DNA from: Bacteroidaceae bacterium
Lineage (GTDB): Bacteria; Bacteroidota; Bacteroidia; Bacteroidales; Bacteroidaceae
Direction: 5' to 3'
Assembly: GCA_017560945.1 (NCBI GenBank)
Contig: JAFZDY010000049.1
Span: 21,530 to 85,529 of the forward strand
Length of the DNA stretch: 64,000 bases
Shown here: one piece after another, positions 1 to 64,000 of the stretch
Layout: each line of letters starts with the position of its first letter
Position numbering within the stretch: position 1 is the stretch's first letter
Made by a program: the position numbers and the translations under genes
The notes under the pieces: generated by a model
Databases searched by the model: none
The model's input: only the letters and a program-made list of their open reading frames with translations
Told to the model about the DNA's origin: nothing

Positions 1-383
1 AAGCGAATGAAATCTTTTTCTGTTAGAGTTTTGAGTCGCCTGATATCCATGTTGTCAGACAAGTCGTTGAGCTTAACCGCAGTGGCTAACGGATTCGCTT
101 GAACGCGAGAGATAAAATGGTCGTATGGCTCATTCTCCGACAATTTGGTGACGCAACGGAGAGCATCCAATATGATGGGAGAGAACCCTTCGTCCGCGAG
201 GCGCTCAAATGTCCAATTGGTATCTTCCACTACATCGTGAAGGACGCCTACGATTTTCTCCTCCAAGGAATTGCCTAACTCCATCACTCGCAAGGGGTGA
301 AGTATGTAATCGTTTCCTGCTTTGTCTACTTGACCATGATGTGCCTCGGTGGCTATTTGAATGGCTCTTTCAAGTGTACTCAT
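1..383 (-). CDS. HD-domain hydrolase, RelA/SpoT-like (partial)
   Basis: The reading frame begins at ATG 383 on the minus strand and runs off the left edge, so only the first 127 residues are visible. They carry the metal-binding pattern of HD phosphohydrolases: AHHGQ at residues 14-18, the HD dyad within HDVVEDT at 49-55, and a later KLNDLSDN segment. This arrangement (H...HDxxED...D) is that of the hydrolase half of RelA/SpoT and of small stand-alone (p)ppGpp hydrolases (MESH1-like). The likely role is cytosolic nucleotide or alarmone hydrolysis, but the part that would distinguish a small hydrolase from full-length SpoT lies outside the window. Upstream (384-724) is AT-rich and shows no gene. 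Confidence 0.7.
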   Translation of the reverse strand, partial: MSTLERAIQIATEAHHGQVDKAGNDYILHPLRVMELGNSLEEKIVGVLHDVVEDTNWTFERLADEGFSPIILDALRCVTKLSENEPYDHFISRVQANPLATAVKLNDLSDNMDIRRLKTLTEKDFIR

Positions 384-724
384 ATTCTTTTTAGTTTTAT
401 AGTTTAACGAAAAGTGAAGACAAATTATTGTAAAGAGGGGCATATAAACCTAATACACGCCCTCCATTATACAATGATTAATCATATATTGCGGCATCTA
501 TAACCCAGAAATTATACACATCCAACATGCAAAGAATACTATTAACAAAATCAAAACTAATACATTTGGACATTTAAAATACATAATGGTCAATAAAATG
601 CTAAAATATTCATAATAGATCCTCCTATATTTTATTAGTTAAATGATTAGTATGTTCATGTGAAGTGAAAATTGTATACCTAAAAATATGCAAGCAGAAG
701 TAACCTCTCGTCACTATTTACCAT
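384..724. other. AT-rich intergenic region, nothing recognised
   Basis: About 340 bases lie between the start of the HD gene and the end of the next minus-strand gene. I see no convincing ORF, no clear TTTG/TAnnTTTG promoter pair and no strong hairpin. The HD gene promoter should lie here, but I could not place it. Confidence 0.5.
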
Positions 725-1006
725 TCACTCCAACTCGCGGATGAAGCGGATGTACTCGACAAATTCGTTGATGACCACACCCAGGGCGATGATGAAAAGG
801 GCTACCATGAGGAGAGCGAAGGGGTGACAACCGAGTGACAGGGCAACAATGGCAATGAGGAGGGCGACGAGGATGAGACCCTTACGAGGGGACAGACCCT
901 TCACCTTGCAACTGAGTGACTGGAGGGACGATTGTAACTTCTCCACAAGGGTAACGAGCAGGTTACTGGTGGTTGAGGGTTGGCTGATTTCGATGTAAGT
1001 CTTCAT
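725..1006 (-). CDS. small two-helix membrane protein, unknown function
   Basis: This is a 93-residue protein. It has a polar N-terminal half (1-42) and two adjacent hydrophobic segments at about 43-59 (LILVALLIAIVALSLG) and 63-81 (FALLMVALFIIALGVVI), then a charged C-terminus ending in FIRELE. The pattern suggests an inner-membrane hairpin with both ends on one side. I do not recognise the family. A TAATTTTG -7 box lies on the minus strand at 1050-1057, about 45 bases before the start, which supports expression from this ATG. The gene is divergent from the secreted-protein gene at 1259, and the two share a 250-bp control region. Confidence 0.6.
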   Translation of the reverse strand: MKTYIEISQPSTTSNLLVTLVEKLQSSLQSLSCKVKGLSPRKGLILVALLIAIVALSLGCHPFALLMVALFIIALGVVINEFVEYIRFIRELE

Positions 1007-1049
1007 GTCTATAAATGTTTTTAATGATTAATATTTTTGTTTCTGGGTG

Positions 1050-1057
1050 CAAAATTA
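1050..1057 (-). promoter_or_regulatory. -7 promoter box for the small membrane protein gene
   Basis: The minus-strand sequence TAATTTTG matches the Bacteroidota -7 consensus TAnnTTTG. No clean TTTG lies 19-20 bases upstream. A perfect 7-bp inverted repeat (TGTCCCA/TGGGACA, 1067-1085) occupies that place instead. Confidence 0.45.
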
Positions 1058-1195
1058 GGGGCATGTTGTCCCAAATCATGGGACATGTTTGAACTTTTTT
1101 CACTTTTTGCGCGATTTTTTTTAAAAAATGGTGTTTTTGGGGGTGAAATTTTCACTTTTTTGAGAAATTTGAGGGGATGAACTTTGATTTTTTCC

Positions 1196-1203
1196 TACCT
1201 TTG
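1196..1203 (+). promoter_or_regulatory. -7 promoter box for the secreted Tyr/Asp-rich protein
   Basis: TACCTTTG followed by CAC is a strong Bacteroidota -7 element. It lies 55 bases before the ATG at 1259. The -33 element is less clear: a TTTG at 1168-1171 is somewhat too far away. Confidence 0.6.
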
Positions 1204-1258
1204 CACTACGAATTCTTGATTAAAGAGAAATATAAATCTATTAAAATATATAAGGTAT

Positions 1259-2602
1259 ATGAAAAAGAGTACACTATTACTTGCTATGTTGGCAACCTTG
1301 CCGGCACTGGGTCAACAAATCATCATGAACGACATGCCCGAGTATTTGGACGAACTGAATGTGATTCCAAGTCAATTCACCGTGAACAATGTGCCCATTC
1401 TCCACATTGAACAGGGATATTATGATGAATACGATGATTATGAATATTCCATCATCCTTTACAATGACGACATTGAGAAGATTGCCGAAGTGAAGCCCAC
1501 CAGCCACACTTTCGACTACACCCTTACTTATAAGACCGAGACACGTGAGTTGAAGGGGGTTGAAACAATAGAACTAAAAAAATACGAGTACACTAGATTG
1601 GAGGAATGGTACACCCTTGACCAATTTATAAAAGATTATTTTTGGGGTGGAGCAGATGTAAAAGTAGAAAATGGCGACACCATCATCGTCCCCTACGAAA
1701 CCAGAAGCATGGAGACTCGTGGATATTATGATGGCATGTACTTTGGATATGATTACTTTGGTACAAAATATCCCTACGAGTATTACTTGTGCAAGAACAA
1801 TATAATCTATTCCGTAAGAGTTCAATATATGGGCATTTACACCGATTGGACTCCTGCAGGTGAGCGAAAGGAAGAAAAGTCGTGCGAACTCAATGTAATG
1901 TCCATTTACTATCAAAACTTCGATACACAAGCCGAGAGCAACAGATTTACATTGTCGCAGACACTCTTCAATAGTGACGACAAGTTTGAGTACATCATCC
2001 CCAAATTGGTATTGACAGACATCAGTCACTACGCAAGTTCAGTACCCAGTGATTGGGGACAAATTGTATTGAGTCGCTCAGAGTTAATCTCTGACTATGA
2101 TAATCCCACAATGAAGGGATTGCAGGTGGTGTCTTCTGATGGTACTGTGTTGCACGATATCGATTTCATGGATGGATTCTATAGAGAGTATGATGAATAC
2201 TATGAATATGATAATGAAATATATGGTATCACAATAGGTGGTAAGGACTATTTGGTGATAGATGGTTACATGGAAAGCAACGATGATGACGAGGAAGACC
2301 AAGAATGTGTATTGTTCTACCGCATCAATCGCCAGACAAATAGCTTGCAGGAGGTGCAGAATGTACCTGTGAAGATGAGAGCAAAGCAACAGGCTTCGAC
2401 CATCAATGTACAACTCTCTGAAACTTCTGAGCCTTCGGAAATCATCTTGACAAATGCAGCAGGTAAGACCCTTGCACGCAAGCAGGTGATGGCTGGTGAA
2501 ACAACTGCTACATTCAAGACTTCGATGCCCAAGGGTGTGTACAACCTCACTCGCATTCAGCAGGGTAAAATCATCGAAAACGGAAAGATTGTGATGAAGT
2601 AA
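1259..2602 (+). CDS. secreted protein with Tyr/Asp/Glu-rich segments and sorting-like C-terminus
   Basis: The protein has 447 residues. It begins with a clear signal peptide (MKKSTLLLAMLATLPALGQQ), so it is exported. The body is unusually rich in Tyr with Asp/Glu, for example YYDEYDDYEY near residue 54 and a similar run near 300, and contains no catalytic motif I recognise. The last 70 residues resemble the beta-sandwich tail of Bacteroidales exported proteins (a KGVYNLTRI segment and a final NGKIVMK). Such tails serve as type IX secretion or cell-surface sorting domains in this phylum, which would place the protein on the surface or outside; that placement is inferred. The gene stands alone, with its own promoter and a strong terminator at 2628-2668. 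Confidence 0.65.
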   Translation: MKKSTLLLAMLATLPALGQQIIMNDMPEYLDELNVIPSQFTVNNVPILHIEQGYYDEYDDYEYSIILYNDDIEKIAEVKPTSHTFDYTLTYKTETRELKGVETIELKKYEYTRLEEWYTLDQFIKDYFWGGADVKVENGDTIIVPYETRSMETRGYYDGMYFGYDYFGTKYPYEYYLCKNNIIYSVRVQYMGIYTDWTPAGERKEEKSCELNVMSIYYQNFDTQAESNRFTLSQTLFNSDDKFEYIIPKLVLTDISHYASSVPSDWGQIVLSRSELISDYDNPTMKGLQVVSSDGTVLHDIDFMDGFYREYDEYYEYDNEIYGITIGGKDYLVIDGYMESNDDDEEDQECVLFYRINRQTNSLQEVQNVPVKMRAKQQASTINVQLSETSEPSEIILTNAAGKTLARKQVMAGETTATFKTSMPKGVYNLTRIQQGKIIENGKIVMK

Positions 2603-2627
2603 AATTCTCAGTCTATCAAGTATATAC

Positions 2628-2668
2628 AAGAGAGGGTGAATCGCGAAAAGGTGGATTCACCCTCTCTT
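2628..2668 (+). terminator. intrinsic terminator after the secreted protein gene
   Basis: A perfect 15-bp inverted repeat (2628-2642 with 2654-2668) with an 11-base loop is followed by a run of T. It ends transcription 25 bases after the stop codon at 2602. Confidence 0.85.
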
Positions 2669-2706
2669 TTTTTTCAACAAAATGTGGAAGATAGGAAGAA
2701 AATATT

Positions 2707-2714
2707 TATCTTTG
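2707..2714 (+). promoter_or_regulatory. -7 promoter box for the WYL regulator gene
   Basis: TATCTTTG, followed by CG, matches TAnnTTTG and lies 28 bases before the ATG at 2743. It comes just after the preceding terminator, so the WYL gene and probably the peptidase gene behind it start here. Confidence 0.6.
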
Positions 2715-2742
2715 CGTCATAAATATTTAAAGAGCAATACCT

Positions 2743-3660
2743 ATGAAGACTTCGGATAAGTTCAAGGAATACATCTGGTTGGTGAACACGATATATAGGG
2801 CAGGGAGAATTTCCTTCGCTAAGATACAAAAGAAATGGCTCGAGACGGAGATGAGCAACGGGATGGGGTTGGCACGTTCGACCTTCAATCGACACAAGGA
2901 TGCGATAGAGGACATCTTTGGGATATTCATCGATTGTGACCGATTGGACAAATACCAATACTTCATAGGCAACAACGATGTGTTGACGGACGAATCGGTG
3001 CAAAACTGGATGTTATCGACCTTGGCGGTGAGCAACGAGGTGGGCGAGAGCATGTCGCTGCAGAATCGCATCATGCTGGAGTCGATACCCTCGGAGCACG
3101 GACGGTTGGCCGACATACTGGATGCGATGAAGCAGAAGGTGTGCCTGAGGATAAAGTATCAGAAATATGGACAGGCAGAGGTGAAGGAGGTGGAGATGGC
3201 GCCATACTGCATCAAATTGTTCAAAAGACGATGGTATGTGGTGGGAAACCTTACGCCCGAGAATCCTGAAAGGGGAAGTTACAGGATGTACTCCTTTGAC
3301 CGTATAAAGGGACTGGAGCACACTGCAACGAAGTTTGAAGTGCCCGAGGGATTTGATGCTAAGGAGTTGTTCAAGGACTACTACGGTGTGATGATGAGCC
3401 AAAATACTGTGGTGGAGTCTATAGTGGTGAGGGCGTACAATAACGAGCGCTTCTATGTACGCGACCTGCCCATGCACAGTAGCCAGCGCGAAGTGGGCGA
3501 AGGCGATGGGTATGTAGACTTTGAACTGAGGATGCACCCCACACCTGACTTTTTCAGTCATGTGTTGAGCCGTAGCAGCCAGTTGCAGGTGCTTTCACCC
3601 CAATGGTTGGCGGATGAAATACGCAAAATGCTGCGCGATGCTCTGGATAGGTATGAATAA
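2743..3660 (+). CDS. WYL-domain transcriptional regulator
   Basis: The protein has 305 residues. The N-terminal 90 residues look like a DNA-binding region with a helix-turn-helix (ARSTFNRHKDAIEDIFG near 43-60). Residues of about 120-205 form a WYL domain with its namesake core (LFKRRWYVVG near 163-172) and the trailing YRMYSFDRIKGLE strand. A C-terminal extension of about 80 residues (WCX-like) follows. WYL proteins are ligand-sensing transcription regulators, often binding nucleic-acid ligands; the target here is unknown. The gene lies 39 bases upstream of a C10 peptidase on the same strand with no terminator between, so the two may be co-transcribed. Confidence 0.8.
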   Translation: MKTSDKFKEYIWLVNTIYRAGRISFAKIQKKWLETEMSNGMGLARSTFNRHKDAIEDIFGIFIDCDRLDKYQYFIGNNDVLTDESVQNWMLSTLAVSNEVGESMSLQNRIMLESIPSEHGRLADILDAMKQKVCLRIKYQKYGQAEVKEVEMAPYCIKLFKRRWYVVGNLTPENPERGSYRMYSFDRIKGLEHTATKFEVPEGFDAKELFKDYYGVMMSQNTVVESIVVRAYNNERFYVRDLPMHSSQREVGEGDGYVDFELRMHPTPDFFSHVLSRSSQLQVLSPQWLADEIRKMLRDALDRYE

Positions 3661-3699
3661 TTGTCAATTTGCAGGTCTAACTCAAAAAACGATTGTATC

Positions 3700-5841
3700 A
3701 TGATGAAATACAGCCTTTTTACTAAACTTTTTGTAACACTAATTCTCTTTATGGGAATGAGTTGCGAACTCGTCCACGCCAGAAAAAGAAGTGTGAGCGA
3801 AATGAATGCTATTGCAGTTTCGGTATTTTCAAATGAAGAGAACGTCACTCGAACCATGCTAAATACAGGTGATAATTTTGTCTCTCCGTTATCTATCAGT
3901 GTAAAGTCGAAAGAGATTGAAGAACTGAAAACTATCATAGGCTCGGAAGAGGTGTTTTACATTTATACATTTCAGGATGGTAGACCTGGATATGTCATTG
4001 TTTCGACTGATGATAATCTGCCCGAGGTGTTGGCATTTTCAGATTCAGACAAACTTAACATCAAGGATCTGCCGAGTTCTATGGTTAGATTACTTTTTGA
4101 CTACGCGTCTACTATGACAGATGTGCAACAATCGGAAGATGTGCAATCCAACGACACTTCCTCTTCTGTAGAGCCATTGTTGGGGAATATAGCTTTTGCA
4201 CAAAGAGCACCCTATAATGGGAAATGTCCCACATACAATGGGGAGAATACTTTGACTGGGTGTATAGCAACGGCTATGTCTCAGATTATGGCTTATTACC
4301 AATATCCTAAACGTATGAAGGGGGATTATATCAGTTACACCACGGAGAATCTTCTGATACCTGTGGAGTGGGACTGTAGTTCGACCTATTTCGATTGGAA
4401 GAATATGCTTGATACTTACTCACAAGAGGTTTCCGAGTATACCGAGAATGAAGATACAACAGCCAAGGAGTATATGGTATTGACTGGTATACAGAGGTCG
4501 GAAGCTTATAAGAATTATTTGGAAATCTATAATTTTGCTAATAATTTTTCAACCCCTTTGTATGCAACCGTACAGTTATTGCTCACGGATGAAAGTGGAA
4601 AATTTATGCGCCCAATCGGAACTCCTAATTATCTCGATGGATTGAAATCGAGACATTTTTACAATACCTATTATTTCAAGCATTCTCTTCCTACCGATTT
4701 GCCTGATGGCCAATATCGATTGTATGTGGGAGTCAAACTTGACAGTACATCAGAATGGTCGATTGTCAAGAAGGCGGTTGACGAGAATGATATCTATAAC
4801 TCCCCACGAGTGGACTGTTACGTTACAGTGATCAAATCGGGATTGTTTTACTCAGTTGAAGGAGAATCATATGCTTGTGGCTATAGTGCAGAACAGGCTG
4901 ATGCTGTTGCTACACTATGTGCAGCAAGTGGTGCTGCCGCGGAAATGGATTATACTCCAAATGCAAGTTCTGCGAGTATGTTGGAAGCCCGAAACGCATT
5001 GATTAGGTACATGGGATATGATGAAAGCATTGCATACGTTGACAAGTCATTCTTTGCACCAGAGAAGTGGCTGGAACTCATGAAGAATGAATTAAAAAGT
5101 GGTCGTCCACTGTATTGTGGTGGGCAATCTGAAACAGGTATTGGACATGGATTTGTAATTGATGGATACAGATATTTGAATGAACAATTGTATTTCCACG
5201 TCAATTGGGGATGGAATGGGGGAAGCAATGGGTATTTCCTTATCGATTATTTGAGACCTTCAAACTCGGGAGAAGGAGTAGACGATACCAACTATGGGTA
5301 TAGTCTAAGTTTATTGACAGGCATTTCTCCCGACAATGGTAAGGACGACGGAATGACGATAGGTGCAAAGGGTGTGACCCTAAGTTTTCCCAACGAGCCA
5401 ACAGAAATGGAAATTTCTATTAATAGATTGACAAACTGTTCTTTTAAGGAATTTAGTGGGAATGTCATGGCTTATGCAACAAATGACGAGTGTGATATTT
5501 TTTTAGGAAATGTTTATTCATATATCGGAATGGGGTGGAAACCTAATTTTTACGTCAATACGATAACTAAGACTCTTTCCATTCCTCCCTTTACTCCTAG
5601 TGGTACATATACCTTGGAATTGAGAGCGCAGGAGGTGGACTCGGATGTGGAAAATTCAGTATTCATTCCAAATATTCTCACGTTTAGTTACAACAACATT
5701 TCTGCAGAAGCAATCTTTTCTCCTACCCTGCCAGCTGATAATGGCTCACCAGAGATTTATGACCTAACAGGAAAAAGGGTTTATAATATTGAATATGGAA
5801 ATATTTATATCATAAATGGAAAGAAAGTGTATGTAGAGTAG
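3700..5841 (+). CDS. secreted C10-family cysteine peptidase (streptopain/interpain type)
   Basis: The protein has 713 residues from ATG 3700; ATG 3703 is an equally good start. A signal peptide is followed by a Spi-like propeptide. The catalytic Cys188 lies in LTGCIATAMSQIMAYY and the catalytic His483 in GIGHGFVIDGY, followed by the FHVNWGWNGGSNGYF block typical of C10 peptidases. The enzyme should be an exported, self-activating thiol protease. In streptopain and interpain A the Cys and His are about 150 residues apart. Here they are 295 apart because a beta-rich domain of roughly 145 residues (about 250-390) sits between them. Another beta-sandwich and a sorting-like tail (IYDLTGKRV...NGKKVYVE) end the protein. 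It follows the WYL regulator and ends at a bidirectional terminator. Confidence 0.85.
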   Translation: MMKYSLFTKLFVTLILFMGMSCELVHARKRSVSEMNAIAVSVFSNEENVTRTMLNTGDNFVSPLSISVKSKEIEELKTIIGSEEVFYIYTFQDGRPGYVIVSTDDNLPEVLAFSDSDKLNIKDLPSSMVRLLFDYASTMTDVQQSEDVQSNDTSSSVEPLLGNIAFAQRAPYNGKCPTYNGENTLTGCIATAMSQIMAYYQYPKRMKGDYISYTTENLLIPVEWDCSSTYFDWKNMLDTYSQEVSEYTENEDTTAKEYMVLTGIQRSEAYKNYLEIYNFANNFSTPLYATVQLLLTDESGKFMRPIGTPNYLDGLKSRHFYNTYYFKHSLPTDLPDGQYRLYVGVKLDSTSEWSIVKKAVDENDIYNSPRVDCYVTVIKSGLFYSVEGESYACGYSAEQADAVATLCAASGAAAEMDYTPNASSASMLEARNALIRYMGYDESIAYVDKSFFAPEKWLELMKNELKSGRPLYCGGQSETGIGHGFVIDGYRYLNEQLYFHVNWGWNGGSNGYFLIDYLRPSNSGEGVDDTNYGYSLSLLTGISPDNGKDDGMTIGAKGVTLSFPNEPTEMEISINRLTNCSFKEFSGNVMAYATNDECDIFLGNVYSYIGMGWKPNFYVNTITKTLSIPPFTPSGTYTLELRAQEVDSDVENSVFIPNILTFSYNNISAEAIFSPTLPADNGSPEIYDLTGKRVYNIEYGNIYIINGKKVYVE

Positions 5842-5905
5842 GGTACTACTTTAGTGCAATGAATTGTTGCAACCTTACTTGATTGCTTTACAGAACTATA
5901 AAAAC

Positions 5906-5943
5906 AAAAGAGGATGTGTCCTCGTCGTGACACATCCTCTTTT
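5906..5943. terminator. bidirectional terminator between C10 peptidase and uxaC
   Basis: A perfect 15-bp inverted repeat (5906-5920 with 5929-5943) and an 8-base loop have A-rich and T-rich flanks. It serves both convergent genes. Confidence 0.8.
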
Positions 5944-6000
5944 GTTTATTGTTACTGGTATAGCCTGCCTATATTTTGTACATAGTCCTCAATTTTATGA

Positions 6001-7407
6001 TTAGAAATTGAAGTAACCCTTGGCATTGTTGTAACTGATGTCCTCCACCATTTGGGTTAGGCGTTCCATTTCGCTGACAGGAATTTCGCCATTCTCAACG
6101 TCTCTGCCGAGAAGGTTGCAGAGGGTGCGACGGAAGTACTCGTGACGAGCATAGGACACGAACGAGCGTGAGTCGGTGAGCATGCCTACGAAGCGACTCA
6201 AAAGGCCGAGGAGCGAGAGAGCATTCATTTGCTTCTCCATGCCATCCTTCTGATCGAGGAACCACCAACCAGAGCCAAATTGCATCTTGCCAGGGATGGT
6301 GCCATCTTGGAAGTTGCCTATCATGGTGGCCAACATTTCATTGGCACTGGGGTTGAGGTTGTAGATGATGGTCTTGGTGAGTTTGTCCTCACTATTGAGC
6401 TTGTCGAAGAACTTGGCCATACTCTTGGCTGTGTTTACTTCGGCGATGGAGTCGAAGCCTGTGTCGGGGCCTACGAGTTTGAACATCTTGGTGTTATTGT
6501 TTCGGATGACTCCGTAGTGGAACTGTTGCGCCCAACCGCTGGCGTGATCCATCTTGCCAAACTCAATCATCATACAGCTCTTGAACTTGAGAATCTCCTC
6601 CTTGGTCAACTCTGTGCCACCATACACCTTATTGAATATGGCATTGATTTCTGCATCGGTGTAATCTTCGGTATAGAACTCCTCCATACCATGGTCGCTG
6701 AGTTTACAACCCATTGACTCGAAGAAGTCGTGGCGCTTTTGCAAAGCGTCAATCACATCGTTGAAGCAACTGATGTTGACACCGCTCACCTCGGAGAGTT
6801 TCTCGATGTAGGCACGGAAGTCGGCAGGAACCTCTACGGCCATGGCCTTGTCGGGGCGCCAGGTGGGGAGCATTTTTACCTCGAATCCGCTCTCCATTGT
6901 CTGCTTGTGGTACTTGAGCGAGTCAATGGGGTCGTCGGTGGTGCACACGGCCTCCACATTGTAGTGGCGCATGAGGCCTCGAGCGGTCATACCTGGTTGC
7001 TGGAGTTTCTCGTTACACTCCTCGTAGATTTCGCGAGCGGTCTTAGGATTGAGCACTTTGTCTATGCCAAAGGCGGTCTTCAACTCGAGGTGTGTCCAGT
7101 GGTAGAGGGGGTTGCGGAAGGTGTAGGGGACAGTCTCGGCCCACTTCTCGAACTTTTCCCAATCGCTGGTGTCTTTGCCAGTGATGTATCGTTCGGCTAC
7201 TCCATTGGTGCGTAGTGCGCGCCACTTGTAGTGGTCTTCACCCAACCATACTTCGGTAATCGAACGGAACTTATAGTCTTCGGCCACCATCTGAGGATTG
7301 AGGTGGCAATGGTAGTCAATGATGGGCATTTTTGCCGCATGTTCGTGGTACAACTTCTGCGCAGTTTCGGTTTGCAACAGAAAGTTTTCATCCATAAAAT
7401 TCTTCAT
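6001..7407 (-). CDS. uxaC: glucuronate/galacturonate isomerase
   Basis: The 468-residue protein matches the family's usual length. UxaC interconverts D-glucuronate with D-fructuronate, and D-galacturonate with D-tagaturonate, in the cytosol: the first step of hexuronate catabolism. Visible family marks are the metal-binding IIDYHCHLNP near residues 29-38 (amidohydrolase-like fold), LKTAFGIDKVLNP near 107, and the WWFLDQKDGM and SFVSYARHEYFRR segments towards the C-terminus. The gene is divergent from uxaB, which encodes the enzyme that acts next on tagaturonate. Its promoter appears to interleave with that of uxaB. Confidence 0.95.
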   Translation of the reverse strand: MKNFMDENFLLQTETAQKLYHEHAAKMPIIDYHCHLNPQMVAEDYKFRSITEVWLGEDHYKWRALRTNGVAERYITGKDTSDWEKFEKWAETVPYTFRNPLYHWTHLELKTAFGIDKVLNPKTAREIYEECNEKLQQPGMTARGLMRHYNVEAVCTTDDPIDSLKYHKQTMESGFEVKMLPTWRPDKAMAVEVPADFRAYIEKLSEVSGVNISCFNDVIDALQKRHDFFESMGCKLSDHGMEEFYTEDYTDAEINAIFNKVYGGTELTKEEILKFKSCMMIEFGKMDHASGWAQQFHYGVIRNNNTKMFKLVGPDTGFDSIAEVNTAKSMAKFFDKLNSEDKLTKTIIYNLNPSANEMLATMIGNFQDGTIPGKMQFGSGWWFLDQKDGMEKQMNALSLLGLLSRFVGMLTDSRSFVSYARHEYFRRTLCNLLGRDVENGEIPVSEMERLTQMVEDISYNNAKGYFNF

Positions 7408-7469
7408 ACAAACTAGTGTATTAAAAGTTAATATTTTAGGTTAATTATATTTTTCTTCGTTGTCGTGCA

Positions 7470-7500
7470 CGAAATTACGGATTTTATTTGAGGTTACAAA
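7470..7500 (-). promoter_or_regulatory. uxaC promoter, overlapping the uxaB promoter
   Basis: On the minus strand, TTTG (7497-7500), 19 bases, then TAATTTCG (7470-7477), which differs from the -7 consensus at one position. A perfect 10-bp palindrome, TCGTGCACGA at 7463-7472, covers the end of the -7 box and could be an operator. The -33 elements for uxaC and uxaB are only six bases apart. Confidence 0.5.
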
Positions 7501-7517
7501 ATAAGTTAGTACTTTTG
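7487..7517 (+). promoter_or_regulatory. uxaB promoter, full consensus
   Basis: TTTG (7487-7490), exactly 19 bases, then TACTTTTG (7510-7517): a perfect match to the Bacteroidota promoter. It lies 82 bases before the chosen uxaB start. Confidence 0.75.
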
Positions 7518-7598
7518 TGGCGCTAATTTAGAATATTTATCCATCTGCATAGGTGGAATGAGGTGCTTGGCGCTTCATTTATACATAAAATAAAAGAT

Positions 7599-9038
7599 AT
7601 GAGACTACTGAACAAACAGACCGCAACGAAGGTGGAGCGCACTGAACGCATCATCCAATTTGGTGAAGGAAATTTCTTGCGTGCATTCGTTGACTGGATT
7701 GTATACAACATGAATGAGAAGGCAGACTTCGATAGTAGTGTGGTGATAGTGCAACCCATCGAGAAGGGGTTGGTGGACATGCTCAACGAACAGGATTGCC
7801 TTTATCATGTGAATTTGCAAGGCCTTGACAAGGGTGAGGTGGTGAACAGTTTGACACGCATCGATGTGGTGAGCCGTGCCCTGAATCCTTATCATCAGTT
7901 TGACGAATACCTGAAGCTGGCCGAGCAACCCGAGATGCGCTTTGTCATCAGTAATACCACTGAGGCTGGCATTGCCTTTGACCCTGCTTGTAAATTGGAC
8001 GATGCTCCTGCTTCGTCATATCCTGGTAAACTCACTCAATTGCTTTACCATCGTTTCAAGACCTTCAATGGTGATCTCACGAAGGGATTCATCATCTTCC
8101 CTTGTGAACTCATTTTCCTCAATGGCTATCATTTGAAGGATTGCATTCGCAAGTACATTGAACATTGGAACTTGGGCGAGGAGTTCAGCAAGTGGTTCGA
8201 GCAGGCGTGTGGTGTGTATGCAACCTTGGTCGACCGCATTGTGCCAGGTTTCCCACACAAGAGCATTGAGGCCATTCAGGAGAACCTTCAGTACAAGGAC
8301 AATATGGTGGTACAAGCAGAGGTATTCCACCTGTGGGTGATAGAGGCTCCTCAAGAGGTGGCTAAGGAGTTTCCTGCCGACAAGGCTGGATTGAATGTGT
8401 TGTTTGTCCCCTCGGAAGCACCCTATCACGAGCGTAAGGTGACTTTGCTCAATGGTCCTCACACTGTGCTTTCGCCCGTGGCTTATCTGGCAGGGTTGAA
8501 CATCGTTCGCGAGGCTTGCCAACACGAGGTGATAGGTGAGTACATCAACAAGGTAATGTTCGAAGAGTTGATGGAAACTCTGAACTTGCCAAAGGAGGAG
8601 TTGAAGGTGTTTGCCGAAGATGTGCTCGAGCGCTTCAACAATCCATTTGTGGATCATCAGGTGACCAGCATCATGCTCAACTCTTTCCCAAAATATCAGA
8701 CACGCGACTTGCCTGGCCTCAAGACTTATCTCGAACGTAAGGGTACTTTACCTAAGGGACTCGTACTTGGTCTTGCTGCCATCATCACTTATTACAAGGG
8801 TGGAGTGAGGGCCGATGGGGCAGAGATTGTGCCCAATGACGCGCCTGAAATCATGCAACTCCTCAGCGACTTGTGGGCAACTGGTTGCACTCGAAAAGTG
8901 GCTGAAGGTGTACTCGCGGCTGAAAACATCTGGGGAGAAAACCTCAACCTTATACCTGGTCTTACTGATGCGATCAAGGGCTACCTCGACGACATTCAGG
9001 AGAAAGGTTTGATGGAAGTAGTTAAGAGCATTTTATAA
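7599..9038 (+). CDS. uxaB: tagaturonate reductase (altronate oxidoreductase)
   Basis: The protein has 479 residues starting at MRLLNKQTATKVERTERIIQ. UxaB reduces D-tagaturonate to D-altronate with NADH in the cytosol. The N-terminus carries the nucleotide-binding segment typical of the mannitol dehydrogenase/UxaB family (QFGEGNFLRAFVDW). The HERKVTLLNGPHT block near 285 carries family residues, including the catalytic-type Lys. An ATG 36 bases earlier is in frame, but 7599 gives the usual N-terminus. With uxaC it makes a two-step galacturonate route. Genes for altronate dehydration and KDG metabolism are not in the window. Confidence 0.93.
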   Translation: MRLLNKQTATKVERTERIIQFGEGNFLRAFVDWIVYNMNEKADFDSSVVIVQPIEKGLVDMLNEQDCLYHVNLQGLDKGEVVNSLTRIDVVSRALNPYHQFDEYLKLAEQPEMRFVISNTTEAGIAFDPACKLDDAPASSYPGKLTQLLYHRFKTFNGDLTKGFIIFPCELIFLNGYHLKDCIRKYIEHWNLGEEFSKWFEQACGVYATLVDRIVPGFPHKSIEAIQENLQYKDNMVVQAEVFHLWVIEAPQEVAKEFPADKAGLNVLFVPSEAPYHERKVTLLNGPHTVLSPVAYLAGLNIVREACQHEVIGEYINKVMFEELMETLNLPKEELKVFAEDVLERFNNPFVDHQVTSIMLNSFPKYQTRDLPGLKTYLERKGTLPKGLVLGLAAIITYYKGGVRADGAEIVPNDAPEIMQLLSDLWATGCTRKVAEGVLAAENIWGENLNLIPGLTDAIKGYLDDIQEKGLMEVVKSIL

Positions 9039-9080
9039 GGAAGAACTCATACGCGATATAGTTTGAATAGAATTTATTGG

Positions 9081-9106
9081 GGGCAATGTCTGCAAAGATG
9101 TTGCCC
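9081..9106 (+). terminator. uxaB terminator
   Basis: GGGCAA (9081-9086) pairs with TTGCCC (9101-9106) and is followed by a run of seven T. It lies 42 bases after the uxaB stop. Confidence 0.7.
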
Positions 9107-9144
9107 TTTTTTTGAACTTTTCACAATGTTTCCTCTCAAGATAT

Positions 9145-9175
9145 TTTGCCTTCCGCCCACTTTCTCCTATCTTTG
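9145..9175 (+). promoter_or_regulatory. promoter of the ABC ATPase gene, full consensus
   Basis: TTTG (9145-9148), exactly 19 bases, then TATCTTTG (9168-9175). The chosen start at 9307 leaves a leader of about 125 bases. Confidence 0.7.
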
Positions 9176-9306
9176 TGGCAAAATATGGGAAAAATGCCCA
9201 TCGCGGCCAAGTGTGTAGGGGGATGGGAGTTGAGAGATGAGATGGAGAATTGATTCCTCTATCTTTCTTTCTCTTTTCCTTTCATAAACGTATTGAAAGA
9301 CTATAT

Positions 9307-10152
9307 ATGTACGAAAACATTGAACTGAACGACCTATCCATCGGCTATCACGAGAAGGGGGATAGGTTAAAATACATAGCGCAGGACATCAGGGCTACTC
9401 TCTTTGCGGGTAGGCTCACTTGTTTGTTGGGTGCCAATGGCGCGGGAAAAAGTACCTTGTTGCGTACACTCTCGGCCTTCCTACCTCCCTTGCAGGGTGA
9501 CATCCTTGTAGGAGGTAAGCCGTTGAAGGAGTTTACTGATAACGAACGTGCGCGCACCATAGGTGTAGTGCTCACCGAGCGACCTGAGTTACACCACATA
9601 TCAGTGAAAGAACTCGTGGGTATGGGGCGTTCGCCTTATACAGGTTTTTGGGGACGATTGTCTCGAAAGGATCATGCGATTGTCGACGAGGCGCTTCGCT
9701 TGGTGGGTATGCAGGAGATGGCTACTCGGATGACCGATACATTGAGTGATGGTGAACGGCAGAAGGTGATGATTGCCAAGGCTTTGGCTCAGCAGACACC
9801 CGTCATCTTCTTGGACGAGCCCACGGCCTTTCTCGACTATCCAAGCAAGGTGGAGACAATGCTCCTTTTGCGTAGATTGGCTCGCGAGACAGGGAAAATC
9901 ATCTTCCTCTCGACTCACGATGTGGAGTTGGCTCTTCAGACGTCCGATACACTTTGGCTGATGAAGAGAGACAAGCAATATGGCCATGAGCGAGTGAAAG
10001 AGAAGAGGAAAGGTGAGGCGGAAATTCACAAGTCGCTCATCATAGGTTCGCCTCAAGAACTGGCCGCAAATGGCGAGTTGGGGGCTTTCTTCACAGGTAA
10101 GGACTTCACGTTTGACAAGGAGGAGATGCGCTTCTGTGTGAAGGAAATGTAA
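9307..10152 (+). CDS. ABC transporter ATPase, FecE/BtuD type
   Basis: The protein has 281 residues from ATG 9307; an upstream in-frame ATG at 9250 would add 19 untypical residues. It has Walker A GANGAGKST near residue 42, a Q-loop region, the signature LSDGERQKVMIAKALAQ and Walker B VIFLDEPTAFLD, in the order and spacing of FecE/BtuD ATPases. These normally power FecCD-type permeases importing siderophores, heme or cobalamin. No permease or binding protein gene adjoins it. The downstream gene, 31 bases away, encodes a PAP2 phosphatase. Iron or B12 uptake is therefore a family inference, and the partner must be elsewhere in the genome. Confidence 0.85.
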   Translation: MYENIELNDLSIGYHEKGDRLKYIAQDIRATLFAGRLTCLLGANGAGKSTLLRTLSAFLPPLQGDILVGGKPLKEFTDNERARTIGVVLTERPELHHISVKELVGMGRSPYTGFWGRLSRKDHAIVDEALRLVGMQEMATRMTDTLSDGERQKVMIAKALAQQTPVIFLDEPTAFLDYPSKVETMLLLRRLARETGKIIFLSTHDVELALQTSDTLWLMKRDKQYGHERVKEKRKGEAEIHKSLIIGSPQELAANGELGAFFTGKDFTFDKEEMRFCVKEM

Positions 10153-10183
10153 AATTTGACTGAAGTAAATAATACGATTGGAG

Positions 10184-11401
10184 ATGAAGATAAAAGTACT
10201 TGCGTTGCTTGTCCTTTGCTTGTTGAATGTAGAGATGAAAGCCCTTGGTGTTACACATTCAAATGACTCCCTTTTACACAGGAAGGAGAACACATACTTG
10301 TCTCCCTTCGTTGGAGGAAGCCTTGTGTTGGTAGGCTCGTTGCTCACTTTTGACCACGGAGGAAGTACTTTAGGAATGGCTTTTGAACCTTCGTTCAAGT
10401 GTAAGGCCGATGAATACTTGCGCTTTGCACCAGGTGTCGCCCTTGTGGGTATGAAGGCCTTTGGTGTGGAAAGTCGTACAGAGAAATGGAGTGAATTGGT
10501 CGTGCGAAGTGCGGCCTCCATGACCATTATGGGGCTTACTGTAGAGGGTACTAAGCGCTTGGCTGGACGTGTGCGACCCGATGGGAGTGACGATCGCTCG
10601 TTTCCAAGTGGACATTCGGCTACGGCATTCCTCACGGCTTCACTCTTTGCAAAGGAGTATGGTCACCTCAGTCCTTGGTATAGTGTAGGGGCTTATGGTG
10701 TGGCTACTTCCACGGCCTTGCTTCGTCGCATGGGCGACCATCATTGGACGGGCGATGTGATGGTGGGGGCGGGTTTAGGTATCCTCTCTACCGAACTTGC
10801 TTATGCTTTGGCAGATATGTTTTATGGAAAGAACAAGCCAAGGATGAATTCACATCAATCCCTGAATGAAGGTACATCATCCATGGCTTGGATGTATATG
10901 CATTATCTGCTTCCTCACTCTATTTCGGGGGAGGTAAGTGGACGAAAAGTACGTTCGCGCGTGGGATATGGAGTAGGAATGGAGGTTTCTCATTACCTTA
11001 CCCCTCATGTGGGTGTGAGTGGTCGTATAGGGCTTACTACATCGCAGATGGAGGTCGCGTGTGAAGGGACGAGGGGGACTGAATGGCTCGTCTCCGAACG
11101 TCCGTTTGATCATGTGTCCTTGGCTATTGGGCCTTGTCTCTCTCTTCCATTGGGAAGGTATTTTAGTGTAGGCACTCGCGTACGTGGAGGTTATGGATTT
11201 TATCCACAAACCTACTTGGCAGAACAGAGGATTGAGGCCTCGCAAGGGTGGGGCTTCGATGGAGGAGTGTCAGTGGATTACCTCACCTCTCAAGGCGTTT
11301 CCTTGCGTATGAGTGCCGACTATAATTCGTGGTCATCCATTACGGAGGGCATTGAAAATCGAGGTCTCTCTTTCGGCCTTAGTGCAGGGTGGGGATGGTG
11401 A
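10184..11401 (+). CDS. PAP2 phosphatase with C-terminal outer-membrane-barrel-like region
   Basis: The protein has 405 residues with a signal peptide (MKIKVLALLVLCLLNVEMKALG). It has all three PAP2 acid-phosphatase motifs: KRLAGRVRPDGS near 127, SFPSGHSATAF near 143, and RMGDHHWTGDVMVG near 185, with both catalytic His present. After about residue 250 the sequence changes to alternating Gly/aromatic strands (YGVGMEVSHYLTPHVGV, TRVRGGYGFYP, LSFGLSAGWGW), which resembles an outer-membrane beta-barrel. Substrates of related enzymes are lipid phosphates such as undecaprenyl pyrophosphate or lipid A phosphates; the one here cannot be told. The barrel and its location are inferred from strand pattern only. 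Confidence 0.8.
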   Translation: MKIKVLALLVLCLLNVEMKALGVTHSNDSLLHRKENTYLSPFVGGSLVLVGSLLTFDHGGSTLGMAFEPSFKCKADEYLRFAPGVALVGMKAFGVESRTEKWSELVVRSAASMTIMGLTVEGTKRLAGRVRPDGSDDRSFPSGHSATAFLTASLFAKEYGHLSPWYSVGAYGVATSTALLRRMGDHHWTGDVMVGAGLGILSTELAYALADMFYGKNKPRMNSHQSLNEGTSSMAWMYMHYLLPHSISGEVSGRKVRSRVGYGVGMEVSHYLTPHVGVSGRIGLTTSQMEVACEGTRGTEWLVSERPFDHVSLAIGPCLSLPLGRYFSVGTRVRGGYGFYPQTYLAEQRIEASQGWGFDGGVSVDYLTSQGVSLRMSADYNSWSSITEGIENRGLSFGLSAGWGW

Positions 11402-11441
11402 ATATTTCCCCCCCCCCTCCTTCTATAAGGAAGAGTTTTCC

Positions 11442-11533
11442 CCTGTCTGAAAAATATTTTTTCTCTACCTGAGAAAAATAATTCCCTAACCTGAGAAAAA
11501 TAAATCGTTGACTTTAGAAAAATCAAGCACGGA
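11442..11533. repeat. 22-bp tandem array (CCTGAGAAAAATAA type)
   Basis: GAAAAAT elements occur at 11449, 11473, 11495 and 11517, i.e. steps of 24, 22 and 22 bases. Full units run 11468-11489, 11490-11511 and 11512-11533. It sits between the convergent PAP2 and glyA genes, after a run of C at 11408-11417. Unlike the other 22-bp arrays, the units are not obviously palindromic. Confidence 0.7.
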
Positions 11534-11571
11534 TTACGCAGAGCAAAATACTCATTGTGTAATCCGTGCTT
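11525..11571 (-). terminator. glyA terminator made of a dispersed repeat
   Basis: A perfect 13-bp inverted repeat (AAGCACGGATTAC, 11525-11537, with 11559-11571) is followed, in the minus direction, by GATTTTTC. The same CGGATTAC/GTAATCCG core recurs at 24133-24170, and related words recur at 57601-57670, 62835-62870 and 63755-63785. Confidence 0.65.
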
Positions 11572-11603
11572 ATGGTATGTTACCTTAACTTAATTGAGGA
11601 AAA

Positions 11604-12884
11604 TCAATAAGCAAAGATAGGATAGTTCTTCATTGTCTCGTTCACACGTTGACGAACACTTGCGATAACTGCTTCGTCTTCGGGGTTATTGAGAACTGTT
11701 TCAATCATTTCGGCAATCTCGAGCATGAGGTCTTCCTTAGCACCACGAGTAGTGATGGCGGGAGTACCCAAGCGGATACCTGAAGTTTGGAAAGCGCTAC
11801 GGCTATCGAAAGGTACCATATTCTTGTTCACTGTGATGTCAGCAGCTACGAGTGCTTTTTCGGCTACCTTACCAGTCAAGTCGGGGTACTTCTCGCGCAA
11901 GTCAACCAACATAGAGTGGTTATCAGTACCTCCACTTACGATGGTGAAACCGCGGTCGATGAGGGCTTGAGCCAACACTTGAGCGTTCTTCTGTACTTGA
12001 GCCTGATATTCCTTATATTCAGGTTGGAGGGCTTCGCCGAATGCTACGGCCTTAGCGGCAATCACGTGCTCCAACGGACCACCCTGCTGACCAGGGAATA
12101 CGGCACTATCGAGCAATTGTGACATCATCTTGATTTCACCCTTCGGAGTAGTCTTACCCCATGGGTTGGGGAAGTCCTTACCCATCATGATGATACCTCC
12201 ACGAGGACCACGGAGAGTCTTGTGGGTGGTAGAGGTCACGATGTGAGCATACTTCACGGGGTTTTCCAACAAGCCTGCGGCAATCAAACCTGCGGGGTGA
12301 GCCATGTCGACCATCAACAAAGCACCTACCTCGTCGGCCAAGCGGCGCATGCGAGCATAATCCCACTCACGTGAGTAAGCCGAACCACCACCAATGATCA
12401 ATTTTGGACGTTCGCGGCGTGCTACTTCCTCCATTTGCTCGTAATCTACACGACCAGTCTCCTTGTTCAAGTTATACTCGCACGGAGTGTAGAGGATACC
12501 GCTGGTATTTACCAATGAGCCATGGCTGAGGTGGCCACCATGAGCGAGATTCAAGCCCATGAACTTGTCGCCAGGATTCAAGCAAGCCAACAATACTGCA
12601 GCATTGGCTTGTGCACCTGAGTGAGGTTGTACGTTTGCCCACTCTGCACCGAAAAGTTCCTTCAAGCGGTCGATAGCAATCTGCTCGCTTTGGTCAACCA
12701 CTTCGCAACCTCCGTAGTAACGCTTGCCAGGATAACCCTCGGCATACTTGTTGGTCAAGCAACTACCCATGGCTTCCATTACCTGGTCGCTCACAAAGTT
12801 TTCAGAAGCAATCAACTCAATACCTTTCAGTTGGCGCTGATGTTCCTTCTCGATGATGTCAAAAATCAGTTCGTCTCTTTTCAT
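11604..12884 (-). CDS. glyA: serine hydroxymethyltransferase
   Basis: The protein has 426 residues, the usual bacterial length. GlyA converts serine and tetrahydrofolate to glycine and 5,10-methylene-THF, using PLP, in the cytosol. Visible marks are [19 protein letters not shown] near 22-40, the Tyr-rich [17 protein letters not shown] block, [14 protein letters not shown], and the PLP-lysine segment [15 protein letters not shown] near 217-231. It has two copies of a full promoter upstream and a repeat-derived terminator downstream, so it is a single-gene unit. Confidence 0.97.
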
Positions 12885-12924
12885 TGTAGTTTATATTATA
12901 ATTCCTTAATTTCAATTGAAAGTG

Positions 12925-12955
12925 CAAAGATAGTGCAAACCGAGCGGAATACAAA
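12925..12955 (-). promoter_or_regulatory. glyA promoter, proximal copy
   Basis: Minus strand TTTG (12952-12955), 19 bases, TATCTTTG (12925-12932): a perfect consensus about 40 bases before the glyA ATG. Confidence 0.8.
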
Positions 12956-13005
12956 ATAAATCCGCGTTTATTTTTATTCCCGAGGTGTAGCCTATTTTGG
13001 CGAAG

Positions 13006-13036
13006 CAAAGATAGTGCAAACCGAGCGGAATACAAA
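13006..13036 (-). promoter_or_regulatory. glyA promoter, distal copy
   Basis: Minus strand TTTG (13033-13036), 19 bases, TATCTTTG (13006-13013). It is identical to the proximal promoter because it lies in the second copy of the 52-bp repeat. Confidence 0.75.
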
Positions 13037-13078
13037 ATAAATCCGCGTTTATTTTTTCTTCATTAGGCGGATTTTTTG

Positions 13079-13086
13079 TATATTTG
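13079..13086 (+). promoter_or_regulatory. -7 promoter box for kdsB
   Basis: TATATTTG followed by CAC lies 40 bases before the kdsB ATG. Its -33 region falls in the distal glyA promoter repeat and shows no clear TTTG. Confidence 0.55.
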
Positions 13087-13125
13087 CACCCATATTTAAC
13101 AATCGAACGTAAAAACAAAAGTAAT

Positions 13126-13887
13126 ATGAAATTCATAGGAATAATCCCTGCAAGATATGCTTCTACACGTTTTCCCGCCAAGCCTTTGGCTTTGTTGGGC
13201 GGAAAGCCTGTGATTCAGCGCGTGTATGAACAGGTGAATGGTGTGCTCGACGAGGCATGTGTAGCTACTGATGATGAACGCATCGAGGCAGCGGTGAAGG
13301 CCTTTGGTGGCAAGGTGGTGATGACCTCTACCAATCACAAGAGTGGTACTGACCGTGTACAAGAAGCCTTTGAAAAGATAGGACAAGGATACGATGTGGT
13401 GGTAAATATTCAGGGGGATGAACCTTTTATCCAACCTTCACAACTGGAGGCGGTTAAGGCTTGTTTCGAGGATGAGGCTACACAGATAGCGACTTTGGTA
13501 AAACCCTTCGTAGAGGCTGATGGATGGGAGGCTTTGCAGAATCCAAATTCGCCCAAAGTTGTGGTGGACGGACGCATGAATGCCCTCTATTTTAGCCGTT
13601 CAGTAATACCTTACTTGCGTGGTGTGGAGAAGGAAGAGTGGTTGAAGAAACATACTTACTACAAGCATATAGGCCTCTATGCTTATCGTGCCGAAGTGTT
13701 GAAGGAGATTACCCGTTTGCCACAATCCTCCCTCGAGTTGGCTGAGTCGTTGGAGCAACTCCGTTGGTTGGAGAATGGCTACTGCATAAAGGTAGGAATA
13801 ACAAATACTGAAACTATAGGCATTGACACACCCGAAGACTTGGAGAAGGCAGAGAATTTCTTGAAGGAGAGGGAAGGACTCATTTAA
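13126..13887 (+). CDS. kdsB: 3-deoxy-manno-octulosonate cytidylyltransferase (CMP-Kdo synthetase)
   Basis: The protein has 253 residues from ATG 13126, the normal KdsB length. It activates Kdo with CTP to CMP-Kdo for lipopolysaccharide inner core synthesis. Family marks are KFIGIIPARYASTRFPAKPLA at the N-terminus (nucleotide binding), CVATDDERI near 45, HKSGTDRV, and VNIQGDEPFI near 98, followed by the HIGLYAYR block near 182. The longer reading frame from 13084 would start inside the promoter, which favours 13126. Confidence 0.95.
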   Translation: MKFIGIIPARYASTRFPAKPLALLGGKPVIQRVYEQVNGVLDEACVATDDERIEAAVKAFGGKVVMTSTNHKSGTDRVQEAFEKIGQGYDVVVNIQGDEPFIQPSQLEAVKACFEDEATQIATLVKPFVEADGWEALQNPNSPKVVVDGRMNALYFSRSVIPYLRGVEKEEWLKKHTYYKHIGLYAYRAEVLKEITRLPQSSLELAESLEQLRWLENGYCIKVGITNTETIGIDTPEDLEKAENFLKEREGLI

Positions 13888-13961
13888 AATATCATAGTTT
13901 GGTGAGGGGAAAACATGCTTCTCTTTGCGCTCAAAAATATAACATTGACACGATACACAAT

Positions 13962-15248
13962 ATGCTTGATCGAACGAAAAGGCCATCCGTCAAACCTCTG
14001 ATGGATTTAGACATTCAATCACCCAATCGGATATTTATGGCCAATGATGTACCCTTGAACGTACTGCATGTTGGCAATGCTGAGGTGGTGCGTATGGACA
14101 TATTGGTAGGGGCGGGCATTTGGCATCAGGAGTTGCCTCTACAAGCCCTCTTTGCCAACCGAATGTTGCGCGAAGGTACGGAGCGTATGAACTCGGCCGA
14201 AATCTCCGAGCGACTCGACTTCTATGGCGCTTGGGTTGAGTTGAGCACGTCCATGAACTACAGTTTTCTCACCCTCTATTCGTTAAACAAGCATTTTGCT
14301 CACACCCTGTCGGTGGTGGCCGATATGATGAAGAATCCGACCTTTCCCGAGGAAGAGATGCGTGTGACGGTGGACAACAATCGTCAACAATTCCTCGTGA
14401 ATAGCACGAAGGTAGATGTGATGGCTCGCAAGGAGTTCAGTCGCGCCCTCTTTGGTGATAGTCATCCGTGTGGCCGTCATGCTGTGTTGGAGGATTATGA
14501 CCAGCTTACTACTGAGGATTTGAGGGATTTCTATCGCAAATATTACCACTCGGTAAATTGCTCGATTTACCTTTCAGGAGCCATTTCGACGGAGATATTG
14601 ACGCAGATTGAACAGGAATTTGGCTCTTCTCCATGGGGTGGTGTAAAGCCCTGCGAGCCATTGTCCCCCTTGCCTGTCCCTCCTTATCAGGGAAGGCGCA
14701 TTCATCTCGAACACCCTACGGCTGTGCAAAGTAGTTTGCGCTTGGGATGTCCGTTGGTCGATCGATCGCATCCCGACTTTGCCGCTCTCAAAGTGTTGGT
14801 TACCGTTTTGGGTGGTTATTTTGGAAGCCGCTTGATGAGCAATATTCGCGAAGACAAAGGTTATACATATGGTATCAGTGCAGGAATTGCATCGTACCCT
14901 TTCCAAGGATATTTGGCCATAGGTACTGAGACGGCTAACGAGTACGTAGAGACTTGTATTGATGAGGTGAAGCACGAGATGCGTCGCTTGCAGGAGGAAC
15001 TAATACCCGAGCACGAGTTGTCCATGGTGAAGAGTTATATGATGGGTGAGATGTGTCGAAGTTACGAAGGACCCTTCTCACTTTCCGAAGCTTGGATTTT
15101 CTTGGAAACTGCAGGGTTGGAGAAGAATTTTTTCCAGATACTCGAGAAAAAAACATTAGGTGTAACGTCTCAAGAATTGCGCGAATTGGCCATCCGATAT
15201 TTCCGTCCAGATGAAATGTTGGAAGTGGTGGCAGGTAAGAGTGTGTAG
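13962..15248 (+). CDS. M16-family (pitrilysin-like) protein lacking the zinc motif
   Basis: The protein has 428 residues from ATG 13962. It has the two-domain M16 fold seen in the SREDKGYTYGISAGIASYPF-like region (here NIREDKGYTYGISAG near 308) and the N-terminal LLVGAG-like segment. Where active M16 peptidases have HxxEH, this one reads ALFANRMLREGTERM near 66, so zinc ligands are missing. Such proteins usually work as the inactive partner of an active M16 subunit or have another role; the partner is not in the window. An in-frame TTG/GTG start further upstream would overlap the region right after kdsB and is less likely. Confidence 0.75.
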   Translation: MLDRTKRPSVKPLMDLDIQSPNRIFMANDVPLNVLHVGNAEVVRMDILVGAGIWHQELPLQALFANRMLREGTERMNSAEISERLDFYGAWVELSTSMNYSFLTLYSLNKHFAHTLSVVADMMKNPTFPEEEMRVTVDNNRQQFLVNSTKVDVMARKEFSRALFGDSHPCGRHAVLEDYDQLTTEDLRDFYRKYYHSVNCSIYLSGAISTEILTQIEQEFGSSPWGGVKPCEPLSPLPVPPYQGRRIHLEHPTAVQSSLRLGCPLVDRSHPDFAALKVLVTVLGGYFGSRLMSNIREDKGYTYGISAGIASYPFQGYLAIGTETANEYVETCIDEVKHEMRRLQEELIPEHELSMVKSYMMGEMCRSYEGPFSLSEAWIFLETAGLEKNFFQILEKKTLGVTSQELRELAIRYFRPDEMLEVVAGKSV

Positions 15249-15392
15249 AGGCTTCTCGATGACCATTTTTACCCAATTGATTCTACTCATATGTGGTGGA
15301 TACGTGGGGTGTAGAATCTTTCGTTGATTAAACATTAATGCTTAAAAACAAAAGAAAACTTAACAAATGCTGATTGTCCGCCAAAGAAATTG

Positions 15393-15400
15393 TATCTTTG
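15393..15400 (+). promoter_or_regulatory. -7 promoter box for the MORN protein gene
   Basis: TATCTTTG lies 52 bases before ATG 15453. The -33 element is weak. Confidence 0.5.
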
Positions 15401-15452
15401 TCGAGAATTTTAAAAATCTAAGGTAAAAAGAGAGAATCCTACTATTTATAGA

Positions 15453-16595
15453 ATGAAGAGATTGATATACATGTCACTATTGGTTACATTGGCGTATGTG
15501 TCACCCGTAGCGGCTCAAAGCAAAAAGATAGGAACCTACACATTCAAAAGCGGAGATGTGTACACAGGAGAATTGAAAGGTTTCCCCATATTGGGATACA
15601 AACCGCACGGACAGGGAAAGACTTTGTTCGAAAATGGTGATATTTATGAAGGAAAATACGTCGATGGTAAGCGTCAAGGATATGGTGTGTACACTGTTCC
15701 CAATGGCAAACGCTACGAAGGCGAGTGGATGGATGACAAGCAACATGGAAATGGAAGTTTAGTCATGGCCAACAACAATCGCTATGAGGGCGAGTGGTGT
15801 GAGAATGTTCAACAAGGTCAAGGTGTAATGTATTACTTCAATGGTGACAAATATGTAGGTCAGTGGGTGGCCAACATGCGCGAGGGAGAAGGAACGTACA
15901 CTTGGGCAAATGGCGCACAATACGTGGGTGAATGGGTAGCCGACAAACGCGAGGGAAAAGGCGTCTATAGTTGGGAAAATGGTGAACGCTACGAAGGTGA
16001 ATGGAAGAATGGCATGATGCACGGAAAGGGCACTTATCAGTACGTGAATGGAGATACATATACGGGAGAGTGGCAACAGGACAAGATGCATGGAAAAGGA
16101 CTCTTCGTTGCTTGGGATGGCGAACGTTACGAGGGGGAATATCGTAAAGGTGAACGCTCGGGCATGGGTACTGTTACTTATGAAAATGGCGACGTGTACA
16201 CAGGACAGATGCTGAATGGCGCGGCTCATGGCGAAGGAACCTACACATGGAAAAACGGAGCCGTGTACAAAGGTGAGTGGAAAAATGACAAACGTCAAGG
16301 CAAAGGAACCTACACATGGGCTAATGGTGACGAATATGTAGGCGAATGGAAAGATAATAAAGAAAACGGACAAGGAATACTTCGTCAAACGAATGGGTTG
16401 AGATACGAAGGAGGATTTGTCAACGGACAAAAAGAAGGCGAAGGTGTACAAGAGAATGCCGAAGGTGTACGATTCAAAGGAGGATTCAAAGCCGACTTGA
16501 AGCATGGTGACTTTATAGAAACCGATGCCGATGGTAAAGAAATCCGACGAGGGTCGTACAAGAACGGAAGACTTGTGAACGAAATAAAGAAGTAA
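15453..16595 (+). CDS. exported MORN-repeat protein
   Basis: The protein has 380 residues with a signal peptide ending near VSPVAAQS. The rest is about 14 consecutive MORN repeats of 23 residues, each of the form YxGEW...GxGxxxxxNGxx. The first is longer (YTGELKGFPILGYKPHGQGK), and the last two diverge (FKGGF, IRRGSY). MORN repeats form an elongated beta-hairpin stack that binds proteins or lipids; export suggests a periplasmic or outer-membrane scaffold. No enzymatic motif is visible. The next gene, suhB-like, starts 18 bases downstream, so the two are probably co-transcribed. Confidence 0.85.
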   Translation: MKRLIYMSLLVTLAYVSPVAAQSKKIGTYTFKSGDVYTGELKGFPILGYKPHGQGKTLFENGDIYEGKYVDGKRQGYGVYTVPNGKRYEGEWMDDKQHGNGSLVMANNNRYEGEWCENVQQGQGVMYYFNGDKYVGQWVANMREGEGTYTWANGAQYVGEWVADKREGKGVYSWENGERYEGEWKNGMMHGKGTYQYVNGDTYTGEWQQDKMHGKGLFVAWDGERYEGEYRKGERSGMGTVTYENGDVYTGQMLNGAAHGEGTYTWKNGAVYKGEWKNDKRQGKGTYTWANGDEYVGEWKDNKENGQGILRQTNGLRYEGGFVNGQKEGEGVQENAEGVRFKGGFKADLKHGDFIETDADGKEIRRGSYKNGRLVNEIKK

Positions 16596-16613
16596 GAATT
16601 TGCGTATTAATAG

Positions 16614-17408
16614 ATGATTCACCTCGAAGAATTAACCACCCAAGTACGAAAGTTAGCCATTGAAATAGGTGCTTTCCTAAGAGAGGAGAGCCTTCACTTT
16701 CAACGTGAAAAGGTGCAGGAAAAGAATGCCCATGACTATGTTTCATACGTGGATAAGGAATCGGAGAAACGCATAGTTTCCCGTTTGCGTGAATTGCTTC
16801 CCGAAGCTGGATTCATTGCTGAAGAGGGAAGTGGAAACCTTACTACCGAAGAATATTGTTGGGTGGTTGATCCCTTGGATGGTACTACTAACTTCATCCA
16901 TCAGAATGCCCCCTTTTGTGTAAGCATTGCCTTGCGCAATCGTGAAGAGATATTGTTAGGTGTGGTGTACGAGGTGTGTCGCGACGAATGTTTTTGGGCG
17001 TGGAAGGGAAGTCCCGCATATTTGAATGGTGAAGAGATACACGTTACTTCGATAGACAATCTCGATCATGCGTTCATTGAAATAGGATTTCCCTACGATG
17101 CTGAACGATTTCGTCCCATTGTCACTCGGTTAATTGAGCGATTGTACGGACGTGTTGGAGGGGTACGCTTATTAGGTTCGGCGGCCGTGGAGTTATGCTA
17201 TATTGCCGCAGGCCGATTCGAAGCAAGATTTGAGGGATTGCTTGGCCCTTGGGATATTGCTGCAGGTACAATAATCCTGACACAAGCGGGAGGAAAAGTA
17301 ACCGATTTTCGCGGAGGTGATACCTTCTATTCGGGACACGAAGTGTTAGCTTCAAACGACCTCATACACCAACAATTACTTGAAATTATTGAGGAAATAC
17401 AAAAATAA
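16614..17408 (+). CDS. inositol monophosphatase family protein
   Basis: The protein has 264 residues with the full metal site of the IMPase family: the Glu of FIAEEGSGN near 64-72, WVVDPLDGTTNFIHQ near 82-96, and GPWDIAAGTIILTQAGG near 207-223. The family dephosphorylates inositol phosphates, 3'-phosphoadenosine nucleotides (CysQ) or related sugars. The lack of any sulphate-assimilation neighbours and the SuhB-like motifs fit a SuhB-type enzyme, but the substrate is not settled by sequence. It follows the MORN gene and ends at a terminator 3 bases later. Confidence 0.85.
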   Translation: MIHLEELTTQVRKLAIEIGAFLREESLHFQREKVQEKNAHDYVSYVDKESEKRIVSRLRELLPEAGFIAEEGSGNLTTEEYCWVVDPLDGTTNFIHQNAPFCVSIALRNREEILLGVVYEVCRDECFWAWKGSPAYLNGEEIHVTSIDNLDHAFIEIGFPYDAERFRPIVTRLIERLYGRVGGVRLLGSAAVELCYIAAGRFEARFEGLLGPWDIAAGTIILTQAGGKVTDFRGGDTFYSGHEVLASNDLIHQQLLEIIEEIQK

Positions 17409-17411
17409 AAG

Positions 17412-17431
17412 GGGAAAAAGCTATTTTTCCC
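17412..17431 (+). terminator. terminator after the IMPase gene
   Basis: GGGAAAAA (17412-17419) pairs with TTTTTCCC (17424-17431) across a 4-base loop, followed by TTTTTT. Confidence 0.7.
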
Positions 17432-17442
17432 TTTTTTCTTTC

Positions 17443-17450
17443 TATATTTG
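17443..17450 (+). promoter_or_regulatory. -7 promoter box for the YhcH-family gene
   Basis: TATATTTG lies 50 bases before ATG 17501 and directly after the preceding terminator. Confidence 0.5.
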
Positions 17451-17500
17451 TGGACATTTTAAAGAAATGGACATTTATTAACTTAACACATAAAAATAAC

Positions 17501-17941
17501 ATGATACTTGACACGCTTGACAATTTAGAGAAATACGTTTCCTTGAATCCCTTGTTTCCTCAGACAATTGAGTATTTGAAGAACACCGACTTGAATGCCT
17601 TGGAAGAGGGACAAGTGAAAGTGCTTGGTGATGATATTATAGTGAATGTTTCTCAAACCTTGCCTAAGGTTAAGGAAGATGCCAAGTTGGAAACTCATAG
17701 AAAGTATGTCGACATTCAGATTCCCCTCTCGGGATATGAAATTATGGGTTACACTTCGGCAAACGACCTTCCCATGGCTGAGTATGATGCGGAGAAAGAC
17801 GTAACCTTTTATGAGGGATTGGCAGAAAACTACTTTATCGTAAAACCTGGTATGTTCACCATTTTCTTTCCTCAAGATGGACATGCACCTGCTATTACCA
17901 ATACAGGTGTGAAGAAAATCATCGTAAAAATATTGGCATAA
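17501..17941 (+). CDS. YhcH/YjgK/YiaL family protein
   Basis: The protein has 146 residues from MILDTLDNLEKYVSLNP, the family's usual N-terminus. It is a cupin-like beta-sandwich family; ETHRKYVDIQIPLSGYEIMGY and the DGHAPAI segment (likely metal-ligand His) are typical. Members are linked to sialic acid and other sugar metabolism, with a proposed anomerase or isomerase role, so the exact reaction is uncertain. It is 39 bases before glgB and probably in the same transcript. An upstream in-frame ATG at 17450 would lie in the -7 box and is rejected. Confidence 0.8.
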   Translation: MILDTLDNLEKYVSLNPLFPQTIEYLKNTDLNALEEGQVKVLGDDIIVNVSQTLPKVKEDAKLETHRKYVDIQIPLSGYEIMGYTSANDLPMAEYDAEKDVTFYEGLAENYFIVKPGMFTIFFPQDGHAPAITNTGVKKIIVKILA

Positions 17942-17980
17942 TCTAACTTTAAAAAAATAAAACCCACCTCTATAGGAATC

Positions 17981-19996
17981 ATGGATACCCAGTTGACACT
18001 TATCAAAAACGACCCTTGGTTAGCACCTTATGAAGAGGCTATTAGTGGACGCTATCAATTCGTAAAGAATAAACTGAAGGAATTGACCAATAATGGAAAA
18101 CTATTGTTGTCCAACATTGCCAATCGCCATATGTACTTTGGATTGCATCGTACGAAGGACGGTTGGGTCTTCAGGGAATGGGCACCCAATGCTACCGAAA
18201 TTTATCTGATAGGAGATTTCAATGATTGGCAGGAGGATCCCAAGTACAAGTTACGTCGAAAGAATGTGGTGAATTGGGAATTGACACTTCCGGCCGATGC
18301 AATAAAGCATGGCGATCTTTATAAACTCAAAGTCCGTTGGGATGGTGGAGAGGGAGAGCGCATCCCCTCGTGTGCACGCAGAGTGATTCAAGATTCGGTG
18401 ACTCATATCTTCAGTGCGCAGGTTTGGGCGCCCGAGCAACCTTATAAATTCAAGAATCGAAATTTCTATCCGAAGGCAGAACCATTGCTCATTTATGAGT
18501 GCCACATAGGTATGGCTGCCCAAGAGGAGAAGGTTGGTACATATACGGAGTTTCGTGAACAAATTCTTCCTCGTATAGCTGCTGATGGGTACAATTGTAT
18601 CCAGATTATGGCTATCCAAGAGCATCCCTATTATGGAAGTTTTGGTTATCATGTGAGTAACTTCTTTGCTCCGTCATCGCGCTTTGGTACGCCAGAGGAA
18701 TTGAAACAATTGATAGACGAAGCACATGGTATGGGCATTGCCGTTATCATGGATATCGTACATTCACATGCTGTAAAGAATGAAGTAGAAGGGCTTGGAA
18801 ACTTTGCAGGTGACCCTAATCAATACTTCTATCCTGGTGAACGTCACGATCATCCAGCATGGGATTCGCTTTGTTTTGACTATGGAAAGAATGAGGTGAT
18901 ACATTTCCTACTTTCCAATTGTAAGTATTGGATGGACGAATTCAAGTTCGACGGATTTCGTTTCGATGGAGTCACATCCATGCTTTATTATAGCCATGGA
19001 TTGGGCGAAGCCTTCTGTAATTATGGTGATTATTATAATGGAGGACAAGACGATAATGCTATTTGTTATTTGACACTTGCCAATATTCTTATCCACGAGG
19101 TTAATCCACGAGCCATTACCATTGCAGAGGAGGTTTCAGGAATGCCGGGCTTGGCTGCTCCCTTCCTTGCTGGAGGTTATGGATTTGACTATCGAATGGC
19201 TATGAATATTCCTGACTATTGGATTAAGACCATCAAGGAGAAGAAGGATGAGGATTGGAAACCGAGTAGTCTTTATTGGGAAGTGACTAATCGCCGCGAA
19301 GATGAGAAAACCATTTCGTATGCAGAAAGCCACGACCAAGCATTGGTAGGTGATAAGACCATCATCTTCCGCTTAGTGGATGCCGATATGTATTGGCATT
19401 TCAAGAAGGGTGATGAGAATCATATGGCAACTCGAGGCATTGCTTTGCACAAGATGATACGTTTACTCACGGCTACAACTATCAATGGTGGTTACCTCAA
19501 CTTTATGGGCAACGAGTTTGGACATCCTGAATGGATTGACTTTCCGCGTGAGGGAAATGGATGGTCACATAAGTATGCTCGTCGTCAATGGAACTTAGTT
19601 GATAATGAGGAACTCTGTTATCATTACTTGGGCGATTTTGATAAAGAAATGATGAAACTTATCCGTAGTGTGCGCAATTTCCATAGAACTGAATTGGTTG
19701 AGGTGTGGCACAACGATGGTGATCAAGTTCTTGCATATAAGCGTGGCGATCTGTTGTTTGTCTTTAATTTTAGTCCTGATCGTTCATATACTGATTACGG
19801 ATTCCTTGTACCCACAGGAGCATATGATGTGGTATTGAATTCCGATTCTCCAGCTTTTGGTGGTTTTGGTTTGACGGATGACTCCATTCGACATTTTACC
19901 AATCACGACCCCTTGTACAAGAAGGTACGCAAAGAGTGGCTAAAACTCTATATTCCTGCACGTTCGGCTATGGTGCTTAGGAAAGTGAGAAATTGA
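17981..19996 (+). CDS. glgB: 1,4-alpha-glucan branching enzyme, GH13_8 type
   Basis: The protein has 671 residues. It makes alpha-1,6 branches in glycogen in the cytosol. A CBM48 domain (residues about 60-150, FREWAPNATEIYLIGDFNDW) precedes the GH13 barrel. Catalytic residues are Asp329 in DGFRFDGVTSM, Glu383 in ITIAEEVSGMPG, and the late Asp in YAESHDQALVGDKT. Length and motifs follow the eukaryotic-type subfamily (GH13_8) found in Bacteroidota rather than the E. coli-type enzyme. No other glycogen gene is adjacent. Confidence 0.93.
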   Translation: MDTQLTLIKNDPWLAPYEEAISGRYQFVKNKLKELTNNGKLLLSNIANRHMYFGLHRTKDGWVFREWAPNATEIYLIGDFNDWQEDPKYKLRRKNVVNWELTLPADAIKHGDLYKLKVRWDGGEGERIPSCARRVIQDSVTHIFSAQVWAPEQPYKFKNRNFYPKAEPLLIYECHIGMAAQEEKVGTYTEFREQILPRIAADGYNCIQIMAIQEHPYYGSFGYHVSNFFAPSSRFGTPEELKQLIDEAHGMGIAVIMDIVHSHAVKNEVEGLGNFAGDPNQYFYPGERHDHPAWDSLCFDYGKNEVIHFLLSNCKYWMDEFKFDGFRFDGVTSMLYYSHGLGEAFCNYGDYYNGGQDDNAICYLTLANILIHEVNPRAITIAEEVSGMPGLAAPFLAGGYGFDYRMAMNIPDYWIKTIKEKKDEDWKPSSLYWEVTNRREDEKTISYAESHDQALVGDKTIIFRLVDADMYWHFKKGDENHMATRGIALHKMIRLLTATTINGGYLNFMGNEFGHPEWIDFPREGNGWSHKYARRQWNLVDNEELCYHYLGDFDKEMMKLIRSVRNFHRTELVEVWHNDGDQVLAYKRGDLLFVFNFSPDRSYTDYGFLVPTGAYDVVLNSDSPAFGGFGLTDDSIRHFTNHDPLYKKVRKEWLKLYIPARSAMVLRKVRN

Positions 19997-20011
19997 AGAA
20001 TCATATGAGTG

Positions 20012-20063
20012 AATCCGACAGGGATAGTGCAAGTCTTATTTTGTACATAGTGCCTGTCGGATT
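20012..20063 (+). terminator. glgB terminator
   Basis: A perfect 11-bp inverted repeat (AATCCGACAGG, 20012-20022, with 20053-20063) with a 30-base loop is followed by TTCTT. The loop is long, so termination strength is uncertain. Confidence 0.6.
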
Positions 20064-20073
20064 TTCTTAATGA

Positions 20074-21276
20074 ATGTATAAATCTTTAATCATGCGAAAT
20101 TATAGAAACAACTTTTCTAGATATCGATTAGTGATTGATGCCGTGTGTGGCATTCTCTTTTTAGCATTCAGCTTTGTCTATCTCTACGTGGTACAAGGCG
20201 AACTCATGCGTTGCCTTTGGCGCGATTGCTTGGGGAAAGAAACTTATTCTCCTTTATGGGGAGCATTGGTTATCACTTGCTTCCTTTGGATTGGACAATG
20301 GCTATTGGAGAGATTGACACGTTTCGGTCGTACATGGGTGGCTCTCCCATATTTTTCAGCTTATTGTGCATTGGCGTTTCTTACCTGTGTGACTCCTATT
20401 GAGTCGGGTGTCGATTCGTGTACGTATGTCCTAGGATGGGATGGCCTATGGTGGTTGTTCCCTGGCTCACTGATCATATATCTTATTGTTGGAATTATAA
20501 TTCGGTGTCGAAGGGCTGTTGTTAGAGAAAGGTCGTTGACAGAGTTGTTGATTTCGAATCTCATAACCCTCATTATTTTTTCGTATGCAACCGGTAGCAT
20601 TGGAAATACTAATGAACTACTTCGTAATGAATTGCTTGTGTCGCAATGCATCCGTGATCAACGTTATGAGGATGCTTTGCTCGTAGGTAAAAAGTCGTTG
20701 AACAATACTCCTTCGTTGACGACTTTGCGTGCTTTTGCGCTTTCTCACAATGGGATATTGGGAGAATCCTTGTTTGAATATCCTCAAAGTGATGGAACTA
20801 ACGGATTGTTTTTTCAAAAAGAATTTTCTGGTGTGCATGGCTTTACCAATGAGGATATTATAAGTCACTTGGGTGGAGTACCCTGTGAAGAAGGTGAGCC
20901 TGTGGTTGATTATCTACAACGCCTTTGTGAATCTGATTCCACGGCTACTTCTCAAGCGTTGGATTACTACTTATCTGCACTTTTACTTGAAAAACGATTG
21001 AGCGATTTTTATCAAGCCCTGTTACAATATTGGCCAAAGGATACTGCTTTGCCTCGTCATTACCAAGAGGCATTGATTCTCTATGTGCAAGAGGTTGAGA
21101 GTGCTTCTCCCCCTGCTCAAATGTGTACTTCTCCCATAGAGGAACGCTACGAAGAATTTCTTCAATTACGCAATCAGTATGCTGATTCTTTGCACCAGAA
21201 GAATTACACTCGTCGTAAGTTTGGTGACACTTATTGGTGGTACTATTGCTTTGGTGGTGTGAGTGATTCAAAGTAA
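20074..21276 (+). CDS. membrane protein, DUF6057-like
   Basis: The protein has 400 residues; ATG 20092 is an alternative start. Hydrophobic segments lie near 23-41, 62-77, 90-108, 124-147 and 160-175. A soluble C-terminal half of about 220 residues looks helical and repeat-like (QRYEDALLVGKKSLNNTP, LRAFALSHNGILGESLFEYPQ, ALDYYLSALLLEKRLSDFYQAL, LPRHYQEALILY). The pattern resembles the Bacteroidota-specific DUF6057 family, whose function is unknown; this assignment is from memory of the family. It is followed by recX after 27 bases, a pairing that says nothing clear about function. Confidence 0.6.
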   Translation: MYKSLIMRNYRNNFSRYRLVIDAVCGILFLAFSFVYLYVVQGELMRCLWRDCLGKETYSPLWGALVITCFLWIGQWLLERLTRFGRTWVALPYFSAYCALAFLTCVTPIESGVDSCTYVLGWDGLWWLFPGSLIIYLIVGIIIRCRRAVVRERSLTELLISNLITLIIFSYATGSIGNTNELLRNELLVSQCIRDQRYEDALLVGKKSLNNTPSLTTLRAFALSHNGILGESLFEYPQSDGTNGLFFQKEFSGVHGFTNEDIISHLGGVPCEEGEPVVDYLQRLCESDSTATSQALDYYLSALLLEKRLSDFYQALLQYWPKDTALPRHYQEALILYVQEVESASPPAQMCTSPIEERYEEFLQLRNQYADSLHQKNYTRRKFGDTYWWYYCFGGVSDSK

Positions 21277-21303
21277 AAGTATTCATAAAATCAAACTACA
21301 AGG

Positions 21304-21792
21304 ATGAAGGAATTGACAGAACGCGAAGCATTCAATAAAGCCGCCGTATATTGTTCTCGTAGCGAGCATTGTGTTTCTGAAGTTTGTGGGAAATTACGAC
21401 AATGGGGCGTGACGAATAGTGATGTACAACAACGCATAATTGAACAATTGAAGGAGGAAAAATACATCGATGAAAACCGTTTTTGTCACGCTTTTGTACA
21501 CGACAAATTCAACTTTAACCATTGGGGACGTCAAAAGATTGCTATGTATCTTTCACAAAAGCATTTGCCATCTGTATACATTGAAGAAGCCCTGCAAGAG
21601 ATTGGTGATGATGACTCCTTGCAAGCAGCCAAGAAATTATTGGAGGCAAAGTTGCCTTCTGTCAAGGCCGAGAATGGGTACGAACTATATGTCAAGTTGA
21701 TGCGCTTTGCCTCGAGTCGTGGAATTGAGATGGATATTGCTCGCCGAGCTATCCGTCAGTTAGTGGACGGAGTACAGTGCAACGAAGAATAA
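21304..21792 (+). CDS. recX: RecA regulatory protein RecX
   Basis: The 162-residue, mostly helical protein has the RecX three-helix repeats: AFNKAAVYCSRSEHCVSEVCGKLRQWGV, then KYIDENRFCHAFVHDKFNFNHWGRQKIAMYLSQKHLP (the most conserved block), then a shorter C-terminal repeat. RecX binds RecA filaments in the cytosol and limits recombination and SOS activity. The recA gene is not in the window. Confidence 0.85.
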   Translation: MKELTEREAFNKAAVYCSRSEHCVSEVCGKLRQWGVTNSDVQQRIIEQLKEEKYIDENRFCHAFVHDKFNFNHWGRQKIAMYLSQKHLPSVYIEEALQEIGDDDSLQAAKKLLEAKLPSVKAENGYELYVKLMRFASSRGIEMDIARRAIRQLVDGVQCNEE

Positions 21793-21794
21793 CG

Positions 21795-21833
21795 AAAGGG
21801 TGTGTCTATGAGAAAACAATGGACACACCCTTT
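21795..21833 (+). terminator. recX terminator
   Basis: A perfect 12-bp inverted repeat (AAAGGGTGTGTC, 21795-21806, with 21822-21833) continues into TTTTTT. It starts two bases after the recX stop and lies between convergent recX and sod. Confidence 0.85.
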
Positions 21834-21846
21834 TTTGTGAAAATAA

Positions 21847-22431
21847 TTATTTCATACGACGGGTTACCTCATCCCAATTGACAATTTTCCACAGATTTGA
21901 TATGTGGTCGGCTCGTCGGTTTTGATAATCTAGGTAGTAGGCATGTTCCCATACGTCGAATCCTAATAGTGGCGTTTTCCCATATCGTAGTGGTGTATCT
22001 CCATTGGGGTAAGGGTTTATTTCCAATTGACCTTTTTCGTTTAGGCAAAGCCATACCCAACCCGAGCCGAACAAACCTATACTGGCTTCGTTCATTTTTT
22101 TTTGCATCTCTTCGAAACTACCAAAATCTCTCACAATCAGTGTAGCGAGTACTCCATCGGGTTTTTCTAAACGAGGAGTAGGAGTGAATTGTAGGAAGTA
22201 TAGTTGATGGTTCATCACTTGGCCTGCATTGTTGTACACCGCCCCTTCTGGGGCATCTATCACTATTTCCTCGATGCTTTCTTCCTCAAGTGCAGTTCCT
22301 CTTATCAATTTTTCCAAGTTGTTAGCATAGGTTTGCAGATGTTTTCCGTAGTGGAAATCGATGGTTTCTTTGCTGATGATGGGTTCGAGCGCATCGGTAG
22401 CATAGGGTAGGGTTGGCACAAAGTTGCTCAT
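21847..22431 (-). CDS. sodB: superoxide dismutase, Fe/Mn family
   Basis: The protein has 194 residues from ATG 22431 (MSNFVPTLPYATDALEP). It converts superoxide to peroxide and oxygen in the cytosol. Metal ligands are His27 in FHYGKHLQTY, the His of VMNHQLYF, and Asp/His in FDVWEHAYYLDY. NNAGQVMNH places Gln where iron enzymes have it, so the iron or cambialistic type is more likely than a strict manganese enzyme; the symbol is given on that basis. In-frame residues upstream of the chosen start look like a hydrophobic tail but are not typical of the family. Confidence 0.9.
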   Translation of the reverse strand: MSNFVPTLPYATDALEPIISKETIDFHYGKHLQTYANNLEKLIRGTALEEESIEEIVIDAPEGAVYNNAGQVMNHQLYFLQFTPTPRLEKPDGVLATLIVRDFGSFEEMQKKMNEASIGLFGSGWVWLCLNEKGQLEINPYPNGDTPLRYGKTPLLGFDVWEHAYYLDYQNRRADHISNLWKIVNWDEVTRRMK

Positions 22432-22538
22432 AATACTTGCTATTAAAACAGTTAAACAATTCATATATTATTCATTATTATTTTTACTCTCTCAACAAGT
22501 TTTTTCTTCATAATGTTCAGCATTCGGGAAGAATAGTG

Positions 22539-22546
22539 TATCTTTG
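22539..22546 (+). promoter_or_regulatory. -7 promoter box for the HAD phosphatase gene
   Basis: TATCTTTG followed by CG lies 84 bases before ATG 22630. Confidence 0.5.
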
Positions 22547-22629
22547 CGAAGGAAAATAGGCTTGCAATAATTTGTCCGAATATGGTCCTTGTCAAGCAAG
22601 TCAGTATTTATAATTCATTATTATCTCTC

Positions 22630-23445
22630 ATGAACTACCGAATGATAGTGCTCGACCTCGATGGCACACTGACTAATAGTAAGAAAGAAATTACCCCTTA
22701 TACTCGTGAGACACTTATCCGAGCTCAACAACAGGGCATCAAGGTTGTGCTTGCCTCTGGTCGTCCCACCTATGGCATTGCCCCGATTGCCAACCAGTTG
22801 GAACTTTTTACCTATGGTGGTTACATCCTGGCGTACAATGGTGGCGAGATTATCGATTGGAAGAGCAAGGAGGTACTCCATGCTCAAGTGTTAGATCCTC
22901 AGGTGTTGCCCTATATGTATCGTTGTGCACAGGAGAACGGATTTGCCATCGTTACCTATCGCGATAACTTTGTCATTACCGAAACACCCGATGACGAGTA
23001 TGTGCAGAAGGAGGCTACTCTCAATTTGATGCAGACTTTGAAAGTTGAGAATTTCCTTGGATACATAGACTTCTCCATTCCCAAGTGTCTTATTGTAGGC
23101 GAAGCCGAACGTCTCTGCTTGCTTGAAAAGCAAATGTACGAGCAACTGAAGGAAACCAATGAAGTATACCGTTCCGAGCCTTATTTCCTTGAACTTGTTC
23201 CCAAAGGTATCGACAAGGCACAATCCCTGGAAGTATTGCTAAGGAAGGTTGGTATCAGTCGCGATGAAGTTATTGCCTGTGGTGATGGCTTCAATGACCT
23301 TTCTATGATTCGCTATGCCGGACTTGGTGTAGCCATGCACAATGCCCAACCTGTGGTGCGCGAGGCAGCGGATTTCATAACCCTTTCCAATGATGAGGAT
23401 GGCGTGGCTCACGTTGTTGAACAATTTATGCTGAAAAGGGATTGA
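22630..23445 (+). CDS. Cof-type HAD-IIB phosphatase
   Basis: The protein has 271 residues from MNYRMIVLDLDGTL; ATG 22642 is also possible. HAD motif I is DLDGTLTNSKKEI, motif II is the Ser of VVLASGRPT, the motif III lysine is in PKGIDKAQSLEVLL, and motif IV is GDGFNDLSMIRYAGLGVAM. The Cof cap domain of about 110 residues lies between motifs II and III. These enzymes hydrolyse small phosphates (sugar phosphates, FMN, pyridoxal phosphate) in the cytosol; the substrate cannot be told from sequence. Confidence 0.88.
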   Translation: MNYRMIVLDLDGTLTNSKKEITPYTRETLIRAQQQGIKVVLASGRPTYGIAPIANQLELFTYGGYILAYNGGEIIDWKSKEVLHAQVLDPQVLPYMYRCAQENGFAIVTYRDNFVITETPDDEYVQKEATLNLMQTLKVENFLGYIDFSIPKCLIVGEAERLCLLEKQMYEQLKETNEVYRSEPYFLELVPKGIDKAQSLEVLLRKVGISRDEVIACGDGFNDLSMIRYAGLGVAMHNAQPVVREAADFITLSNDEDGVAHVVEQFMLKRD

Positions 23446-23480
23446 ACTCTGTTCATTCAGGAAATTTACAGTCTTATACA

Positions 23481-23516
23481 ACAAAGCCATTCCTCCATAT
23501 GGAAGAATGGCTTTGT
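23481..23516 (+). terminator. terminator after the HAD phosphatase gene
   Basis: A perfect 12-bp inverted repeat (ACAAAGCCATTC, 23481-23492, with 23505-23516) is followed by TTTTTTT. It sits between convergent genes and ends plus-strand transcription. Confidence 0.8.
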
Positions 23517-23540
23517 TTTTTTGATAGTTGAATAGGTCAC

Positions 23541-24107
23541 CTATTTCTTTTTCTCCACTGACCAACCAAACTTGCCAATCTTTTTACCAAGTTCGTAGTA
23601 TCCACCATGGGAATATGCCATTAGACCGCTGGCTGCAAGGTCGAACTTGCCTGTTTCGGGGTCGAGAAACTTCTCATCGGCTTTGACATTAAGTACTTCG
23701 GCAATGAATATATCGTGAGAGCCAAGGGAGATAACCTCCTTCACGCGACACTCAATGCAGAGGGGAGATTCTTCGATGATAGGGCACTGCACACATTTGG
23801 CCTCACCTGGCGTGAGGTGCATCTCGGAGAACTTGTTATAGTCGCGTCCTGAACGTACACCGCACCAGTCGGTCGCAAAGGCCATATCCTTGGTGGTAAG
23901 GTTGATGACAAACTCCATATTCTTTTTCAGGATAGGATAGGAGTGTCGTTCGGGGCGTACGCTGATGTAGCACATCGCCGGCTCGGAACAAATGGTGCCC
24001 GTCCAAGCTACGGTGAGGATGTTGTACTCATCGGGTGTACTACCACAACTTACCAATGCGGCAGGCAAGGGATAAACCATTGTCCCAGGTTTCCAATCTA
24101 CTTTCAT
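23541..24107 (-). CDS. flavin reductase family protein (flavoredoxin-like)
   Basis: The 188-residue protein is a split-barrel flavin-binding domain. Typical segments are PLPAALVSCGSTPDEYNILTVAWTGTICSEP (FMN phosphate site), YISVRPERHSYPILKKNMEFVINL, and SPLCIECRV...SLGSHDIFIAEV. Relatives are FMN-binding electron carriers or NAD(P)H:flavin reductases in anaerobes. It carries several Cys (near 21, 82, 105, 108 and 117) with no clear cluster motif. It follows pyrI after 87 bases that hold a hairpin, so it is probably a separate unit. Confidence 0.8.
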   Translation of the reverse strand: MKVDWKPGTMVYPLPAALVSCGSTPDEYNILTVAWTGTICSEPAMCYISVRPERHSYPILKKNMEFVINLTTKDMAFATDWCGVRSGRDYNKFSEMHLTPGEAKCVQCPIIEESPLCIECRVKEVISLGSHDIFIAEVLNVKADEKFLDPETGKFDLAASGLMAYSHGGYYELGKKIGKFGWSVEKKK

Positions 24108-24132
24108 TGCTTGTAATTATTGGACTCGGACT

Positions 24133-24170
24133 ACACGGATTACGTAGTTCGATTTTTAAGTAATCCGTGT
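24133..24170 (-). terminator. repeat-derived hairpin between pyrI and flavin reductase
   Basis: An 11-bp inverted repeat (ACACGGATTAC, 24133-24143, with 24160-24170), flanked by further ATCCGTGT/AATCTGTG words. It has the same core as the glyA terminator. No T run follows directly on the minus strand, so its action as a terminator is uncertain. Confidence 0.4.
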
Positions 24171-24194
24171 AATCTGTGCCTAAATTATGTGTGA

Positions 24195-24653
24195 TTAAAC
24201 CAATTTAACCTTTTCAATATTCTGTGTCTTCTCACAATAGTGGCAACGCAGGATGCCTTTCTCTTTGTCTGTTACGTGGAAGAGAGTATCCATGCCAGGT
24301 TCATTGTTGGTGATGCACTTGGGATTGCCACACTTGACGATGCCGCGCATTTCGTCGGGTATGCTTACCGTCTTCTTCTCCACCACCTCGTAATTACGGA
24401 TGATATTGAGTTTTACGCTTGAAGCTACTACGGAAAGACGGCTGATTTCCTCGTCGGTGAAGAAACGGTCGGCCACCTTGATGATACCCTTGCGTCCCAA
24501 TTTCTTGCTCTCGAGGTTGGCACCAATAGTGATGGGAGTCTTCATATCCTGCAAGCCGAGGAGAGATACCACGGTGAAGACTTTCTCTGCTGGTATATGG
24601 TCGATAACCGTACCATTTTCAAGGGCGGCTACCTGAAGTTCTTTTTTGTCCAT
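24195..24653 (-). CDS. pyrI: aspartate carbamoyltransferase regulatory subunit
   Basis: The protein has 152 residues, normal for PyrI. It binds CTP/ATP and controls the PyrB catalytic trimer. The N-terminal allosteric domain has [21 protein letters not shown]. The C-terminal zinc domain has four Cys, in [10 protein letters not shown] and RCHYCEK, as expected. It starts 23 bases after pyrB, so the two subunits are co-transcribed. Confidence 0.95.
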
Positions 24654-24676
24654 AAAATCTACTTGCGAAAATTGAG

Positions 24677-25624
24677 TTATTCTATTATCGTCTTGTCGTT
24701 TCTCACATCCTCAATGGTAATGCCCAAGCAGTCACAGATGATGGCTTGGCGAGCAAAGAGACCATTGTGGGCCTGTTGGAAGTAGTATGCCTTTTCGTTC
24801 GCATCCACGTCGTACGCAATTTCGTTTACACGAGGCAGTGGGTGTAGGATGCGCAAGTTGGGACGAGTGTTGGCCAACATACTATTCTTCAATATATACA
24901 CGTCCTTCACACGTTCGTACTCCATCAAGTCGGTGAAGCGTTCGCGTTGAACACGTGTCATATATAGGATGTCGGCTTCAGCAATAGTCTTTTCATCAAA
25001 CTCAGTGTGCTCTTCGTAGCGGATACCTTGTGCACGGCAATATGCCTTATACTCTTCGGGCATCTTCAATTCTTCGGGAGCGATGAAGTGGAAGGTAGGG
25101 TTGAAGTGTCTCATAGCCATCAGCAAAGAGTGTACGGTACGTCCATACTTAAGGTCACCTACCAAGTATATGTTCAGATTTTCCAGTGTACCCTGTGTCT
25201 TGTAGATGGAGTAGAGGTCGAGCATCGTTTGCGAAGGATGCTGGTTGGCTCCATCTCCTGCATTCAGGATGGGCACGGGTGCCACCTCGCTGGCATAGCG
25301 TGCTGCTCCTTCAAGATAGTGACGCATCACGATGACGTCGGCATAGTTGGATACCATCATGATGGTGTCCTTTAATGTCTCGCCCTTGGACGAACTCGTT
25401 ACCTTGGGGTCAGTGAAACCGATGACACGTGCACCAAGGCGGTTAGCAGCAGTCTCGAAACTCAGTCGAGTGCGGGTAGAGGGTTCAAAAAACAAAGTGG
25501 CCACTACTCGTCCGTCCAGAATCTTGCGGTTGGGATGTTCCTCAAAGAGTTTGGCCATCTCCAGCAGATACATTATTTTCTCCTTAGAGTGTTCTGCAAT
25601 GGTTACTAAACTTCTGTTTTCCAT
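24677..25624 (-). CDS. pyrB: aspartate carbamoyltransferase catalytic subunit
   Basis: The 315-residue protein catalyses carbamoyl phosphate plus aspartate to carbamoyl aspartate, the second step of pyrimidine synthesis. Carbamoyl-phosphate residues are in [19 protein letters not shown] near 47-65, then [36 protein letters not shown] near 125-144, and the aspartate loop [23 protein letters not shown] box (25670-25677, minus), one base from the -7 consensus, lies about 45 bases upstream. pyrC lies elsewhere in the window in another operon. Confidence 0.96.
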
Positions 25625-25846
25625 ACAATTCGGGTATATATGTATTATTTAGTTTTCCGTAAATCGGTGTAAAGGTACAAAATAAATTGATACGAGCGTA
25701 GTAGCGCGCCATGTTTTATTTAAAAATGAAAAAATAATTGTAGAACAGACTCTGATTCTTCCACTCCTCGTAACGATTGTCTTCAGGATTTCCCCTTTCG
25801 TAAAGTGCTAAGAAAGTTTAAAAATATTTCATCTACTATTAAATAA

Positions 25847-25878
25847 TTTGCACACCTATTCCATAGCACGTACTTTTG
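25847..25878 (+). promoter_or_regulatory. promoter of the TlpA-like lipoprotein operon
   Basis: TTTG (25847-25850), 20 bases, TACTTTTG (25871-25878). It lies 37 bases before ATG 25916. Confidence 0.7.
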
Positions 25879-25915
25879 TTCGAAAAACAATAAAGATAAG
25901 GTAAATTTGAATAAT

Positions 25916-27364
25916 ATGAAAAAGATACAAATCTTGATGGTTGTTATTGTGAGTTGCTTCTCCTTGCTCTCTTGTATGGAGGAGGGAGTTCGTATCAAAG
26001 GTATAGTGGAGGTAAGGGAACAAGATGAAGAAACTAACATAAGTGTTCTGGTCGTACATCCTTTAGCAATTGATACGTTCCACATTACATTGACTGCGGA
26101 GGGAACATTTGAACAGACGTTGCCCATAAAGGAAGAGAGGGAACTCTACTTGATGGTGAACGGAGAATATGTAAGTAAATTCTTGGCAGAGAGGGGAGAG
26201 GTAATTGAACTCTCATGGGAAAGTCGTAGTCCCATAGCAACCTTTAAGTTTGCTGACCCTTCACGTATACGAGAGCAGGAACTCCGAGATTTATTGAACA
26301 ATCGTTTTACTAAGAAATTAGATGAACTGTATCAACGCGCTCCTCAGACAGATGAACCTTGTGACCCTGCGTTGTTGGATGAGATTGAAAGATATGTCCG
26401 CGAATATCGCCAGACTATAGAAGACTTTGAACAGACACATGGTGTACTGCCTCACAAGAAAGCCTTTCTTATAGATGGGTATTTCGGGGCTATGAATATC
26501 GTGAAGAATTCTCTTGTAACTCTTGAAGAGTTGAAAAAACGTGGCCTACGTAGCGGTTTGCCTGAAGATACGGTAAAGGGAATGGCTGCCTATGAAGTGT
26601 TGCCTTTCAATTACCTTGCCTATCAGCCCTACCGTAGTTTTCTATGGGACTGGTCGCATCTGAAAACTAGAAAGTTGACAGGGCAGGCAGATAGTCTGAA
26701 CACCTTGTATGATAGGTACATTGAACGTATGCACACCACTTTCCATATAATACGTGACCAAGCAACAGCGGAGTGGTCATTGGCTTATCGGGCACAGTTT
26801 GCCAAGCATGACTTGCCCGTTAATGAAACAATACTATATCTCCACCATTTGGAAAAGAATCTCTCTTTCCCTTGGGCGAAGGAATATGTGCAACAAATTA
26901 GGCACAAACTCAATCCTTTTCAGGCGGGAAGTCAAGCACCCGATTTTCAATTGGTGGACGAAGGTGGTAAGGTGTATACGTTGAATGATTTCCGTGGGAA
27001 ATACCTGTACATAGGCTTTTGGAGCAAAACTTGCAGCGTCTGTCATCGGGAGTTCAAACAGATACCAGCTTTGCGTAAGAAATATCAGAATTACGATGAC
27101 CGTCTTGCATACGCTTTTGTATATGTGGGGACAGAGGAGAATGAACGATGGACTGACTATATTGACCGATTTGGTTCGCGTCAGGGAATCAATTTACGGT
27201 CGTTAGCCGAAGATGACAAAGTGTATGACATCACTGGCTTCCCTCTCTACATCCTTATTTCTCCCGATGGAAAGATTGTCGAATATAATGTTGCTCGTCC
27301 TTCGGAACTGTTGAAGCAAAACGAGAACTTGCTCGACAATGTCCTATTGAATTCTTATATGTAA
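25916..27364 (+). CDS. lipoprotein with C-terminal thioredoxin-like (TlpA/AhpC-TSA) domain
   Basis: The protein has 482 residues from ATG 25916. The lipobox SLLSC near residue 20 marks a lipoprotein, so it is anchored in the envelope. Residues 25-110 form a small beta domain (DUF4369-like), followed by a helical middle and a thioredoxin-fold domain from about 340: GSQAPDFQLVDEGGKVYTLNDFRGKYLYIGFWSKTCSVCHREF. The CSVC pair is the redox active site. Relatives are thiol:disulphide reductases or ResA-like proteins; the partner is unknown. It is 22 bases before the FtsX-type permease gene, hence probably one operon. Confidence 0.85.
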   Translation: MKKIQILMVVIVSCFSLLSCMEEGVRIKGIVEVREQDEETNISVLVVHPLAIDTFHITLTAEGTFEQTLPIKEERELYLMVNGEYVSKFLAERGEVIELSWESRSPIATFKFADPSRIREQELRDLLNNRFTKKLDELYQRAPQTDEPCDPALLDEIERYVREYRQTIEDFEQTHGVLPHKKAFLIDGYFGAMNIVKNSLVTLEELKKRGLRSGLPEDTVKGMAAYEVLPFNYLAYQPYRSFLWDWSHLKTRKLTGQADSLNTLYDRYIERMHTTFHIIRDQATAEWSLAYRAQFAKHDLPVNETILYLHHLEKNLSFPWAKEYVQQIRHKLNPFQAGSQAPDFQLVDEGGKVYTLNDFRGKYLYIGFWSKTCSVCHREFKQIPALRKKYQNYDDRLAYAFVYVGTEENERWTDYIDRFGSRQGINLRSLAEDDKVYDITGFPLYILISPDGKIVEYNVARPSELLKQNENLLDNVLLNSYM

Positions 27365-27386
27365 ATCCTAATTAAATAGAATAGAT

Positions 27387-29726
27387 ATGCTACCACACAA
27401 CTTAAAACTCGCCATACGGCAACTAATGAAGTATAAATTACAGACATTACTGAGCCTCGTTGGTTTGGCTATAGGTTTCACTTGCTTTGCCCTTTCCTCA
27501 CTATGGTGGAGGTACGAGACGACGTATGACGCTTTTCACCCCGATGCGGATAATTTGTACATACAGGTGACTTCGTCTGACAATTGGGCGCGAGTGTCCG
27601 ATTTGTCTGATTTTGGAGCAGCAACCTTGGCTATGAAGAAAGTACCTCAGGTGGAACAGGCGACCTCATTTCTTCATAAAACTACACGAGCAAATGATGT
27701 AGCTGTATGGTATTGTATGGTGGATTCACTCTTTTTATCGGTGTTTCAACCCGAATTGATAGCAGGAAGTTATCCGCAGATGCATCCTGATGAAATGAGT
27801 GTGGTGCTCACTGATAAAGCGGCTAAGAAACTCTTTGGTACTACCGATTGCATTGGTCGCGAAGTGAAGATGGAATCTCGTTCTGCCAACCCCGAATATT
27901 TTACAGGAACGTTGTGGGAGAATGGTACATACACCGTGGCAGCAGTGGTGAAGGATTGGGGTAACCATTCCACTTTTTTCTTTGACTGCTTGATTCCATT
28001 TAAAAGTGCTCAGATAGCAGAATGGATTGAAGAATCATCACCTTTTGTGGGTTATAACATTTTACGAATGCATCCTACGGCTGATGCAGGCACTGTATCG
28101 GCCATCATCAATAAGGTACAACCCATTTACTTTAAAGAGGCAAAAGTTGTCCGCTTAAGTTCCCTGCGAACGGAATTTCCACAATTATTCTATAATTTAG
28201 TCAAGATTGAACACATCCGTACCTTTGCTCTGTTGGGATTGGTGGTAGTGGTGTGTGCCGTGTTTAACTACCTTTCCATATACACCATCCGCATCCGTAT
28301 GCGCGCAAGGGAGTTGGCCTTGCGACTGGTTTGTGGCTCGTCACGTGGTCAATTACTTATATTACTTGTGACAGAGTTTATTATTTTGCTCATTGCTGCC
28401 TGTATTTTGGGAATAATGTTCTTGGAATTGACACTCCCCGAGTTCAAGGAAATTACCTATATTAAAGAAGATACCTCATTCTTCTTTTCCGAGATGGGAC
28501 TCTATATATTAGGTGTGGCATTGGGTACAATGCCTCTGTTGGTGGGTGTCACTTGGTGGGTGCAACGGCAATCGTTGAACGAGACCCTGCACAAGGGGAT
28601 GGTCACCGTACATCGCAATCTGTTTCGTCCTTTCAGTCAATGGCTACAATTGGCGGTATGCATGGGGTTGGTCTTCTTTACGTCGGTCATCGTTCTACAA
28701 CTTCACTACTTGCGTACCAACACTGTGACTGGCTTCATTCATGAGAATCGTGCTATATATCGAAACTATGGTTTTCCAGAGTTAATGGAAGAGGTTACAC
28801 ACTACCTTCAGAGTCATCCTGATGTGGAAGAGATAAAAGTCGAATGTGAAGCGGCTGATGATTGTAACCGTAGAACTGTTTCAAGAGATAGGAATGGGAA
28901 TCGGGTAGAAACAAATGGAAAAATGATCACTCGTGATGAGGCAGAATTTTGGGGACTTGAACTATTGGCTGGTCGATGGATAGAAGACTACGAACAAGGT
29001 GTAGCAATGTTGAATGAATCTGCGGTAAAATATTATAATCTGGATCATCCGATTGATACTGTGCTTTCTTTGTTTTTTGAGGAAAATTATCGCATTGTCG
29101 GTATTGTACGAAATGTCAGTTCCAAATCATTGATAGTACCACAGGAACCGGTAGTTTACATTACCAAAGAGGGGAGTGAAGAAAAGAGGTTGAGAGAGCA
29201 AGTCCTCAGTTTCAGTTATCGTCCCGGTTCATGGCCTGCTTTAAGGGATTCTCTCAATAAACATTATAGCGATAAAGTATTTTATATAGAACCTTTCAAC
29301 GTTGACGAAGAATTCAATCGTCTGCTTCACTCCGAAGACACATTGCTTGGATTGTTCTATGCGATGACAGGCGTGTGTGTACTCATTGCCCTGTTTGGAG
29401 TCTATTCACTGATAACCATTAGTTGTGAGCAACGTCGCAAGGAGATTGCCGTGCGCAAGGTGTATGGTGCTACGGTAGGCGACATCCTTCGCCTCTTCTT
29501 TGGCGAACAGTTGGTAGTGCTCCTTGCCTCTGCCCTTGTAGGATTCCCCATTGCATACGTCTGTGTCAAACCATGGTTGGAGGGATACATCCACCAAGTG
29601 GATATTCCCCTGTGGCTTTGTCCCGTCATCTTCCTTATGGTAGCCTTGCTCGTGGCACTCTGCATCGGTTGGCGTGTATGGAAGACGGCTAATGCTCGTC
29701 CTGCAGATGAGATTTGCAAAGGGTGA
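27387..29726 (+). CDS. ABC transporter permease, FtsX/MacB type, two-module
   Basis: The 779-residue protein has the Bacteroidota double arrangement: an N-terminal helix (LLSLVGLAIGFTCFALSSLWW near 22-42), a periplasmic MacB-like domain, three helices from about 276 to 390, then a second helix (near 425), a second periplasmic domain and three helices at 655-770. The last contains the coupling region CEQRRKEIAVRKVYGATVGDI. Such proteins export or mechanically transmit signals with a LolD/MacB ATPase. No ATPase gene is adjacent, so that subunit must be encoded elsewhere. It is preceded by the TlpA-like lipoprotein. Confidence 0.85.
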   Translation: MLPHNLKLAIRQLMKYKLQTLLSLVGLAIGFTCFALSSLWWRYETTYDAFHPDADNLYIQVTSSDNWARVSDLSDFGAATLAMKKVPQVEQATSFLHKTTRANDVAVWYCMVDSLFLSVFQPELIAGSYPQMHPDEMSVVLTDKAAKKLFGTTDCIGREVKMESRSANPEYFTGTLWENGTYTVAAVVKDWGNHSTFFFDCLIPFKSAQIAEWIEESSPFVGYNILRMHPTADAGTVSAIINKVQPIYFKEAKVVRLSSLRTEFPQLFYNLVKIEHIRTFALLGLVVVVCAVFNYLSIYTIRIRMRARELALRLVCGSSRGQLLILLVTEFIILLIAACILGIMFLELTLPEFKEITYIKEDTSFFFSEMGLYILGVALGTMPLLVGVTWWVQRQSLNETLHKGMVTVHRNLFRPFSQWLQLAVCMGLVFFTSVIVLQLHYLRTNTVTGFIHENRAIYRNYGFPELMEEVTHYLQSHPDVEEIKVECEAADDCNRRTVSRDRNGNRVETNGKMITRDEAEFWGLELLAGRWIEDYEQGVAMLNESAVKYYNLDHPIDTVLSLFFEENYRIVGIVRNVSSKSLIVPQEPVVYITKEGSEEKRLREQVLSFSYRPGSWPALRDSLNKHYSDKVFYIEPFNVDEEFNRLLHSEDTLLGLFYAMTGVCVLIALFGVYSLITISCEQRRKEIAVRKVYGATVGDILRLFFGEQLVVLLASALVGFPIAYVCVKPWLEGYIHQVDIPLWLCPVIFLMVALLVALCIGWRVWKTANARPADEICKG

Positions 29727-29849
29727 TTGGCAGGTGACGAGTGAATAGTGCTTTTAAATAATAGAATTTAGGAGCGTAAGCGACAAAGTACATAGATGAA
29801 GGGCATAAAGAATAGGACTTTGTGAAATAAAGGTACGGACTTTATGATA

Positions 29850-29935
29850 CTGCCTCGGTGCTGGCAGTTCGCTGCCTTGCTTATGGCAGTGTACTGCCTC
29901 CATGGTGGCAGATGTCTGCCAAAGTACTTTGGCAG
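29850..29935. repeat. 22-bp palindrome array (CTGCC/GGCAG type)
   Basis: CTGCC occurs at 29850, 29872, 29894 and 29916, exactly 22 bases apart. GGCAG occurs at 29863, 29885, 29907 and 29931. They form small hairpins GGCAG-4 nt-CTGCC (loops TTCG, TGTA and ATGT) or, in the alternative register, CTGCC-8 nt-GGCAG. The last unit, 29916-29935, is a perfect 20-bp palindrome. The array lies between the convergent permease and corA genes. Confidence 0.85.
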
Positions 29936-29964
29936 TGATTTCATAGGGGTTCTATTAAATAAAG

Positions 29965-30007
29965 AAAGGACATAAGGAGAGCGAAAACGTCGTCCCTTAT
30001 GTCCTTT
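29965..30007 (-). terminator. corA terminator
   Basis: A perfect 13-bp inverted repeat (AAAGGACATAAGG, 29965-29977, with 29995-30007) is followed on the minus strand by TTTCTTTATTT. It starts 30 bases after the corA stop. Confidence 0.75.
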
Positions 30008-30037
30008 AAATGTATGAGTGTATCCTCAGTTGGAGGA

Positions 30038-30970
30038 TTATAGCCAACGACGGCGTCGGAATAGCCAAATGATGGCTCCGCTAATAAGGACAGAGAAGGC
30101 AAGGACTTCGTAGAATCCCAAGGGACGTTCCTCCAAGCCATTCTTAAGATTCATACCATAGAGGCTGGCAATGAGCGTGGGAAACATGAGGACAATGCTC
30201 ACGGAGGTCATCAGTCGCATCACGGTATTCATGTTGTTGTTGATGACGCTGGCATATGTATTGACGGCACTCTCAAGGATGTTGCTATACACGTAGGCGC
30301 TTTCGCGTGCCTGCTTCATCTCGATGTTTACGTCTTCGATAAGTTCGGCATCCAATTCATCGACAGGGAGTTTGAACTTTACTTGTGCCAACAATGTCTC
30401 GTTACCACGGATGGAGTTCATGAAGTAGGTCAATGAGTTCTGTAGCGAACTGAGGTTGATGAGGTCCTCGTTGTCGATGCTCTTGTCCAGGTCGCGCTTG
30501 GCTTCGTCGATTTCGTAGTTAATCTTCTTCAAGAACTTCAGATACCATACTGAAGAGGAGAGGAAGAGACGGAAGGTCATATCCACGGAGTCGGTAAATC
30601 CCTTTCCTTTGCGCTGATAGTGGCTCAGGAAGTCGTTCATCATCTTGGTGATGTGGTAGCATACGGTGATGCAGATGTCTTTCTTGAGGATGATGCCCAA
30701 AGGTACGGTGGTATAAGGTGAGCGCGATGGTTCCTTTGTGGGATTCATGTAGGGGACACGAAGGATGATCATAGTCCATCCTTCCTCGGTTTCTACGCGG
30801 GAGCGTTCGTCCACGTCGGCAATGTCGGATAGGAAATAGTCCGGCATTTGCAATTCGTTTATCAGGTAATCGGCATCTTCCTCTGAAGGGTTGGTTACCT
30901 GTATCCAACAGTTGGACTCCCACTTGTCCAGTGGCTCTATCTGTGGTTTAATTTTCCAGAATGAACGCAT
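30038..30970 (-). CDS. corA: CorA-type magnesium transporter
   Basis: The 310-residue protein has a long cytosolic N-terminal domain (1-245) and two C-terminal membrane helices near 250-270 and 283-303. The hallmark YGMN of SLYGMNLKNG lies after the first helix, and the protein ends in the positive tail FRRRRWL. CorA forms a pentameric Mg2+/Co2+ channel in the inner membrane. A TACCTTTG box (31106-31113, minus) gives a leader of about 130 bases that contains a 7-bp hairpin at 31068-31091 and might be involved in control. Confidence 0.92.
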   Translation of the reverse strand: MRSFWKIKPQIEPLDKWESNCWIQVTNPSEEDADYLINELQMPDYFLSDIADVDERSRVETEEGWTMIILRVPYMNPTKEPSRSPYTTVPLGIILKKDICITVCYHITKMMNDFLSHYQRKGKGFTDSVDMTFRLFLSSSVWYLKFLKKINYEIDEAKRDLDKSIDNEDLINLSSLQNSLTYFMNSIRGNETLLAQVKFKLPVDELDAELIEDVNIEMKQARESAYVYSNILESAVNTYASVINNNMNTVMRLMTSVSIVLMFPTLIASLYGMNLKNGLEERPLGFYEVLAFSVLISGAIIWLFRRRRWL

Positions 30971-31105
30971 ACAATTCTCTTTTTTTTGCCCCGTCGTTTC
31001 CTATGTTCGCCCGGGAGCGGTTTGCAAGTTGGTTTTCTATATCTCTCTTGCCCCGTAACATTTTATCGTGAGGAATCTGGATGCTCCTCACATGAAAAGA
31101 GCGCA

Positions 31106-31113
31106 CAAAGGTA
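31106..31113 (-). promoter_or_regulatory. -7 promoter box for corA
   Basis: Minus strand TACCTTTG followed by TG. No clear -33. The leader (30971-31098) contains the inverted repeat GTGAGGA/TCCTCAC. Confidence 0.5.
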
Positions 31114-31185
31114 ATACTATTTTCCGAAAAAGAGTTGTTTTTTGATACAGGATTGTATCGTTTGTATGCTTTTTTATCCTTTTAT

Positions 31186-31824
31186 TTATAATTTTACATC
31201 ACTCAACTCTACCAATTTGTTAACAATGGCATAGATGGTAAGTCCGGCGGCCGAGTGTATTTCCAACTTGCGGGCAATGTTTCGACGATGGGTATTGACG
31301 GTGTGAATTGATAAGAAGAGGCGGTCGGCAATCTCCTTGTTGGTCATTCCTTTGACCACGCATGTGACAATTTCTTTTTCGCGTTGGCTGAGTTGTTCCG
31401 TCTCGTTGGTCAGGAGTGAGGAGTCCTTCTCGTCGATGGAGTCGGTGTCGCAGGTGGATGAGGTGATACGTAGGATTTTTTCCTGCAGACTCTCAATGTC
31501 CTCGTGCAAGGTGATGCTTTCGTCAAAGGACTGGAGGATGGAGGTGTCGGTGATGTTGCAATTCAATGCAATGCATTTGACGGGCAGATGTACGGCATCG
31601 GCACGAAACTCATCCACATTGAACCATCCACCAAAGGAGGGATTTACCAACAGAATGTCAGGGGTATGCATGTGGATGCAACTCTCCAATGCATCGGGTG
31701 AAGCCACTTCGACAGGACGCACTTGCACGTCGGGCAATCTCTTGAGTACACTTACCACTCCGCTACGTACGATGACAGATGTCTCTGCCACGGCTATGCG
31801 CAATATTTCCATTCGTTTCTTCAT
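31186..31824 (-). CDS. LuxR-type regulator with a degenerate receiver domain
   Basis: The 212-residue protein has a C-terminal LuxR/NarL helix-turn-helix (LSQREKEIVTCVVKGMTNKEIADRLFLSIHTVNTHRRNIARKL, about 148-190). The N-terminal 120 residues look like a response-regulator fold, but the phospho-acceptor position reads PDILLVNPSFGG, with Asn where Asp is expected. Control by phosphorylation is therefore unlikely. Its ATG overlaps the stop of the hemerythrin gene by four bases (ATGA), so the two are translationally coupled and probably act together. Start chosen for that overlap. Confidence 0.8.
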   Translation of the reverse strand: MKKRMEILRIAVAETSVIVRSGVVSVLKRLPDVQVRPVEVASPDALESCIHMHTPDILLVNPSFGGWFNVDEFRADAVHLPVKCIALNCNITDTSILQSFDESITLHEDIESLQEKILRITSSTCDTDSIDEKDSSLLTNETEQLSQREKEIVTCVVKGMTNKEIADRLFLSIHTVNTHRRNIARKLEIHSAAGLTIYAIVNKLVELSDVKL

Positions 31825-32627
31825 AGCCCACACTTTTTCTCTAACAAACGAACGGCCGGCACGAAGAGGCAATCCTCAATGCGACAATGAAGGGCCAAAT
31901 CTTCCTCACAAGTGAAGATGTCGAACAATACGGCATTCAGCAGATGATTGTTTTGCGATGCCGGATAGTATTTGATGATGATGTTCTTAAGTTCCAATAG
32001 TTTGCGGTCTATCTGCTTGTGTTGCAATGCGTGTCGTCGGGTAAAGAGCAGAATGTTGCTATGCTCGCCTGCATGGTACACACTGATGGGAGTACCGTGC
32101 TCATCCTTGTGTACCAATGCCTTCATAGGGCACGCCTCGTGGGTGATGCGTTCGGCCTTTTCAACATCCCCTTGCATCAGACTACACACGTATTGAAACT
32201 CGTGACGGTTCTCAAACTCCATGTGTTCGCGCACCTCGCTCACATATTCATCGAAGAATTTCTGAATGAGGAGTGCTACCTGGTGGTTTGCCGGGTTGTC
32301 AATGGCATTGATAAGTTTTTCTCGAATAGTGGGCAGACAGAAGTCGAGGTAATAACTATGTGCACGTTTCAAGTAATCCATCATGGTAGGGATTGAGATT
32401 GATTGTACATCGGAGTGTACCAATTCGTCCTCCTCCTGCATGAAGTTTGCTACTGCCAAAAATGTGATAGCGTCCACACCGTGTAGTGTGCACACTTCCT
32501 GTACACTCTTGTCTCCAAATCCTAAACTGATACCAAAACGAGTCATCACCTGCAACAGGCGACAATCATCGCGTACCAAGTCGCTCATGCGGTCGGTCAA
32601 GGTGTATTTACTGATTGCATTGTCCAT
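31821..32627 (-). CDS. hemerythrin-domain protein
   Basis: The 268-residue protein starts at ATG 32627, because the -7 box at 32657-32664 excludes the longer frame. After about 75 residues that resemble the N-terminal part of RIC/ScdA-type iron-sulphur repair proteins (VCTLHGVDAITFL), it has a hemerythrin-like helical bundle with candidate di-iron ligands: HSYYLDFCLPTI near 92, EHMEFENRHEF near 140-150, the HALQHKQID region, and LHCRIEDCLFVP near the C-terminus. Such proteins bind or sense oxygen or nitric oxide. Coupling to a LuxR regulator suggests a sensing or stress-response module, which is inference. Confidence 0.8.
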   Translation of the reverse strand: MDNAISKYTLTDRMSDLVRDDCRLLQVMTRFGISLGFGDKSVQEVCTLHGVDAITFLAVANFMQEEDELVHSDVQSISIPTMMDYLKRAHSYYLDFCLPTIREKLINAIDNPANHQVALLIQKFFDEYVSEVREHMEFENRHEFQYVCSLMQGDVEKAERITHEACPMKALVHKDEHGTPISVYHAGEHSNILLFTRRHALQHKQIDRKLLELKNIIIKYYPASQNNHLLNAVLFDIFTCEEDLALHCRIEDCLFVPAVRLLEKKCGL

Positions 32628-32656
32628 ATAGTTGTCTGTTCGCTTATTTTCGGGCA

Positions 32657-32664
32657 CAAAGGTA
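32657..32664 (-). promoter_or_regulatory. -7 promoter box for the hemerythrin/LuxR pair
   Basis: Minus strand TACCTTTG followed by TGC. It lies 30 bases upstream of ATG 32627 and decides that start. Confidence 0.6.
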
Positions 32665-32706
32665 CAACTTTTGAACCATGTTCACAATCACTAAAAGTAG
32701 GTATTG

Positions 32707-33432
32707 TCAGATGGAGTGGTTGTTGAGGAATGTAGTCCACTCCTGTTTGTAACTATCGGATACAGGTATAAATACACTACCAAAAACAATGCGGTTACGG
32801 TCTATCACACGTATTTTACTCTTCTGTACGATGAACGAACGATGCACACGCAGGAAACGGTCGGAGGGAAGACGTTCCTCCATTGCTTTCATGCTGGACA
32901 ATGAGAGTATTGGGCGCGGATTGCTTTCCGTGTATATCTTCACATAGTCTTTCAATCCCTCAACATAGAGGATGTCGTTCAATTGAACTTGTATGAGTTT
33001 GTATTCACTCTTTACATAGATACAATCGCTTGATGACTCTGCTTCGATTTCAGTGTTTGCTCCTTGCTTGAGGTTGAACCATTCGAGTGCACGGTTGGCC
33101 GCTTCCATGAAAGCCGCAGGGCTTATGGGTTTAAGCAGATAGTCCAATGCATTGACACGATATCCCTCGACCGCATATTGATTAAAGGCGGTGGTGAAGA
33201 CGATACGTGTATCTTCGGGTACCATTTTGGCAAACTCCAAGCCATCCAACTCGGGCATCTGTATATCCAAGAACAGTAGGTCGAACTTCTTCTGGCAAAC
33301 GTCTTGCATAGCCGCTACCGCACTTGAGTAACGTCCTACAAGATTCAGGAAGGGTACCTTTCCTACATAGCACTCCAACAGGTCGAGTGCCAACGGCTCA
33401 TCATCGACTATCGCACAATTCAGTGTAATCAT
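32707..33432 (-). CDS. LytTR-family response regulator
   Basis: The 241-residue protein has a receiver domain (1-120), with acidic pocket VDDEP, phospho-acceptor Asp in LLFLDIQMPELDG and Lys in LLKPIS. A LytTR DNA-binding domain follows from about 137 to 235 (CIYVKSEYKLIQVQLNDILYVEGLKDYVKIY, RVHRSFIV). Its start overlaps the stop of the kinase gene by four bases (ATGA), so it is the cognate regulator. Targets are unknown. Confidence 0.93.
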   Translation of the reverse strand: MITLNCAIVDDEPLALDLLECYVGKVPFLNLVGRYSSAVAAMQDVCQKKFDLLFLDIQMPELDGLEFAKMVPEDTRIVFTTAFNQYAVEGYRVNALDYLLKPISPAAFMEAANRALEWFNLKQGANTEIEAESSSDCIYVKSEYKLIQVQLNDILYVEGLKDYVKIYTESNPRPILSLSSMKAMEERLPSDRFLRVHRSFIVQKSKIRVIDRNRIVFGSVFIPVSDSYKQEWTTFLNNHSI

Positions 33433-34526
33433 AATTCTTGGAATTTTGTACAGATTTTCAATTCGGAAACATATTCCTTATCTCCATTGCAAGTTCCATA
33501 TTTCCACTCATGGTTTTTGGGATAGAGCAGTTCCAAACGACGCTTTACTTGCTCGAGGCCGATACCACTACCACTCTTGTCAGTAACCTTCTTGGGATAG
33601 TTGGAATTGCGTATGACTCCATATACCCATCCGTCCTCTTCGCTCAACTTGATAGATACAAAACTGGGATCGGTGGGGCTTATACCATGTTTGAATGCAT
33701 TTTCTATCAGAGAGATGAATATCAGCGGGGCTATCATCACTTGCTTTTCTGTATCTACTTGTATGTCTACATCGACCTTCACTTCGCGTGAGAGTCGCAA
33801 ACGCATCAATTCGACGTAATTGTGGATAAAGTCAGCTTCATTTTGTAAGGGAACGAACTTTTGCTGATTGTCATATAGCATGTGGCGTAGCATCTTGCTG
33901 AGTTCCAATACTGCATGCTGAGCCTTGTCGGAATCGAAGGATATAAGTGCATAGATGTTGTTGAGGGTGTTCAACAGGAAGTGGGGGCTTAACTGATGAC
34001 GCAGGGTTTTCAATTCTGCATCGGTACGTGCACTTTCTGCTTCGCGACGCGCTGCTTCAGCATTTTGCCACTCGCGTCCCATACGTACGACCACGGCCAA
34101 AGCAGCCATAAAGGCAAGCATTATCACGTCGCGTATGTAGAACATAAAACGGGCAAATATGAAGCGTCCATCTGGAACAAAATTGGTAGGTACATATCTG
34201 CGGGTCATGTCGGCATATACCCATCCGTGAGAGAAGTATTGCAATACACTAACCGCCAATATCAATAGGATATTGTAGAAAATAAACTTCTTCCACCCCT
34301 TCTTGAATAAGTAGGCAGATATAAGCCAAGCATAGTTGAAATAGAATACAATACCAAAGGCCAATGGAGTACGTAGATGGCGCAGGTAGTTCATACCATT
34401 CCAGCGTATGAAACTACTATAATCCATCACTACCAATGGAAAACCAAATATCAATAGCCATGTTACGGCATGTACCAATACCTCCAACATACGGGGGCTT
34501 TTCAATGAATTTTGCTTTTCAAACAT
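33429..34526 (-). CDS. LytS-like sensor histidine kinase
   Basis: The 365-residue protein has four predicted membrane helices in the first 150 residues (near 14-32, 48-68, 82-98 and 122-142) and a short coiled segment. The His_kinase phospho-acceptor is in LRHQLSPHFLLNTLNNIYALI near 195-213. An ATPase region follows (PLIFISLIENAFKHGIS, SGSGIGLEQVKRRLELLY). It belongs to the LytS/YehU group that signals to LytTR regulators. It is preceded by an approximately 220-base leader and translationally coupled to the regulator. Confidence 0.93.
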   Translation of the reverse strand: MFEKQNSLKSPRMLEVLVHAVTWLLIFGFPLVVMDYSSFIRWNGMNYLRHLRTPLAFGIVFYFNYAWLISAYLFKKGWKKFIFYNILLILAVSVLQYFSHGWVYADMTRRYVPTNFVPDGRFIFARFMFYIRDVIMLAFMAALAVVVRMGREWQNAEAARREAESARTDAELKTLRHQLSPHFLLNTLNNIYALISFDSDKAQHAVLELSKMLRHMLYDNQQKFVPLQNEADFIHNYVELMRLRLSREVKVDVDIQVDTEKQVMIAPLIFISLIENAFKHGISPTDPSFVSIKLSEEDGWVYGVIRNSNYPKKVTDKSGSGIGLEQVKRRLELLYPKNHEWKYGTCNGDKEYVSELKICTKFQEL

Positions 34527-34879
34527 ATTCCAATTATATTCTTTTTTTTGTTGTTTTCACAAAAACAGAGGACGCTATACACGAAGTGCAGATTCACATC
34601 TTGACTCGGTAGAGCATCCTCTATGCAAACTACATATCCAAATTCACACAACCTTACTTAAAACCTTACGATTAAGCCGTAGTTTGCATTTTGAGAGATT
34701 CGTTATAAAAAACTTGAAACGAATGACCGTATTCACATACACGGCTCGACAAAAGTAGGCAATCTGTTTATTCCTCCCAAATTTTCATACGCATTTTTCT
34801 GGGCATTATCGACAAAGGACCATTATTTGCCGACGAATAAAGAAATGGGTGTGGTTGGTAAACTGTTTATTTACTTGTT
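34527..34879. other. leader region of the kinase operon with inverted repeats
   Basis: No gene seen. A plausible minus promoter lies at 34750-34781 (TACTTTTG with TTTG 20 bases upstream), leaving a leader of about 220 bases. Within it, 11-bp arms ATGCAAACTAC (34623-34633) and GTAGTTTGCAT (34679-34689) can pair. A second, imperfect pair, GAGGACGCT/AGCATCCTC, lies at about 34568-34622. Confidence 0.5.
34750..34781 (-). promoter_or_regulatory. promoter of the LytS/LytTR operon
   Basis: Minus strand TTTG (34778-34781), 20 bases, TACTTTTG (34750-34757). Confidence 0.55.
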
Positions 34880-35749
34880 CTACACATCCAAGGATGCTTT
34901 CCAACAAAAGCAATCGGGGAACATCTGTTTCAAAGATGCTTCTTCGGGTATGAGGGCGTCAGAGGGGAATAGTCCGAAAAGCGAAGAACCGCTACCAGAC
35001 ATCGAGGCATACTCGGCACCCAATTCATAAAGTCTATTCTTGATATCACCGATGGCAGGATATTTGGCAAACACACTCTCTTCGAAATCGTTTACCATAC
35101 CTGCTTCTTGCCATTCACATACGGGGAGGGTGGCAATCTCAGTCAGAGAACATACAGGCTTGTGTGGACGGATAAGCGCAAAGGCATCTCGGGTAGAGAC
35201 AAATATATTTGGCTTTACCAGAAGGATGCAATACCCTTTTAGCGAAAGGTTAGGCATGGGAGTGAATATGTTGCCAATGCCTGTGGCAAAGGCAGGTGTG
35301 TTGCGCACAAAGAATGCACAATCGGCTCCCAGGCGAGCGGCACGTTCTTCCAACTCATCGTCGGTGAGCGGAAGAGAAAACTTGTCGCGCAAGAGGCGAA
35401 GCATAAAAGTCGCATCGGCCGAACCTCCACCCAATCCGGCACCTGAGGGAATGTGCTTGAATATGTGGATGTGTACGGGGGGAAGGGGAAACTCTGCCTT
35501 CAACAGACGATATGCCTTCACTACCAGATTGTCTTCTGCTTCGCCGGCAATGGCAATGCCACCAGCGTGGAGAACAACATCTGCTCCCGATGGAACCTCT
35601 TGCGAGGGGTCTTCGTCAAAAGTTGTCACTTCCAAGATATCCTGCAAGGGAATAGGATAGAAGATGGTTTCCAAATTGTGGTAGCCATCGGGGCGACGCT
35701 CTACCACGTTCAATCCGAGATTGATTTTTGCATTGGGAAAAGTTATCAT
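34880..35749 (-). CDS. ispE: 4-diphosphocytidyl-2-C-methyl-D-erythritol kinase
   Basis: The 289-residue protein starts at [30 protein letters not shown], the standard IspE N-terminus with the substrate-binding region. The GHMP-kinase ATP loop is [17 protein letters not shown] near 93-109. [12 protein letters not shown] near the C-terminus is motif 3. The enzyme phosphorylates CDP-methylerythritol in the MEP isoprenoid pathway. The start lies eight bases after the stop of the upstream phospholipase-D gene, so the longer in-frame version, which would overlap that gene, is rejected. Both genes appear to be one transcript. Confidence 0.94.
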
Positions 35750-35757
35750 AGGCCTTT

Positions 35758-37023
35758 TTACAAAAACGGCATTAGTACGAGGTCGGCAAACCATCCGACA
35801 AATCGGTGCCAACACGAACGTTGTTTCCAAGTTTCGTCGGTCATCAGCGTACTCAGTTTTATGTCGTCACTAAATATAGTTGATAGTTCGTTTGTCACAC
35901 GAGAGTCGAAGATAAAGGCATTCACCTCGTAGTCATAGCGAAGGCTACGGCTATTGAGATTGGTGGAGCCTACGGTACAGAACTTGTCGTCCACCATCAT
36001 GATTTTTGAATGATGAAATCCTCCCTCAAACTGGTGTACGGTGGCTCCGCGTTTTTGTAACTGACGAGCCACGTACATGGAGGCATCAGGTGTTACGTGG
36101 ATATCGCCTTTTACCGATACCATTATCTGTACGTCCACTCCATTCTCCGAGGCTTTAATCAGGGCACGGCGCACGGAGCGTGTTGGAATGAAATAGGGAT
36201 TGATGATTTCTATCTTCTCTTCCGCCGAAAGGATGGCTTGTGCGTATGCTTCCCTCATCAATTTTGGATTTTTTCGAGGTGCACGGTCTACAATGGCAAT
36301 GGTAACATCGTCCACCGTTTCCCCAATGTGTATGCTGTCATCCTTGGTGGGGAAATAGAGTGTGTCGTTCACCAAACGTTCGCCCGTAGCCTCCTCCCAC
36401 ATATCCAAAAAGATACGTTGGAGTTCGTCCACCGCAGGGCCTTCAATGCGCAGATGTATGTCGCGCCATTCGCCAAAGATAGGAAGTCCCTCGATGTAGT
36501 AGTCGGCCACATTCATTCCTCCTGTATAGGCCGTTTGTCCGTCTATGATAACAATCTTTCGGTGGTCGCGGCTCATGAAATCTCCAATGAAAGGGAAGTT
36601 CAGCGGGTCGAATTGTACTATCTCTATGCCGCGTTTACGTAGTTCGCGCAGATGTTTCTTTTTTAAAGGCTTGTTGTTGCTCCAGTTCCCAAAAGCGTCG
36701 AACATAGCGCGTACCTTCACTCCTTCCTTTACCTTTTTCTCCAATTCCGTAAAGAGGAGAGCTGCAATGGAGTCGTTGCGGAAATTGAAGTACTCCAAGT
36801 GGATATAGTGCTTTGCCTTGCGAATGGCCGTGAAGAGGTCGTCGAACTTTTCCCCACCGCTCTTGAGTACGCACACACGATTACCTTCCGTGATGGTTAT
36901 TCTCTTGTCACGCAGGTAATCCATCATGGTCGAATCGCTGCTCGCCTCATCGTTGGCTGCCCATGCCAGGGTAGGGAGCATCAATAGAATCGTCAAAAAC
37001 AAACTATATATCTTTGTTTTCAT
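35758..37023 (-). CDS. cardiolipin synthase-like phospholipase D protein with signal peptide
   Basis: The protein has 421 residues. It carries two complete HKD motifs, [18 protein letters not shown] near 160 and [18 protein letters not shown] near 345, typical of ClsB/ClsC-type cardiolipin synthases and other PLD enzymes. Instead of membrane helices, it begins with what looks like a cleavable signal peptide ([23 protein letters not shown]), so it may act in the periplasm. Cardiolipin synthesis is the best guess; another phospholipase or transphosphatidylase role is possible. A TAACTTTG box at 37058-37065 (minus) supports the start. ispE follows directly. Confidence 0.82.
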
Positions 37024-37057
37024 TATTCTTTTGTGTTGTTTTTCACACAACGAGCCG

Positions 37058-37065
37058 CAAAGTTA
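37058..37065 (-). promoter_or_regulatory. -7 promoter box for the cls-like/ispE unit
   Basis: Minus strand TAACTTTG followed by CGG, 35 bases before ATG 37023. No clear -33. Confidence 0.5.
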
Positions 37066-37145
37066 ATTTAAAAACATGAGAAAACGGAATTTGTCCGCAA
37101 AGAAAAAAGGAAAAATCGGAAAAGGGACAAGGAATGAGGAAAAAA

Positions 37146-37169
37146 GAGCGGACTACTATATGTCCGCTC
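37146..37169 (-). terminator. terminator of the GH31-GH95 operon
   Basis: GAGCGGAC (37146-37153) pairs with GTCCGCTC (37162-37169), followed on the minus strand by TTTTT (37141-37145). It begins about 43 bases after the GH95 stop. Confidence 0.8.
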
Positions 37170-37211
37170 CATATCTGTCAAATGTTTTAAAATGTCTCTA
37201 TTATAAATACT

Positions 37212-39626
37212 TTACAATATCTTTTTTACTTCTCCTTTTTTCATCTTTACATTAAGATTTTTCCCATTCAAAAATAATGTAGTTTTTGTATCTATGCGTG
37301 CGGTTAATGTGAGTGAGGTTACGTGGCTATCTTTCCATTCCATATCTATGATAAGTCCACCTCGTGCACAGATACCCTTCACACTTCCATCCTTCCATTG
37401 CTCGGGCAGGGCAGGTAACAGAGTGATGCTTTCCCGAGTTGATTGTAATAACATTTCCACTACACCAGCACATCCGCCGAAGTTTCCATCAATTTGGAAA
37501 GGTGAGTGTGCATCTAATAGGTTAGGATATGTACCTCCACCACGACGTGCGTCGTTACCTTTGTAATTATCGGGGCTTACGTACTTCAATAGACAGCGAT
37601 AGATATGGTATGCGTTCTTGCTATCTCTCAAACGTGCAAATAGGTTTACACGCCATCCTGTACTCCATCCTGTGGTGTTGTCTCCTTTTATTTCCAAGGT
37701 TTTGGCACAAGCCTTTGCTAATTCAGGTGTTTCATTTACTGAAATGTGGTGTCCTGGATATAGACCAAATAGATGTGATTGGTGCCGGTGGAGAGGGTCT
37801 TGGTCGCTCCAATCGTGATACCACTCTTGTAAGTTTCCGTTCTTTCCTATTTTGTATGGTTGTAATCGACCTAAAGCCTTGTCAACCTCTTTGCAAAATG
37901 CCTTATCTATTCCTAACTCTTTAGCTGCTTCGCGTGCGTCAATAAGACATTCACGAATCATGGCTAAATCGGATGTGCTACCATACAAAGTTGATCCTAC
38001 ATAACCTTCAGGAGTAATGAAACGATTTTCGGGTGAAGTACCTGGTGAAGTCATTAATTTACCGTTTTTCTCAATAAGCCAATCAAGACAAAACTCTGCA
38101 GCACCCTTCAATATAGGATAATATTTTTGGAGAAAAACTTTGTCTCCTAAGAAGGCATAATGCTCCCAAATGTGTGTAGAAACCCATGCTCCTCCCATAT
38201 TCCAACAAGCCCATGAGGGATGTCCGTCACCCATGCCTACAGGACAAGTCATGGCCCAAATATCTGTATTATGGCCTAAACACCAACCGCGTTCAATTCC
38301 ATAGTATGCCTTGGCCGTGGTGCTTCCCGTTGTGCTCAAGTTTACAATAAAATCTAAAAGAGGGAAGTGTAATTCACTTAAGTTGGTTGTCTCTACAGCC
38401 CAATAGTTTTCCTCCACGTTGATGTTGGTAGTATAGTTACTACTCCATGGTGGTAACAAACTCTCATTCCATAATCCTTGCAAGTTTGCGGGAACTGCAG
38501 GTGTACGTGAACAAGAAATTAATAGATATCGTCCGTATTGGAAATAGAGGGCCTCTAACTCGGGATTACTTTGGTTTTCATCCGTATATAGTTTCAATTG
38601 TTTGTCTGTAGGTAACGAGGCTATTTGCGCATTTGTGCGACCAAGATCAAGTGATACACGGTCAAACAATCGTTTGTAATCCTCTACATGGGCTTTGTGT
38701 AGAGTCTCAAAACTTTTTGTGGAGGCTAGTGTTATGCGTCTGTTGACAATGGCTTGATAGTCTGCTCCTTCCGTGACAGGGTCTTTGTCGAAGCCATTGA
38801 AACTAGTTGCTGTACTTATGAGAATAAGTGCTTCCTTGGCTCCATTAATGAGCAATTCTCCCGCGGGATATGCCTTGACTTGATCTGTATTGGAAGTGAT
38901 GATACATACTTTGGCTCCAAAACGAATACCCCGAGAAGGGTCATAGTAGTGACGTGCTCTGTGATAGTTTGGGTAGGAGTGATATGCCGCATATCCTTCC
39001 GCAGACAATGTATTTCCATTGGTTGAGGTAGAATGTGGAAGTTGAGATTCGAAGGAAACAATGGCGTGAATGCCATCGGGTACGTTAGATTTTAAACGGA
39101 TAACAATTACAGAGTCGGGTGCAGAGGCAAAATATTCAGTTGTGACCAATTGTCCTTCCTTCAAATATTGCGTTTGAGCCGTAGCTTCACTTATGTCAAG
39201 CCAACGTTGATAGGCCGTCACTCCTTTAGTAGTTTCTTCACCGATGTGTTGGATTGTCAATTGTCCCAATGGTTGATAGTTCTCGCTATAATGACCTTGC
39301 ACTTTGTAGTTTAGTTCATCTGCTTTACGATAGTTCTCATTGTCAAGCGCTTTTCTGATTTCTGGTATTACTTCGTGCGCGTTGGGGGTATATACTTGAT
39401 TGTCAGGTTCACCAGTCCACAAGGTAAGATCATTCAGTGAAATCACCTCTTTACTCACACCTCCATACACGATAGCACCCATGCGGCCATTACCGATTAC
39501 AAGAGCCTCTTCAAAGAATTCAGCAGGTCGGTCGTAGTGCAACTTTAAAGGACGTTCTTCTGCCACGGCAAGCATACTCGTTGCAAGAAGCAATAGAAAA
39601 CATATATTGTGTCTTAAATAATTCAT
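37212..39626 (-). CDS. glycoside hydrolase family 95 (alpha-L-fucosidase-type)
   Basis: The 804-residue protein has a signal peptide (ending near MLAVAEE). The N-terminal GH95 beta-domain shows ALVIGNGRMGAIVYGGVSKEVISLNDLTLWTGEPD. The catalytic barrel region shows LQGLWNESLLPPWSSNYTTNINVEENYW near 385-412 and the late TTGWSTGWRVNLFARL and FQIDGNFGG segments that carry conserved acidic and Asn residues. Family members are mainly 1,2-alpha-L-fucosidases, some alpha-galactosidases. It is nine bases downstream of the GH31 gene. The pair suggests trimming of fucosylated oligosaccharides such as xyloglucan fragments in the periplasm, which is inference. Confidence 0.9.
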   Translation of the reverse strand: MNYLRHNICFLLLLATSMLAVAEERPLKLHYDRPAEFFEEALVIGNGRMGAIVYGGVSKEVISLNDLTLWTGEPDNQVYTPNAHEVIPEIRKALDNENYRKADELNYKVQGHYSENYQPLGQLTIQHIGEETTKGVTAYQRWLDISEATAQTQYLKEGQLVTTEYFASAPDSVIVIRLKSNVPDGIHAIVSFESQLPHSTSTNGNTLSAEGYAAYHSYPNYHRARHYYDPSRGIRFGAKVCIITSNTDQVKAYPAGELLINGAKEALILISTATSFNGFDKDPVTEGADYQAIVNRRITLASTKSFETLHKAHVEDYKRLFDRVSLDLGRTNAQIASLPTDKQLKLYTDENQSNPELEALYFQYGRYLLISCSRTPAVPANLQGLWNESLLPPWSSNYTTNINVEENYWAVETTNLSELHFPLLDFIVNLSTTGSTTAKAYYGIERGWCLGHNTDIWAMTCPVGMGDGHPSWACWNMGGAWVSTHIWEHYAFLGDKVFLQKYYPILKGAAEFCLDWLIEKNGKLMTSPGTSPENRFITPEGYVGSTLYGSTSDLAMIRECLIDAREAAKELGIDKAFCKEVDKALGRLQPYKIGKNGNLQEWYHDWSDQDPLHRHQSHLFGLYPGHHISVNETPELAKACAKTLEIKGDNTTGWSTGWRVNLFARLRDSKNAYHIYRCLLKYVSPDNYKGNDARRGGGTYPNLLDAHSPFQIDGNFGGCAGVVEMLLQSTRESITLLPALPEQWKDGSVKGICARGGLIIDMEWKDSHVTSLTLTARIDTKTTLFLNGKNLNVKMKKGEVKKIL

Positions 39627-39635
39627 TCCTTTTTC

Positions 39636-42485
39636 TTATTTGATTTTTACTTTAATACTTTCTCCTTTGTATTTTACAGATTTTACTATGCGTTGATGAT
39701 TGTCTTCCGATGTGGAAACAATGTGAAGTATATGTTCTTTAGTAGATTCGGGGTAGTTACCCTGTTGATTCTCTATGGTAAGTTCTTGTTCCTTTTCGTT
39801 GTAGGAAATCGGAATTTGCAGATATTCACCACGCTCGTAGGCATATGTCACTCCGTTGTCTTCGTAATAGGTGAAAGTCCCATCCGCTCCTTGGTAGATA
39901 TGGATTGTGAGTGTATCAGCCATGAACTCTGCTGTATGTTGTATGGGTTTTCCGGTCACAAGAATGCTCCCAGCTGGCACATAGAGGGGGATACGTCCAT
40001 ATGGGGCAGAGGCGTTCAATGTCTGTCCACCTTCGTATTTCTTTCCAGTATAAAAGTCGTACCATATGTGTCCCTTTGGTAGATAAACCTGTCGGCTACG
40101 TGCCTTATATTCATATACGGGTGATACCATTAAGGAGGGGCCTAACATATATTGGTCTCCAATGTTGTAGGTCTCTTTATCATCCGTGAAGTCCATGGCC
40201 AATGCGCGCATTAGTGTATAATCGGAGTGGTGAGTTGCACCAGCCAAACTATACAAATAGGGCATGAGTTTATATCTTAAGTCGAGGTAATAAGCCATGC
40301 TTTCATAAGCCTCGTGTCCTTCTGGAGCAATGTGCCATGGTTCGCGATAAGGATATTGACCATGACTACGGAAGAGCGGACAGAGGGCTCCGAATTGAAA
40401 CCAACGGGTGTTTAATTCGCGCCATTCGTCCAACGTATTGCTTTCTTTGCCATTTCTTAAATAGTCGTTGTATGCGTTTACATAACGATTTTCTACACAA
40501 AAACCTCCGATATCCATGGTCCAGAAGGGTATTCCACTGAGCGAGAAGTTGATGCCTGCAGGAATTTGAGCCTTCAAGTCTTCCCAACGCGAAGCTATGT
40601 CGCCACTCCACGTAGCGGTAGAGTAACGTTGGAGACCCGCAAAGCCCGAGCGGGTAAGTTGGAATACGCGACGGTCGGCATCCTCCTCGCGAAGGCCAGT
40701 ATAGATGGCATGGGCATTCATCAGTGCGTAGGCATTGAAGTATTCGGCAGAAGGGCCAAGAGCAGTAGGGCCACACAGTGCCTTGCGATACTCCATATCG
40801 GTACAATCGCGCACGTTAGGTTCACTGGCATCCATCCACCAGGCATCTATGCCCAAAGGGTATAGGTGATCTCGCAATTGTTCCCAAAATAATTTTCTTG
40901 CTCCATAACTGTATGCATCATAGAAGGAGCCGATGTATCCGGGGCCTATCCAGTCGCGGATGCTATCCTTCACGGCCTGCTGGTACATCCATCCTTGTCG
41001 GTCAAACTCCTTGTAATGGTCGGTAGAAGCATAAAATTTTGGCCATACTGATATCATCAGATGGGCATTCTTTTCATGAACTTCGTTCACCATTCCTTGT
41101 GGGTCGGGAAAACGTGATGGGTCAAACTCGTGGCTTCCCCATGAATCTTCTGGCCAATAACTCCAATCCTGCACAATGTTGTCGATAGGTAGTTTACGGC
41201 GTCGGAATTCGTCTAAAGTTTCGGTCAATTCCTTCTGTGTCTTGTATCGTTCGCGACTCTGCCAATATCCCATGGCCCAACGGGGCATGACAGGGGACTT
41301 ACCCGTGAGTGTGCGGTATCCACTGATCACCTCGTCCATCGTTTCACCTACAATAAAGTAATAATCAATCTGCTCCTCCATCTCATTCCAAATGGTTAAG
41401 CGATTACGCTCTTCTGTTGTACGAGGAGTGAGTACACGAAGACCGCAATACGATTCTCCTCCATCGGGCTTCCACTCTATACGTAATTTTACACGTTTGC
41501 CCTTTACCATAGATAGTGTGAATTTATAGCCGTTCGGATTCCAAGCTGTGCGCCATCGTTCGGGCACAATGACTTGGTCATCAGCATACACACTTACATA
41601 TCCTGCGTAGTAAAGTAAGAAATTATGTATGCCTGATTCATGTGGTTCCAACCATCCCTCGTATGTTACTTCCGCTCCGTTCAGGGGTACTTCTTTTGGT
41701 AGATTTTTGATTGTTTTCAGATTCTCGAAGTAAAGTGAATCTTCACATCGAACATAAGGCTCTTTCATTCTTCTGTGCCTATATGTCCCTGTGAGGCTTC
41801 CTGCTTCGCCTCTGTCATTGTACAATGTAAAGGCATGGTGCAATTGGGCGTACTCGCGCGAATCTCCTACTCGTCCCATCGAATAACTATCCCATAAAAG
41901 ACCATATCCGTGTGTAGAAACGATGAAGGGGATAGATACTTTAGTGTTGTATTGAAATAGTTCTTCGCTACGTCCTTTATAATTGAACTCATCAGCTTGA
42001 TGTTGGCCAAGTCCGTAGAGAGCCTCCTCTTCGTTGCCCGTAAAACTATAGCAAGTTGTGTATGCTTTTGTCCCCTCTATTTCGATAGGTGTGAACGAAC
42101 GAGTAGGTCGATGTTCTGCTAATAGAGGAGTACCATCAGGGCGTAAAAACGATATTCTTCCATCTGTAAGGTCTATTCGTGTTGTCACTTTGGAGGTCTT
42201 AACCATAGCAGCCCTCAAGTCTTGTGACGCTTTGTATTTAGGTCGTTCCCACGAGCGGGGTATCACTATTAAACTGCTATCTTTTGGAAACGTATTATCG
42301 GGTGTTATGGTTACTCTGATGATGTTTTCCGTCATAGGTTGTACACATACGGTGTGTTCCCCATATGCTGCTTTTACCACTACCGTACTATCTGTATGGT
42401 GTATATGTGGTATTCTTTCCTCTGCAGATACTTGTGTACATAAGGTAAGGGACGAAGCCAATAAAAAGATTTTCAAATTATTCAT
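39636..42485 (-). CDS. glycoside hydrolase family 31 with PA14-like insert (alpha-xylosidase-type)
   Basis: The 949-residue protein has a signal peptide (ending at CTQVSA). An N-terminal beta-sandwich is interrupted by a PA14-like domain at about 240-360 (GWLEPHESGIHNFLLYYAGYVSVYADD). The GH31 barrel has PRWAMGYWQSRERY near 410 and the nucleophile Asp552 in WWMDASEPN. The PA14 insert and nucleophile region resemble alpha-xylosidases that act on xyloglucan oligosaccharides rather than the usual alpha-glucosidases, but this is judged by eye. It is first in an operon with GH95. No SusC/SusD pair, sensor or endoglucanase gene lies nearby. Confidence 0.88.
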   Translation of the reverse strand: MNNLKIFLLASSLTLCTQVSAEERIPHIHHTDSTVVVKAAYGEHTVCVQPMTENIIRVTITPDNTFPKDSSLIVIPRSWERPKYKASQDLRAAMVKTSKVTTRIDLTDGRISFLRPDGTPLLAEHRPTRSFTPIEIEGTKAYTTCYSFTGNEEEALYGLGQHQADEFNYKGRSEELFQYNTKVSIPFIVSTHGYGLLWDSYSMGRVGDSREYAQLHHAFTLYNDRGEAGSLTGTYRHRRMKEPYVRCEDSLYFENLKTIKNLPKEVPLNGAEVTYEGWLEPHESGIHNFLLYYAGYVSVYADDQVIVPERWRTAWNPNGYKFTLSMVKGKRVKLRIEWKPDGGESYCGLRVLTPRTTEERNRLTIWNEMEEQIDYYFIVGETMDEVISGYRTLTGKSPVMPRWAMGYWQSRERYKTQKELTETLDEFRRRKLPIDNIVQDWSYWPEDSWGSHEFDPSRFPDPQGMVNEVHEKNAHLMISVWPKFYASTDHYKEFDRQGWMYQQAVKDSIRDWIGPGYIGSFYDAYSYGARKLFWEQLRDHLYPLGIDAWWMDASEPNVRDCTDMEYRKALCGPTALGPSAEYFNAYALMNAHAIYTGLREEDADRRVFQLTRSGFAGLQRYSTATWSGDIASRWEDLKAQIPAGINFSLSGIPFWTMDIGGFCVENRYVNAYNDYLRNGKESNTLDEWRELNTRWFQFGALCPLFRSHGQYPYREPWHIAPEGHEAYESMAYYLDLRYKLMPYLYSLAGATHHSDYTLMRALAMDFTDDKETYNIGDQYMLGPSLMVSPVYEYKARSRQVYLPKGHIWYDFYTGKKYEGGQTLNASAPYGRIPLYVPAGSILVTGKPIQHTAEFMADTLTIHIYQGADGTFTYYEDNGVTYAYERGEYLQIPISYNEKEQELTIENQQGNYPESTKEHILHIVSTSEDNHQRIVKSVKYKGESIKVKIK

Positions 42486-42509
42486 TGTATAGAGTGGTGT
42501 ATTTTGCTA

Positions 42510-42517
42510 CAAAAGTA
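42510..42517 (-). promoter_or_regulatory. -7 promoter box for the GH31-GH95 operon
   Basis: Minus strand TACTTTTG, 25 bases before the GH31 ATG. The -33 region is TTTA rather than TTTG. Confidence 0.5.
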
Positions 42518-42760
42518 AACAAAATTATTGAATCTTTAAACTCCCATTCAAATAGATGAAAAATATTTCTTTCACTTTGTCATTTGAAAGATGAAAAATT
42601 TAAGGTTTACTGTGCATATTTATGCAAGAATATGAGTGATAAATGAATATATATGCAGGATTCTACTTGTTTTTGGCTAATGAATTTTGTAGGAATGGGA
42701 ATATCTGGATGGGGAAATAGGGTGTACAAGAGGATGTAGATACAGATTGGTGATTAGACG

Positions 42761-42859
42761 GATGGCTATCGGACTTGTGACGGATGGCCATCGGAGTTTT
42801 ACATGAATAGCCATTTGTCTTGAGTTCGATGGCCATTTATCTTGAGTTCGATGGCCATC
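42761..42859. repeat. 22-bp palindrome array (GATGGCCATC type)
   Basis: GATGGCCATC or near copies start at 42761, 42783, 42805, 42828 and 42850, i.e. steps of 22, 22, 23 and 22. Copies 2 and 5 are perfect 10-bp palindromes. The 12-base spacers are partly alike: TCTTGAGTTC precedes copies 4 and 5, and CGGA/CGGAG follows copies 1 and 2. Confidence 0.85.
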
Positions 42860-43005
42860 TGATGGGGGATGCGACGTTTTTCGATAATTCAATTTTCTGC
42901 AAATGTTCGATTTTGACTGATTATTGGGTTGTAGAATAGTCGCTTTTATGGGATGGTGTATTTTGTATGTTGCAGAATATCAATGGAATGTCGTGTAAAA
43001 ACAGT

Positions 43006-43063
43006 GCGAGAATCGCGTATTTACCAACAAACTTCTTTTCGAGTGGAAATACGCGATTCTCGC
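43006..43063 (-). terminator. 17-bp perfect inverted repeat after plsC
   Basis: Arms 43006-43022 and 43047-43063 (GCGAGAATCGCGTATTT and its complement) match perfectly, with a 24-base loop. On the minus strand it is followed by ACTGTTTTTAC, so it can act as the plsC terminator, starting about 75 bases after the stop. Confidence 0.55.
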
Positions 43064-43136
43064 GAGGGTATATACGATTTTGACAAAATGTCAAAAGTGT
43101 ATTTGTAATAAATGAAAATGAGGGGAAGAGAAGTCT

Positions 43137-43859
43137 TTACTTGCTCAGTTCTCCTTGAATGACATTGTAGGCCTCATCGAGGGTGGCTTTCATGTTGTCC
43201 ACACCTTCTCCCTTGGGAGGGATGGGTTTGTGTATGGTCAGTGTCAAGGGGTGGAAGCGTACAAATCCCTTGTGAGTGCGCGGATACACCTCGAACGAAC
43301 CAGTGATGGTAAGGGGCACCACGGGCATCTGCAATTGGTCGGCCAGTTGGAAGGCTCCTTTCTTGAAGGCTATCATCTGTCCGTCGTATGTTCGGCTTCC
43401 CTCGGGGAAGACTACCAACGAGGTGCCTCCTTGGAGTATGCGGCTTGCACGGTCGATGGTTTCCTTGATTTTCTTAGGCCCTGACTTGTCGACAAAGATG
43501 TATCCTGCATCGTGACACGCACGGCCAATGAAGGGGGCACGGCGGAGCGATTGCTTCAGCATCCACTTGAAGTTGCGTCCGAGGAAACCTAATACGATGA
43601 AAATGTCAAACGCGCCTTGGTGGTTGGCTACAAATACGTAAGATGTGTGTTTGTCAATATGCTCGTGACCACGTACTTTGATGGGGAGCAGAAAGAGGTG
43701 GATGGTGAACCAACCCCATATCTTGGCGGGGTAATATCCCCAAAAGTGTCCGTTGCCCAACAAGCATCCGATACTGGTAATAAGTGCCGTCAAGATGGTG
43801 CTGACCAGCATCAACGGCAATGCAATGATTAACTGATAGAGACAATACAAAACCTTCAT
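43137..43859 (-). CDS. plsC: 1-acyl-glycerol-3-phosphate acyltransferase family
   Basis: The 240-residue protein has an N-terminal membrane helix (LIIALPLMLVSTILTALITS), then the acyltransferase motif I NHQGAFD (VANHQGAFDIFIVLGFLG), motif III FPEGSRTYDG, and the Pro of motif IV (VVPLTITG). PlsC acylates lysophosphatidate to phosphatidate at the inner membrane. Some family members instead acylate ornithine or other lipids, so the exact acceptor is not certain. It has its own promoter, separate from the operon upstream. Confidence 0.87.
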   Translation of the reverse strand: MKVLYCLYQLIIALPLMLVSTILTALITSIGCLLGNGHFWGYYPAKIWGWFTIHLFLLPIKVRGHEHIDKHTSYVFVANHQGAFDIFIVLGFLGRNFKWMLKQSLRRAPFIGRACHDAGYIFVDKSGPKKIKETIDRASRILQGGTSLVVFPEGSRTYDGQMIAFKKGAFQLADQLQMPVVPLTITGSFEVYPRTHKGFVRFHPLTLTIHKPIPPKGEGVDNMKATLDEAYNVIQGELSK

Positions 43860-43905
43860 GTCCTGACTTATAAAATTATAAATAAGAAAAGTAAGATTAA
43901 CGGTG

Positions 43906-43937
43906 CAAAGATACTCTTTTGTTGACTAAGTGACAAA
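43906..43937 (-). promoter_or_regulatory. plsC promoter
   Basis: Minus strand TTTG (43934-43937), 20 bases, TATCTTTG (43906-43913), 47 bases before the plsC ATG. Confidence 0.7.
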
Positions 43938-43991
43938 TAAACAGATGAGATTTTGTTTCTCTCTTCTGTCTTATATGTCTTGAAAGAATGT

Positions 43992-45197
43992 CTAATTTCC
44001 CGTTTTTCGGTGCAAAGTGATAACCGATATTTCCGGCCAAGCCCCAAATCGATAAGGAATCATGACCGAACCAATGCCCATATTTACGTACAATCCCCGT
44101 CCGTCTTCGGTGTACAATCCTGCCCATTCGGGATAGAGCCATAGCGAGGGAGAGAAATCTCCCAAGCGGAATTGCATCGCATGGGTGTGCCCCGAAAGGG
44201 TCAGTTGGATGTCTGTCTCGGGCAATACTTTTCTTCTCCAATGACTGGGGTCGTGACTAAGTAGAAGTTTGAACAGACCTTCTGTCCCTCTGGTGGCACG
44301 AGGTAGGTCGCCCATGGAGGGGAAGGGTGGCTTTCCGTCATTCTCCACACCTATCACGGCTATGGAGTCGTTGCCACGTACGATAAGTCGGTTTTCATTC
44401 AAAAGTAATTGCCAACCCATAGCCACTTCGCGACGTTTCAAGTCGGCCAAATTCTCTGCTTGTGCGCGTCTGCTTGGCCAGTGACGATAAGGTGCGTAGT
44501 CATGATTACCCAATACGGAGAATACTCCATCGCGAGCCTTCAATCCTGCAAGAATTTCCTCCACACCATCCAATTCTATAGCTTCGTTGTTAACCAAGTC
44601 ACCAGTGAAAGCTATCAAGTCGGGTTGCTGGGCATTTATAATCTCCACCGCTCGACGTATGTCCTCGGGGTAGCGGGATATGGTGCCCATGTGAAAGTCT
44701 GAAATCTGTACAATGCGATAACCATCGAATGACTCAGGGACATCGGGATGGGTGAACGTGATTTCTTCCACTTCGAATCGTCTCCATCCGTATAGGAAAC
44801 CATATAATATAATGTATGCACCTGCGAGAGCCGTTAGCACTCCCACTGTGTTGAACACTGGGCGGATGGGCCATTTGAAACCTTTCCCTATGAGAGGGAG
44901 ATGTTTGAAAAGTGCTAATAGGCTACCCAATAGCGAGAAGAGTACAAACAAGCATTTGGGGACAACTATCGTCAGGTAGGTTATCATATAAATGCTGGTA
45001 AGGGCGACACGGAAGGTGGTGAAATTATCCCCCGTTAACATGAAGAGTAGGGTGAGTGTGAGCACTATCGTAGGAAGCCAATAAATCCACCTACACTTAC
45101 GTAGAAAGGAGTTGCGTGGCTTGATGAACCGACAGAAAATAAACGCATCGGGGAGCCACATCAATAACAATAGAAGTAAGAATATGCGATGAATCAT
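43992..45197 (-). CDS. membrane-anchored metallophosphoesterase
   Basis: The 401-residue protein has four N-terminal hydrophobic segments (residues about 3-22, 38-54, 66-100 and 117-138). A calcineurin-like phosphoesterase domain follows with all metal motifs: QISDFHMGT near 158-166, FTGDLVNNE near 196, VLGNHDYAPY near 223, and SGHTHAMQ near 340. It is like YkuE/YaeI enzymes that act on lipid-linked phosphates such as UDP-diacylglucosamine, but the substrate is unknown. It is last in the dpm1-pyrC-metH activation operon, 31 bases after the preceding gene. Confidence 0.88.
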   Translation of the reverse strand: MIHRIFLLLLLLMWLPDAFIFCRFIKPRNSFLRKCRWIYWLPTIVLTLTLLFMLTGDNFTTFRVALTSIYMITYLTIVVPKCLFVLFSLLGSLLALFKHLPLIGKGFKWPIRPVFNTVGVLTALAGAYIILYGFLYGWRRFEVEEITFTHPDVPESFDGYRIVQISDFHMGTISRYPEDIRRAVEIINAQQPDLIAFTGDLVNNEAIELDGVEEILAGLKARDGVFSVLGNHDYAPYRHWPSRRAQAENLADLKRREVAMGWQLLLNENRLIVRGNDSIAVIGVENDGKPPFPSMGDLPRATRGTEGLFKLLLSHDPSHWRRKVLPETDIQLTLSGHTHAMQFRLGDFSPSLWLYPEWAGLYTEDGRGLYVNMGIGSVMIPYRFGAWPEISVITLHRKTGN

Positions 45198-45228
45198 ACT
45201 TGTATAATAGGTTGATGATAGTCGAGTT

Positions 45229-46134
45229 TTATGGATGAAGTAGGATGGGACTCAGATATTTCTCCAATTCCTCTATTGGAAGTCTGCGACGCGTGGCATA
45301 GTCGGTTAATTGCTCACGAGTAATTTGCCCTATGGAGAAATAGTGTGCGGCCGGGTGGGCCATCATCATGCCGCTTACCGAGGCGTGTGGTAGCATTGCC
45401 CCATGCTCGGTGAGGGTGATGCCTATCTTCTTCATGTCCAATAATTCGTCGAGAAGGAAATTGACCGATTGGTCGGGCAATGAGGGATAACCTACGGCCG
45501 GACGTATGCCTTGAAACTCTTCGCGATGAAGTTGTTTGATGGAGAGATTCTCGTTAGGCACATATCCCCAAAACTCGCGTCGTACATCGCGATGCATCAC
45601 TTCGGCCGTGGCCTCAGCCAATCGATCTGCCAATGTTTGTACAAGAAGGTGCTTGTAAGGGTCATCGGTGTAGAGGGCTTCCATCCCATCCTCTACCGTG
45701 GTGGCGAACACTCCTACACAATCTGGCTCATCCATGGTGAGTGGTCGTACAAAGTCGCTCAAGCATAGGTATGGTCCTTCCGCATTTGTATTTGTCTGTT
45801 GGCGGAGGAGAGGAAAACGATGTCCATCGAGCAATAGGTCGTCCCCATCGGCATAGGCAACGCACAAGCGACAAACTCCGTGTGTGTGAAAATTTCCGTC
45901 GAGTTGGTCAATCATCCGCATGGCCTCCTTGTGGAGTTGCATAGCCTCGGCCGCTTTGGCACGTTCATCTTCGGGGAAAGAGGTAAGCCACATGGCTCGA
46001 CACGAGTCGCATCCATGTACGTCGGCTATAGAAGCAAAGCGGGGCCCGAAGCCCCACGCATGAAAAAAGTATATCCAATTGATATATTCGGCTACCTCGT
46101 GAAGGGGATATACGTAGTGCTTTATCCTCATCAT
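45229..46134 (-). CDS. stand-alone methionine synthase activation (MetH C-terminal) domain protein
   Basis: The 301-residue protein matches the reactivation domain of B12-dependent methionine synthase: INWIYFFHAWGF near the N-terminus, FVRPLT, VGVFATTVEDG, and the SAM-binding block GIRPAVGYPSLPDQ near 208-221, followed by TEHGAMLPHASVSG. In E. coli this domain is the C-terminal part of MetH and binds SAM for reductive methylation of cobalamin. Here it is separate, so the catalytic MetH modules must be encoded elsewhere. It starts six bases after pyrC, in the same transcript. Confidence 0.85.
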   Translation of the reverse strand: MMRIKHYVYPLHEVAEYINWIYFFHAWGFGPRFASIADVHGCDSCRAMWLTSFPEDERAKAAEAMQLHKEAMRMIDQLDGNFHTHGVCRLCVAYADGDDLLLDGHRFPLLRQQTNTNAEGPYLCLSDFVRPLTMDEPDCVGVFATTVEDGMEALYTDDPYKHLLVQTLADRLAEATAEVMHRDVRREFWGYVPNENLSIKQLHREEFQGIRPAVGYPSLPDQSVNFLLDELLDMKKIGITLTEHGAMLPHASVSGMMMAHPAAHYFSIGQITREQLTDYATRRRLPIEELEKYLSPILLHP

Positions 46135-46140
46135 GGGCAG

Positions 46141-47481
46141 TTATCGGTCAAATTCGAGACTTTGGCCGCGTACTTCGTCCATTACCTTTCCATTGGTGTA
46201 GACACATTGTCCATTGACGAATGTCTGCTCTACTTTCCATTGGTAGGTGTGGCCTTCCATAGGACTCCATCCGCACTTGCTCAAGATGGTATCGGGAGTC
46301 ACCACCCACGAGGTATTGGGACGGACAAGTACCACGTCTGCCCAATATCCTGAGCGCAAATAGCCGCGCTCCTTGATTTGGAAGAGGCGAGCAGGTGCAT
46401 GACACATTTTCTCTACGAGAGTAGCCATGTCCAACACTCCTTCATCCACCATCTCTAACATGGTGACAAGTGAAAATTGCAACATAGGCATACCTGAGAC
46501 GGCCTTCATGCATCCACCCTGTTTCTCGCTGAGCAGGTGAGGGGCGTGGTCGGTACCGATGACGTCGATTCTTCCATCAGTCAATCCATTGCGCAAGGCC
46601 TGACGGTCGCCTTCGGTTTTGATGGCAGGGTTACACTTGATGCGTGTGCCCAATGTGTCGTAGTCCTTATCTGTAAAATGCAGGTGAGCCACGCAGGCTT
46701 CAGCCGTGATGAGTTTCTCCTTGGTAAGTGGGGTAGAGGTGAAAAGTCCCAATTCCTTTGCCGTGGTCACGTGAGCCACATGCAAGCGGGCACCAGTTTC
46801 GCGAGCCAACTCCACGGCTTGGGCGGTTGAACGATAGCATGCCTCTGTGCTTCGGATGATAGGGTGGAAATGTACATCAGGATCATCGCCATGCTCTGCC
46901 TTCACGGCATCGGTATTTTGTTGGATGATTTGCTGATCTTCGCAATGCGTCATTATCAACATACCTGCTTCGGCAAAGAGCTTTTTCAAGGCTTCCTGCT
47001 TGTCTACCAATATATTGCCAGTGCTCGAGCCCATGAAGAGTTTCACTCCGCATACGTGACTCTTGTCCAAAAGGGGGAGCAGGTGAGCATTGTCGTTTGT
47101 TGCTCCGAAGAAGAAACTATAGTTTACGCGACTCTTCAGAGCGGCATCGGCAAATTTCTCCTCAAGACTCTCGAGGGTGGTTGTTTGAGGCGAGGTGTTG
47201 GGCATATCCATGTACGAGGTTACACCACCTGCGGCGGCAGCTCGGCTTTCGCTCACCATGTCGGCCTTGTGTGTGAGGCCTGGGTCGCGGAAGTGTACGT
47301 GGTCGTCTATCACGCCTGGAAGCAGATACATGCCCGTGGCGTCAATCTCTGTGTCACAAAGGGTAGTGGGTTCTTCGTTTATCCCCAATATCTCCGCGAT
47401 GCGTCCGCTCTCCATCACCAAGTGTCCTTGTCGACACTCTCCCTCGTTCACGAGGATGGCGTTGCGTATGATTGTTCTCAT
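46141..47481 (-). CDS. pyrC: dihydroorotase
   Basis: The 446-residue protein starts at MRTIIRNAILVNEG. It catalyses the reversible cyclisation of carbamoyl aspartate to dihydroorotate. Motifs are the zinc-binding VIDDHVHFRDPGLTHKAD near 57-74, the GVKLFMGSST segment (position of the carboxylated Lys), HVAHVTTA, and the catalytic Asp in GTDHAPHLLSEK. This is the long, class I-like type. It starts eight bases after the mannosyltransferase gene. A longer in-frame version would overlap that gene by about 160 bases and is rejected. Confidence 0.93.
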   Translation of the reverse strand: MRTIIRNAILVNEGECRQGHLVMESGRIAEILGINEEPTTLCDTEIDATGMYLLPGVIDDHVHFRDPGLTHKADMVSESRAAAAGGVTSYMDMPNTSPQTTTLESLEEKFADAALKSRVNYSFFFGATNDNAHLLPLLDKSHVCGVKLFMGSSTGNILVDKQEALKKLFAEAGMLIMTHCEDQQIIQQNTDAVKAEHGDDPDVHFHPIIRSTEACYRSTAQAVELARETGARLHVAHVTTAKELGLFTSTPLTKEKLITAEACVAHLHFTDKDYDTLGTRIKCNPAIKTEGDRQALRNGLTDGRIDVIGTDHAPHLLSEKQGGCMKAVSGMPMLQFSLVTMLEMVDEGVLDMATLVEKMCHAPARLFQIKERGYLRSGYWADVVLVRPNTSWVVTPDTILSKCGWSPMEGHTYQWKVEQTFVNGQCVYTNGKVMDEVRGQSLEFDR

Positions 47482-47489
47482 GCTGATTA

Positions 47490-48236
47490 TTATTTTGTAG
47501 GTTGGGGATATTTCTTGAACCATCCGTCCCAACGCAGACGTATCACGCCGAACATGGCTTCGCTGAAGATGCCTCCGCTCATTTTGGAGGTTCCCAATTC
47601 GCGGTTGATGAAGATGACGGGCACTTCCTTTATCTTGAATCCACACTTGTAGGTGGTGTACTTCATCTCTATCTGGAAGGCATAGCCCTTGAAGCGGATT
47701 TCATCGAGGTTGATGGTCTCCAACACGCGGCGTCGATAACATTTGAATCCAGCCGTAGTGTCGTGAATATTCACTCCTGTGATGATGCGTACATACTTGG
47801 ATGCGAAGTAGCTCATGAGCACGCGTCCCATAGGCCAGTTCACCACATTTACTCCGCTCACGTAGCGCGAGCCGATGGCCAGGTCGTATCCGTCATTGGC
47901 ACATGCCGAGTAGAGGCGGGGAAGGTCGTCGGGGTTGTGTGAGAAGTCGGCGTCCATCTCGAATACATAGTCGTACTTGTGCTCGATGGCCCACTTGAAA
48001 CCTGTGATATAGGCCGTGCCGAGGCCCAACTTGCCCGTACGCTCAATCATGAAAAGACGGTCGGGAAACTCCTTCTGCAACTCCTTTACAATGGCAGCCG
48101 TGCCATCGGGTGAGCCATCCTCGATGACCAGGATGTGAAACGCTTTTTCCAATCCGAAGACGGCGCGGATGATGTTCTCGATGTTTTCCTTCTCGTTATA
48201 CGTAGGGATGATGACAATGCTATCTGATGCGGTCAT
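47490..48236 (-). CDS. polyprenyl-phosphate mannosyltransferase-like GT2
   Basis: The 248-residue protein starts at ATG 48236. The GT2 nucleotide site is IIPTYNEKENIENII and VIEDGSPDGT, followed by MDADFSHNPDDLP (DxD) and TAGFKCYRR...GYAFQIEM. This matches Dpm1-type polyprenol monophosphomannose synthases, which transfer mannose from GDP-mannose to a lipid phosphate at the inner membrane face. No membrane helix is present. The -7 box at 48279-48286 overlaps the start of the longer frame, so 48236 is preferred. It is first in the operon with pyrC. Confidence 0.88.
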   Translation of the reverse strand: MTASDSIVIIPTYNEKENIENIIRAVFGLEKAFHILVIEDGSPDGTAAIVKELQKEFPDRLFMIERTGKLGLGTAYITGFKWAIEHKYDYVFEMDADFSHNPDDLPRLYSACANDGYDLAIGSRYVSGVNVVNWPMGRVLMSYFASKYVRIITGVNIHDTTAGFKCYRRRVLETINLDEIRFKGYAFQIEMKYTTYKCGFKIKEVPVIFINRELGTSKMSGGIFSEAMFGVIRLRWDGWFKKYPQPTK

Positions 48237-48278
48237 ACTATTATGTCTGTTAAAATGTTTATCTGTGTTACGAATGTG

Positions 48279-48286
48279 CAAATATA
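48279..48286 (-). promoter_or_regulatory. -7 promoter box for the dpm1-pyrC operon
   Basis: Minus strand TATATTTG followed by CAC, 43 bases before ATG 48236. It decides the start of the GT2 gene. Confidence 0.55.
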
Positions 48287-48409
48287 TATAATATCGCGTG
48301 AACAGACGAATAGTTAACGTGAATTAACGAAAGTTGTTCTCTTTTGCGGGGTAAATTTTTTCCCATGTGAAAAAAGTGTTGTATTTTCGCGCCTAAAACC
48401 TATTCATAC

Positions 48410-48488
48410 CTCAAGCCTTGAATAAGGTAGGCTCATTCCCTGAATGAAGTAGTCAAAGGCCATGGATGAGGTAGGCTATTTGATAGGT
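48410..48488. repeat. 22-bp palindrome array (TGAATGAGGTAGG type)
   Basis: Units start at 48410, 48432, 48454 and 48476, exactly 22 bases apart. Each has a short dyad: TCAAG-C-CTTGA (48411-48421), TCATTC-3-GAATGA (48433-48447), CCATGG (48460-48465) and CTAT-3-ATAG (48476-48486). GGTAGG (or GTAGT) ends units 1-3. It lies in the divergent region between the GT2 and DUF3805 genes. Confidence 0.8.
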
Positions 48489-48550
48489 CATTTTTTTGTT
48501 AGGTTAGAGAAAAAATATTTCCCTGTTGGGGAGAAAAAACTTTCAGGCAT

Positions 48551-49402
48551 ATGAAGAAATACATATCCCCCGGCTCGTGGTTTTCGATGCAATACCCCGA
48601 AGCCTGGCACGAGTTTGAGGACGAAGCTGGTAGCTTCCTTTTCTACAATCCCGCCTCATGGACGGGTAACTTTCGCATATCGGCGGTTATGGACAATTCG
48701 CCCGACTTTGCCCGCAACGCTTTGCGCGACGAGTTGGCGCAATACTCCGATGCCGAATTGGTGACCATTGGACGTCATGAGTTTGTCTATAGTCGCGAGA
48801 CCTTCCAAGAGGGTGGCGCGTGGTATACCTCGCACTTTTGGGTGACGGGTTACAAGCAGATGGCCGTATACGTTACCTTCACTTGTGTCAAGGGTGAATC
48901 TGTGGATGAGGCCCGCCGAGTGTTGGAGTCGCTCTACTTGATGAACCCTATGAAGCCTCAGTGTCACGAGGTTATCCCTGTGCGATTGGCCGAAGTAGTA
49001 CTCATCAATGAAGCTTACGAACAGGTGCAGAAGGAGGTGAAGAAGGAACTCAAAAAGGACTTTTCGTCCGTGGATACCTCTACAGGCCTTGCCAACCTGC
49101 AACGTCTGTTGGATGAAGGTAAAATGAAGAAAAATCCTGCCACCATCGAGCGTATTGGTCGTGTACTCGGATGTTTCCTTACCGACGAGATGGATGGAGT
49201 AGAGTGGGTGAGTGTCATCGACGGACGTGCCGAGTATCCCGCTCTCCTCTTTCACGATGGAAAGAGCAAGTTGCCAGTCGCCATCGACGCATTGGGTACC
49301 AACTTGGTAAACCCTGTGGATGCACTCAGCAATCATGTGGCCAAGGTGGGAGCATGTGACTTGAAACAAGTGTACGAAGAATTTATACAATCGCACTCAT
49401 AA
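48551..49402 (+). CDS. DUF3805/DUF3806-like protein
   Basis: The 283-residue protein has no signal peptide. The N-terminal part (1-140; SPGSWFSMQYPEAWHEFED, FLFYNPASWTGNFRISA) and the C-terminal part (155-280; ETDE-like FLTDEMDGVEWVSVIDG) match my memory of the Bacteroidota DUF3805 and DUF3806 domains, whose function is unknown. Its stop codon overlaps the start of the ABC-F gene by one base (TAATG), so the two are translationally coupled. Two GAGAAAAAA words 24 bases apart lie just upstream (48507-48539). Confidence 0.65.
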   Translation: MKKYISPGSWFSMQYPEAWHEFEDEAGSFLFYNPASWTGNFRISAVMDNSPDFARNALRDELAQYSDAELVTIGRHEFVYSRETFQEGGAWYTSHFWVTGYKQMAVYVTFTCVKGESVDEARRVLESLYLMNPMKPQCHEVIPVRLAEVVLINEAYEQVQKEVKKELKKDFSSVDTSTGLANLQRLLDEGKMKKNPATIERIGRVLGCFLTDEMDGVEWVSVIDGRAEYPALLFHDGKSKLPVAIDALGTNLVNPVDALSNHVAKVGACDLKQVYEEFIQSHS

Positions 49403-51285
49403 TGGCAACCGTGAATCCTATTCTTCAAGTAGAAAATCTTACCAAGTCCTTTGGTGACCTTGTGCTTTTTCAAGACATTTGCTTTGGCCTTGCCGAGGGT
49501 CAGCGTGTAGGACTTATAGCCAAAAACGGAAGCGGAAAGACCACCCTATTGAATATCCTTTCGGGCAAAGAAGGGTACGACGAGGGCACCATCACCTATC
49601 GTCGCGATGTGCGTGTGGGTTACCTCGAACAATCGCCCGTATATCCCGAAGGACTCACCGTTTTGGAAGCCTGCTTTTGGCACGCAAGTCCTGTGACTCA
49701 ACTCATTAAGGAGTACGAACGATGCATGGAGGCAGAGGGGAATCCTGGCCTTGAGGAACTACTTGCTCGTATGGAGCACGAGAAGGCATGGGATTACGAG
49801 CGAAAAATTAAGCAAATCCTCTCGCAATTGAAGATTCGCGATTTTGACCAACCCGTGAGCCAATTATCGGGTGGCCAACTCAAGCGTGTGGCATTGGCCA
49901 ACGCACTCATCACCGAGCCTGATTTCCTCATTTTGGACGAGCCAACCAACCATCTCGACCTCGATATGACCGAGTGGCTCGAGGATTACTTGCGTCGCGG
50001 AAACCTCACCTTGCTGATGGTGACTCACGACCGTTATTTCCTCGATCGTGTCTGCTCGGAAATCATAGAAATAGACAATCGACAAATCTACGGATACAAG
50101 GGAAACTATAGTTATTACCTCGAGAAAAGGCAAGAACGCATTGATGCGACGAATACTGAAATCATGCGTGCAAACAATCTCTATCGTACCGAACTTGAGT
50201 GGATGCGACGCCAACCACAAGCACGTGGACACAAGGCACGCTATCGCGAAGAGGCTTTTTACGAACTCGAGAAAGTAGCAAAGCAACGCGTGGATAATCG
50301 CAACGTAAACCTTCAGATGAAGGCATCCTATATAGGTTCGAAAATATTTGAAGCCGACCATCTCTATAAAAGTTGGGGAGACTTGAAGATCCTCGAAGAT
50401 TTCAGTTACATCTTTGCCCGATATGAGAAGATGGGTATTGTAGGTAATAACGGCACAGGAAAGTCTACTTTTATAAAGATGTTGATGGGTATTGTCCCAC
50501 CTGATAGCGGAACTATAGATGTCGGAGAAACAGTACGTTTTGGATATTATTCTCAAGAAGGACTTCAATTCGATGAACAGATGAAGGTTATCGATGTGGT
50601 GCGCGAGATAGCCGAAGTCGTTGAGTTGGGAAATGGTCAACATCTTACCGCATCGCAATTCCTTCAATACTTCCTGTTTACTCCCGAAACTCAGTACAAT
50701 TATGTATACAAATTGAGTGGTGGAGAGCGTCGCCGACTCTACCTTTGTACGGTGCTTATGCGCAACCCAAATTTCTTGGTGTTGGACGAACCGACGAACG
50801 ACCTCGACATCGTGACGTTGCAAATTCTGGAAGAGTATCTGACTAATTTCAAGGGGTGCGTCATAGTGGTGAGTCACGACCGTTATTTTATGGACAAAGT
50901 GGTGGATCACTTGCTCGTCTTCCAAGGACAGGGTGACATTCGTGACTTCCCTGGAAATTATAGTCGCTATCGTGAATGGAAGGAGGAGCGTAAGCAACTC
51001 GAGCGCGAGGCGACCAAACCTAAGGAAAAAGAAGCTCCTGCCAAGCAGAAGACATCCTCCACCGAACGTCGTCGCATGACCTTCAAGGAGAAACGAGAAT
51101 ATGAACAATTGGAGGTGGACATCGCTACTCTTGAAGCCGAGAAAGCCGACATTGAGGCCGCCCTTTGTAGTGGCACCCTTTCGGTGGACGAACTAACTGA
51201 GAAATCGAAGCGACTTCCTCAACTCTCCGAAGAGCTGGAGGAGAAAACCATGCGTTGGTTTGAGTTGGGAGAAATTGAAGGGTAG
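49402..51285 (+). CDS. ABC-F family ATPase (Uup-like)
   Basis: The 627-residue protein has two ABC cassettes and no membrane segments. Walker A is KNGSGKTT near 41 and NNGTGKST near 350. The signatures are LSGGQLKRVALANAL and LSGGERRRLYLCTVL, each followed by LDEPTN. The linker between cassettes is charged (YRTELEWMRRQPQARGHKARYREEAF). A C-terminal coiled coil of about 90 residues (KEREYEQLEVDIATLEAEKADIEA-like) follows, as in Uup. ABC-F proteins act on ribosomes or DNA intermediates in the cytosol rather than in transport. It is coupled to the DUF3805 gene. Confidence 0.92.
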   Translation: MATVNPILQVENLTKSFGDLVLFQDICFGLAEGQRVGLIAKNGSGKTTLLNILSGKEGYDEGTITYRRDVRVGYLEQSPVYPEGLTVLEACFWHASPVTQLIKEYERCMEAEGNPGLEELLARMEHEKAWDYERKIKQILSQLKIRDFDQPVSQLSGGQLKRVALANALITEPDFLILDEPTNHLDLDMTEWLEDYLRRGNLTLLMVTHDRYFLDRVCSEIIEIDNRQIYGYKGNYSYYLEKRQERIDATNTEIMRANNLYRTELEWMRRQPQARGHKARYREEAFYELEKVAKQRVDNRNVNLQMKASYIGSKIFEADHLYKSWGDLKILEDFSYIFARYEKMGIVGNNGTGKSTFIKMLMGIVPPDSGTIDVGETVRFGYYSQEGLQFDEQMKVIDVVREIAEVVELGNGQHLTASQFLQYFLFTPETQYNYVYKLSGGERRRLYLCTVLMRNPNFLVLDEPTNDLDIVTLQILEEYLTNFKGCVIVVSHDRYFMDKVVDHLLVFQGQGDIRDFPGNYSRYREWKEERKQLEREATKPKEKEAPAKQKTSSTERRRMTFKEKREYEQLEVDIATLEAEKADIEAALCSGTLSVDELTEKSKRLPQLSEELEEKTMRWFELGEIEG

Positions 51286-51419
51286 GAAATGAGCGAAGGA
51301 TATTATTAACATCCTATCTCAATCATTTTGAGTTGACTGGAAGTTTTTGAACAACGATAATGCTCAAAGAAGTTCAAAAAATAACTCGTGATTACTCGCT
51401 TTTTCCAAAAATAATCCTT

Positions 51420-51427
51420 TATCTTTG
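51420..51427 (+). promoter_or_regulatory. -7 promoter box for dnaB
   Basis: TATCTTTG followed by CAC, 38 bases before ATG 51466. Confidence 0.6.
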
Positions 51428-51465
51428 CACTCCCTTCTTTTAGAAACAAAAAACCTAAATATTAT

Positions 51466-53016
51466 ATGGCTGAAGCCCGAAGAACTACGCGGACTCCGCG
51501 TAAGACAAATAACGCCCCTTCCGTGGGAGAATACGGAAAATTGCAACCTCAAGCCCTTGAGTTAGAGGAGACTGTATTGGGCGCACTAATGATTGAAAGC
51601 GATGCTTATTCGCAAGTGAGCGACATTTTGAAGCCCGAGTCTTTCTACGAACATCGCCATCAGTTGCTTTATAAGGCTATCACCACACTTGCCTTGCAAC
51701 AGAAACCCGTAGATATCCTCACAGTAGCCGAGCAATTGCGCTCTACTGGTGAGTTTGAGGAGGTCGGTGGCCCTGCGTATATAGCTCAATTAACCAGTAA
51801 GGTAGCTTCAAGCGCCCACATTGAATATCATGCACGCATCATCGCTCAAAAGCATCTTGCGCGCGAACTCATCACATACACCAGCAATATCCAGACAAAG
51901 GCATTTGACGAGACACACGACGTGGATGATTTGATGCAAGAGGCCGAAGGAAAACTCTTCGAAATCTCGCAACAAAATATGAAGAAGGACTACACTCAGA
52001 TTGACCCCGTTATCCAAGATGCTTACGAGATGTTGCAGAAGGCCGCGGCTCGTACCGATGGTCTCAGTGGTCTTGAGAGTGGTTTCCGCGGATTGGATAA
52101 AATGACAAGCGGATGGCAAAATTCCGACCTCATCATCATTGCCGCTCGTCCGGCGATGGGTAAGACAGCGTTTGTACTCTCTATGGCTCGCAATATAGCC
52201 GTAAATAACCGTGTGCCAGTAGCCATGTTCTCGCTTGAAATGAGCAATGTACAGTTGGTGAATCGTCTCATTGTCAACGTGTGCGAAATACCTGGTGAAA
52301 AGATTAAGAGTGGACAACTTGCCCCTTACGAATGGGGTCAACTTGACTATAAATTGAAGAGCCTTCTCGGTGCTCCTCTCTATGTGGACGATACTCCTTC
52401 GCTCAGTGTTTTTGAACTTCGTACGAAGGCGCGTCGATTGGTACGCGAACATGGGGTGAAGATTATCATCATCGACTACCTCCAATTGATGAATGCCTCG
52501 GGTATGAGTTATGGTAGCCGTCAGGAAGAGGTTAGTACCATTTCTCGTTCACTCAAGGGATTGGCCAAAGAGTTGAACATTCCCATCATTGCCCTGAGTC
52601 AGCTTAATCGTGGTGTTGAGCAACGTGAAGGTAACGAAGGTAAGCGTCCTCAACTCAGCGACCTTCGTGAGTCGGGAGCCATCGAGCAGGATGCCGATAT
52701 GGTGTGCTTCATTCATCGTCCTGAGTATTACAAAATCTATCAAGATGAGAAGGGACGCGACTTGCGTGGTATGGCCGAAATCATTATTGCAAAGCATCGT
52801 AATGGTGCCGTGGGCGATGTGCTTCTCCGCTTCCGTGGTGAGTATGCTCGTTTCCAAAATCCTGATGATGAAACCCTTGTTCCTATGCCTGGTGAAGAGC
52901 AGTTTGTTGGCTCGCGCATGAATGCTGATGGCCCAGGTATGCCTCCGCCTCCACCACTCCCATCCGAAGGGATGCCTTTTGGGACGGGTCCTGTAGATGC
53001 TCCTCCTCCATTTTGA
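51466..53016 (+). CDS. dnaB: replicative DNA helicase
   Basis: The 516-residue protein unwinds DNA at the replication fork as a hexamer. It has an N-terminal helical domain (PQALELEETVLGALMIESDAY near 25-45) and a RecA-like domain with Walker A AARPAMGKTAFVLSMARN near 226, MFSLEMSNVQLVNRL, Walker B IIIIDYLQLMNASG and LRESGAIEQDADMVCFIHR. No intein is seen. The last 30 residues are a Pro/Gly-rich tail (PPPPPLPSEGMPFGTGPV) that is longer than usual. Confidence 0.96.
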   Translation: MAEARRTTRTPRKTNNAPSVGEYGKLQPQALELEETVLGALMIESDAYSQVSDILKPESFYEHRHQLLYKAITTLALQQKPVDILTVAEQLRSTGEFEEVGGPAYIAQLTSKVASSAHIEYHARIIAQKHLARELITYTSNIQTKAFDETHDVDDLMQEAEGKLFEISQQNMKKDYTQIDPVIQDAYEMLQKAAARTDGLSGLESGFRGLDKMTSGWQNSDLIIIAARPAMGKTAFVLSMARNIAVNNRVPVAMFSLEMSNVQLVNRLIVNVCEIPGEKIKSGQLAPYEWGQLDYKLKSLLGAPLYVDDTPSLSVFELRTKARRLVREHGVKIIIIDYLQLMNASGMSYGSRQEEVSTISRSLKGLAKELNIPIIALSQLNRGVEQREGNEGKRPQLSDLRESGAIEQDADMVCFIHRPEYYKIYQDEKGRDLRGMAEIIIAKHRNGAVGDVLLRFRGEYARFQNPDDETLVPMPGEEQFVGSRMNADGPGMPPPPPLPSEGMPFGTGPVDAPPPF

Positions 53017-53133
53017 CAAAATAAAGGCTAAAAACGGAGAAATAATTCGTGAAAACCAAGAGTAAACCGAGGTATAATTGGCAAAAAAATCACTTTTCGT
53101 CACTTATATTTCGGTTTATTCAATAGAAAGCAT

Positions 53134-53141
53134 TACCTTTG
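53134..53141 (+). promoter_or_regulatory. -7 promoter box for pheT
   Basis: TACCTTTG followed by CAC, 42 bases before ATG 53184. Confidence 0.6.
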
Positions 53142-53183
53142 CACGTCTTTTTAAAAGGAAAATATATAAAATAACATACGCGT

Positions 53184-55646
53184 ATGAATATATCTTATAA
53201 TTGGCTCAAGGAATATGTGAGCTTTGACATGACTCCCGAAGAGGTGTCGGCCGCGCTGACTTCCATAGGATTGGAAGTAGGTTCGGTAGAAGAGGTGCAA
53301 ACCATCAAGGGTGGCCTCGAAGGCATCGTTATTGGCGAGGTGTTGACTTGTGAAGAGCATCCCAATAGTGACCACATGCACGTGACTACCGTTAATCTTG
53401 GAAGTGGTGAACCTGTACAGATCGTGTGTGGTGCGCCCAATGTGGCAGCAGGTCAGAAGGTGGTAGTTGCTACCTTGGGTACTAAATTGTACGATGGTGA
53501 CGAGTGCTTCACCATCAAGAAATCAAAACTTCGTGGTGTGGAGTCAAATGGTATGATTTGTGCCGAGGATGAGATTGGTATCGGCACCAGTCACGATGGT
53601 ATCATTGTGCTTCCCGCCGATGCAGTACCTGGTACTCCTGCTAAGGATTACTTTGGCATCAAGAGTGACTACGTGATAGAGGTGGACATTACTCCCAATC
53701 GTGCCGATGCTTGCTCGCACTATGGTGTGGCTCGCGACCTTTATGCATGGCTCGTGCAACAGGGTAAGGAGACAAGCCTTACACGTCCCTCATGCGAAGC
53801 GTTTGCCGTGGACAATAACGAACTTCCCATTGCCATTCGTGTAGAGAATACCGAGGCTTGTCCTCGCTACGCAGGTGTGAGTGTGAAGGGAGTGACCGTG
53901 AAGGAGAGCCCCGAGTGGTTGCAAAACAAGTTGCGTCTCATTGGCCTTCGTCCCATCAATAACATTGTGGACATTACCAACTACATCCTTCATGCTTACG
54001 GACAACCCCTCCATACCTTCGATGCTGATAAAATCAAGGGTGGCACCGTGGTGGTGAAGACTATGCCCGAGGGTACTTCCTTCGTGACATTGGACGAGGT
54101 TGAGCGCAAACTCTCTGATCGTGACCTCATGATTTGCAACGCCGAGGAGCCTATGTGTATCGGTGGTGTGTTCGGTGGTCTCGAGTCAGGTACTACCGAG
54201 GAGACTAAGAATGTATTCCTCGAGAGTGCATACTTCAATCCTACAAGCATCCGTAAGAGCGCACGTCGCCACGGATTGAGCACTGATGCAAGTTTCCGTT
54301 TCGAGCGTGGTATCGACCCCAATGGTTGTATTTATGCCCTCAAGCAAGCAGCTCTCCTTGTGAAGGAATTGGCTGGAGGAACCATCTCTATGGAGTTGAC
54401 CGATGTATATCCCAATCCCATCAACAATTTTACCGTAGAGCTCGACTATAGCTACGTGAATATGTTGGCTGGTAAGGATATCCCCGCCGAGACAGTGAAG
54501 AGTATAGTCACTTCACTCGAAATGGTTATTGTGAACGAAACAAGCGAAGGTCTCACACTCGAAGTTCCCGCTTACCGTGTGGATGTACAACGTCCCTGTG
54601 ACGTGGTGGAAGATATCCTTCGCATCTATGGATACAACAATGTGGAAATCCCCACTACCTTGAAGTCAAGCCTTACTACCAAGGGAGAAGCCGATAAGAG
54701 TCACAAGTTGCAGAACCTTGTGGCTGAGCAATTGGTTGGATGTGGATTCAATGAAATCTTGAACAACTCGCTCACCTGCTCGGCCTACTACGACGAGTTG
54801 GAGAGCTATCCTGCCAAGAACCTTGTTCGCTTGATGAACCCCCTGAGCAACGATTTGAACGTGATGCGTCAGACACTCCTCTTCGGTGGATTGGAGAGCA
54901 TCATGCACAATGCCAATCGTAAGGCGGCAGACCTCAAGTTCTTTGAGTTTGGAAATTGCTATAGCTACAACGAGGAAAAGAAGTCCGATGAGAAGGTACT
55001 CGCTCCCTATACCGAGAAGAGCCTTATGGGCCTTTGGGTGACTGGTAAGCGTGTGAACAACTCATGGGCGCATGCCGATGAAGCCGCTACCGTGTTCGAA
55101 CTTAAGGCTTATGTGCTGAACATCTTCGCTCGCCTTGGTTTGAACCTCAGCGCTGTAGTGTTCGGTACACTTGCCAACGACGTATTTGCCAATGCCATCA
55201 CCATCCATACACGTGGAGGCAAACTTCTTGCTACCATCGGTATCATCACCAAGAAGATTCAGCGCAAGTTCGATATCGACAATGAAGTGTACTATGCTGA
55301 GCTCAATTGGAAGGAACTGATGCGTGCCATCAAGGGCCAGAAGGTAAGCTACAAGGAGTTGAGCAAGTATCCTGCCGTGAAGCGCGACTTGGCTTTGCTC
55401 ATCGACAAGGGTGTTCAATTTGCCGATATCGAGAAGATTGCTTACGAGTCAGAGAAGAAACTCCTCAAGGAGGTAGCACTCTTTGACGTATACGAAGGTA
55501 AGAACCTCGAGGCTGGAAAGAAGAGTTACGCCGTAAGTTTCCTTCTTCAGGACGAAAATGCAACACTCAACGACAAGCAGATCGACAAGATCATGGGCAA
55601 AATCATCGCTAACTTGGAGAATAAGTTGCAGGCGAAGTTGAGATAA
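53184..55646 (+). CDS. pheT: phenylalanyl-tRNA synthetase beta subunit
   Basis: The 820-residue protein charges tRNA-Phe together with PheS. It has an N-terminal NISYNWLKEYV segment, an EMAP-like tRNA-binding domain at 40-150 (HPNSDHMHVTTVNLG, VCGAPNVAAGQKV), B3/B4 editing domains, a B5 domain near 405-475 (PYNPI-like, RVDVQRPCDVVEDILRIYGY), a catalytic-like core, and a C-terminal FDX-ACB anticodon-binding domain (LSKYPAVKRDLALLIDKG, FDVYEGKNL). pheS is not next to it in the window, as is usual for this phylum. Confidence 0.97.
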   Translation: MNISYNWLKEYVSFDMTPEEVSAALTSIGLEVGSVEEVQTIKGGLEGIVIGEVLTCEEHPNSDHMHVTTVNLGSGEPVQIVCGAPNVAAGQKVVVATLGTKLYDGDECFTIKKSKLRGVESNGMICAEDEIGIGTSHDGIIVLPADAVPGTPAKDYFGIKSDYVIEVDITPNRADACSHYGVARDLYAWLVQQGKETSLTRPSCEAFAVDNNELPIAIRVENTEACPRYAGVSVKGVTVKESPEWLQNKLRLIGLRPINNIVDITNYILHAYGQPLHTFDADKIKGGTVVVKTMPEGTSFVTLDEVERKLSDRDLMICNAEEPMCIGGVFGGLESGTTEETKNVFLESAYFNPTSIRKSARRHGLSTDASFRFERGIDPNGCIYALKQAALLVKELAGGTISMELTDVYPNPINNFTVELDYSYVNMLAGKDIPAETVKSIVTSLEMVIVNETSEGLTLEVPAYRVDVQRPCDVVEDILRIYGYNNVEIPTTLKSSLTTKGEADKSHKLQNLVAEQLVGCGFNEILNNSLTCSAYYDELESYPAKNLVRLMNPLSNDLNVMRQTLLFGGLESIMHNANRKAADLKFFEFGNCYSYNEEKKSDEKVLAPYTEKSLMGLWVTGKRVNNSWAHADEAATVFELKAYVLNIFARLGLNLSAVVFGTLANDVFANAITIHTRGGKLLATIGIITKKIQRKFDIDNEVYYAELNWKELMRAIKGQKVSYKELSKYPAVKRDLALLIDKGVQFADIEKIAYESEKKLLKEVALFDVYEGKNLEAGKKSYAVSFLLQDENATLNDKQIDKIMGKIIANLENKLQAKLR

Positions 55647-55844
55647 AAGGGGAGACCCACCCCCTAACCCCTCTCTCTATGGAGTGGAGTAGATGGTATG
55701 GCAATACTACCTGCCAAGCAGGGGATAATAAAAACAGTAAATAATAAGACAAAATATTTAAAAATCAAGAGACAGGTTCACTTCACTTCCCTCCCTTGGG
55801 AGGGGTAAGGTGGGAGGGACCTCTCTCATAAATCATAAATCAAA
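55647..55844. repeat. composite intergenic repeat before yebC
   Basis: It contains the G/C-rich words CCCACCCCCTAACCCC and CCCTCCCTTGGGAGGGG (an imperfect hairpin at about 55781-55819). It ends with two CATAAAT units (55828-55841) three bases before the yebC start codon. Similar words recur at 56680-56700, 56970-57000, 57490-57535 and 62895-63010. Confidence 0.6.
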
Positions 55845-56576
55845 ATGGGAAGAGCATTTGAATATAGAAAAGCTGCAAAAATGAAAAGATGGGGCCACAT
55901 GGCCAAGACATTTACCCGCTTGGGTAAGCAAATTGCCATTGCCGTGAAGGCTGGAGGTCCCGATGCTGACACTAACCCCACATTGCGTTCAATCATCGCC
56001 ACTTGTAAGCGCGAAAACATGCCGAAGGACAACATCGAGCGTGCCATCAAGAATGCTATGGGTAAAGACCAAAGCGAATACAAGAGCATGACTTACGAAG
56101 GATATGGTCCTCACGGAGTTGCTGTGTTCGTTGACACCCTCACCGATAACACCACTCGCACCGTAGCCGATGTACGTTCGGTGTTCAACAAGTTCGGTGG
56201 TAACCTTGGTACTACAGGTTCACTCGCATTCCTCTTCGATCATAAGTGCGTGTTCACTTTCAAGAAGAAGGACGGTATGGACATGGAAGAGTTCATCCTC
56301 GACATGATTGACTTCGACGTAGAGGAAGACTACGAAGAGGACGATGAAGAGGGCACAATCACCATCTATGGTGCTCCCACCAGCTATTCAGCTATCCAGA
56401 AGCACCTCGAAGAGTGTGGCTTCGAAGATGTCGGTGGTGAGTTCACATACATCCCCAACGACCTCAAGGACGTGAACGAAGAGCAGCGCGCTACCCTCGA
56501 CAAGATGATCGAGCGCCTCGAAGAGTTCGACGACGTTCAGACGGTTTATACTAACATGAAGCCCGAGGAAGAGTAA
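55845..56576 (+). CDS. yebC: YebC/PmpR family protein
   Basis: The 243-residue protein has the family N-terminus MGRAFEYRKAAKMKRWGHMAKTFTRLGKQI, followed by CKRENMPKDNIERAIKNA and YEGYGPHGVAVFVDTLTDNTTRTVADVR. YebC-type proteins bind DNA or, as shown for related members, help ribosomes translate proline stretches, so the older label as a transcription regulator may be incomplete. An acidic segment (EEDYEEDDEEG near 160) is notable. A dispersed repeat ends directly at its start codon. Confidence 0.93.
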   Translation: MGRAFEYRKAAKMKRWGHMAKTFTRLGKQIAIAVKAGGPDADTNPTLRSIIATCKRENMPKDNIERAIKNAMGKDQSEYKSMTYEGYGPHGVAVFVDTLTDNTTRTVADVRSVFNKFGGNLGTTGSLAFLFDHKCVFTFKKKDGMDMEEFILDMIDFDVEEDYEEDDEEGTITIYGAPTSYSAIQKHLEECGFEDVGGEFTYIPNDLKDVNEEQRATLDKMIERLEEFDDVQTVYTNMKPEEE

Positions 56577-56712
56577 AAAAAAGAGATGCCCACCTGAAGC
56601 CTCTCTTGCAAAGGAGGACTTGGAGATTTGATATGCCCTTTTTTGTGTGTGTTGTCCAAGCCTTCTCCTTTACAGGAAAGGGGTAGGGTGGGTTTTTCTA
56701 TTCTGTAAGTTT

Positions 56713-56961
56713 ATGAAAATATCCTATAAGACTCAAGGTACCTGCTCTTCTCACATCAATGTGGAAGTTGAAGATGGTATCATCACCCACGTACAATTTT
56801 ATGGTGGGTGCAATGGCAATTTGCAAGGCATTTGTCGCCTTGTGACAGGGATGAAGGTGGAGGATGTGATTGCCCGACTCGAAGGCATCCAGTGCAACCA
56901 TCGTCCCACATCGTGCCCCGACCAACTTTGTCAAGCACTTCGTAGTTTGCCCACGACATAA
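56713..56961 (+). CDS. TSCPD-domain protein
   Basis: The 82-residue protein starts at MKISYKTQGTCSSHINVEVEDG. It is a single TSCPD domain with FYGGCNGNLQGICRLVTGM and the name-giving RPTSCPDQLCQAL near 62-74. The five to six Cys suggest metal binding. The domain also occurs at the C-terminus of B12-dependent ribonucleotide reductases; the free-standing form has no known function. The upstream 65 bases of open frame come from a dispersed repeat, so the internal ATG is preferred. Confidence 0.8.
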   Translation: MKISYKTQGTCSSHINVEVEDGIITHVQFYGGCNGNLQGICRLVTGMKVEDVIARLEGIQCNHRPTSCPDQLCQALRSLPTT

Positions 56962-57037
56962 TGGGGGGCTCTCTCCCTTACCCTACGCAAGGGAGGGAAG
57001 TAGATAGTATCTGAGCATTGAAAAACAAAAAAAATAT

Positions 57038-57460
57038 ATGTACAAAGCATTTCATTCCTTTCCCTTGGGGAAGGTAAGGGATGGGGTTTGTATTCTCACC
57101 CTTCTCCTTGTAGTGGCTTGTCACAAGGATACAAAGGCCGTGCGCTATGCTCGTGAGGCCATACACACCACGGCTCAGTGTCCCATGGCTATGGACGCCA
57201 ATACCACGTTGGATAGCATGACCTATACCGCCTCTCTTAACCGTTTTACCTATTATTATATGGTGAACGGCATTTCCGACTCCATCCTCATTGCAGGCGA
57301 ACAATTACTGCGCCAACAGGTTATTGATCGTTTGCTCAATGCTACGGACATGATACCCTATCTTCAGGATGGTGTATCCTTCCGATATGTCTATCGAACA
57401 AGTCCCACACCCCATCCGTTATTGGATTTTACATACGAAAATCCATCTCAGAAGAAATAA
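57038..57460 (+). CDS. small putative lipoprotein with repeat-derived N-terminus
   Basis: The protein has 140 residues. A hydrophobic stretch and lipobox (CILTLLLVVAC, Cys near residue 28) indicate a lipoprotein. The remainder (TLDSMTYTASLNRFTYYYMVNG, LLRQQVIDRLLNATDM) matches no family I can name with confidence. Codons 5-17 (FHSFPLGKVRDGV) are written in the same C/T-rich and G/A-rich words as the dispersed intergenic repeat (57050-57087). It seems a repeat has become the start of the gene or has replaced its native N-terminus. Start and expression are therefore less certain. Confidence 0.6.
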   Translation: MYKAFHSFPLGKVRDGVCILTLLLVVACHKDTKAVRYAREAIHTTAQCPMAMDANTTLDSMTYTASLNRFTYYYMVNGISDSILIAGEQLLRQQVIDRLLNATDMIPYLQDGVSFRYVYRTSPTPHPLLDFTYENPSQKK

Positions 57461-57726
57461 AAAGTTCAAAGTTTAAGGTTCAAAGAAGGAGACGGACCCC
57501 ATCCCTTACCTTCCCCTCTATGGGAAGGAGTAAATACCTCTAACAATGAAGTAGAGAATTCAAAGTTCAAAGTTTAAGATTCAAAGAAGGAGGAAGAGAA
57601 AAATAAATCCGCGCAATCCGCGCCTAAAGAATTAGAGGGAAAGGAATCCGCGTCATCTGCGGATGGAAAATTGTCCACAAGCCTCATGGCCAAATCAAAA
57701 CTCATAAATCATAAATCATAAATCAA
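57461..57726. repeat. composite intergenic repeat before the C_GCAxxG_C_C gene
   Basis: Two copies of a TTCAAAGTTTAAGRTTCAAAG word (57464-57486 and 57560-57588) flank a CCCATCCCTTACC...GGGAAGGAG hairpin-like word. Then come ATCCGCG repeats (57605-57665) and three CATAAAT units (57703-57723) ending three bases before the start codon. Confidence 0.7.
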
Positions 57727-58206
57727 ATGCAAATTACTCCTCAAGAACTCGATGCTTGTGTAGCTCGTGCCGTTGAACTCTTCAAGTCAGGCTTCAATTG
57801 CTCACAATCCGTGGTAGCAGCTTTTGCTCCCCTCTATGGCTACACCCAGGAGCAAGCACTCCGTATGTCAGCCTCCTTTGGTGGAGGCATTGGTCGTATG
57901 CGTCAGACGTGTGGCGCTGCTTGTGGCCTCTTCCTTGTCGCTGGCCTCGAAACAGGCTCCACCGACCCCACCGATCGTGAAGGAAAAGCCGCTAATTACG
58001 CACTTGTTCAACAGTTGGGTGAGCAATTCAAGGTCGCCAATGGTTCGCTCATCTGCGCCGATCTATTGGGCTTGAACAAGGCCGCCGACACACCTCCAAC
58101 TCCCGAAGCACGCACCGAGCAATACTATGCCAAGCGCCCCTGCTCACAGATAGTGGAGGAAGCTGCACGCATTTGGGCCGATTATTTGAAAAATCGCTAT
58201 CTTTAA
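57727..58206 (+). CDS. C_GCAxxG_C_C family protein
   Basis: The 159-residue protein has the family Cys pattern: FNCSQSV near 22-27, RQTCGAACGLFLVAGL near 61-76, SLICADLL near 104, and RPCSQIVEEAA near 137. The hydrophobic Gly-rich centre resembles a redox or metal-binding membrane-associated fold. The family is found near redox enzymes, and its function is unknown. The start is set by the end of the CATAAAT repeat. Confidence 0.85.
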   Translation: MQITPQELDACVARAVELFKSGFNCSQSVVAAFAPLYGYTQEQALRMSASFGGGIGRMRQTCGAACGLFLVAGLETGSTDPTDREGKAANYALVQQLGEQFKVANGSLICADLLGLNKAADTPPTPEARTEQYYAKRPCSQIVEEAARIWADYLKNRYL

Positions 58207-58457
58207 TCCTGTTGTTTAAGAAATATTGTTCTTTTTTTTAACTTTTGTGAGGTAGAATATATGTTGTAAAACATATTTTTTGTATCTTTGCACCCGTAAA
58301 AATCAGTCAAGTGTGGTGGAGACAATTTTTTAGGAGTAAAGGGCTATGTGTTAGCGGATACAAGTCGTTGCTCAAAGAGTTGAATCGTCAACTTCTTTTT
58401 AATACCATCCACCTCGCGAGGACTACATTATTCATGTCAAAAAAATAATAAAGAATT
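58207..58457 (+). promoter_or_regulatory. promoter and structured leader (or small RNA) before the winged-helix gene
   Basis: TATCTTTG at 58283-58290 is a strong -7 box, giving a leader of about 160 bases. Inside it, AGTTGA (58378-58383) pairs with TCAACT (58388-58393) over an ATCG loop and is followed by TCTTTTT, which resembles an intrinsic terminator. The leader may thus end early (attenuation) or be a separate small RNA of about 105 bases. A CCTCGCGAGG palindrome lies further on, near 58412-58421. Confidence 0.5.
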
Positions 58458-58658
58458 ATGTTGCAAGTAAAAGCAGGAGAAGTAGCAGGAAAAATTTGGA
58501 ATGCACTTAACGAAACTGAGGGCTTGACTCAGAAGCAAATCAAGAAGGCTACAAAGTTGGTTGATAAGGATTTTTTCCTTGGTTTGGGATGGTTGCTCCG
58601 CGAGGACAAGGTAGCCGTTTCAGAGGTTGAAAACGAACTCTTTGTAGTGCTGAAGTAA
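58458..58658 (+). CDS. small winged helix-turn-helix protein (DUF2582-like)
   Basis: The 66-residue protein matches the short winged-helix family common in Bacteroidota and archaea: VAGKIWNALNETEGLTQKQIKKATKLVDKDFFLGLGWLLREDKVAV, then a beta-wing. It probably binds DNA, but neither target nor signal is known. It has its own promoter and a structured leader, and ends at a terminator. Confidence 0.8.
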   Translation: MLQVKAGEVAGKIWNALNETEGLTQKQIKKATKLVDKDFFLGLGWLLREDKVAVSEVENELFVVLK

Positions 58659-58699
58659 TCATAAAGGTTATTTTAAAAGGAGTAAACAAAAGAAGAGAG

Positions 58700-58738
58700 A
58701 GAGAGGGTAGTGTCTCAGATGCAGGCACTATCCTCTCT
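58700..58738 (+). terminator. terminator after the winged-helix gene
   Basis: AGAGAGGGTAGTG (58700-58712) pairs with CACTATCCTCTCT (58726-58738) with one G-T pair, followed by TTTTTC. Confidence 0.75.
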
Positions 58739-58850
58739 TTTTCATTTGTGTATGTTTTCAGAATGATAGAGACATCATAAACTTGCATGGGGGAGTAAAC
58801 CAACTGAACTTTTTTACCGGACAACAATAAACAAAGAATAATATATACAT

Positions 58851-59423
58851 AAAAAATCCCCCTCCCATTTTCGCAAACAGGAAGGGGCTTAATTAATAAA
58901 AAAATGAACTGCAGGGGTGATTTCTCACCCCCACCTTATAATATGAATATCTATGTAGCCCTCCATCTTCACAGACAGAAAAACTACTACACAATTTAAA
59001 ACTTGTGGCAAATGTACAAGTTTCCATCCATATTGCCAAGAAAAAGAGGGGTGTATATACAAAAAATCCTCCCATTTTCACAAACAGGAGGACGTAGAAC
59101 AATTAAAAAACCGTATCTCCCTGATTTTCACAAACCGAGGAGATTCATCATGAAAAGTTATACAATCCTACAAGGCGATTGCTCACACTTGTACAGATCT
59201 AAAGATTCATTCTTTTACCTAATAACAAAACCCCCTATTTTCACAAACAAGGGACTTGAAAAACATATAAAAAAATCAGTTAAAATTACGTTTTGCAAAT
59301 GTATGTATTTCCCATCATATTACCAAAGAAAAGTGGTGATAATATCAAAAAAGCCCCCCATTTTCGCAAACGAGGGACTCCAAGAACCTTAAATATTAAA
59401 ATTGAATATGCGTTGCAAAGGTA
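58851..59423 (-). ncRNA. array of promoter/hairpin modules, putative tandem small RNAs
   Basis: Read on the minus strand, hairpins with the nearly constant loop GTTTGYGAAAAT lie at 59353-59377, 59231-59254, 59115-59144, 59067-59092 and 58857-58888, plus a degenerate one at 58959-58978. Stems differ but stay complementary (TCCTCC/GGAGGA, ATCTCC/GGAGAT, CCCT/AGGG, CCCC..GGGG). All but the degenerate copy are followed within 0-4 bases by a run of 4-6 T. Promoter-like boxes precede several: TACCTTTG at 59416-59423, TACATTTG at 59296-59303 (TTTG at 59324-59327) and TACATTTG at 59009-59016. A further GGGGTGA-GAAA-TCACCCC hairpin lies at 58914-58931. No plausible protein is encoded. Confidence 0.55.
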
Positions 59424-59465
59424 GGAAATATTTTTTAATTCTTCTCTTTTTTTTGGGGGGGATAA

Positions 59466-60296
59466 TCAGTAGAAGTGACATACGGGCCCATGTCCATTTC
59501 CAAGGGTGTAGTTAGCACCTTCGATGATGGCCTTGGTAATATACTCCTTGGCCATACAAACGGCTTTGGTGAGCGATTCTCCGCGTGCGAGGGCCGTGGC
59601 AAGTGCCGATGAGAGTGTGCAACCTGTGCCGTGTGTGTTGCGCGTCTCTATTCGCTTCGAGGGGAAGGAGGTGAGGGTGTCGTCCTCCACGTTGATGAGT
59701 TCGTCCACGAGCATCTCCCCCGCGAGGTGTCCCCCTTTGAGGAGTACCGATACCCCTGACTCATCTGCGAGGCGTTTGGCCACTTCTTGCAAACGGTCTT
59801 CATCGGTGATGTGGCATCCTATGAGAATTTCAGCCTCGGGTATGTTGGGTGTGATGACACGGCAGAGGGGCACAAGTTTTCGTTTCATCACCTCTATGGC
59901 TTCAGGCTCTATCAAGCGGTGCCCCGAGGTGGAAACCATCACGGGATCCAGCACCACATTCCTTATGCTATATTCCTTCACCTTGTCGGCCACCAGGTTC
60001 ACCACCTCAGCCGAGTGGAGCATCCCTATCTTCACCGCATCGGCTCCTATGTCCGAGAGTACGGCATCAATCTGCCCTGCAAGAATCTCAGTCGGCACAG
60101 GGTGTACGGCCTTCACCCCCAGGGTATTCTGTACCGTTACCGCCGTGATGGCCGATGCCGCATACCCACCCATGGCACTTATCGCTTTGATGTCGGCCTG
60201 AATGCCCGCCCCACCTCCAGAGTCGCTTCCCGCAATGGTGAGCACGCGTGCATACCTCTTTGGCGAGGTACAGGTTTCGTCAATGAGTTTTATCAT
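59466..60296 (-). CDS. thiD: hydroxymethylpyrimidine/phosphomethylpyrimidine kinase
   Basis: The 276-residue protein starts at ATG 60296, directly after the stop of the preceding gene (TAATATG); ATG 60311 is also possible. It phosphorylates HMP and HMP-P to HMP-PP for thiamine synthesis. The ribokinase-like fold shows LTIAGSDSGGGAGIQADIKAISAMGGYAASAITAVTVQNTLGV at 19-61, DPVMVSTSGHRL, VITPNIPEAEIL, LLKGGH, and the anion-hole/catalytic NTHGTGCTLSSALA near 226. It is last in the TPP-riboswitch operon. Confidence 0.94.
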   Translation of the reverse strand: MIKLIDETCTSPKRYARVLTIAGSDSGGGAGIQADIKAISAMGGYAASAITAVTVQNTLGVKAVHPVPTEILAGQIDAVLSDIGADAVKIGMLHSAEVVNLVADKVKEYSIRNVVLDPVMVSTSGHRLIEPEAIEVMKRKLVPLCRVITPNIPEAEILIGCHITDEDRLQEVAKRLADESGVSVLLKGGHLAGEMLVDELINVEDDTLTSFPSKRIETRNTHGTGCTLSSALATALARGESLTKAVCMAKEYITKAIIEGANYTLGNGHGPVCHFY

Positions 60297-60297
60297 A

Positions 60298-60873
60298 TTA
60301 TCGGTACGCATCTATCTCTTTCAGTTTGTTCAACACATCCATGTTATAAATAGCTCCCATCATTGCCACACCGCCAAAGTGCAACTTTTTCAAGTAAGGT
60401 ATTCTCTCGAGGGTCACTCCACCCATGGCAATCACCTTCCCATCGATTATGCCCCTTTCCGAGGCACTCAGCAACTCCTTTTCACTGAACCCCGCCAAGT
60501 ATCCCACCTTCGAAATACTGTCGAATATAGGGCTTAGAAACAGGTAGTCGTACTCAGCCTTGTAGCGCTCCACCTCCTCTATCGTGTGGCAAGACCTCGT
60601 CCTTAGGCCACCATAGCTCTTGGGAAAACTCTTTACGCGCCTGTTTATATGAATGCCTTTCAGCGAAAATTCCTCGTAGAGTTCAGGATAGTCATGTATG
60701 ACGATTTTGCTCCTTTCCTCAGGGGATAGTTTCCTCAGTATGTGCTTGCATTCGTGTACATCGGAGAGCGGTTTTCTCAGATGGATGGTGTCCACTCCCT
60801 TGGCAAGCAGGTGCGATATCAAACAAACATCCTCGTCCACCACCTTTGGCGATGTAATGGCAATGATTCTCAT
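60298..60873 (-). CDS. second thiamine-phosphate-synthase-like protein (ThiE/TenI family)
   Basis: The 191-residue TIM-barrel protein is of the ThiE/TenI superfamily: GVDTIHLRKPLSD near 27, IVIHDYPELYEEFSLKGIHINRR, YLFLSPIFDSISKVGY near 112, and VIAMGGVTLERIPYLKKLHFGGVAMMGAI. It lacks the usual ThiE DDxxLA segment, and its SPIFDSISK motif is TenI-like, so it may be a thiazole tautomerase or a divergent synthase. A bona fide ThiE is encoded first in the same operon. Its ATG overlaps the thi4 stop by four bases (ATGA). Confidence 0.8.
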   Translation of the reverse strand: MRIIAITSPKVVDEDVCLISHLLAKGVDTIHLRKPLSDVHECKHILRKLSPEERSKIVIHDYPELYEEFSLKGIHINRRVKSFPKSYGGLRTRSCHTIEEVERYKAEYDYLFLSPIFDSISKVGYLAGFSEKELLSASERGIIDGKVIAMGGVTLERIPYLKKLHFGGVAMMGAIYNMDVLNKLKEIDAYR

Positions 60874-61643
60874 TTTTTCAAGGCTTGTATGATGAGTTCA
60901 GCCACTTTCTTACCCGATAGCAGCATACCTCCGAAGATGGGTCCCATCCTTGGAGTGCCACTTACGGCAGATGCAGCCATACCACACACGTAAAGTCCTG
61001 GATAAATCTCTTTGGTACCATTTACCACCTCATTCTCTCCTGCAACAACATCCAAGGAGCGTTCACCTATCACATCACCCGTATCGGTTGCCAGTCGTAT
61101 CCCATTCTTGCGAGCTACAGTAGCACACATTTCGCTATCGTGACCCGTACCATCTACTACACATTTCGCCATAATATTGAGCGGATCCACGTGCATCCCT
61201 TCCCTCAACACGGGAGTCCAATTGACCACCACACCGCTCACCACATTGTTTTTGAATATGACATCCTCTACCGAGTAGCAATTGAATATGGTAGCCCCTT
61301 CGTGCACGGCCTTGTATAGTAGGGCAGAGGTGCTCTCCACCGAGTCCATTACATACAGGTTGTCCTCGTATGGTTCATAGTTGATGTCAAACTCTTTGAT
61401 AATGTGCAGGGCCTCTTCCTGAACAACTATTTGGTTAAACATCATGGCACCTCCCCACATACCCCCTCCAGGAGAGAGTTTTCGATCAAACTGAGCCACC
61501 TTCAATCCCGCCTTAGCCAGATAATAAGCAGCGACAATACCTGATGGACCACCTCCTACAATGGCTACATCCAAATCTAAATTTCTTTCCAATTTTTTGA
61601 AATAGGTAGCGATAATACCCTGAGAAACTTTTTTTTCAATCAT
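60870..61643 (-). CDS. Thi4-type thiazole synthase
   Basis: The 257-residue protein has the Rossmann nucleotide site DVAIVGGGPSGIVAAYYLAKAGLKVAQFDRKLSPGGGMWGGAMMFN near 24-69, VDGTGHDSEM near 165, and the C-terminal YVCGMAASAVSGTPRMGPIFGGMLLSGKK. This is the Thi4/Thi1 family, which makes the ADP-thiazole precursor from NAD and glycine. Yeast Thi4 donates sulphur from its own Cys205. At the corresponding place, counting from GHD to the next ARK/AKR, this protein has Val, and a Cys occurs three residues earlier. By this hand alignment it looks like a non-suicide, sulphide-using type. It replaces the ThiG/ThiH route in this operon. Confidence 0.88.
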   Translation of the reverse strand: MIEKKVSQGIIATYFKKLERNLDLDVAIVGGGPSGIVAAYYLAKAGLKVAQFDRKLSPGGGMWGGAMMFNQIVVQEEALHIIKEFDINYEPYEDNLYVMDSVESTSALLYKAVHEGATIFNCYSVEDVIFKNNVVSGVVVNWTPVLREGMHVDPLNIMAKCVVDGTGHDSEMCATVARKNGIRLATDTGDVIGERSLDVVAGENEVVNGTKEIYPGLYVCGMAASAVSGTPRMGPIFGGMLLSGKKVAELIIQALKK

Positions 61644-61680
61644 AATTTAAGTATTTTAAAAGTTAGTTATTATTCAAGAC

Positions 61681-62361
61681 TTATTTCTTCGTGAAATAAC
61701 TCATTATCATCTCCATCTCCTTGGTTGGATTGTCAGCATTCAGTATACTACCGCTCAATGCAATCCCATCCACACCACATCGCAACAATTCAGGAACATC
61801 CTCCTTGCATATCCCTCCTATGGCCACCAGCGGAATGCAGATGTTTCTTTTCTTCATTTCGCTCATGATATGCCTATACCCTTCGTAACCGAGTATGGGG
61901 GAGAGATTCTTTTTGGTAGATGTAAAACGGAAGGGGCCACAACCGAAATAATCAGGAGTGGCCAATTGAAGATTGCACACAATGTCTTCGAACGAGTTTA
62001 TGGTACTGCCAATGATGTACCTGTCTCCAAGCACCTCTCGGGCTTTTGCTACAGGCATATCATGTTTACCTAGGTGCACCCCGTTAGCACCTATTATCTT
62101 TGCAAGAGCTACATTGTCGTCAATAATGAATGTAGCATCATATCTCTTGCACATTTCCTGTACAACGAGGGCGGTCTTTTCAAACAGGGCTTCATCCGCA
62201 TCCTTCATGCGTAGTTGTATCCATCTACAACCTCCATCCAGTGCAATACGTGCGGAGTCAATGTAAGAGTACCTGTCATTGTAGTGAGTGATAAATTGCA
62301 CACTACAATTCAGTGAGGTAGGGGAGTCCTTCAGCATACCAGTAGAAATATGGGTCTTCAT
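61681..62361 (-). CDS. thiE: thiamine phosphate synthase
   Basis: The 226-residue protein starts at ATG 62361; ATG 62337 is also possible and gives a more typical length. It joins HMP-PP and the thiazole phosphate to thiamine phosphate. Family marks are QFITHYNDRYSYIDSARIALDGGCRWIQLRMKDAD, FIIDDNVALAKIIGANGVHLGKHDMP near 95, GPFRFTSTKKNLSPILGYEGY near 160 and VAIGGICKEDVPELLRCGVDGIALSG. The longer reading frame to 62481 starts inside the TPP aptamer and is rejected. It is the first gene of the operon. Confidence 0.93.
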   Translation of the reverse strand: MKTHISTGMLKDSPTSLNCSVQFITHYNDRYSYIDSARIALDGGCRWIQLRMKDADEALFEKTALVVQEMCKRYDATFIIDDNVALAKIIGANGVHLGKHDMPVAKAREVLGDRYIIGSTINSFEDIVCNLQLATPDYFGCGPFRFTSTKKNLSPILGYEGYRHIMSEMKKRNICIPLVAIGGICKEDVPELLRCGVDGIALSGSILNADNPTKEMEMIMSYFTKK

Positions 62362-62442
62362 TGTCATTATAAAAATCATTATCCAACACAGAGGAAACGG
62401 CTTTCTCCAAAGCCATATACATACAATGAATACCAATTTTCT

Positions 62443-62522
62443 ACCGTTTCCCTGCGCTGTTATTATACATATCAGGTTCATAGGGTATCATCTCAGCCGA
62501 GCACGTGCTCAGCACCCCTAAC
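62443..62522 (-). promoter_or_regulatory. TPP riboswitch (THI element)
   Basis: On the minus strand, TTAGGGGTGCT begins the P1 stem, followed by CGGCTGAGATGATACCC, TATGAACCTGAT, TAATAACAGCG and CAGGGAA: all invariant blocks of the TPP aptamer in order. It sits between the promoter (62530-62537) and thiE, so thiamine pyrophosphate should shut down the thiE-thi4-thiE2-thiD operon. Confidence 0.93.
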
Positions 62523-62529
62523 AGCGTCG

Positions 62530-62537
62530 CAAAGGTA
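62530..62537 (-). promoter_or_regulatory. -7 promoter box for the thi operon
   Basis: Minus strand TACCTTTG followed by CG, a few bases upstream of the TPP aptamer. Confidence 0.65.
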
Positions 62538-62605
62538 ATGAGTTTTTTTCATACCCACCAAACAAAATTCATAGTTTTTTCATCCGTCATTCCCTCAAAA
62601 AAACA

Positions 62606-62627
62606 TCCTCCAACCTTAGTTGGAGGA
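62606..62627 (-). terminator. terminator after the smalltalk gene
   Basis: TCCTCCAAC (62606-62614) pairs with GTTGGAGGA (62619-62627) across a 4-base loop. On the minus strand it is followed by TGTTTTTTT. It lies 20 bases after the smalltalk stop and insulates the thi operon. Confidence 0.8.
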
Positions 62628-62647
62628 CTCAATACACTTTTTTTTAA

Positions 62648-62743
62648 TCACATACAACTCAACATCCCAAGGCTCGTGCCAATGGCCGTGAGGATGGAAA
62701 TTAGTGTTTGTATCACTATTTTCCAAATTTCACGTTTTTCCAT
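62648..62743 (-). CDS. smalltalk-family small protein
   Basis: The protein has 31 residues, with sequence beginning MEKREIWKIVIQTLISIL and ending TSLGMLSCM. It has a short charged start, one hydrophobic helix and a terminal Ser-Cys-Met. This matches the Bacteroidota smalltalk peptides, which typically lie between an HU-family gene and an N-acetylmuramoyl-alanine amidase gene, near DUF4248. Neither HU nor amidase is present here, but a DUF4248 gene is divergent 630 bp away. Function is unknown; a membrane or lipid-anchored peptide is likely. It has its own terminator. Confidence 0.75.
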   Translation of the reverse strand: MEKREIWKIVIQTLISILTAIGTSLGMLSCM

Positions 62744-63101
62744 AGGTAAAAGGTTTAAAGTTCAAAATTCAAGGTTCAAAGTTCAAGATTAGTTCGCTAT
62801 CGCTCATCAAGCTACGCGAGTCAAAATTCAAATTAGGCACGGATGACACGGATTAACACGGATTTATTTTTATTGCCATCATTGTCAAAACTATCTACTC
62901 CTTCCCCTTGGGGCGTAGCAAGGCCTCGAGAATTGATTAAATATCAATTCGTGCCGTAGCGAGGGGAGCATAGTGCCCTATGCGACGGAGGCGGTAAGGG
63001 ATGGGGTCCGCTGGGGGTGAGTCTCTACTTCTTTTCTTCTTTCTTTTAAAAGATGTTTACATAATCATTATTGTTGGGACCGACCTTGGAACAAACCCCT
63101 A

Positions 63102-63167
63102 TACTTTGATTATCAAACCCTGGTACCTTGGTCATCAAACTTCTGTACTTTGGTCAATCGCCATCAC
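63102..63167. repeat. 22-bp array (TACTTTGGTCATCAAAC type)
   Basis: TACTTTG, TACCTTG and TACTTTG start at 63102, 63124 and 63146, exactly 22 bases apart. Unit 1 holds the perfect dyad TTTGAT-T-ATCAAA (63105-63117), and unit 2 an imperfect version. A possible older unit lies at 63082. Confidence 0.7.
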
Positions 63168-63343
63168 ACTCTCGCTTGTTCATCGTGGTTACAGACGTCA
63201 TCACCTCGATTTCACGTTACAAAGATACGACATCTTCGCGGGGCGTTTATACGCTTCGTCACCCTTCTTCACAGAACTTCACTTTTCTGCACGATTTATC
63301 ACAATTTACCCTTAAAATAGTTGCTTTTAATGGTAAAATATTG

Positions 63344-63351
63344 TAACTTTG
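63344..63351 (+). promoter_or_regulatory. -7 promoter box for DUF4248
   Basis: TAACTTTG followed by TAGG, 23 bases before ATG 63375. It excludes the longer open frame from 63321. Confidence 0.6.
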
Positions 63352-63374
63352 TAGGGTGTAAAAATGATTGTTTT

Positions 63375-63623
63375 ATGATAAATAGATTTACCCCACATTC
63401 AGCGAATGAGTCGTTTCAGATTCGTTCATACGGCAAGAGTGAGCTTGCCCAGTTGTACCTACCCGACATCACGCCCGAGGCATCGCGTCGCACCATGAAG
63501 GCATGGATACATCGTTCCCCCGGCCTGGAGGAGAATCTACGCAAGGCAGGGTTCACCCCCACGAGTCACTACTACACCCCGCGACAAGTTGCCCTCATTG
63601 TCGAGGCATTGGGGGAACCATGA
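63375..63623 (+). CDS. DUF4248 protein
   Basis: The 82-residue protein starts at MINRFTPHSANESFQIRSYGKSELAQLYLP. The IRSYGKSELAQLY start, the AWIHRSPGLEENLRKAGF middle and the YYTPRQVALIVEALGEP end are characteristic of the Bacteroidota DUF4248 family, whose shape suggests a small helix-turn-helix DNA-binding protein. It usually occurs next to HU-type protein, smalltalk and amidase genes. Here only smalltalk accompanies it. Confidence 0.85.
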   Translation: MINRFTPHSANESFQIRSYGKSELAQLYLPDITPEASRRTMKAWIHRSPGLEENLRKAGFTPTSHYYTPRQVALIVEALGEP

Positions 63624-64000
63624 TAAACTAAATTATGACCCCCGCGTAACTTGATGAGCGATAGCGAACTAATTTTAAACTTTAAATCTTTGTAAAGGGC
63701 AGGCAGACCCTGCCCCTACGAGGATTGAACTTTGAACCTTAAATCTTGAAATAAATTAGAATCTGCGTTATCTGCGCAATCTGCGGATGAAGAATTGTCC
63801 ACGTGCCGCATGGCTCCTTTGAACTTTGAATTTTAAACATTGAACATTGAACTTTGAACAAAAGTGTTAAGTTTGTTAAGTTGTTAAATGTTAAGTTTAG
63901 CAACAGACAATCTCCCCAGTTTGGAGGTGGGCGAGACATGAGGGCGAGATGAGAGAGAGAAAGAAAGAAAATTACAATAATATGTAAATATAATTCATTA
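63624..64000. repeat. repeat-rich right end of the window
   Basis: No gene seen. It contains a TTGATGAGCGATAGCGAACT word, inverted relative to 62790-62815, and a GGGCAGG/CCTGCCC hairpin (63697-63715). TTGAACTTTGAACCTTAAAT words occur at 63724-63748 and 63816-63860, with ATCTGCG repeats at 63761-63786 and GTTAAG/GTTTGTTAAG words at 63865-63900. Confidence 0.6.

Follow-up and report, generated by a model that had tools for sequence, protein, structure and literature searches.

Five short tandem arrays lie between genes in the window (the whole stretch of 64,000 nucleotides that was analysed); they are listed in Table 1. As the initial annotation had indicated, all of them are outside the genes called by codon score, and small open reading frames of purely mechanical definition overlap arrays 3 and 5. 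Array 1 is situated in the gap between convergent PAP2-family and SHMT genes, and array 2 between convergent MacB/FtsX-type permease and CorA genes, with a two-copy 22-bp repeat (29805-29847, TRF) just 5' of it. Array 3 is made of two period-22 halves in opposite orientation, so that it can equally be read from end to end as a single long inverted repeat.

Table 1. Position and make-up of the five intergenic arrays of the window
Feature	Position	Strand	Composition	Lag-22 score	Dyad test taken singly (p)
Array 1	11431..11526	.	Some 4.4 units, each 22 bp; member of family D (TTTTCTCAGGTTAGGGAAAA-like)	27.8	0.246
Array 2	29848..29937	.	Four CTGCC..GGCAG dyads; family C	13.8 (15.8 at lag 44)	0.003
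Array 3	42757..42858	.	GATGGCCATC cores	15.6 and 25.6	0.229
Array 4	48410..48474	.	Three 22-bp units between divergent genes	14.4	0.346
Array 5	63092..63156	.	Three 22-bp units; diverged family B member (CCAAACTATATAGTTTGG-like)	18.8	0.047

When the intergenic DNA of the window (9,573 bases) was scanned for self-match at lags 8-60, segments with a score of at least 14 were found at lag 22 (five), lag 14 (three), lag 21 (two) and lag 44 (one), and at none of the remaining lags; the five segments at lags 14 and 21 are all 7-base microsatellites. The scan and the lag scores confirm that the five arrays lie at the places first indicated and that each has a period of 22. Chance had been judged unlikely for five arrays and can now be excluded, since shuffled controls of the same DNA gave 0.002 segments per lag against five at lag 22. 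Nothing was dropped from the window scan or from the shuffled controls, which ranged overall from 0.002 to 0.006 segments per lag.

The proposed search for an excess at 22 was then carried to 1,119,959 bases of the same genome (48% of it), including 177.8 kb of intergenic DNA, with 7-9-base microsatellites removed (segments more than 55% self-similar at lags 7-9; the same filter applies to the gap-type, folding, dyad and Escherichia coli counts given below). Lag 22 was dominant and other periods were nearly absent: (i) 52 segments at lag 22, 10 at lag 21 and 7 at lag 23, i.e. 69 at lags 21-23; (ii) 22 at lag 44, 4 at lag 46 and 2 at lag 42, i.e. 28 at lags 42-46; and (iii) at most three at every other lag, the remaining lags between 10 and 60 summing to 15. 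The genes of that DNA (937 kb of coding sequence) gave segments mostly at multiples of 3, with three at lag 22.

The same peak at lags 21-23 is present in G012, a genome of the same genus, and E. coli K-12 gave no segment in 33 kb of intergenic DNA. In a survey of 11 further Bacteroidales genomes (29 stretches, 69.5 kb between genes; segments with over 55% self-similarity at lag 7, or at lags 7-9, excluded), the peak recurs with different core sequences in four: G009 and G011 of the same genus, and G015 and G016 of the same family, G015 with a single segment at lag 23. The sampled stretches of the other seven (G001, G003, G017, G018, G020, G021 and G026) hold no segment at lags 21-23, and none of the three genomes sampled from the same order only was positive. 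The closer relatives G002 and G005 showed none in one 20-kb stretch each.

The core sequences of the five arrays had been described as unrelated. This is true among the five, but four of them are members of dispersed families, each with at least 7 places; the families' counts of places or matches in the genome run from 7 to 24. The spread of a repeat, which had been set aside in favour of one process, does therefore occur, in the form of families. Family A occupies 23 distinct places and has matches in six relatives, families B and E occupy 17 and 16 places, respectively, and family C has 10 matches in this genome and 24 in six relatives. Array 1 has 24 matches at E<=0.01 (itself counted, many of them short), and array 3 is found at 7 places (itself counted), with matches in G012, G005 and G007. 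Array 5 was recovered by a family B query at 78% identity (G000:C48:84618-84685) and has a copy at 91% in L288. For array 4, a second copy was not found in 1.12 Mb of the genome. One intergenic region can hold several families. Non-repeated leader and tail sequences accompany the repeats in families A, B and E, and are missing from family C. Copies of family B differ from one another by whole 22-bp units, and pairs of CTTAAG number 81 against 10 for the reversed pattern, all but one of those among the places listed being spaced 21 or 22. Regarding a mobile carrier, one family A element was compared with plasmids and one family E element with phages, with no match in either.

Related genomes, whose comparison had also been proposed, reveal that arrays appear, vanish or differ in unit number between species. 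Array 1 is missing from the gap of the same gene pair in G006 and G012; the gap that holds array 3 measures 651 bp here and 137 bp, with no array, in G012; and one shared array has 4 units in this genome versus 7 in G012. Among 90 collinear gap pairs, 12 have an array on either side: in 3 (corresponding to two loci) only in this genome, in 6 only in the relative, and in 3 in both. Flanks rarely align at array sites, so insertion ends are unreadable there, and neither clean ends nor target duplications could be read among the collinear pairs.

Four of the five arrays had been said to be built from palindromes, which is too strong for arrays taken singly: arrays 2 and 5 pass a test of dyad symmetry, and arrays 1, 3 and 4 fail it (Table 1). 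Over the whole collection, 61 of 106 arrays pass against column-permuted nulls that keep the period, with about 5 expected, although this count overstates its weight because related copies are not independent; the other 45 fail. Within families, alignments show half-sites of nearly invariant sequence and variable spacers. For these alignments, 24 of the 25 places were used in family C, all 13 in family E and 19 of 22 in family A (those left out of family A being second matches at the same place). As to compensatory change, the signal in families C, E and A is weak: 3, 0 and 0 of 500 shuffles, respectively, attained the whole-structure covariation score observed, and slid controls beat it in family C, as they did one covariation measure in family A.

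Nearly all the arrays share a 22-base rhythm in different sequences, which suggests that one physical rule shapes them. With chance excluded, 22 dominant, dyads over-represented and the period present in unrelated sequences of several genomes, one rule is likely, and to this extent the initial proposal of one process behind the equal spacing holds. The arrays may tentatively be regarded, at somewhat less than even probability, as dispersed, non-coding, minisatellite-like intergenic repeats whose two-turn dyad spacing comes from one or more dimeric DNA-binding proteins. The period, the dyad excess, the location between genes, the dispersal of families, the turnover between related species and the whole-unit differences among copies are observed: units of 22 (21-23) bp stand in tandem, in many cases around a dyad-symmetric core, families spread to new intergenic sites, and arrays gain or lose units. 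Under this preferred reading, in addition, (i) each unit would be a putative site for a dimeric protein (one or several factors of transposition or chromatin); and (ii) this protein would bind neighbouring dyads on the same helix face, much as plasmid initiators do on iterons, and the two-turn spacing would thereby be kept. Cooperative binding on one face seems the most economical way to read the two-turn spacing, the dyads and the near-invariant half-sites together. Against this reading, two turns in 22 bp would come to 11.0 bp each, a little above the 10.5 of relaxed B-DNA. In plasmid iteron arrays, protein sites follow one another in tandem at a distance of about two helical turns and are bound on one face; the arrays differ from them in being chromosomal, dispersed, of many families and often dyadic, and a Pfam search of nine genes near the five window arrays found no replication initiator domain.

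The main rival to a dimeric protein is a copying process with a 22-bp ruler, in which some 22 bp of arbitrary intergenic sequence would be duplicated by an enzyme or a repair reaction of these bacteria, the dyads being a secondary feature or an aid to persistence. Near-perfect duplications, counted after a stricter microsatellite filter that dropped segments more than 50% self-similar, are likewise mostly of 21-23 bp: 32 in this genome, against 9 at multiples and 8 at all remaining lags between 10 and 150, and 30, 12 and 11, respectively, in G012. Furthermore, near-perfect arrays, which are probably young, pass the dyad test less often (16 of 41), some having no dyad, so that a mutational ruler fits them equally well, and L264 carries, beside another array, a non-dyadic two-copy 22-bp duplication where this genome has one copy. 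Such a ruler is nevertheless rather unlikely, given that dyads are far above chance and many arrays are dispersed copies of one family instead of fresh duplications; the peak is also missing from coding DNA, though selection could remove it there. It is unlikely, too, that a dedicated machinery measuring 22 bp, be it a recombinase or a DNA-binding oligomer whose geometry spans two turns, both makes and maintains the arrays from arbitrary sequence. If it did, spacing and not sequence would be conserved across Bacteroidaceae, and the arrays would be a sequence-free chromosomal element. Ordinary replication slippage, with the shared period a coincidence, is scarcely credible: tandem repeats are common in bacteria and unit number does change here, but other periods are nearly absent, as are segments in the shuffles, and the 33 kb of E. 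coli intergenic DNA gave none.

Gene context bears on the idea of operators with several sites, one dimeric regulator belonging to each family; dyads, half-sites and two-turn spacing would suit such operators. Of 12 long family A elements, 10 have a gene of the same direction downstream. Yet the gaps occupied in this genome (16 convergent, 32 co-directional and 11 divergent, with 8 at stretch ends) follow the background of gaps of at least 150 bp in a 726-kb sample of it (41, 99 and 38), convergent gaps being used at the background rate; in 58 co-directional gaps of this genome and G012 the arrays sit mid-gap, slightly closer to the stop of the upstream gene (mean 0.45, p 0.049); and turnover between species is fast. 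Operators are thus quite improbable. Clustered terminators or transcript-stabilising hairpins acting at the RNA level are very improbable. Flipping units at random gives versions more stable than the real arrays (mean rank 0.67, p 5e-6), and over versions made by permuting units the real arrays have no advantage (0.45, p 0.13); the sense strand of co-directional arrays with a dyad match of at least 0.55 has no excess of G-T over A-C mismatches (73 vs 94, p 0.12); arrays also occur between divergent genes; and Rfam at gathering scores, with four sources searched (the window, L003, L014 and L012), gave three matches, none at an array. Arrays 1, 4 and 5 fold no better than shuffles. A hairpin or terminator role is thus unsupported by the wobble, unit permutation and flip, gap orientation, fold and Rfam tests. 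Contrary to this rejection, 52 of the 89 arrays with at least three units (the other 17 of 106 left out) are better folded than their dinucleotide shuffles (z below -3), array 2 reaches a z of -6.3, and array 3, which folds as a single long hairpin, one of -10.0.

Sequence is what usually defines a family of bacterial repeats. In the present genome, many unrelated families have their spacing in common, and the same spacing is seen in relatives. The literature searched, mostly papers available without subscription, yielded no description of a single period spanning many unrelated families. The shared spacing offers a testable handle on how the intergenic repeats of gut Bacteroidaceae are built and kept, and it may connect isolated reports, BrickBuilt among them. 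Were a protein to read it, this would be a new DNA-binding system of the chromosome; were a copying reaction to set it, the spacing would be a new signature of mutation.

REP/BIME elements with RAYT resemble the arrays, in the portions of the sources available, as clustered intergenic palindromic units (PMC3733652, PMC2817692). No Y1_Tnp (PF01797) match was found in this genome, which is 82% complete, and GTAG/CGTC tags are not enriched (88 in 106 arrays vs 112, sd 10, in shuffles). On the best reading, the arrays are kin in kind to BrickBuilt and PINSR, both compared by description. According to the accessible text of PMC4596501, BrickBuilt is a minisatellite/MITE of Porphyromonas gingivalis with 23-nt units and 19 copies, and 22-nt and 41-nt repeats had previously been noted in strain W83. 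That text describes, as is the case here, short tandem units in a Bacteroidales genome, intergenic and dispersed, some copies having a leader and tail (as do families A, B and E here, but not family C), and a unit number that varies between strains or copies. By length, not sequence, the units compare as 21-23 (mode 22) here and 23 nt there. BrickBuilt, however, is presented as a single sequence family with IS5-like terminal inverted repeats, whereas many unrelated families are found here, and its four printed ends (GAGACCTTYGCA / TG(C)AAAGGTCTC) have no match with up to one mismatch within 350 bp of the 106 arrays; the long stem-loops stressed for it (PMC4596501) are an arrangement not favoured in these arrays. 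PINSR (188 bp, 177-184 copies), restricted to a Prevotella clade, is one family, and its available account mentions no period; it is nonetheless, by description and not by sequence, a dispersed, intergenic, non-coding repeat that lacks terminal inverted repeats, like the arrays.

The arrays are dispersed non-coding repeats of one class, in which successive units lie about two helical turns apart. The five arrays with a 22-base repeat described in the initial annotation were confirmed by direct reading and by a lag scan, i.e., a self-match at a fixed offset (scoring +1/-1.2; segments kept at a score of at least 14). Over lags 8 to 60, the 9.6 kb of intergenic DNA of the window yielded five segments at lag 22, one at lag 44, three and two at lags 14 and 21 (every one a 7-base microsatellite) and none at the remaining lags; dinucleotide shuffles of this DNA gave 0.002 segments per lag. 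The proposed excess at lag 22 over other periods was likewise borne out in 61 stretches of the same genome (1,119,959 bases, including 177.8 kb between genes), with 10, 52 and 7 segments at lags 21, 22 and 23, 22 at lag 44, and three or fewer at any single lag other than 21-23 and 42-46. Over lags 10-60, the totals were 69 segments at 21-23, 28 at 42-46 and 15 at all remaining lags. In coding DNA (937 kb), lags were chiefly multiples of 3, with three segments at lag 22. After removal of overlaps, this sample holds 67 arrays; by extrapolation, the genome may contain about 140.

The same-genus relative G012 shows the same period: 8, 27 and 7 segments at lags 21, 22 and 23 in 60.7 kb, 25 at lags 42-46, and 17 elsewhere (maximum three per lag). 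E. coli K-12 gave no segments in five stretches of 50 kb each (33 kb between genes). The organism itself is taken to be a Bacteroidaceae bacterium on the strength of the closest named permease homologues, which share 54-71% identity and come from gut MAGs of sheep, goat and roe deer carrying that label. Beyond the nearest relatives, the trait is patchy in the small samples available: across 69.5 kb of intergenic sequence pooled from 11 more genomes, there were two segments at lag 21, five at lag 22, one at lag 23, nine at lags 42-44 and three at all remaining lags. Segments at 21-23 came from four of these genomes, two labelled as same-genus (G009, G011) and two as same-family (G015, G016), with tandem units such as CAAACAATATTGTTTG in G009 and GTTTCCCCGGTGGGAAAC in G016; the three same-order genomes had none at these lags.

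The initial annotation regarded the arrays as unrelated in sequence and not the spread of one repeat. Arrays 1, 2 and 5 do fall into different families (D, C and B, respectively), but these families have spread: (i) family A, with CTTAAG cores, occupies 23 distinct places in the own genome and has matches in six relatives; (ii) family B, 17 places, including array 5 at 78% identity, its copies differing in length by whole 22-bp units; (iii) family E, 16 distinct places; (iv) family C, 10 places plus 24 matches in six relatives; (v) the family of array 1, 24 matches, many of them short; and (vi) that of array 3, seven places. Array 4 has no second copy in the DNA examined. A leader and tail are present in families A, B and E, and absent from C; one gap may hold several families. 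A whole-genome pattern search found 81 CTTAAG pairs versus 10 for the reversed pattern, spaced 21 or 22 in all but one among the places listed. In its long form, family A combines several modules in a mosaic, and 21-23-bp units occur in some of them. Such long mosaics are found in L183, L170, L177, L236, L238 and L239 of the own genome and in L171, L178 and L184 of G012. In 10 of 12 cases the mosaic precedes a gene of the same direction; genes encoding PLD domains (L236, L239) and one encoding a metallo-beta-lactamase fold (L170) are among these, and in some mosaics the 5' leader is long and includes a terminator-like hairpin. Family C arrays occur near contig ends in four contigs (C14, C7, C22 and C55). 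On C14 (stretch L110), the array adjoins two paralogous permease-like genes, so the assembly may have been interrupted by repeats at this point.

Arrays also turn over between species. An array was present in 12 of 90 collinear gap pairs (three in the own genome only, at two loci; six in the relative only; three in both). Array 1 is absent from the corresponding gap in G006 and G012, and the gap of array 3 measures 651 bp versus 137 bp in G012. The anticipated change in unit number at the same site was found in a shared CTTAAG array, with four units versus seven in G012 and a differing unit version; a shared D-family array kept its position with some symmetric change.

With the columns of each array permuted, so that the period is kept, 61 of 106 arrays had dyads at p<=0.05, related copies not being independent; in the consensus list we count 10 or more different cores. 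Half-sites are nearly invariant within families A, C and E, which fits protein recognition better than structure alone; covariation is weak. In the most likely reading, the 22-bp spacing would be kept by protein contact: a dimeric protein would touch successive dyads on one helix face, thereby selecting or stabilising the two-turn spacing, while dispersal and gain or loss of units would supply variation. The main rival is a ruler-like copying process that measures out 22 bp, favoured by near-perfect duplications having the same length preference as the lag-scan segments; the lower dyad rate of near-perfect arrays (16 of 41) may also favour it. The data do not firmly separate this ruler from protein contact.

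Terminators and other transcript structures are disfavoured, since the gap types of arrays in the own genome match the background, arrays in co-directional gaps lie mid-gap (shifted slightly towards the upstream stop), mismatches within dyads are not biased towards wobble pairs on the transcribed strand, and arrays fold worse than versions with units flipped at random, even though 52 of 89 fold better than shuffles. The same results weigh more weakly against ordinary operators.

As for known systems, iterons are a geometric parallel only, and REP/BIME does not fit, with no RAYT gene found in the own genome (82% complete) and no enrichment of its tags in the arrays. In the literature searched, BrickBuilt (PMC4596501) is the nearest described system, although its terminal repeats were not matched within 350 bp of 106 arrays; within Prevotella, the closest parallel as judged from its description is PINSR (PMC4755523).

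Other features were also recorded (see table). The 7-base microsatellites are numerous, and a recurring stretch, AGTTCGCTATCGCTCATCAAGCTACGCAAGTC, is flanked by several of them. In G012, three two-copy repeats have a 33-base lag, which corresponds to roughly three turns of the helix.

Coordinates of additional features in the window and in individual stretches (L-numbers)
Feature	Stretch	Position	Strand	Remarks
TPP riboswitch (Rfam RF00059)	window	62432-62529	-	63.9 bits; at start of the gene below
Thiamine phosphate synthase-type gene	window	61681-62481		
TTCAAAG-like microsatellite	window	57461-57725		
TTCAAAG-like microsatellite	window	62750-62790		
TTCAAAG-like microsatellite	window	63817-63860		
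TTCAAAG-like microsatellite	L010	17524-17625		
TTCAAAG-like microsatellite	L014	16333-16424		
TTCAAAG-like microsatellite	L018	9379-9525		
81-bp tandem duplication	window	12924-13056		Perfect, intergenic
Ten-C run	window	11408-11417		Directly past the stop codon of the PAP2-family gene, ahead of array 1
Long family A mosaic	L183	1330-1990		
Lag-33 repeat	L256	3640-3705		Looks palindromic
Lag-33 repeat	L265	10083-10135		
Lag-33 repeat	L274	14101-14165		Looks palindromic
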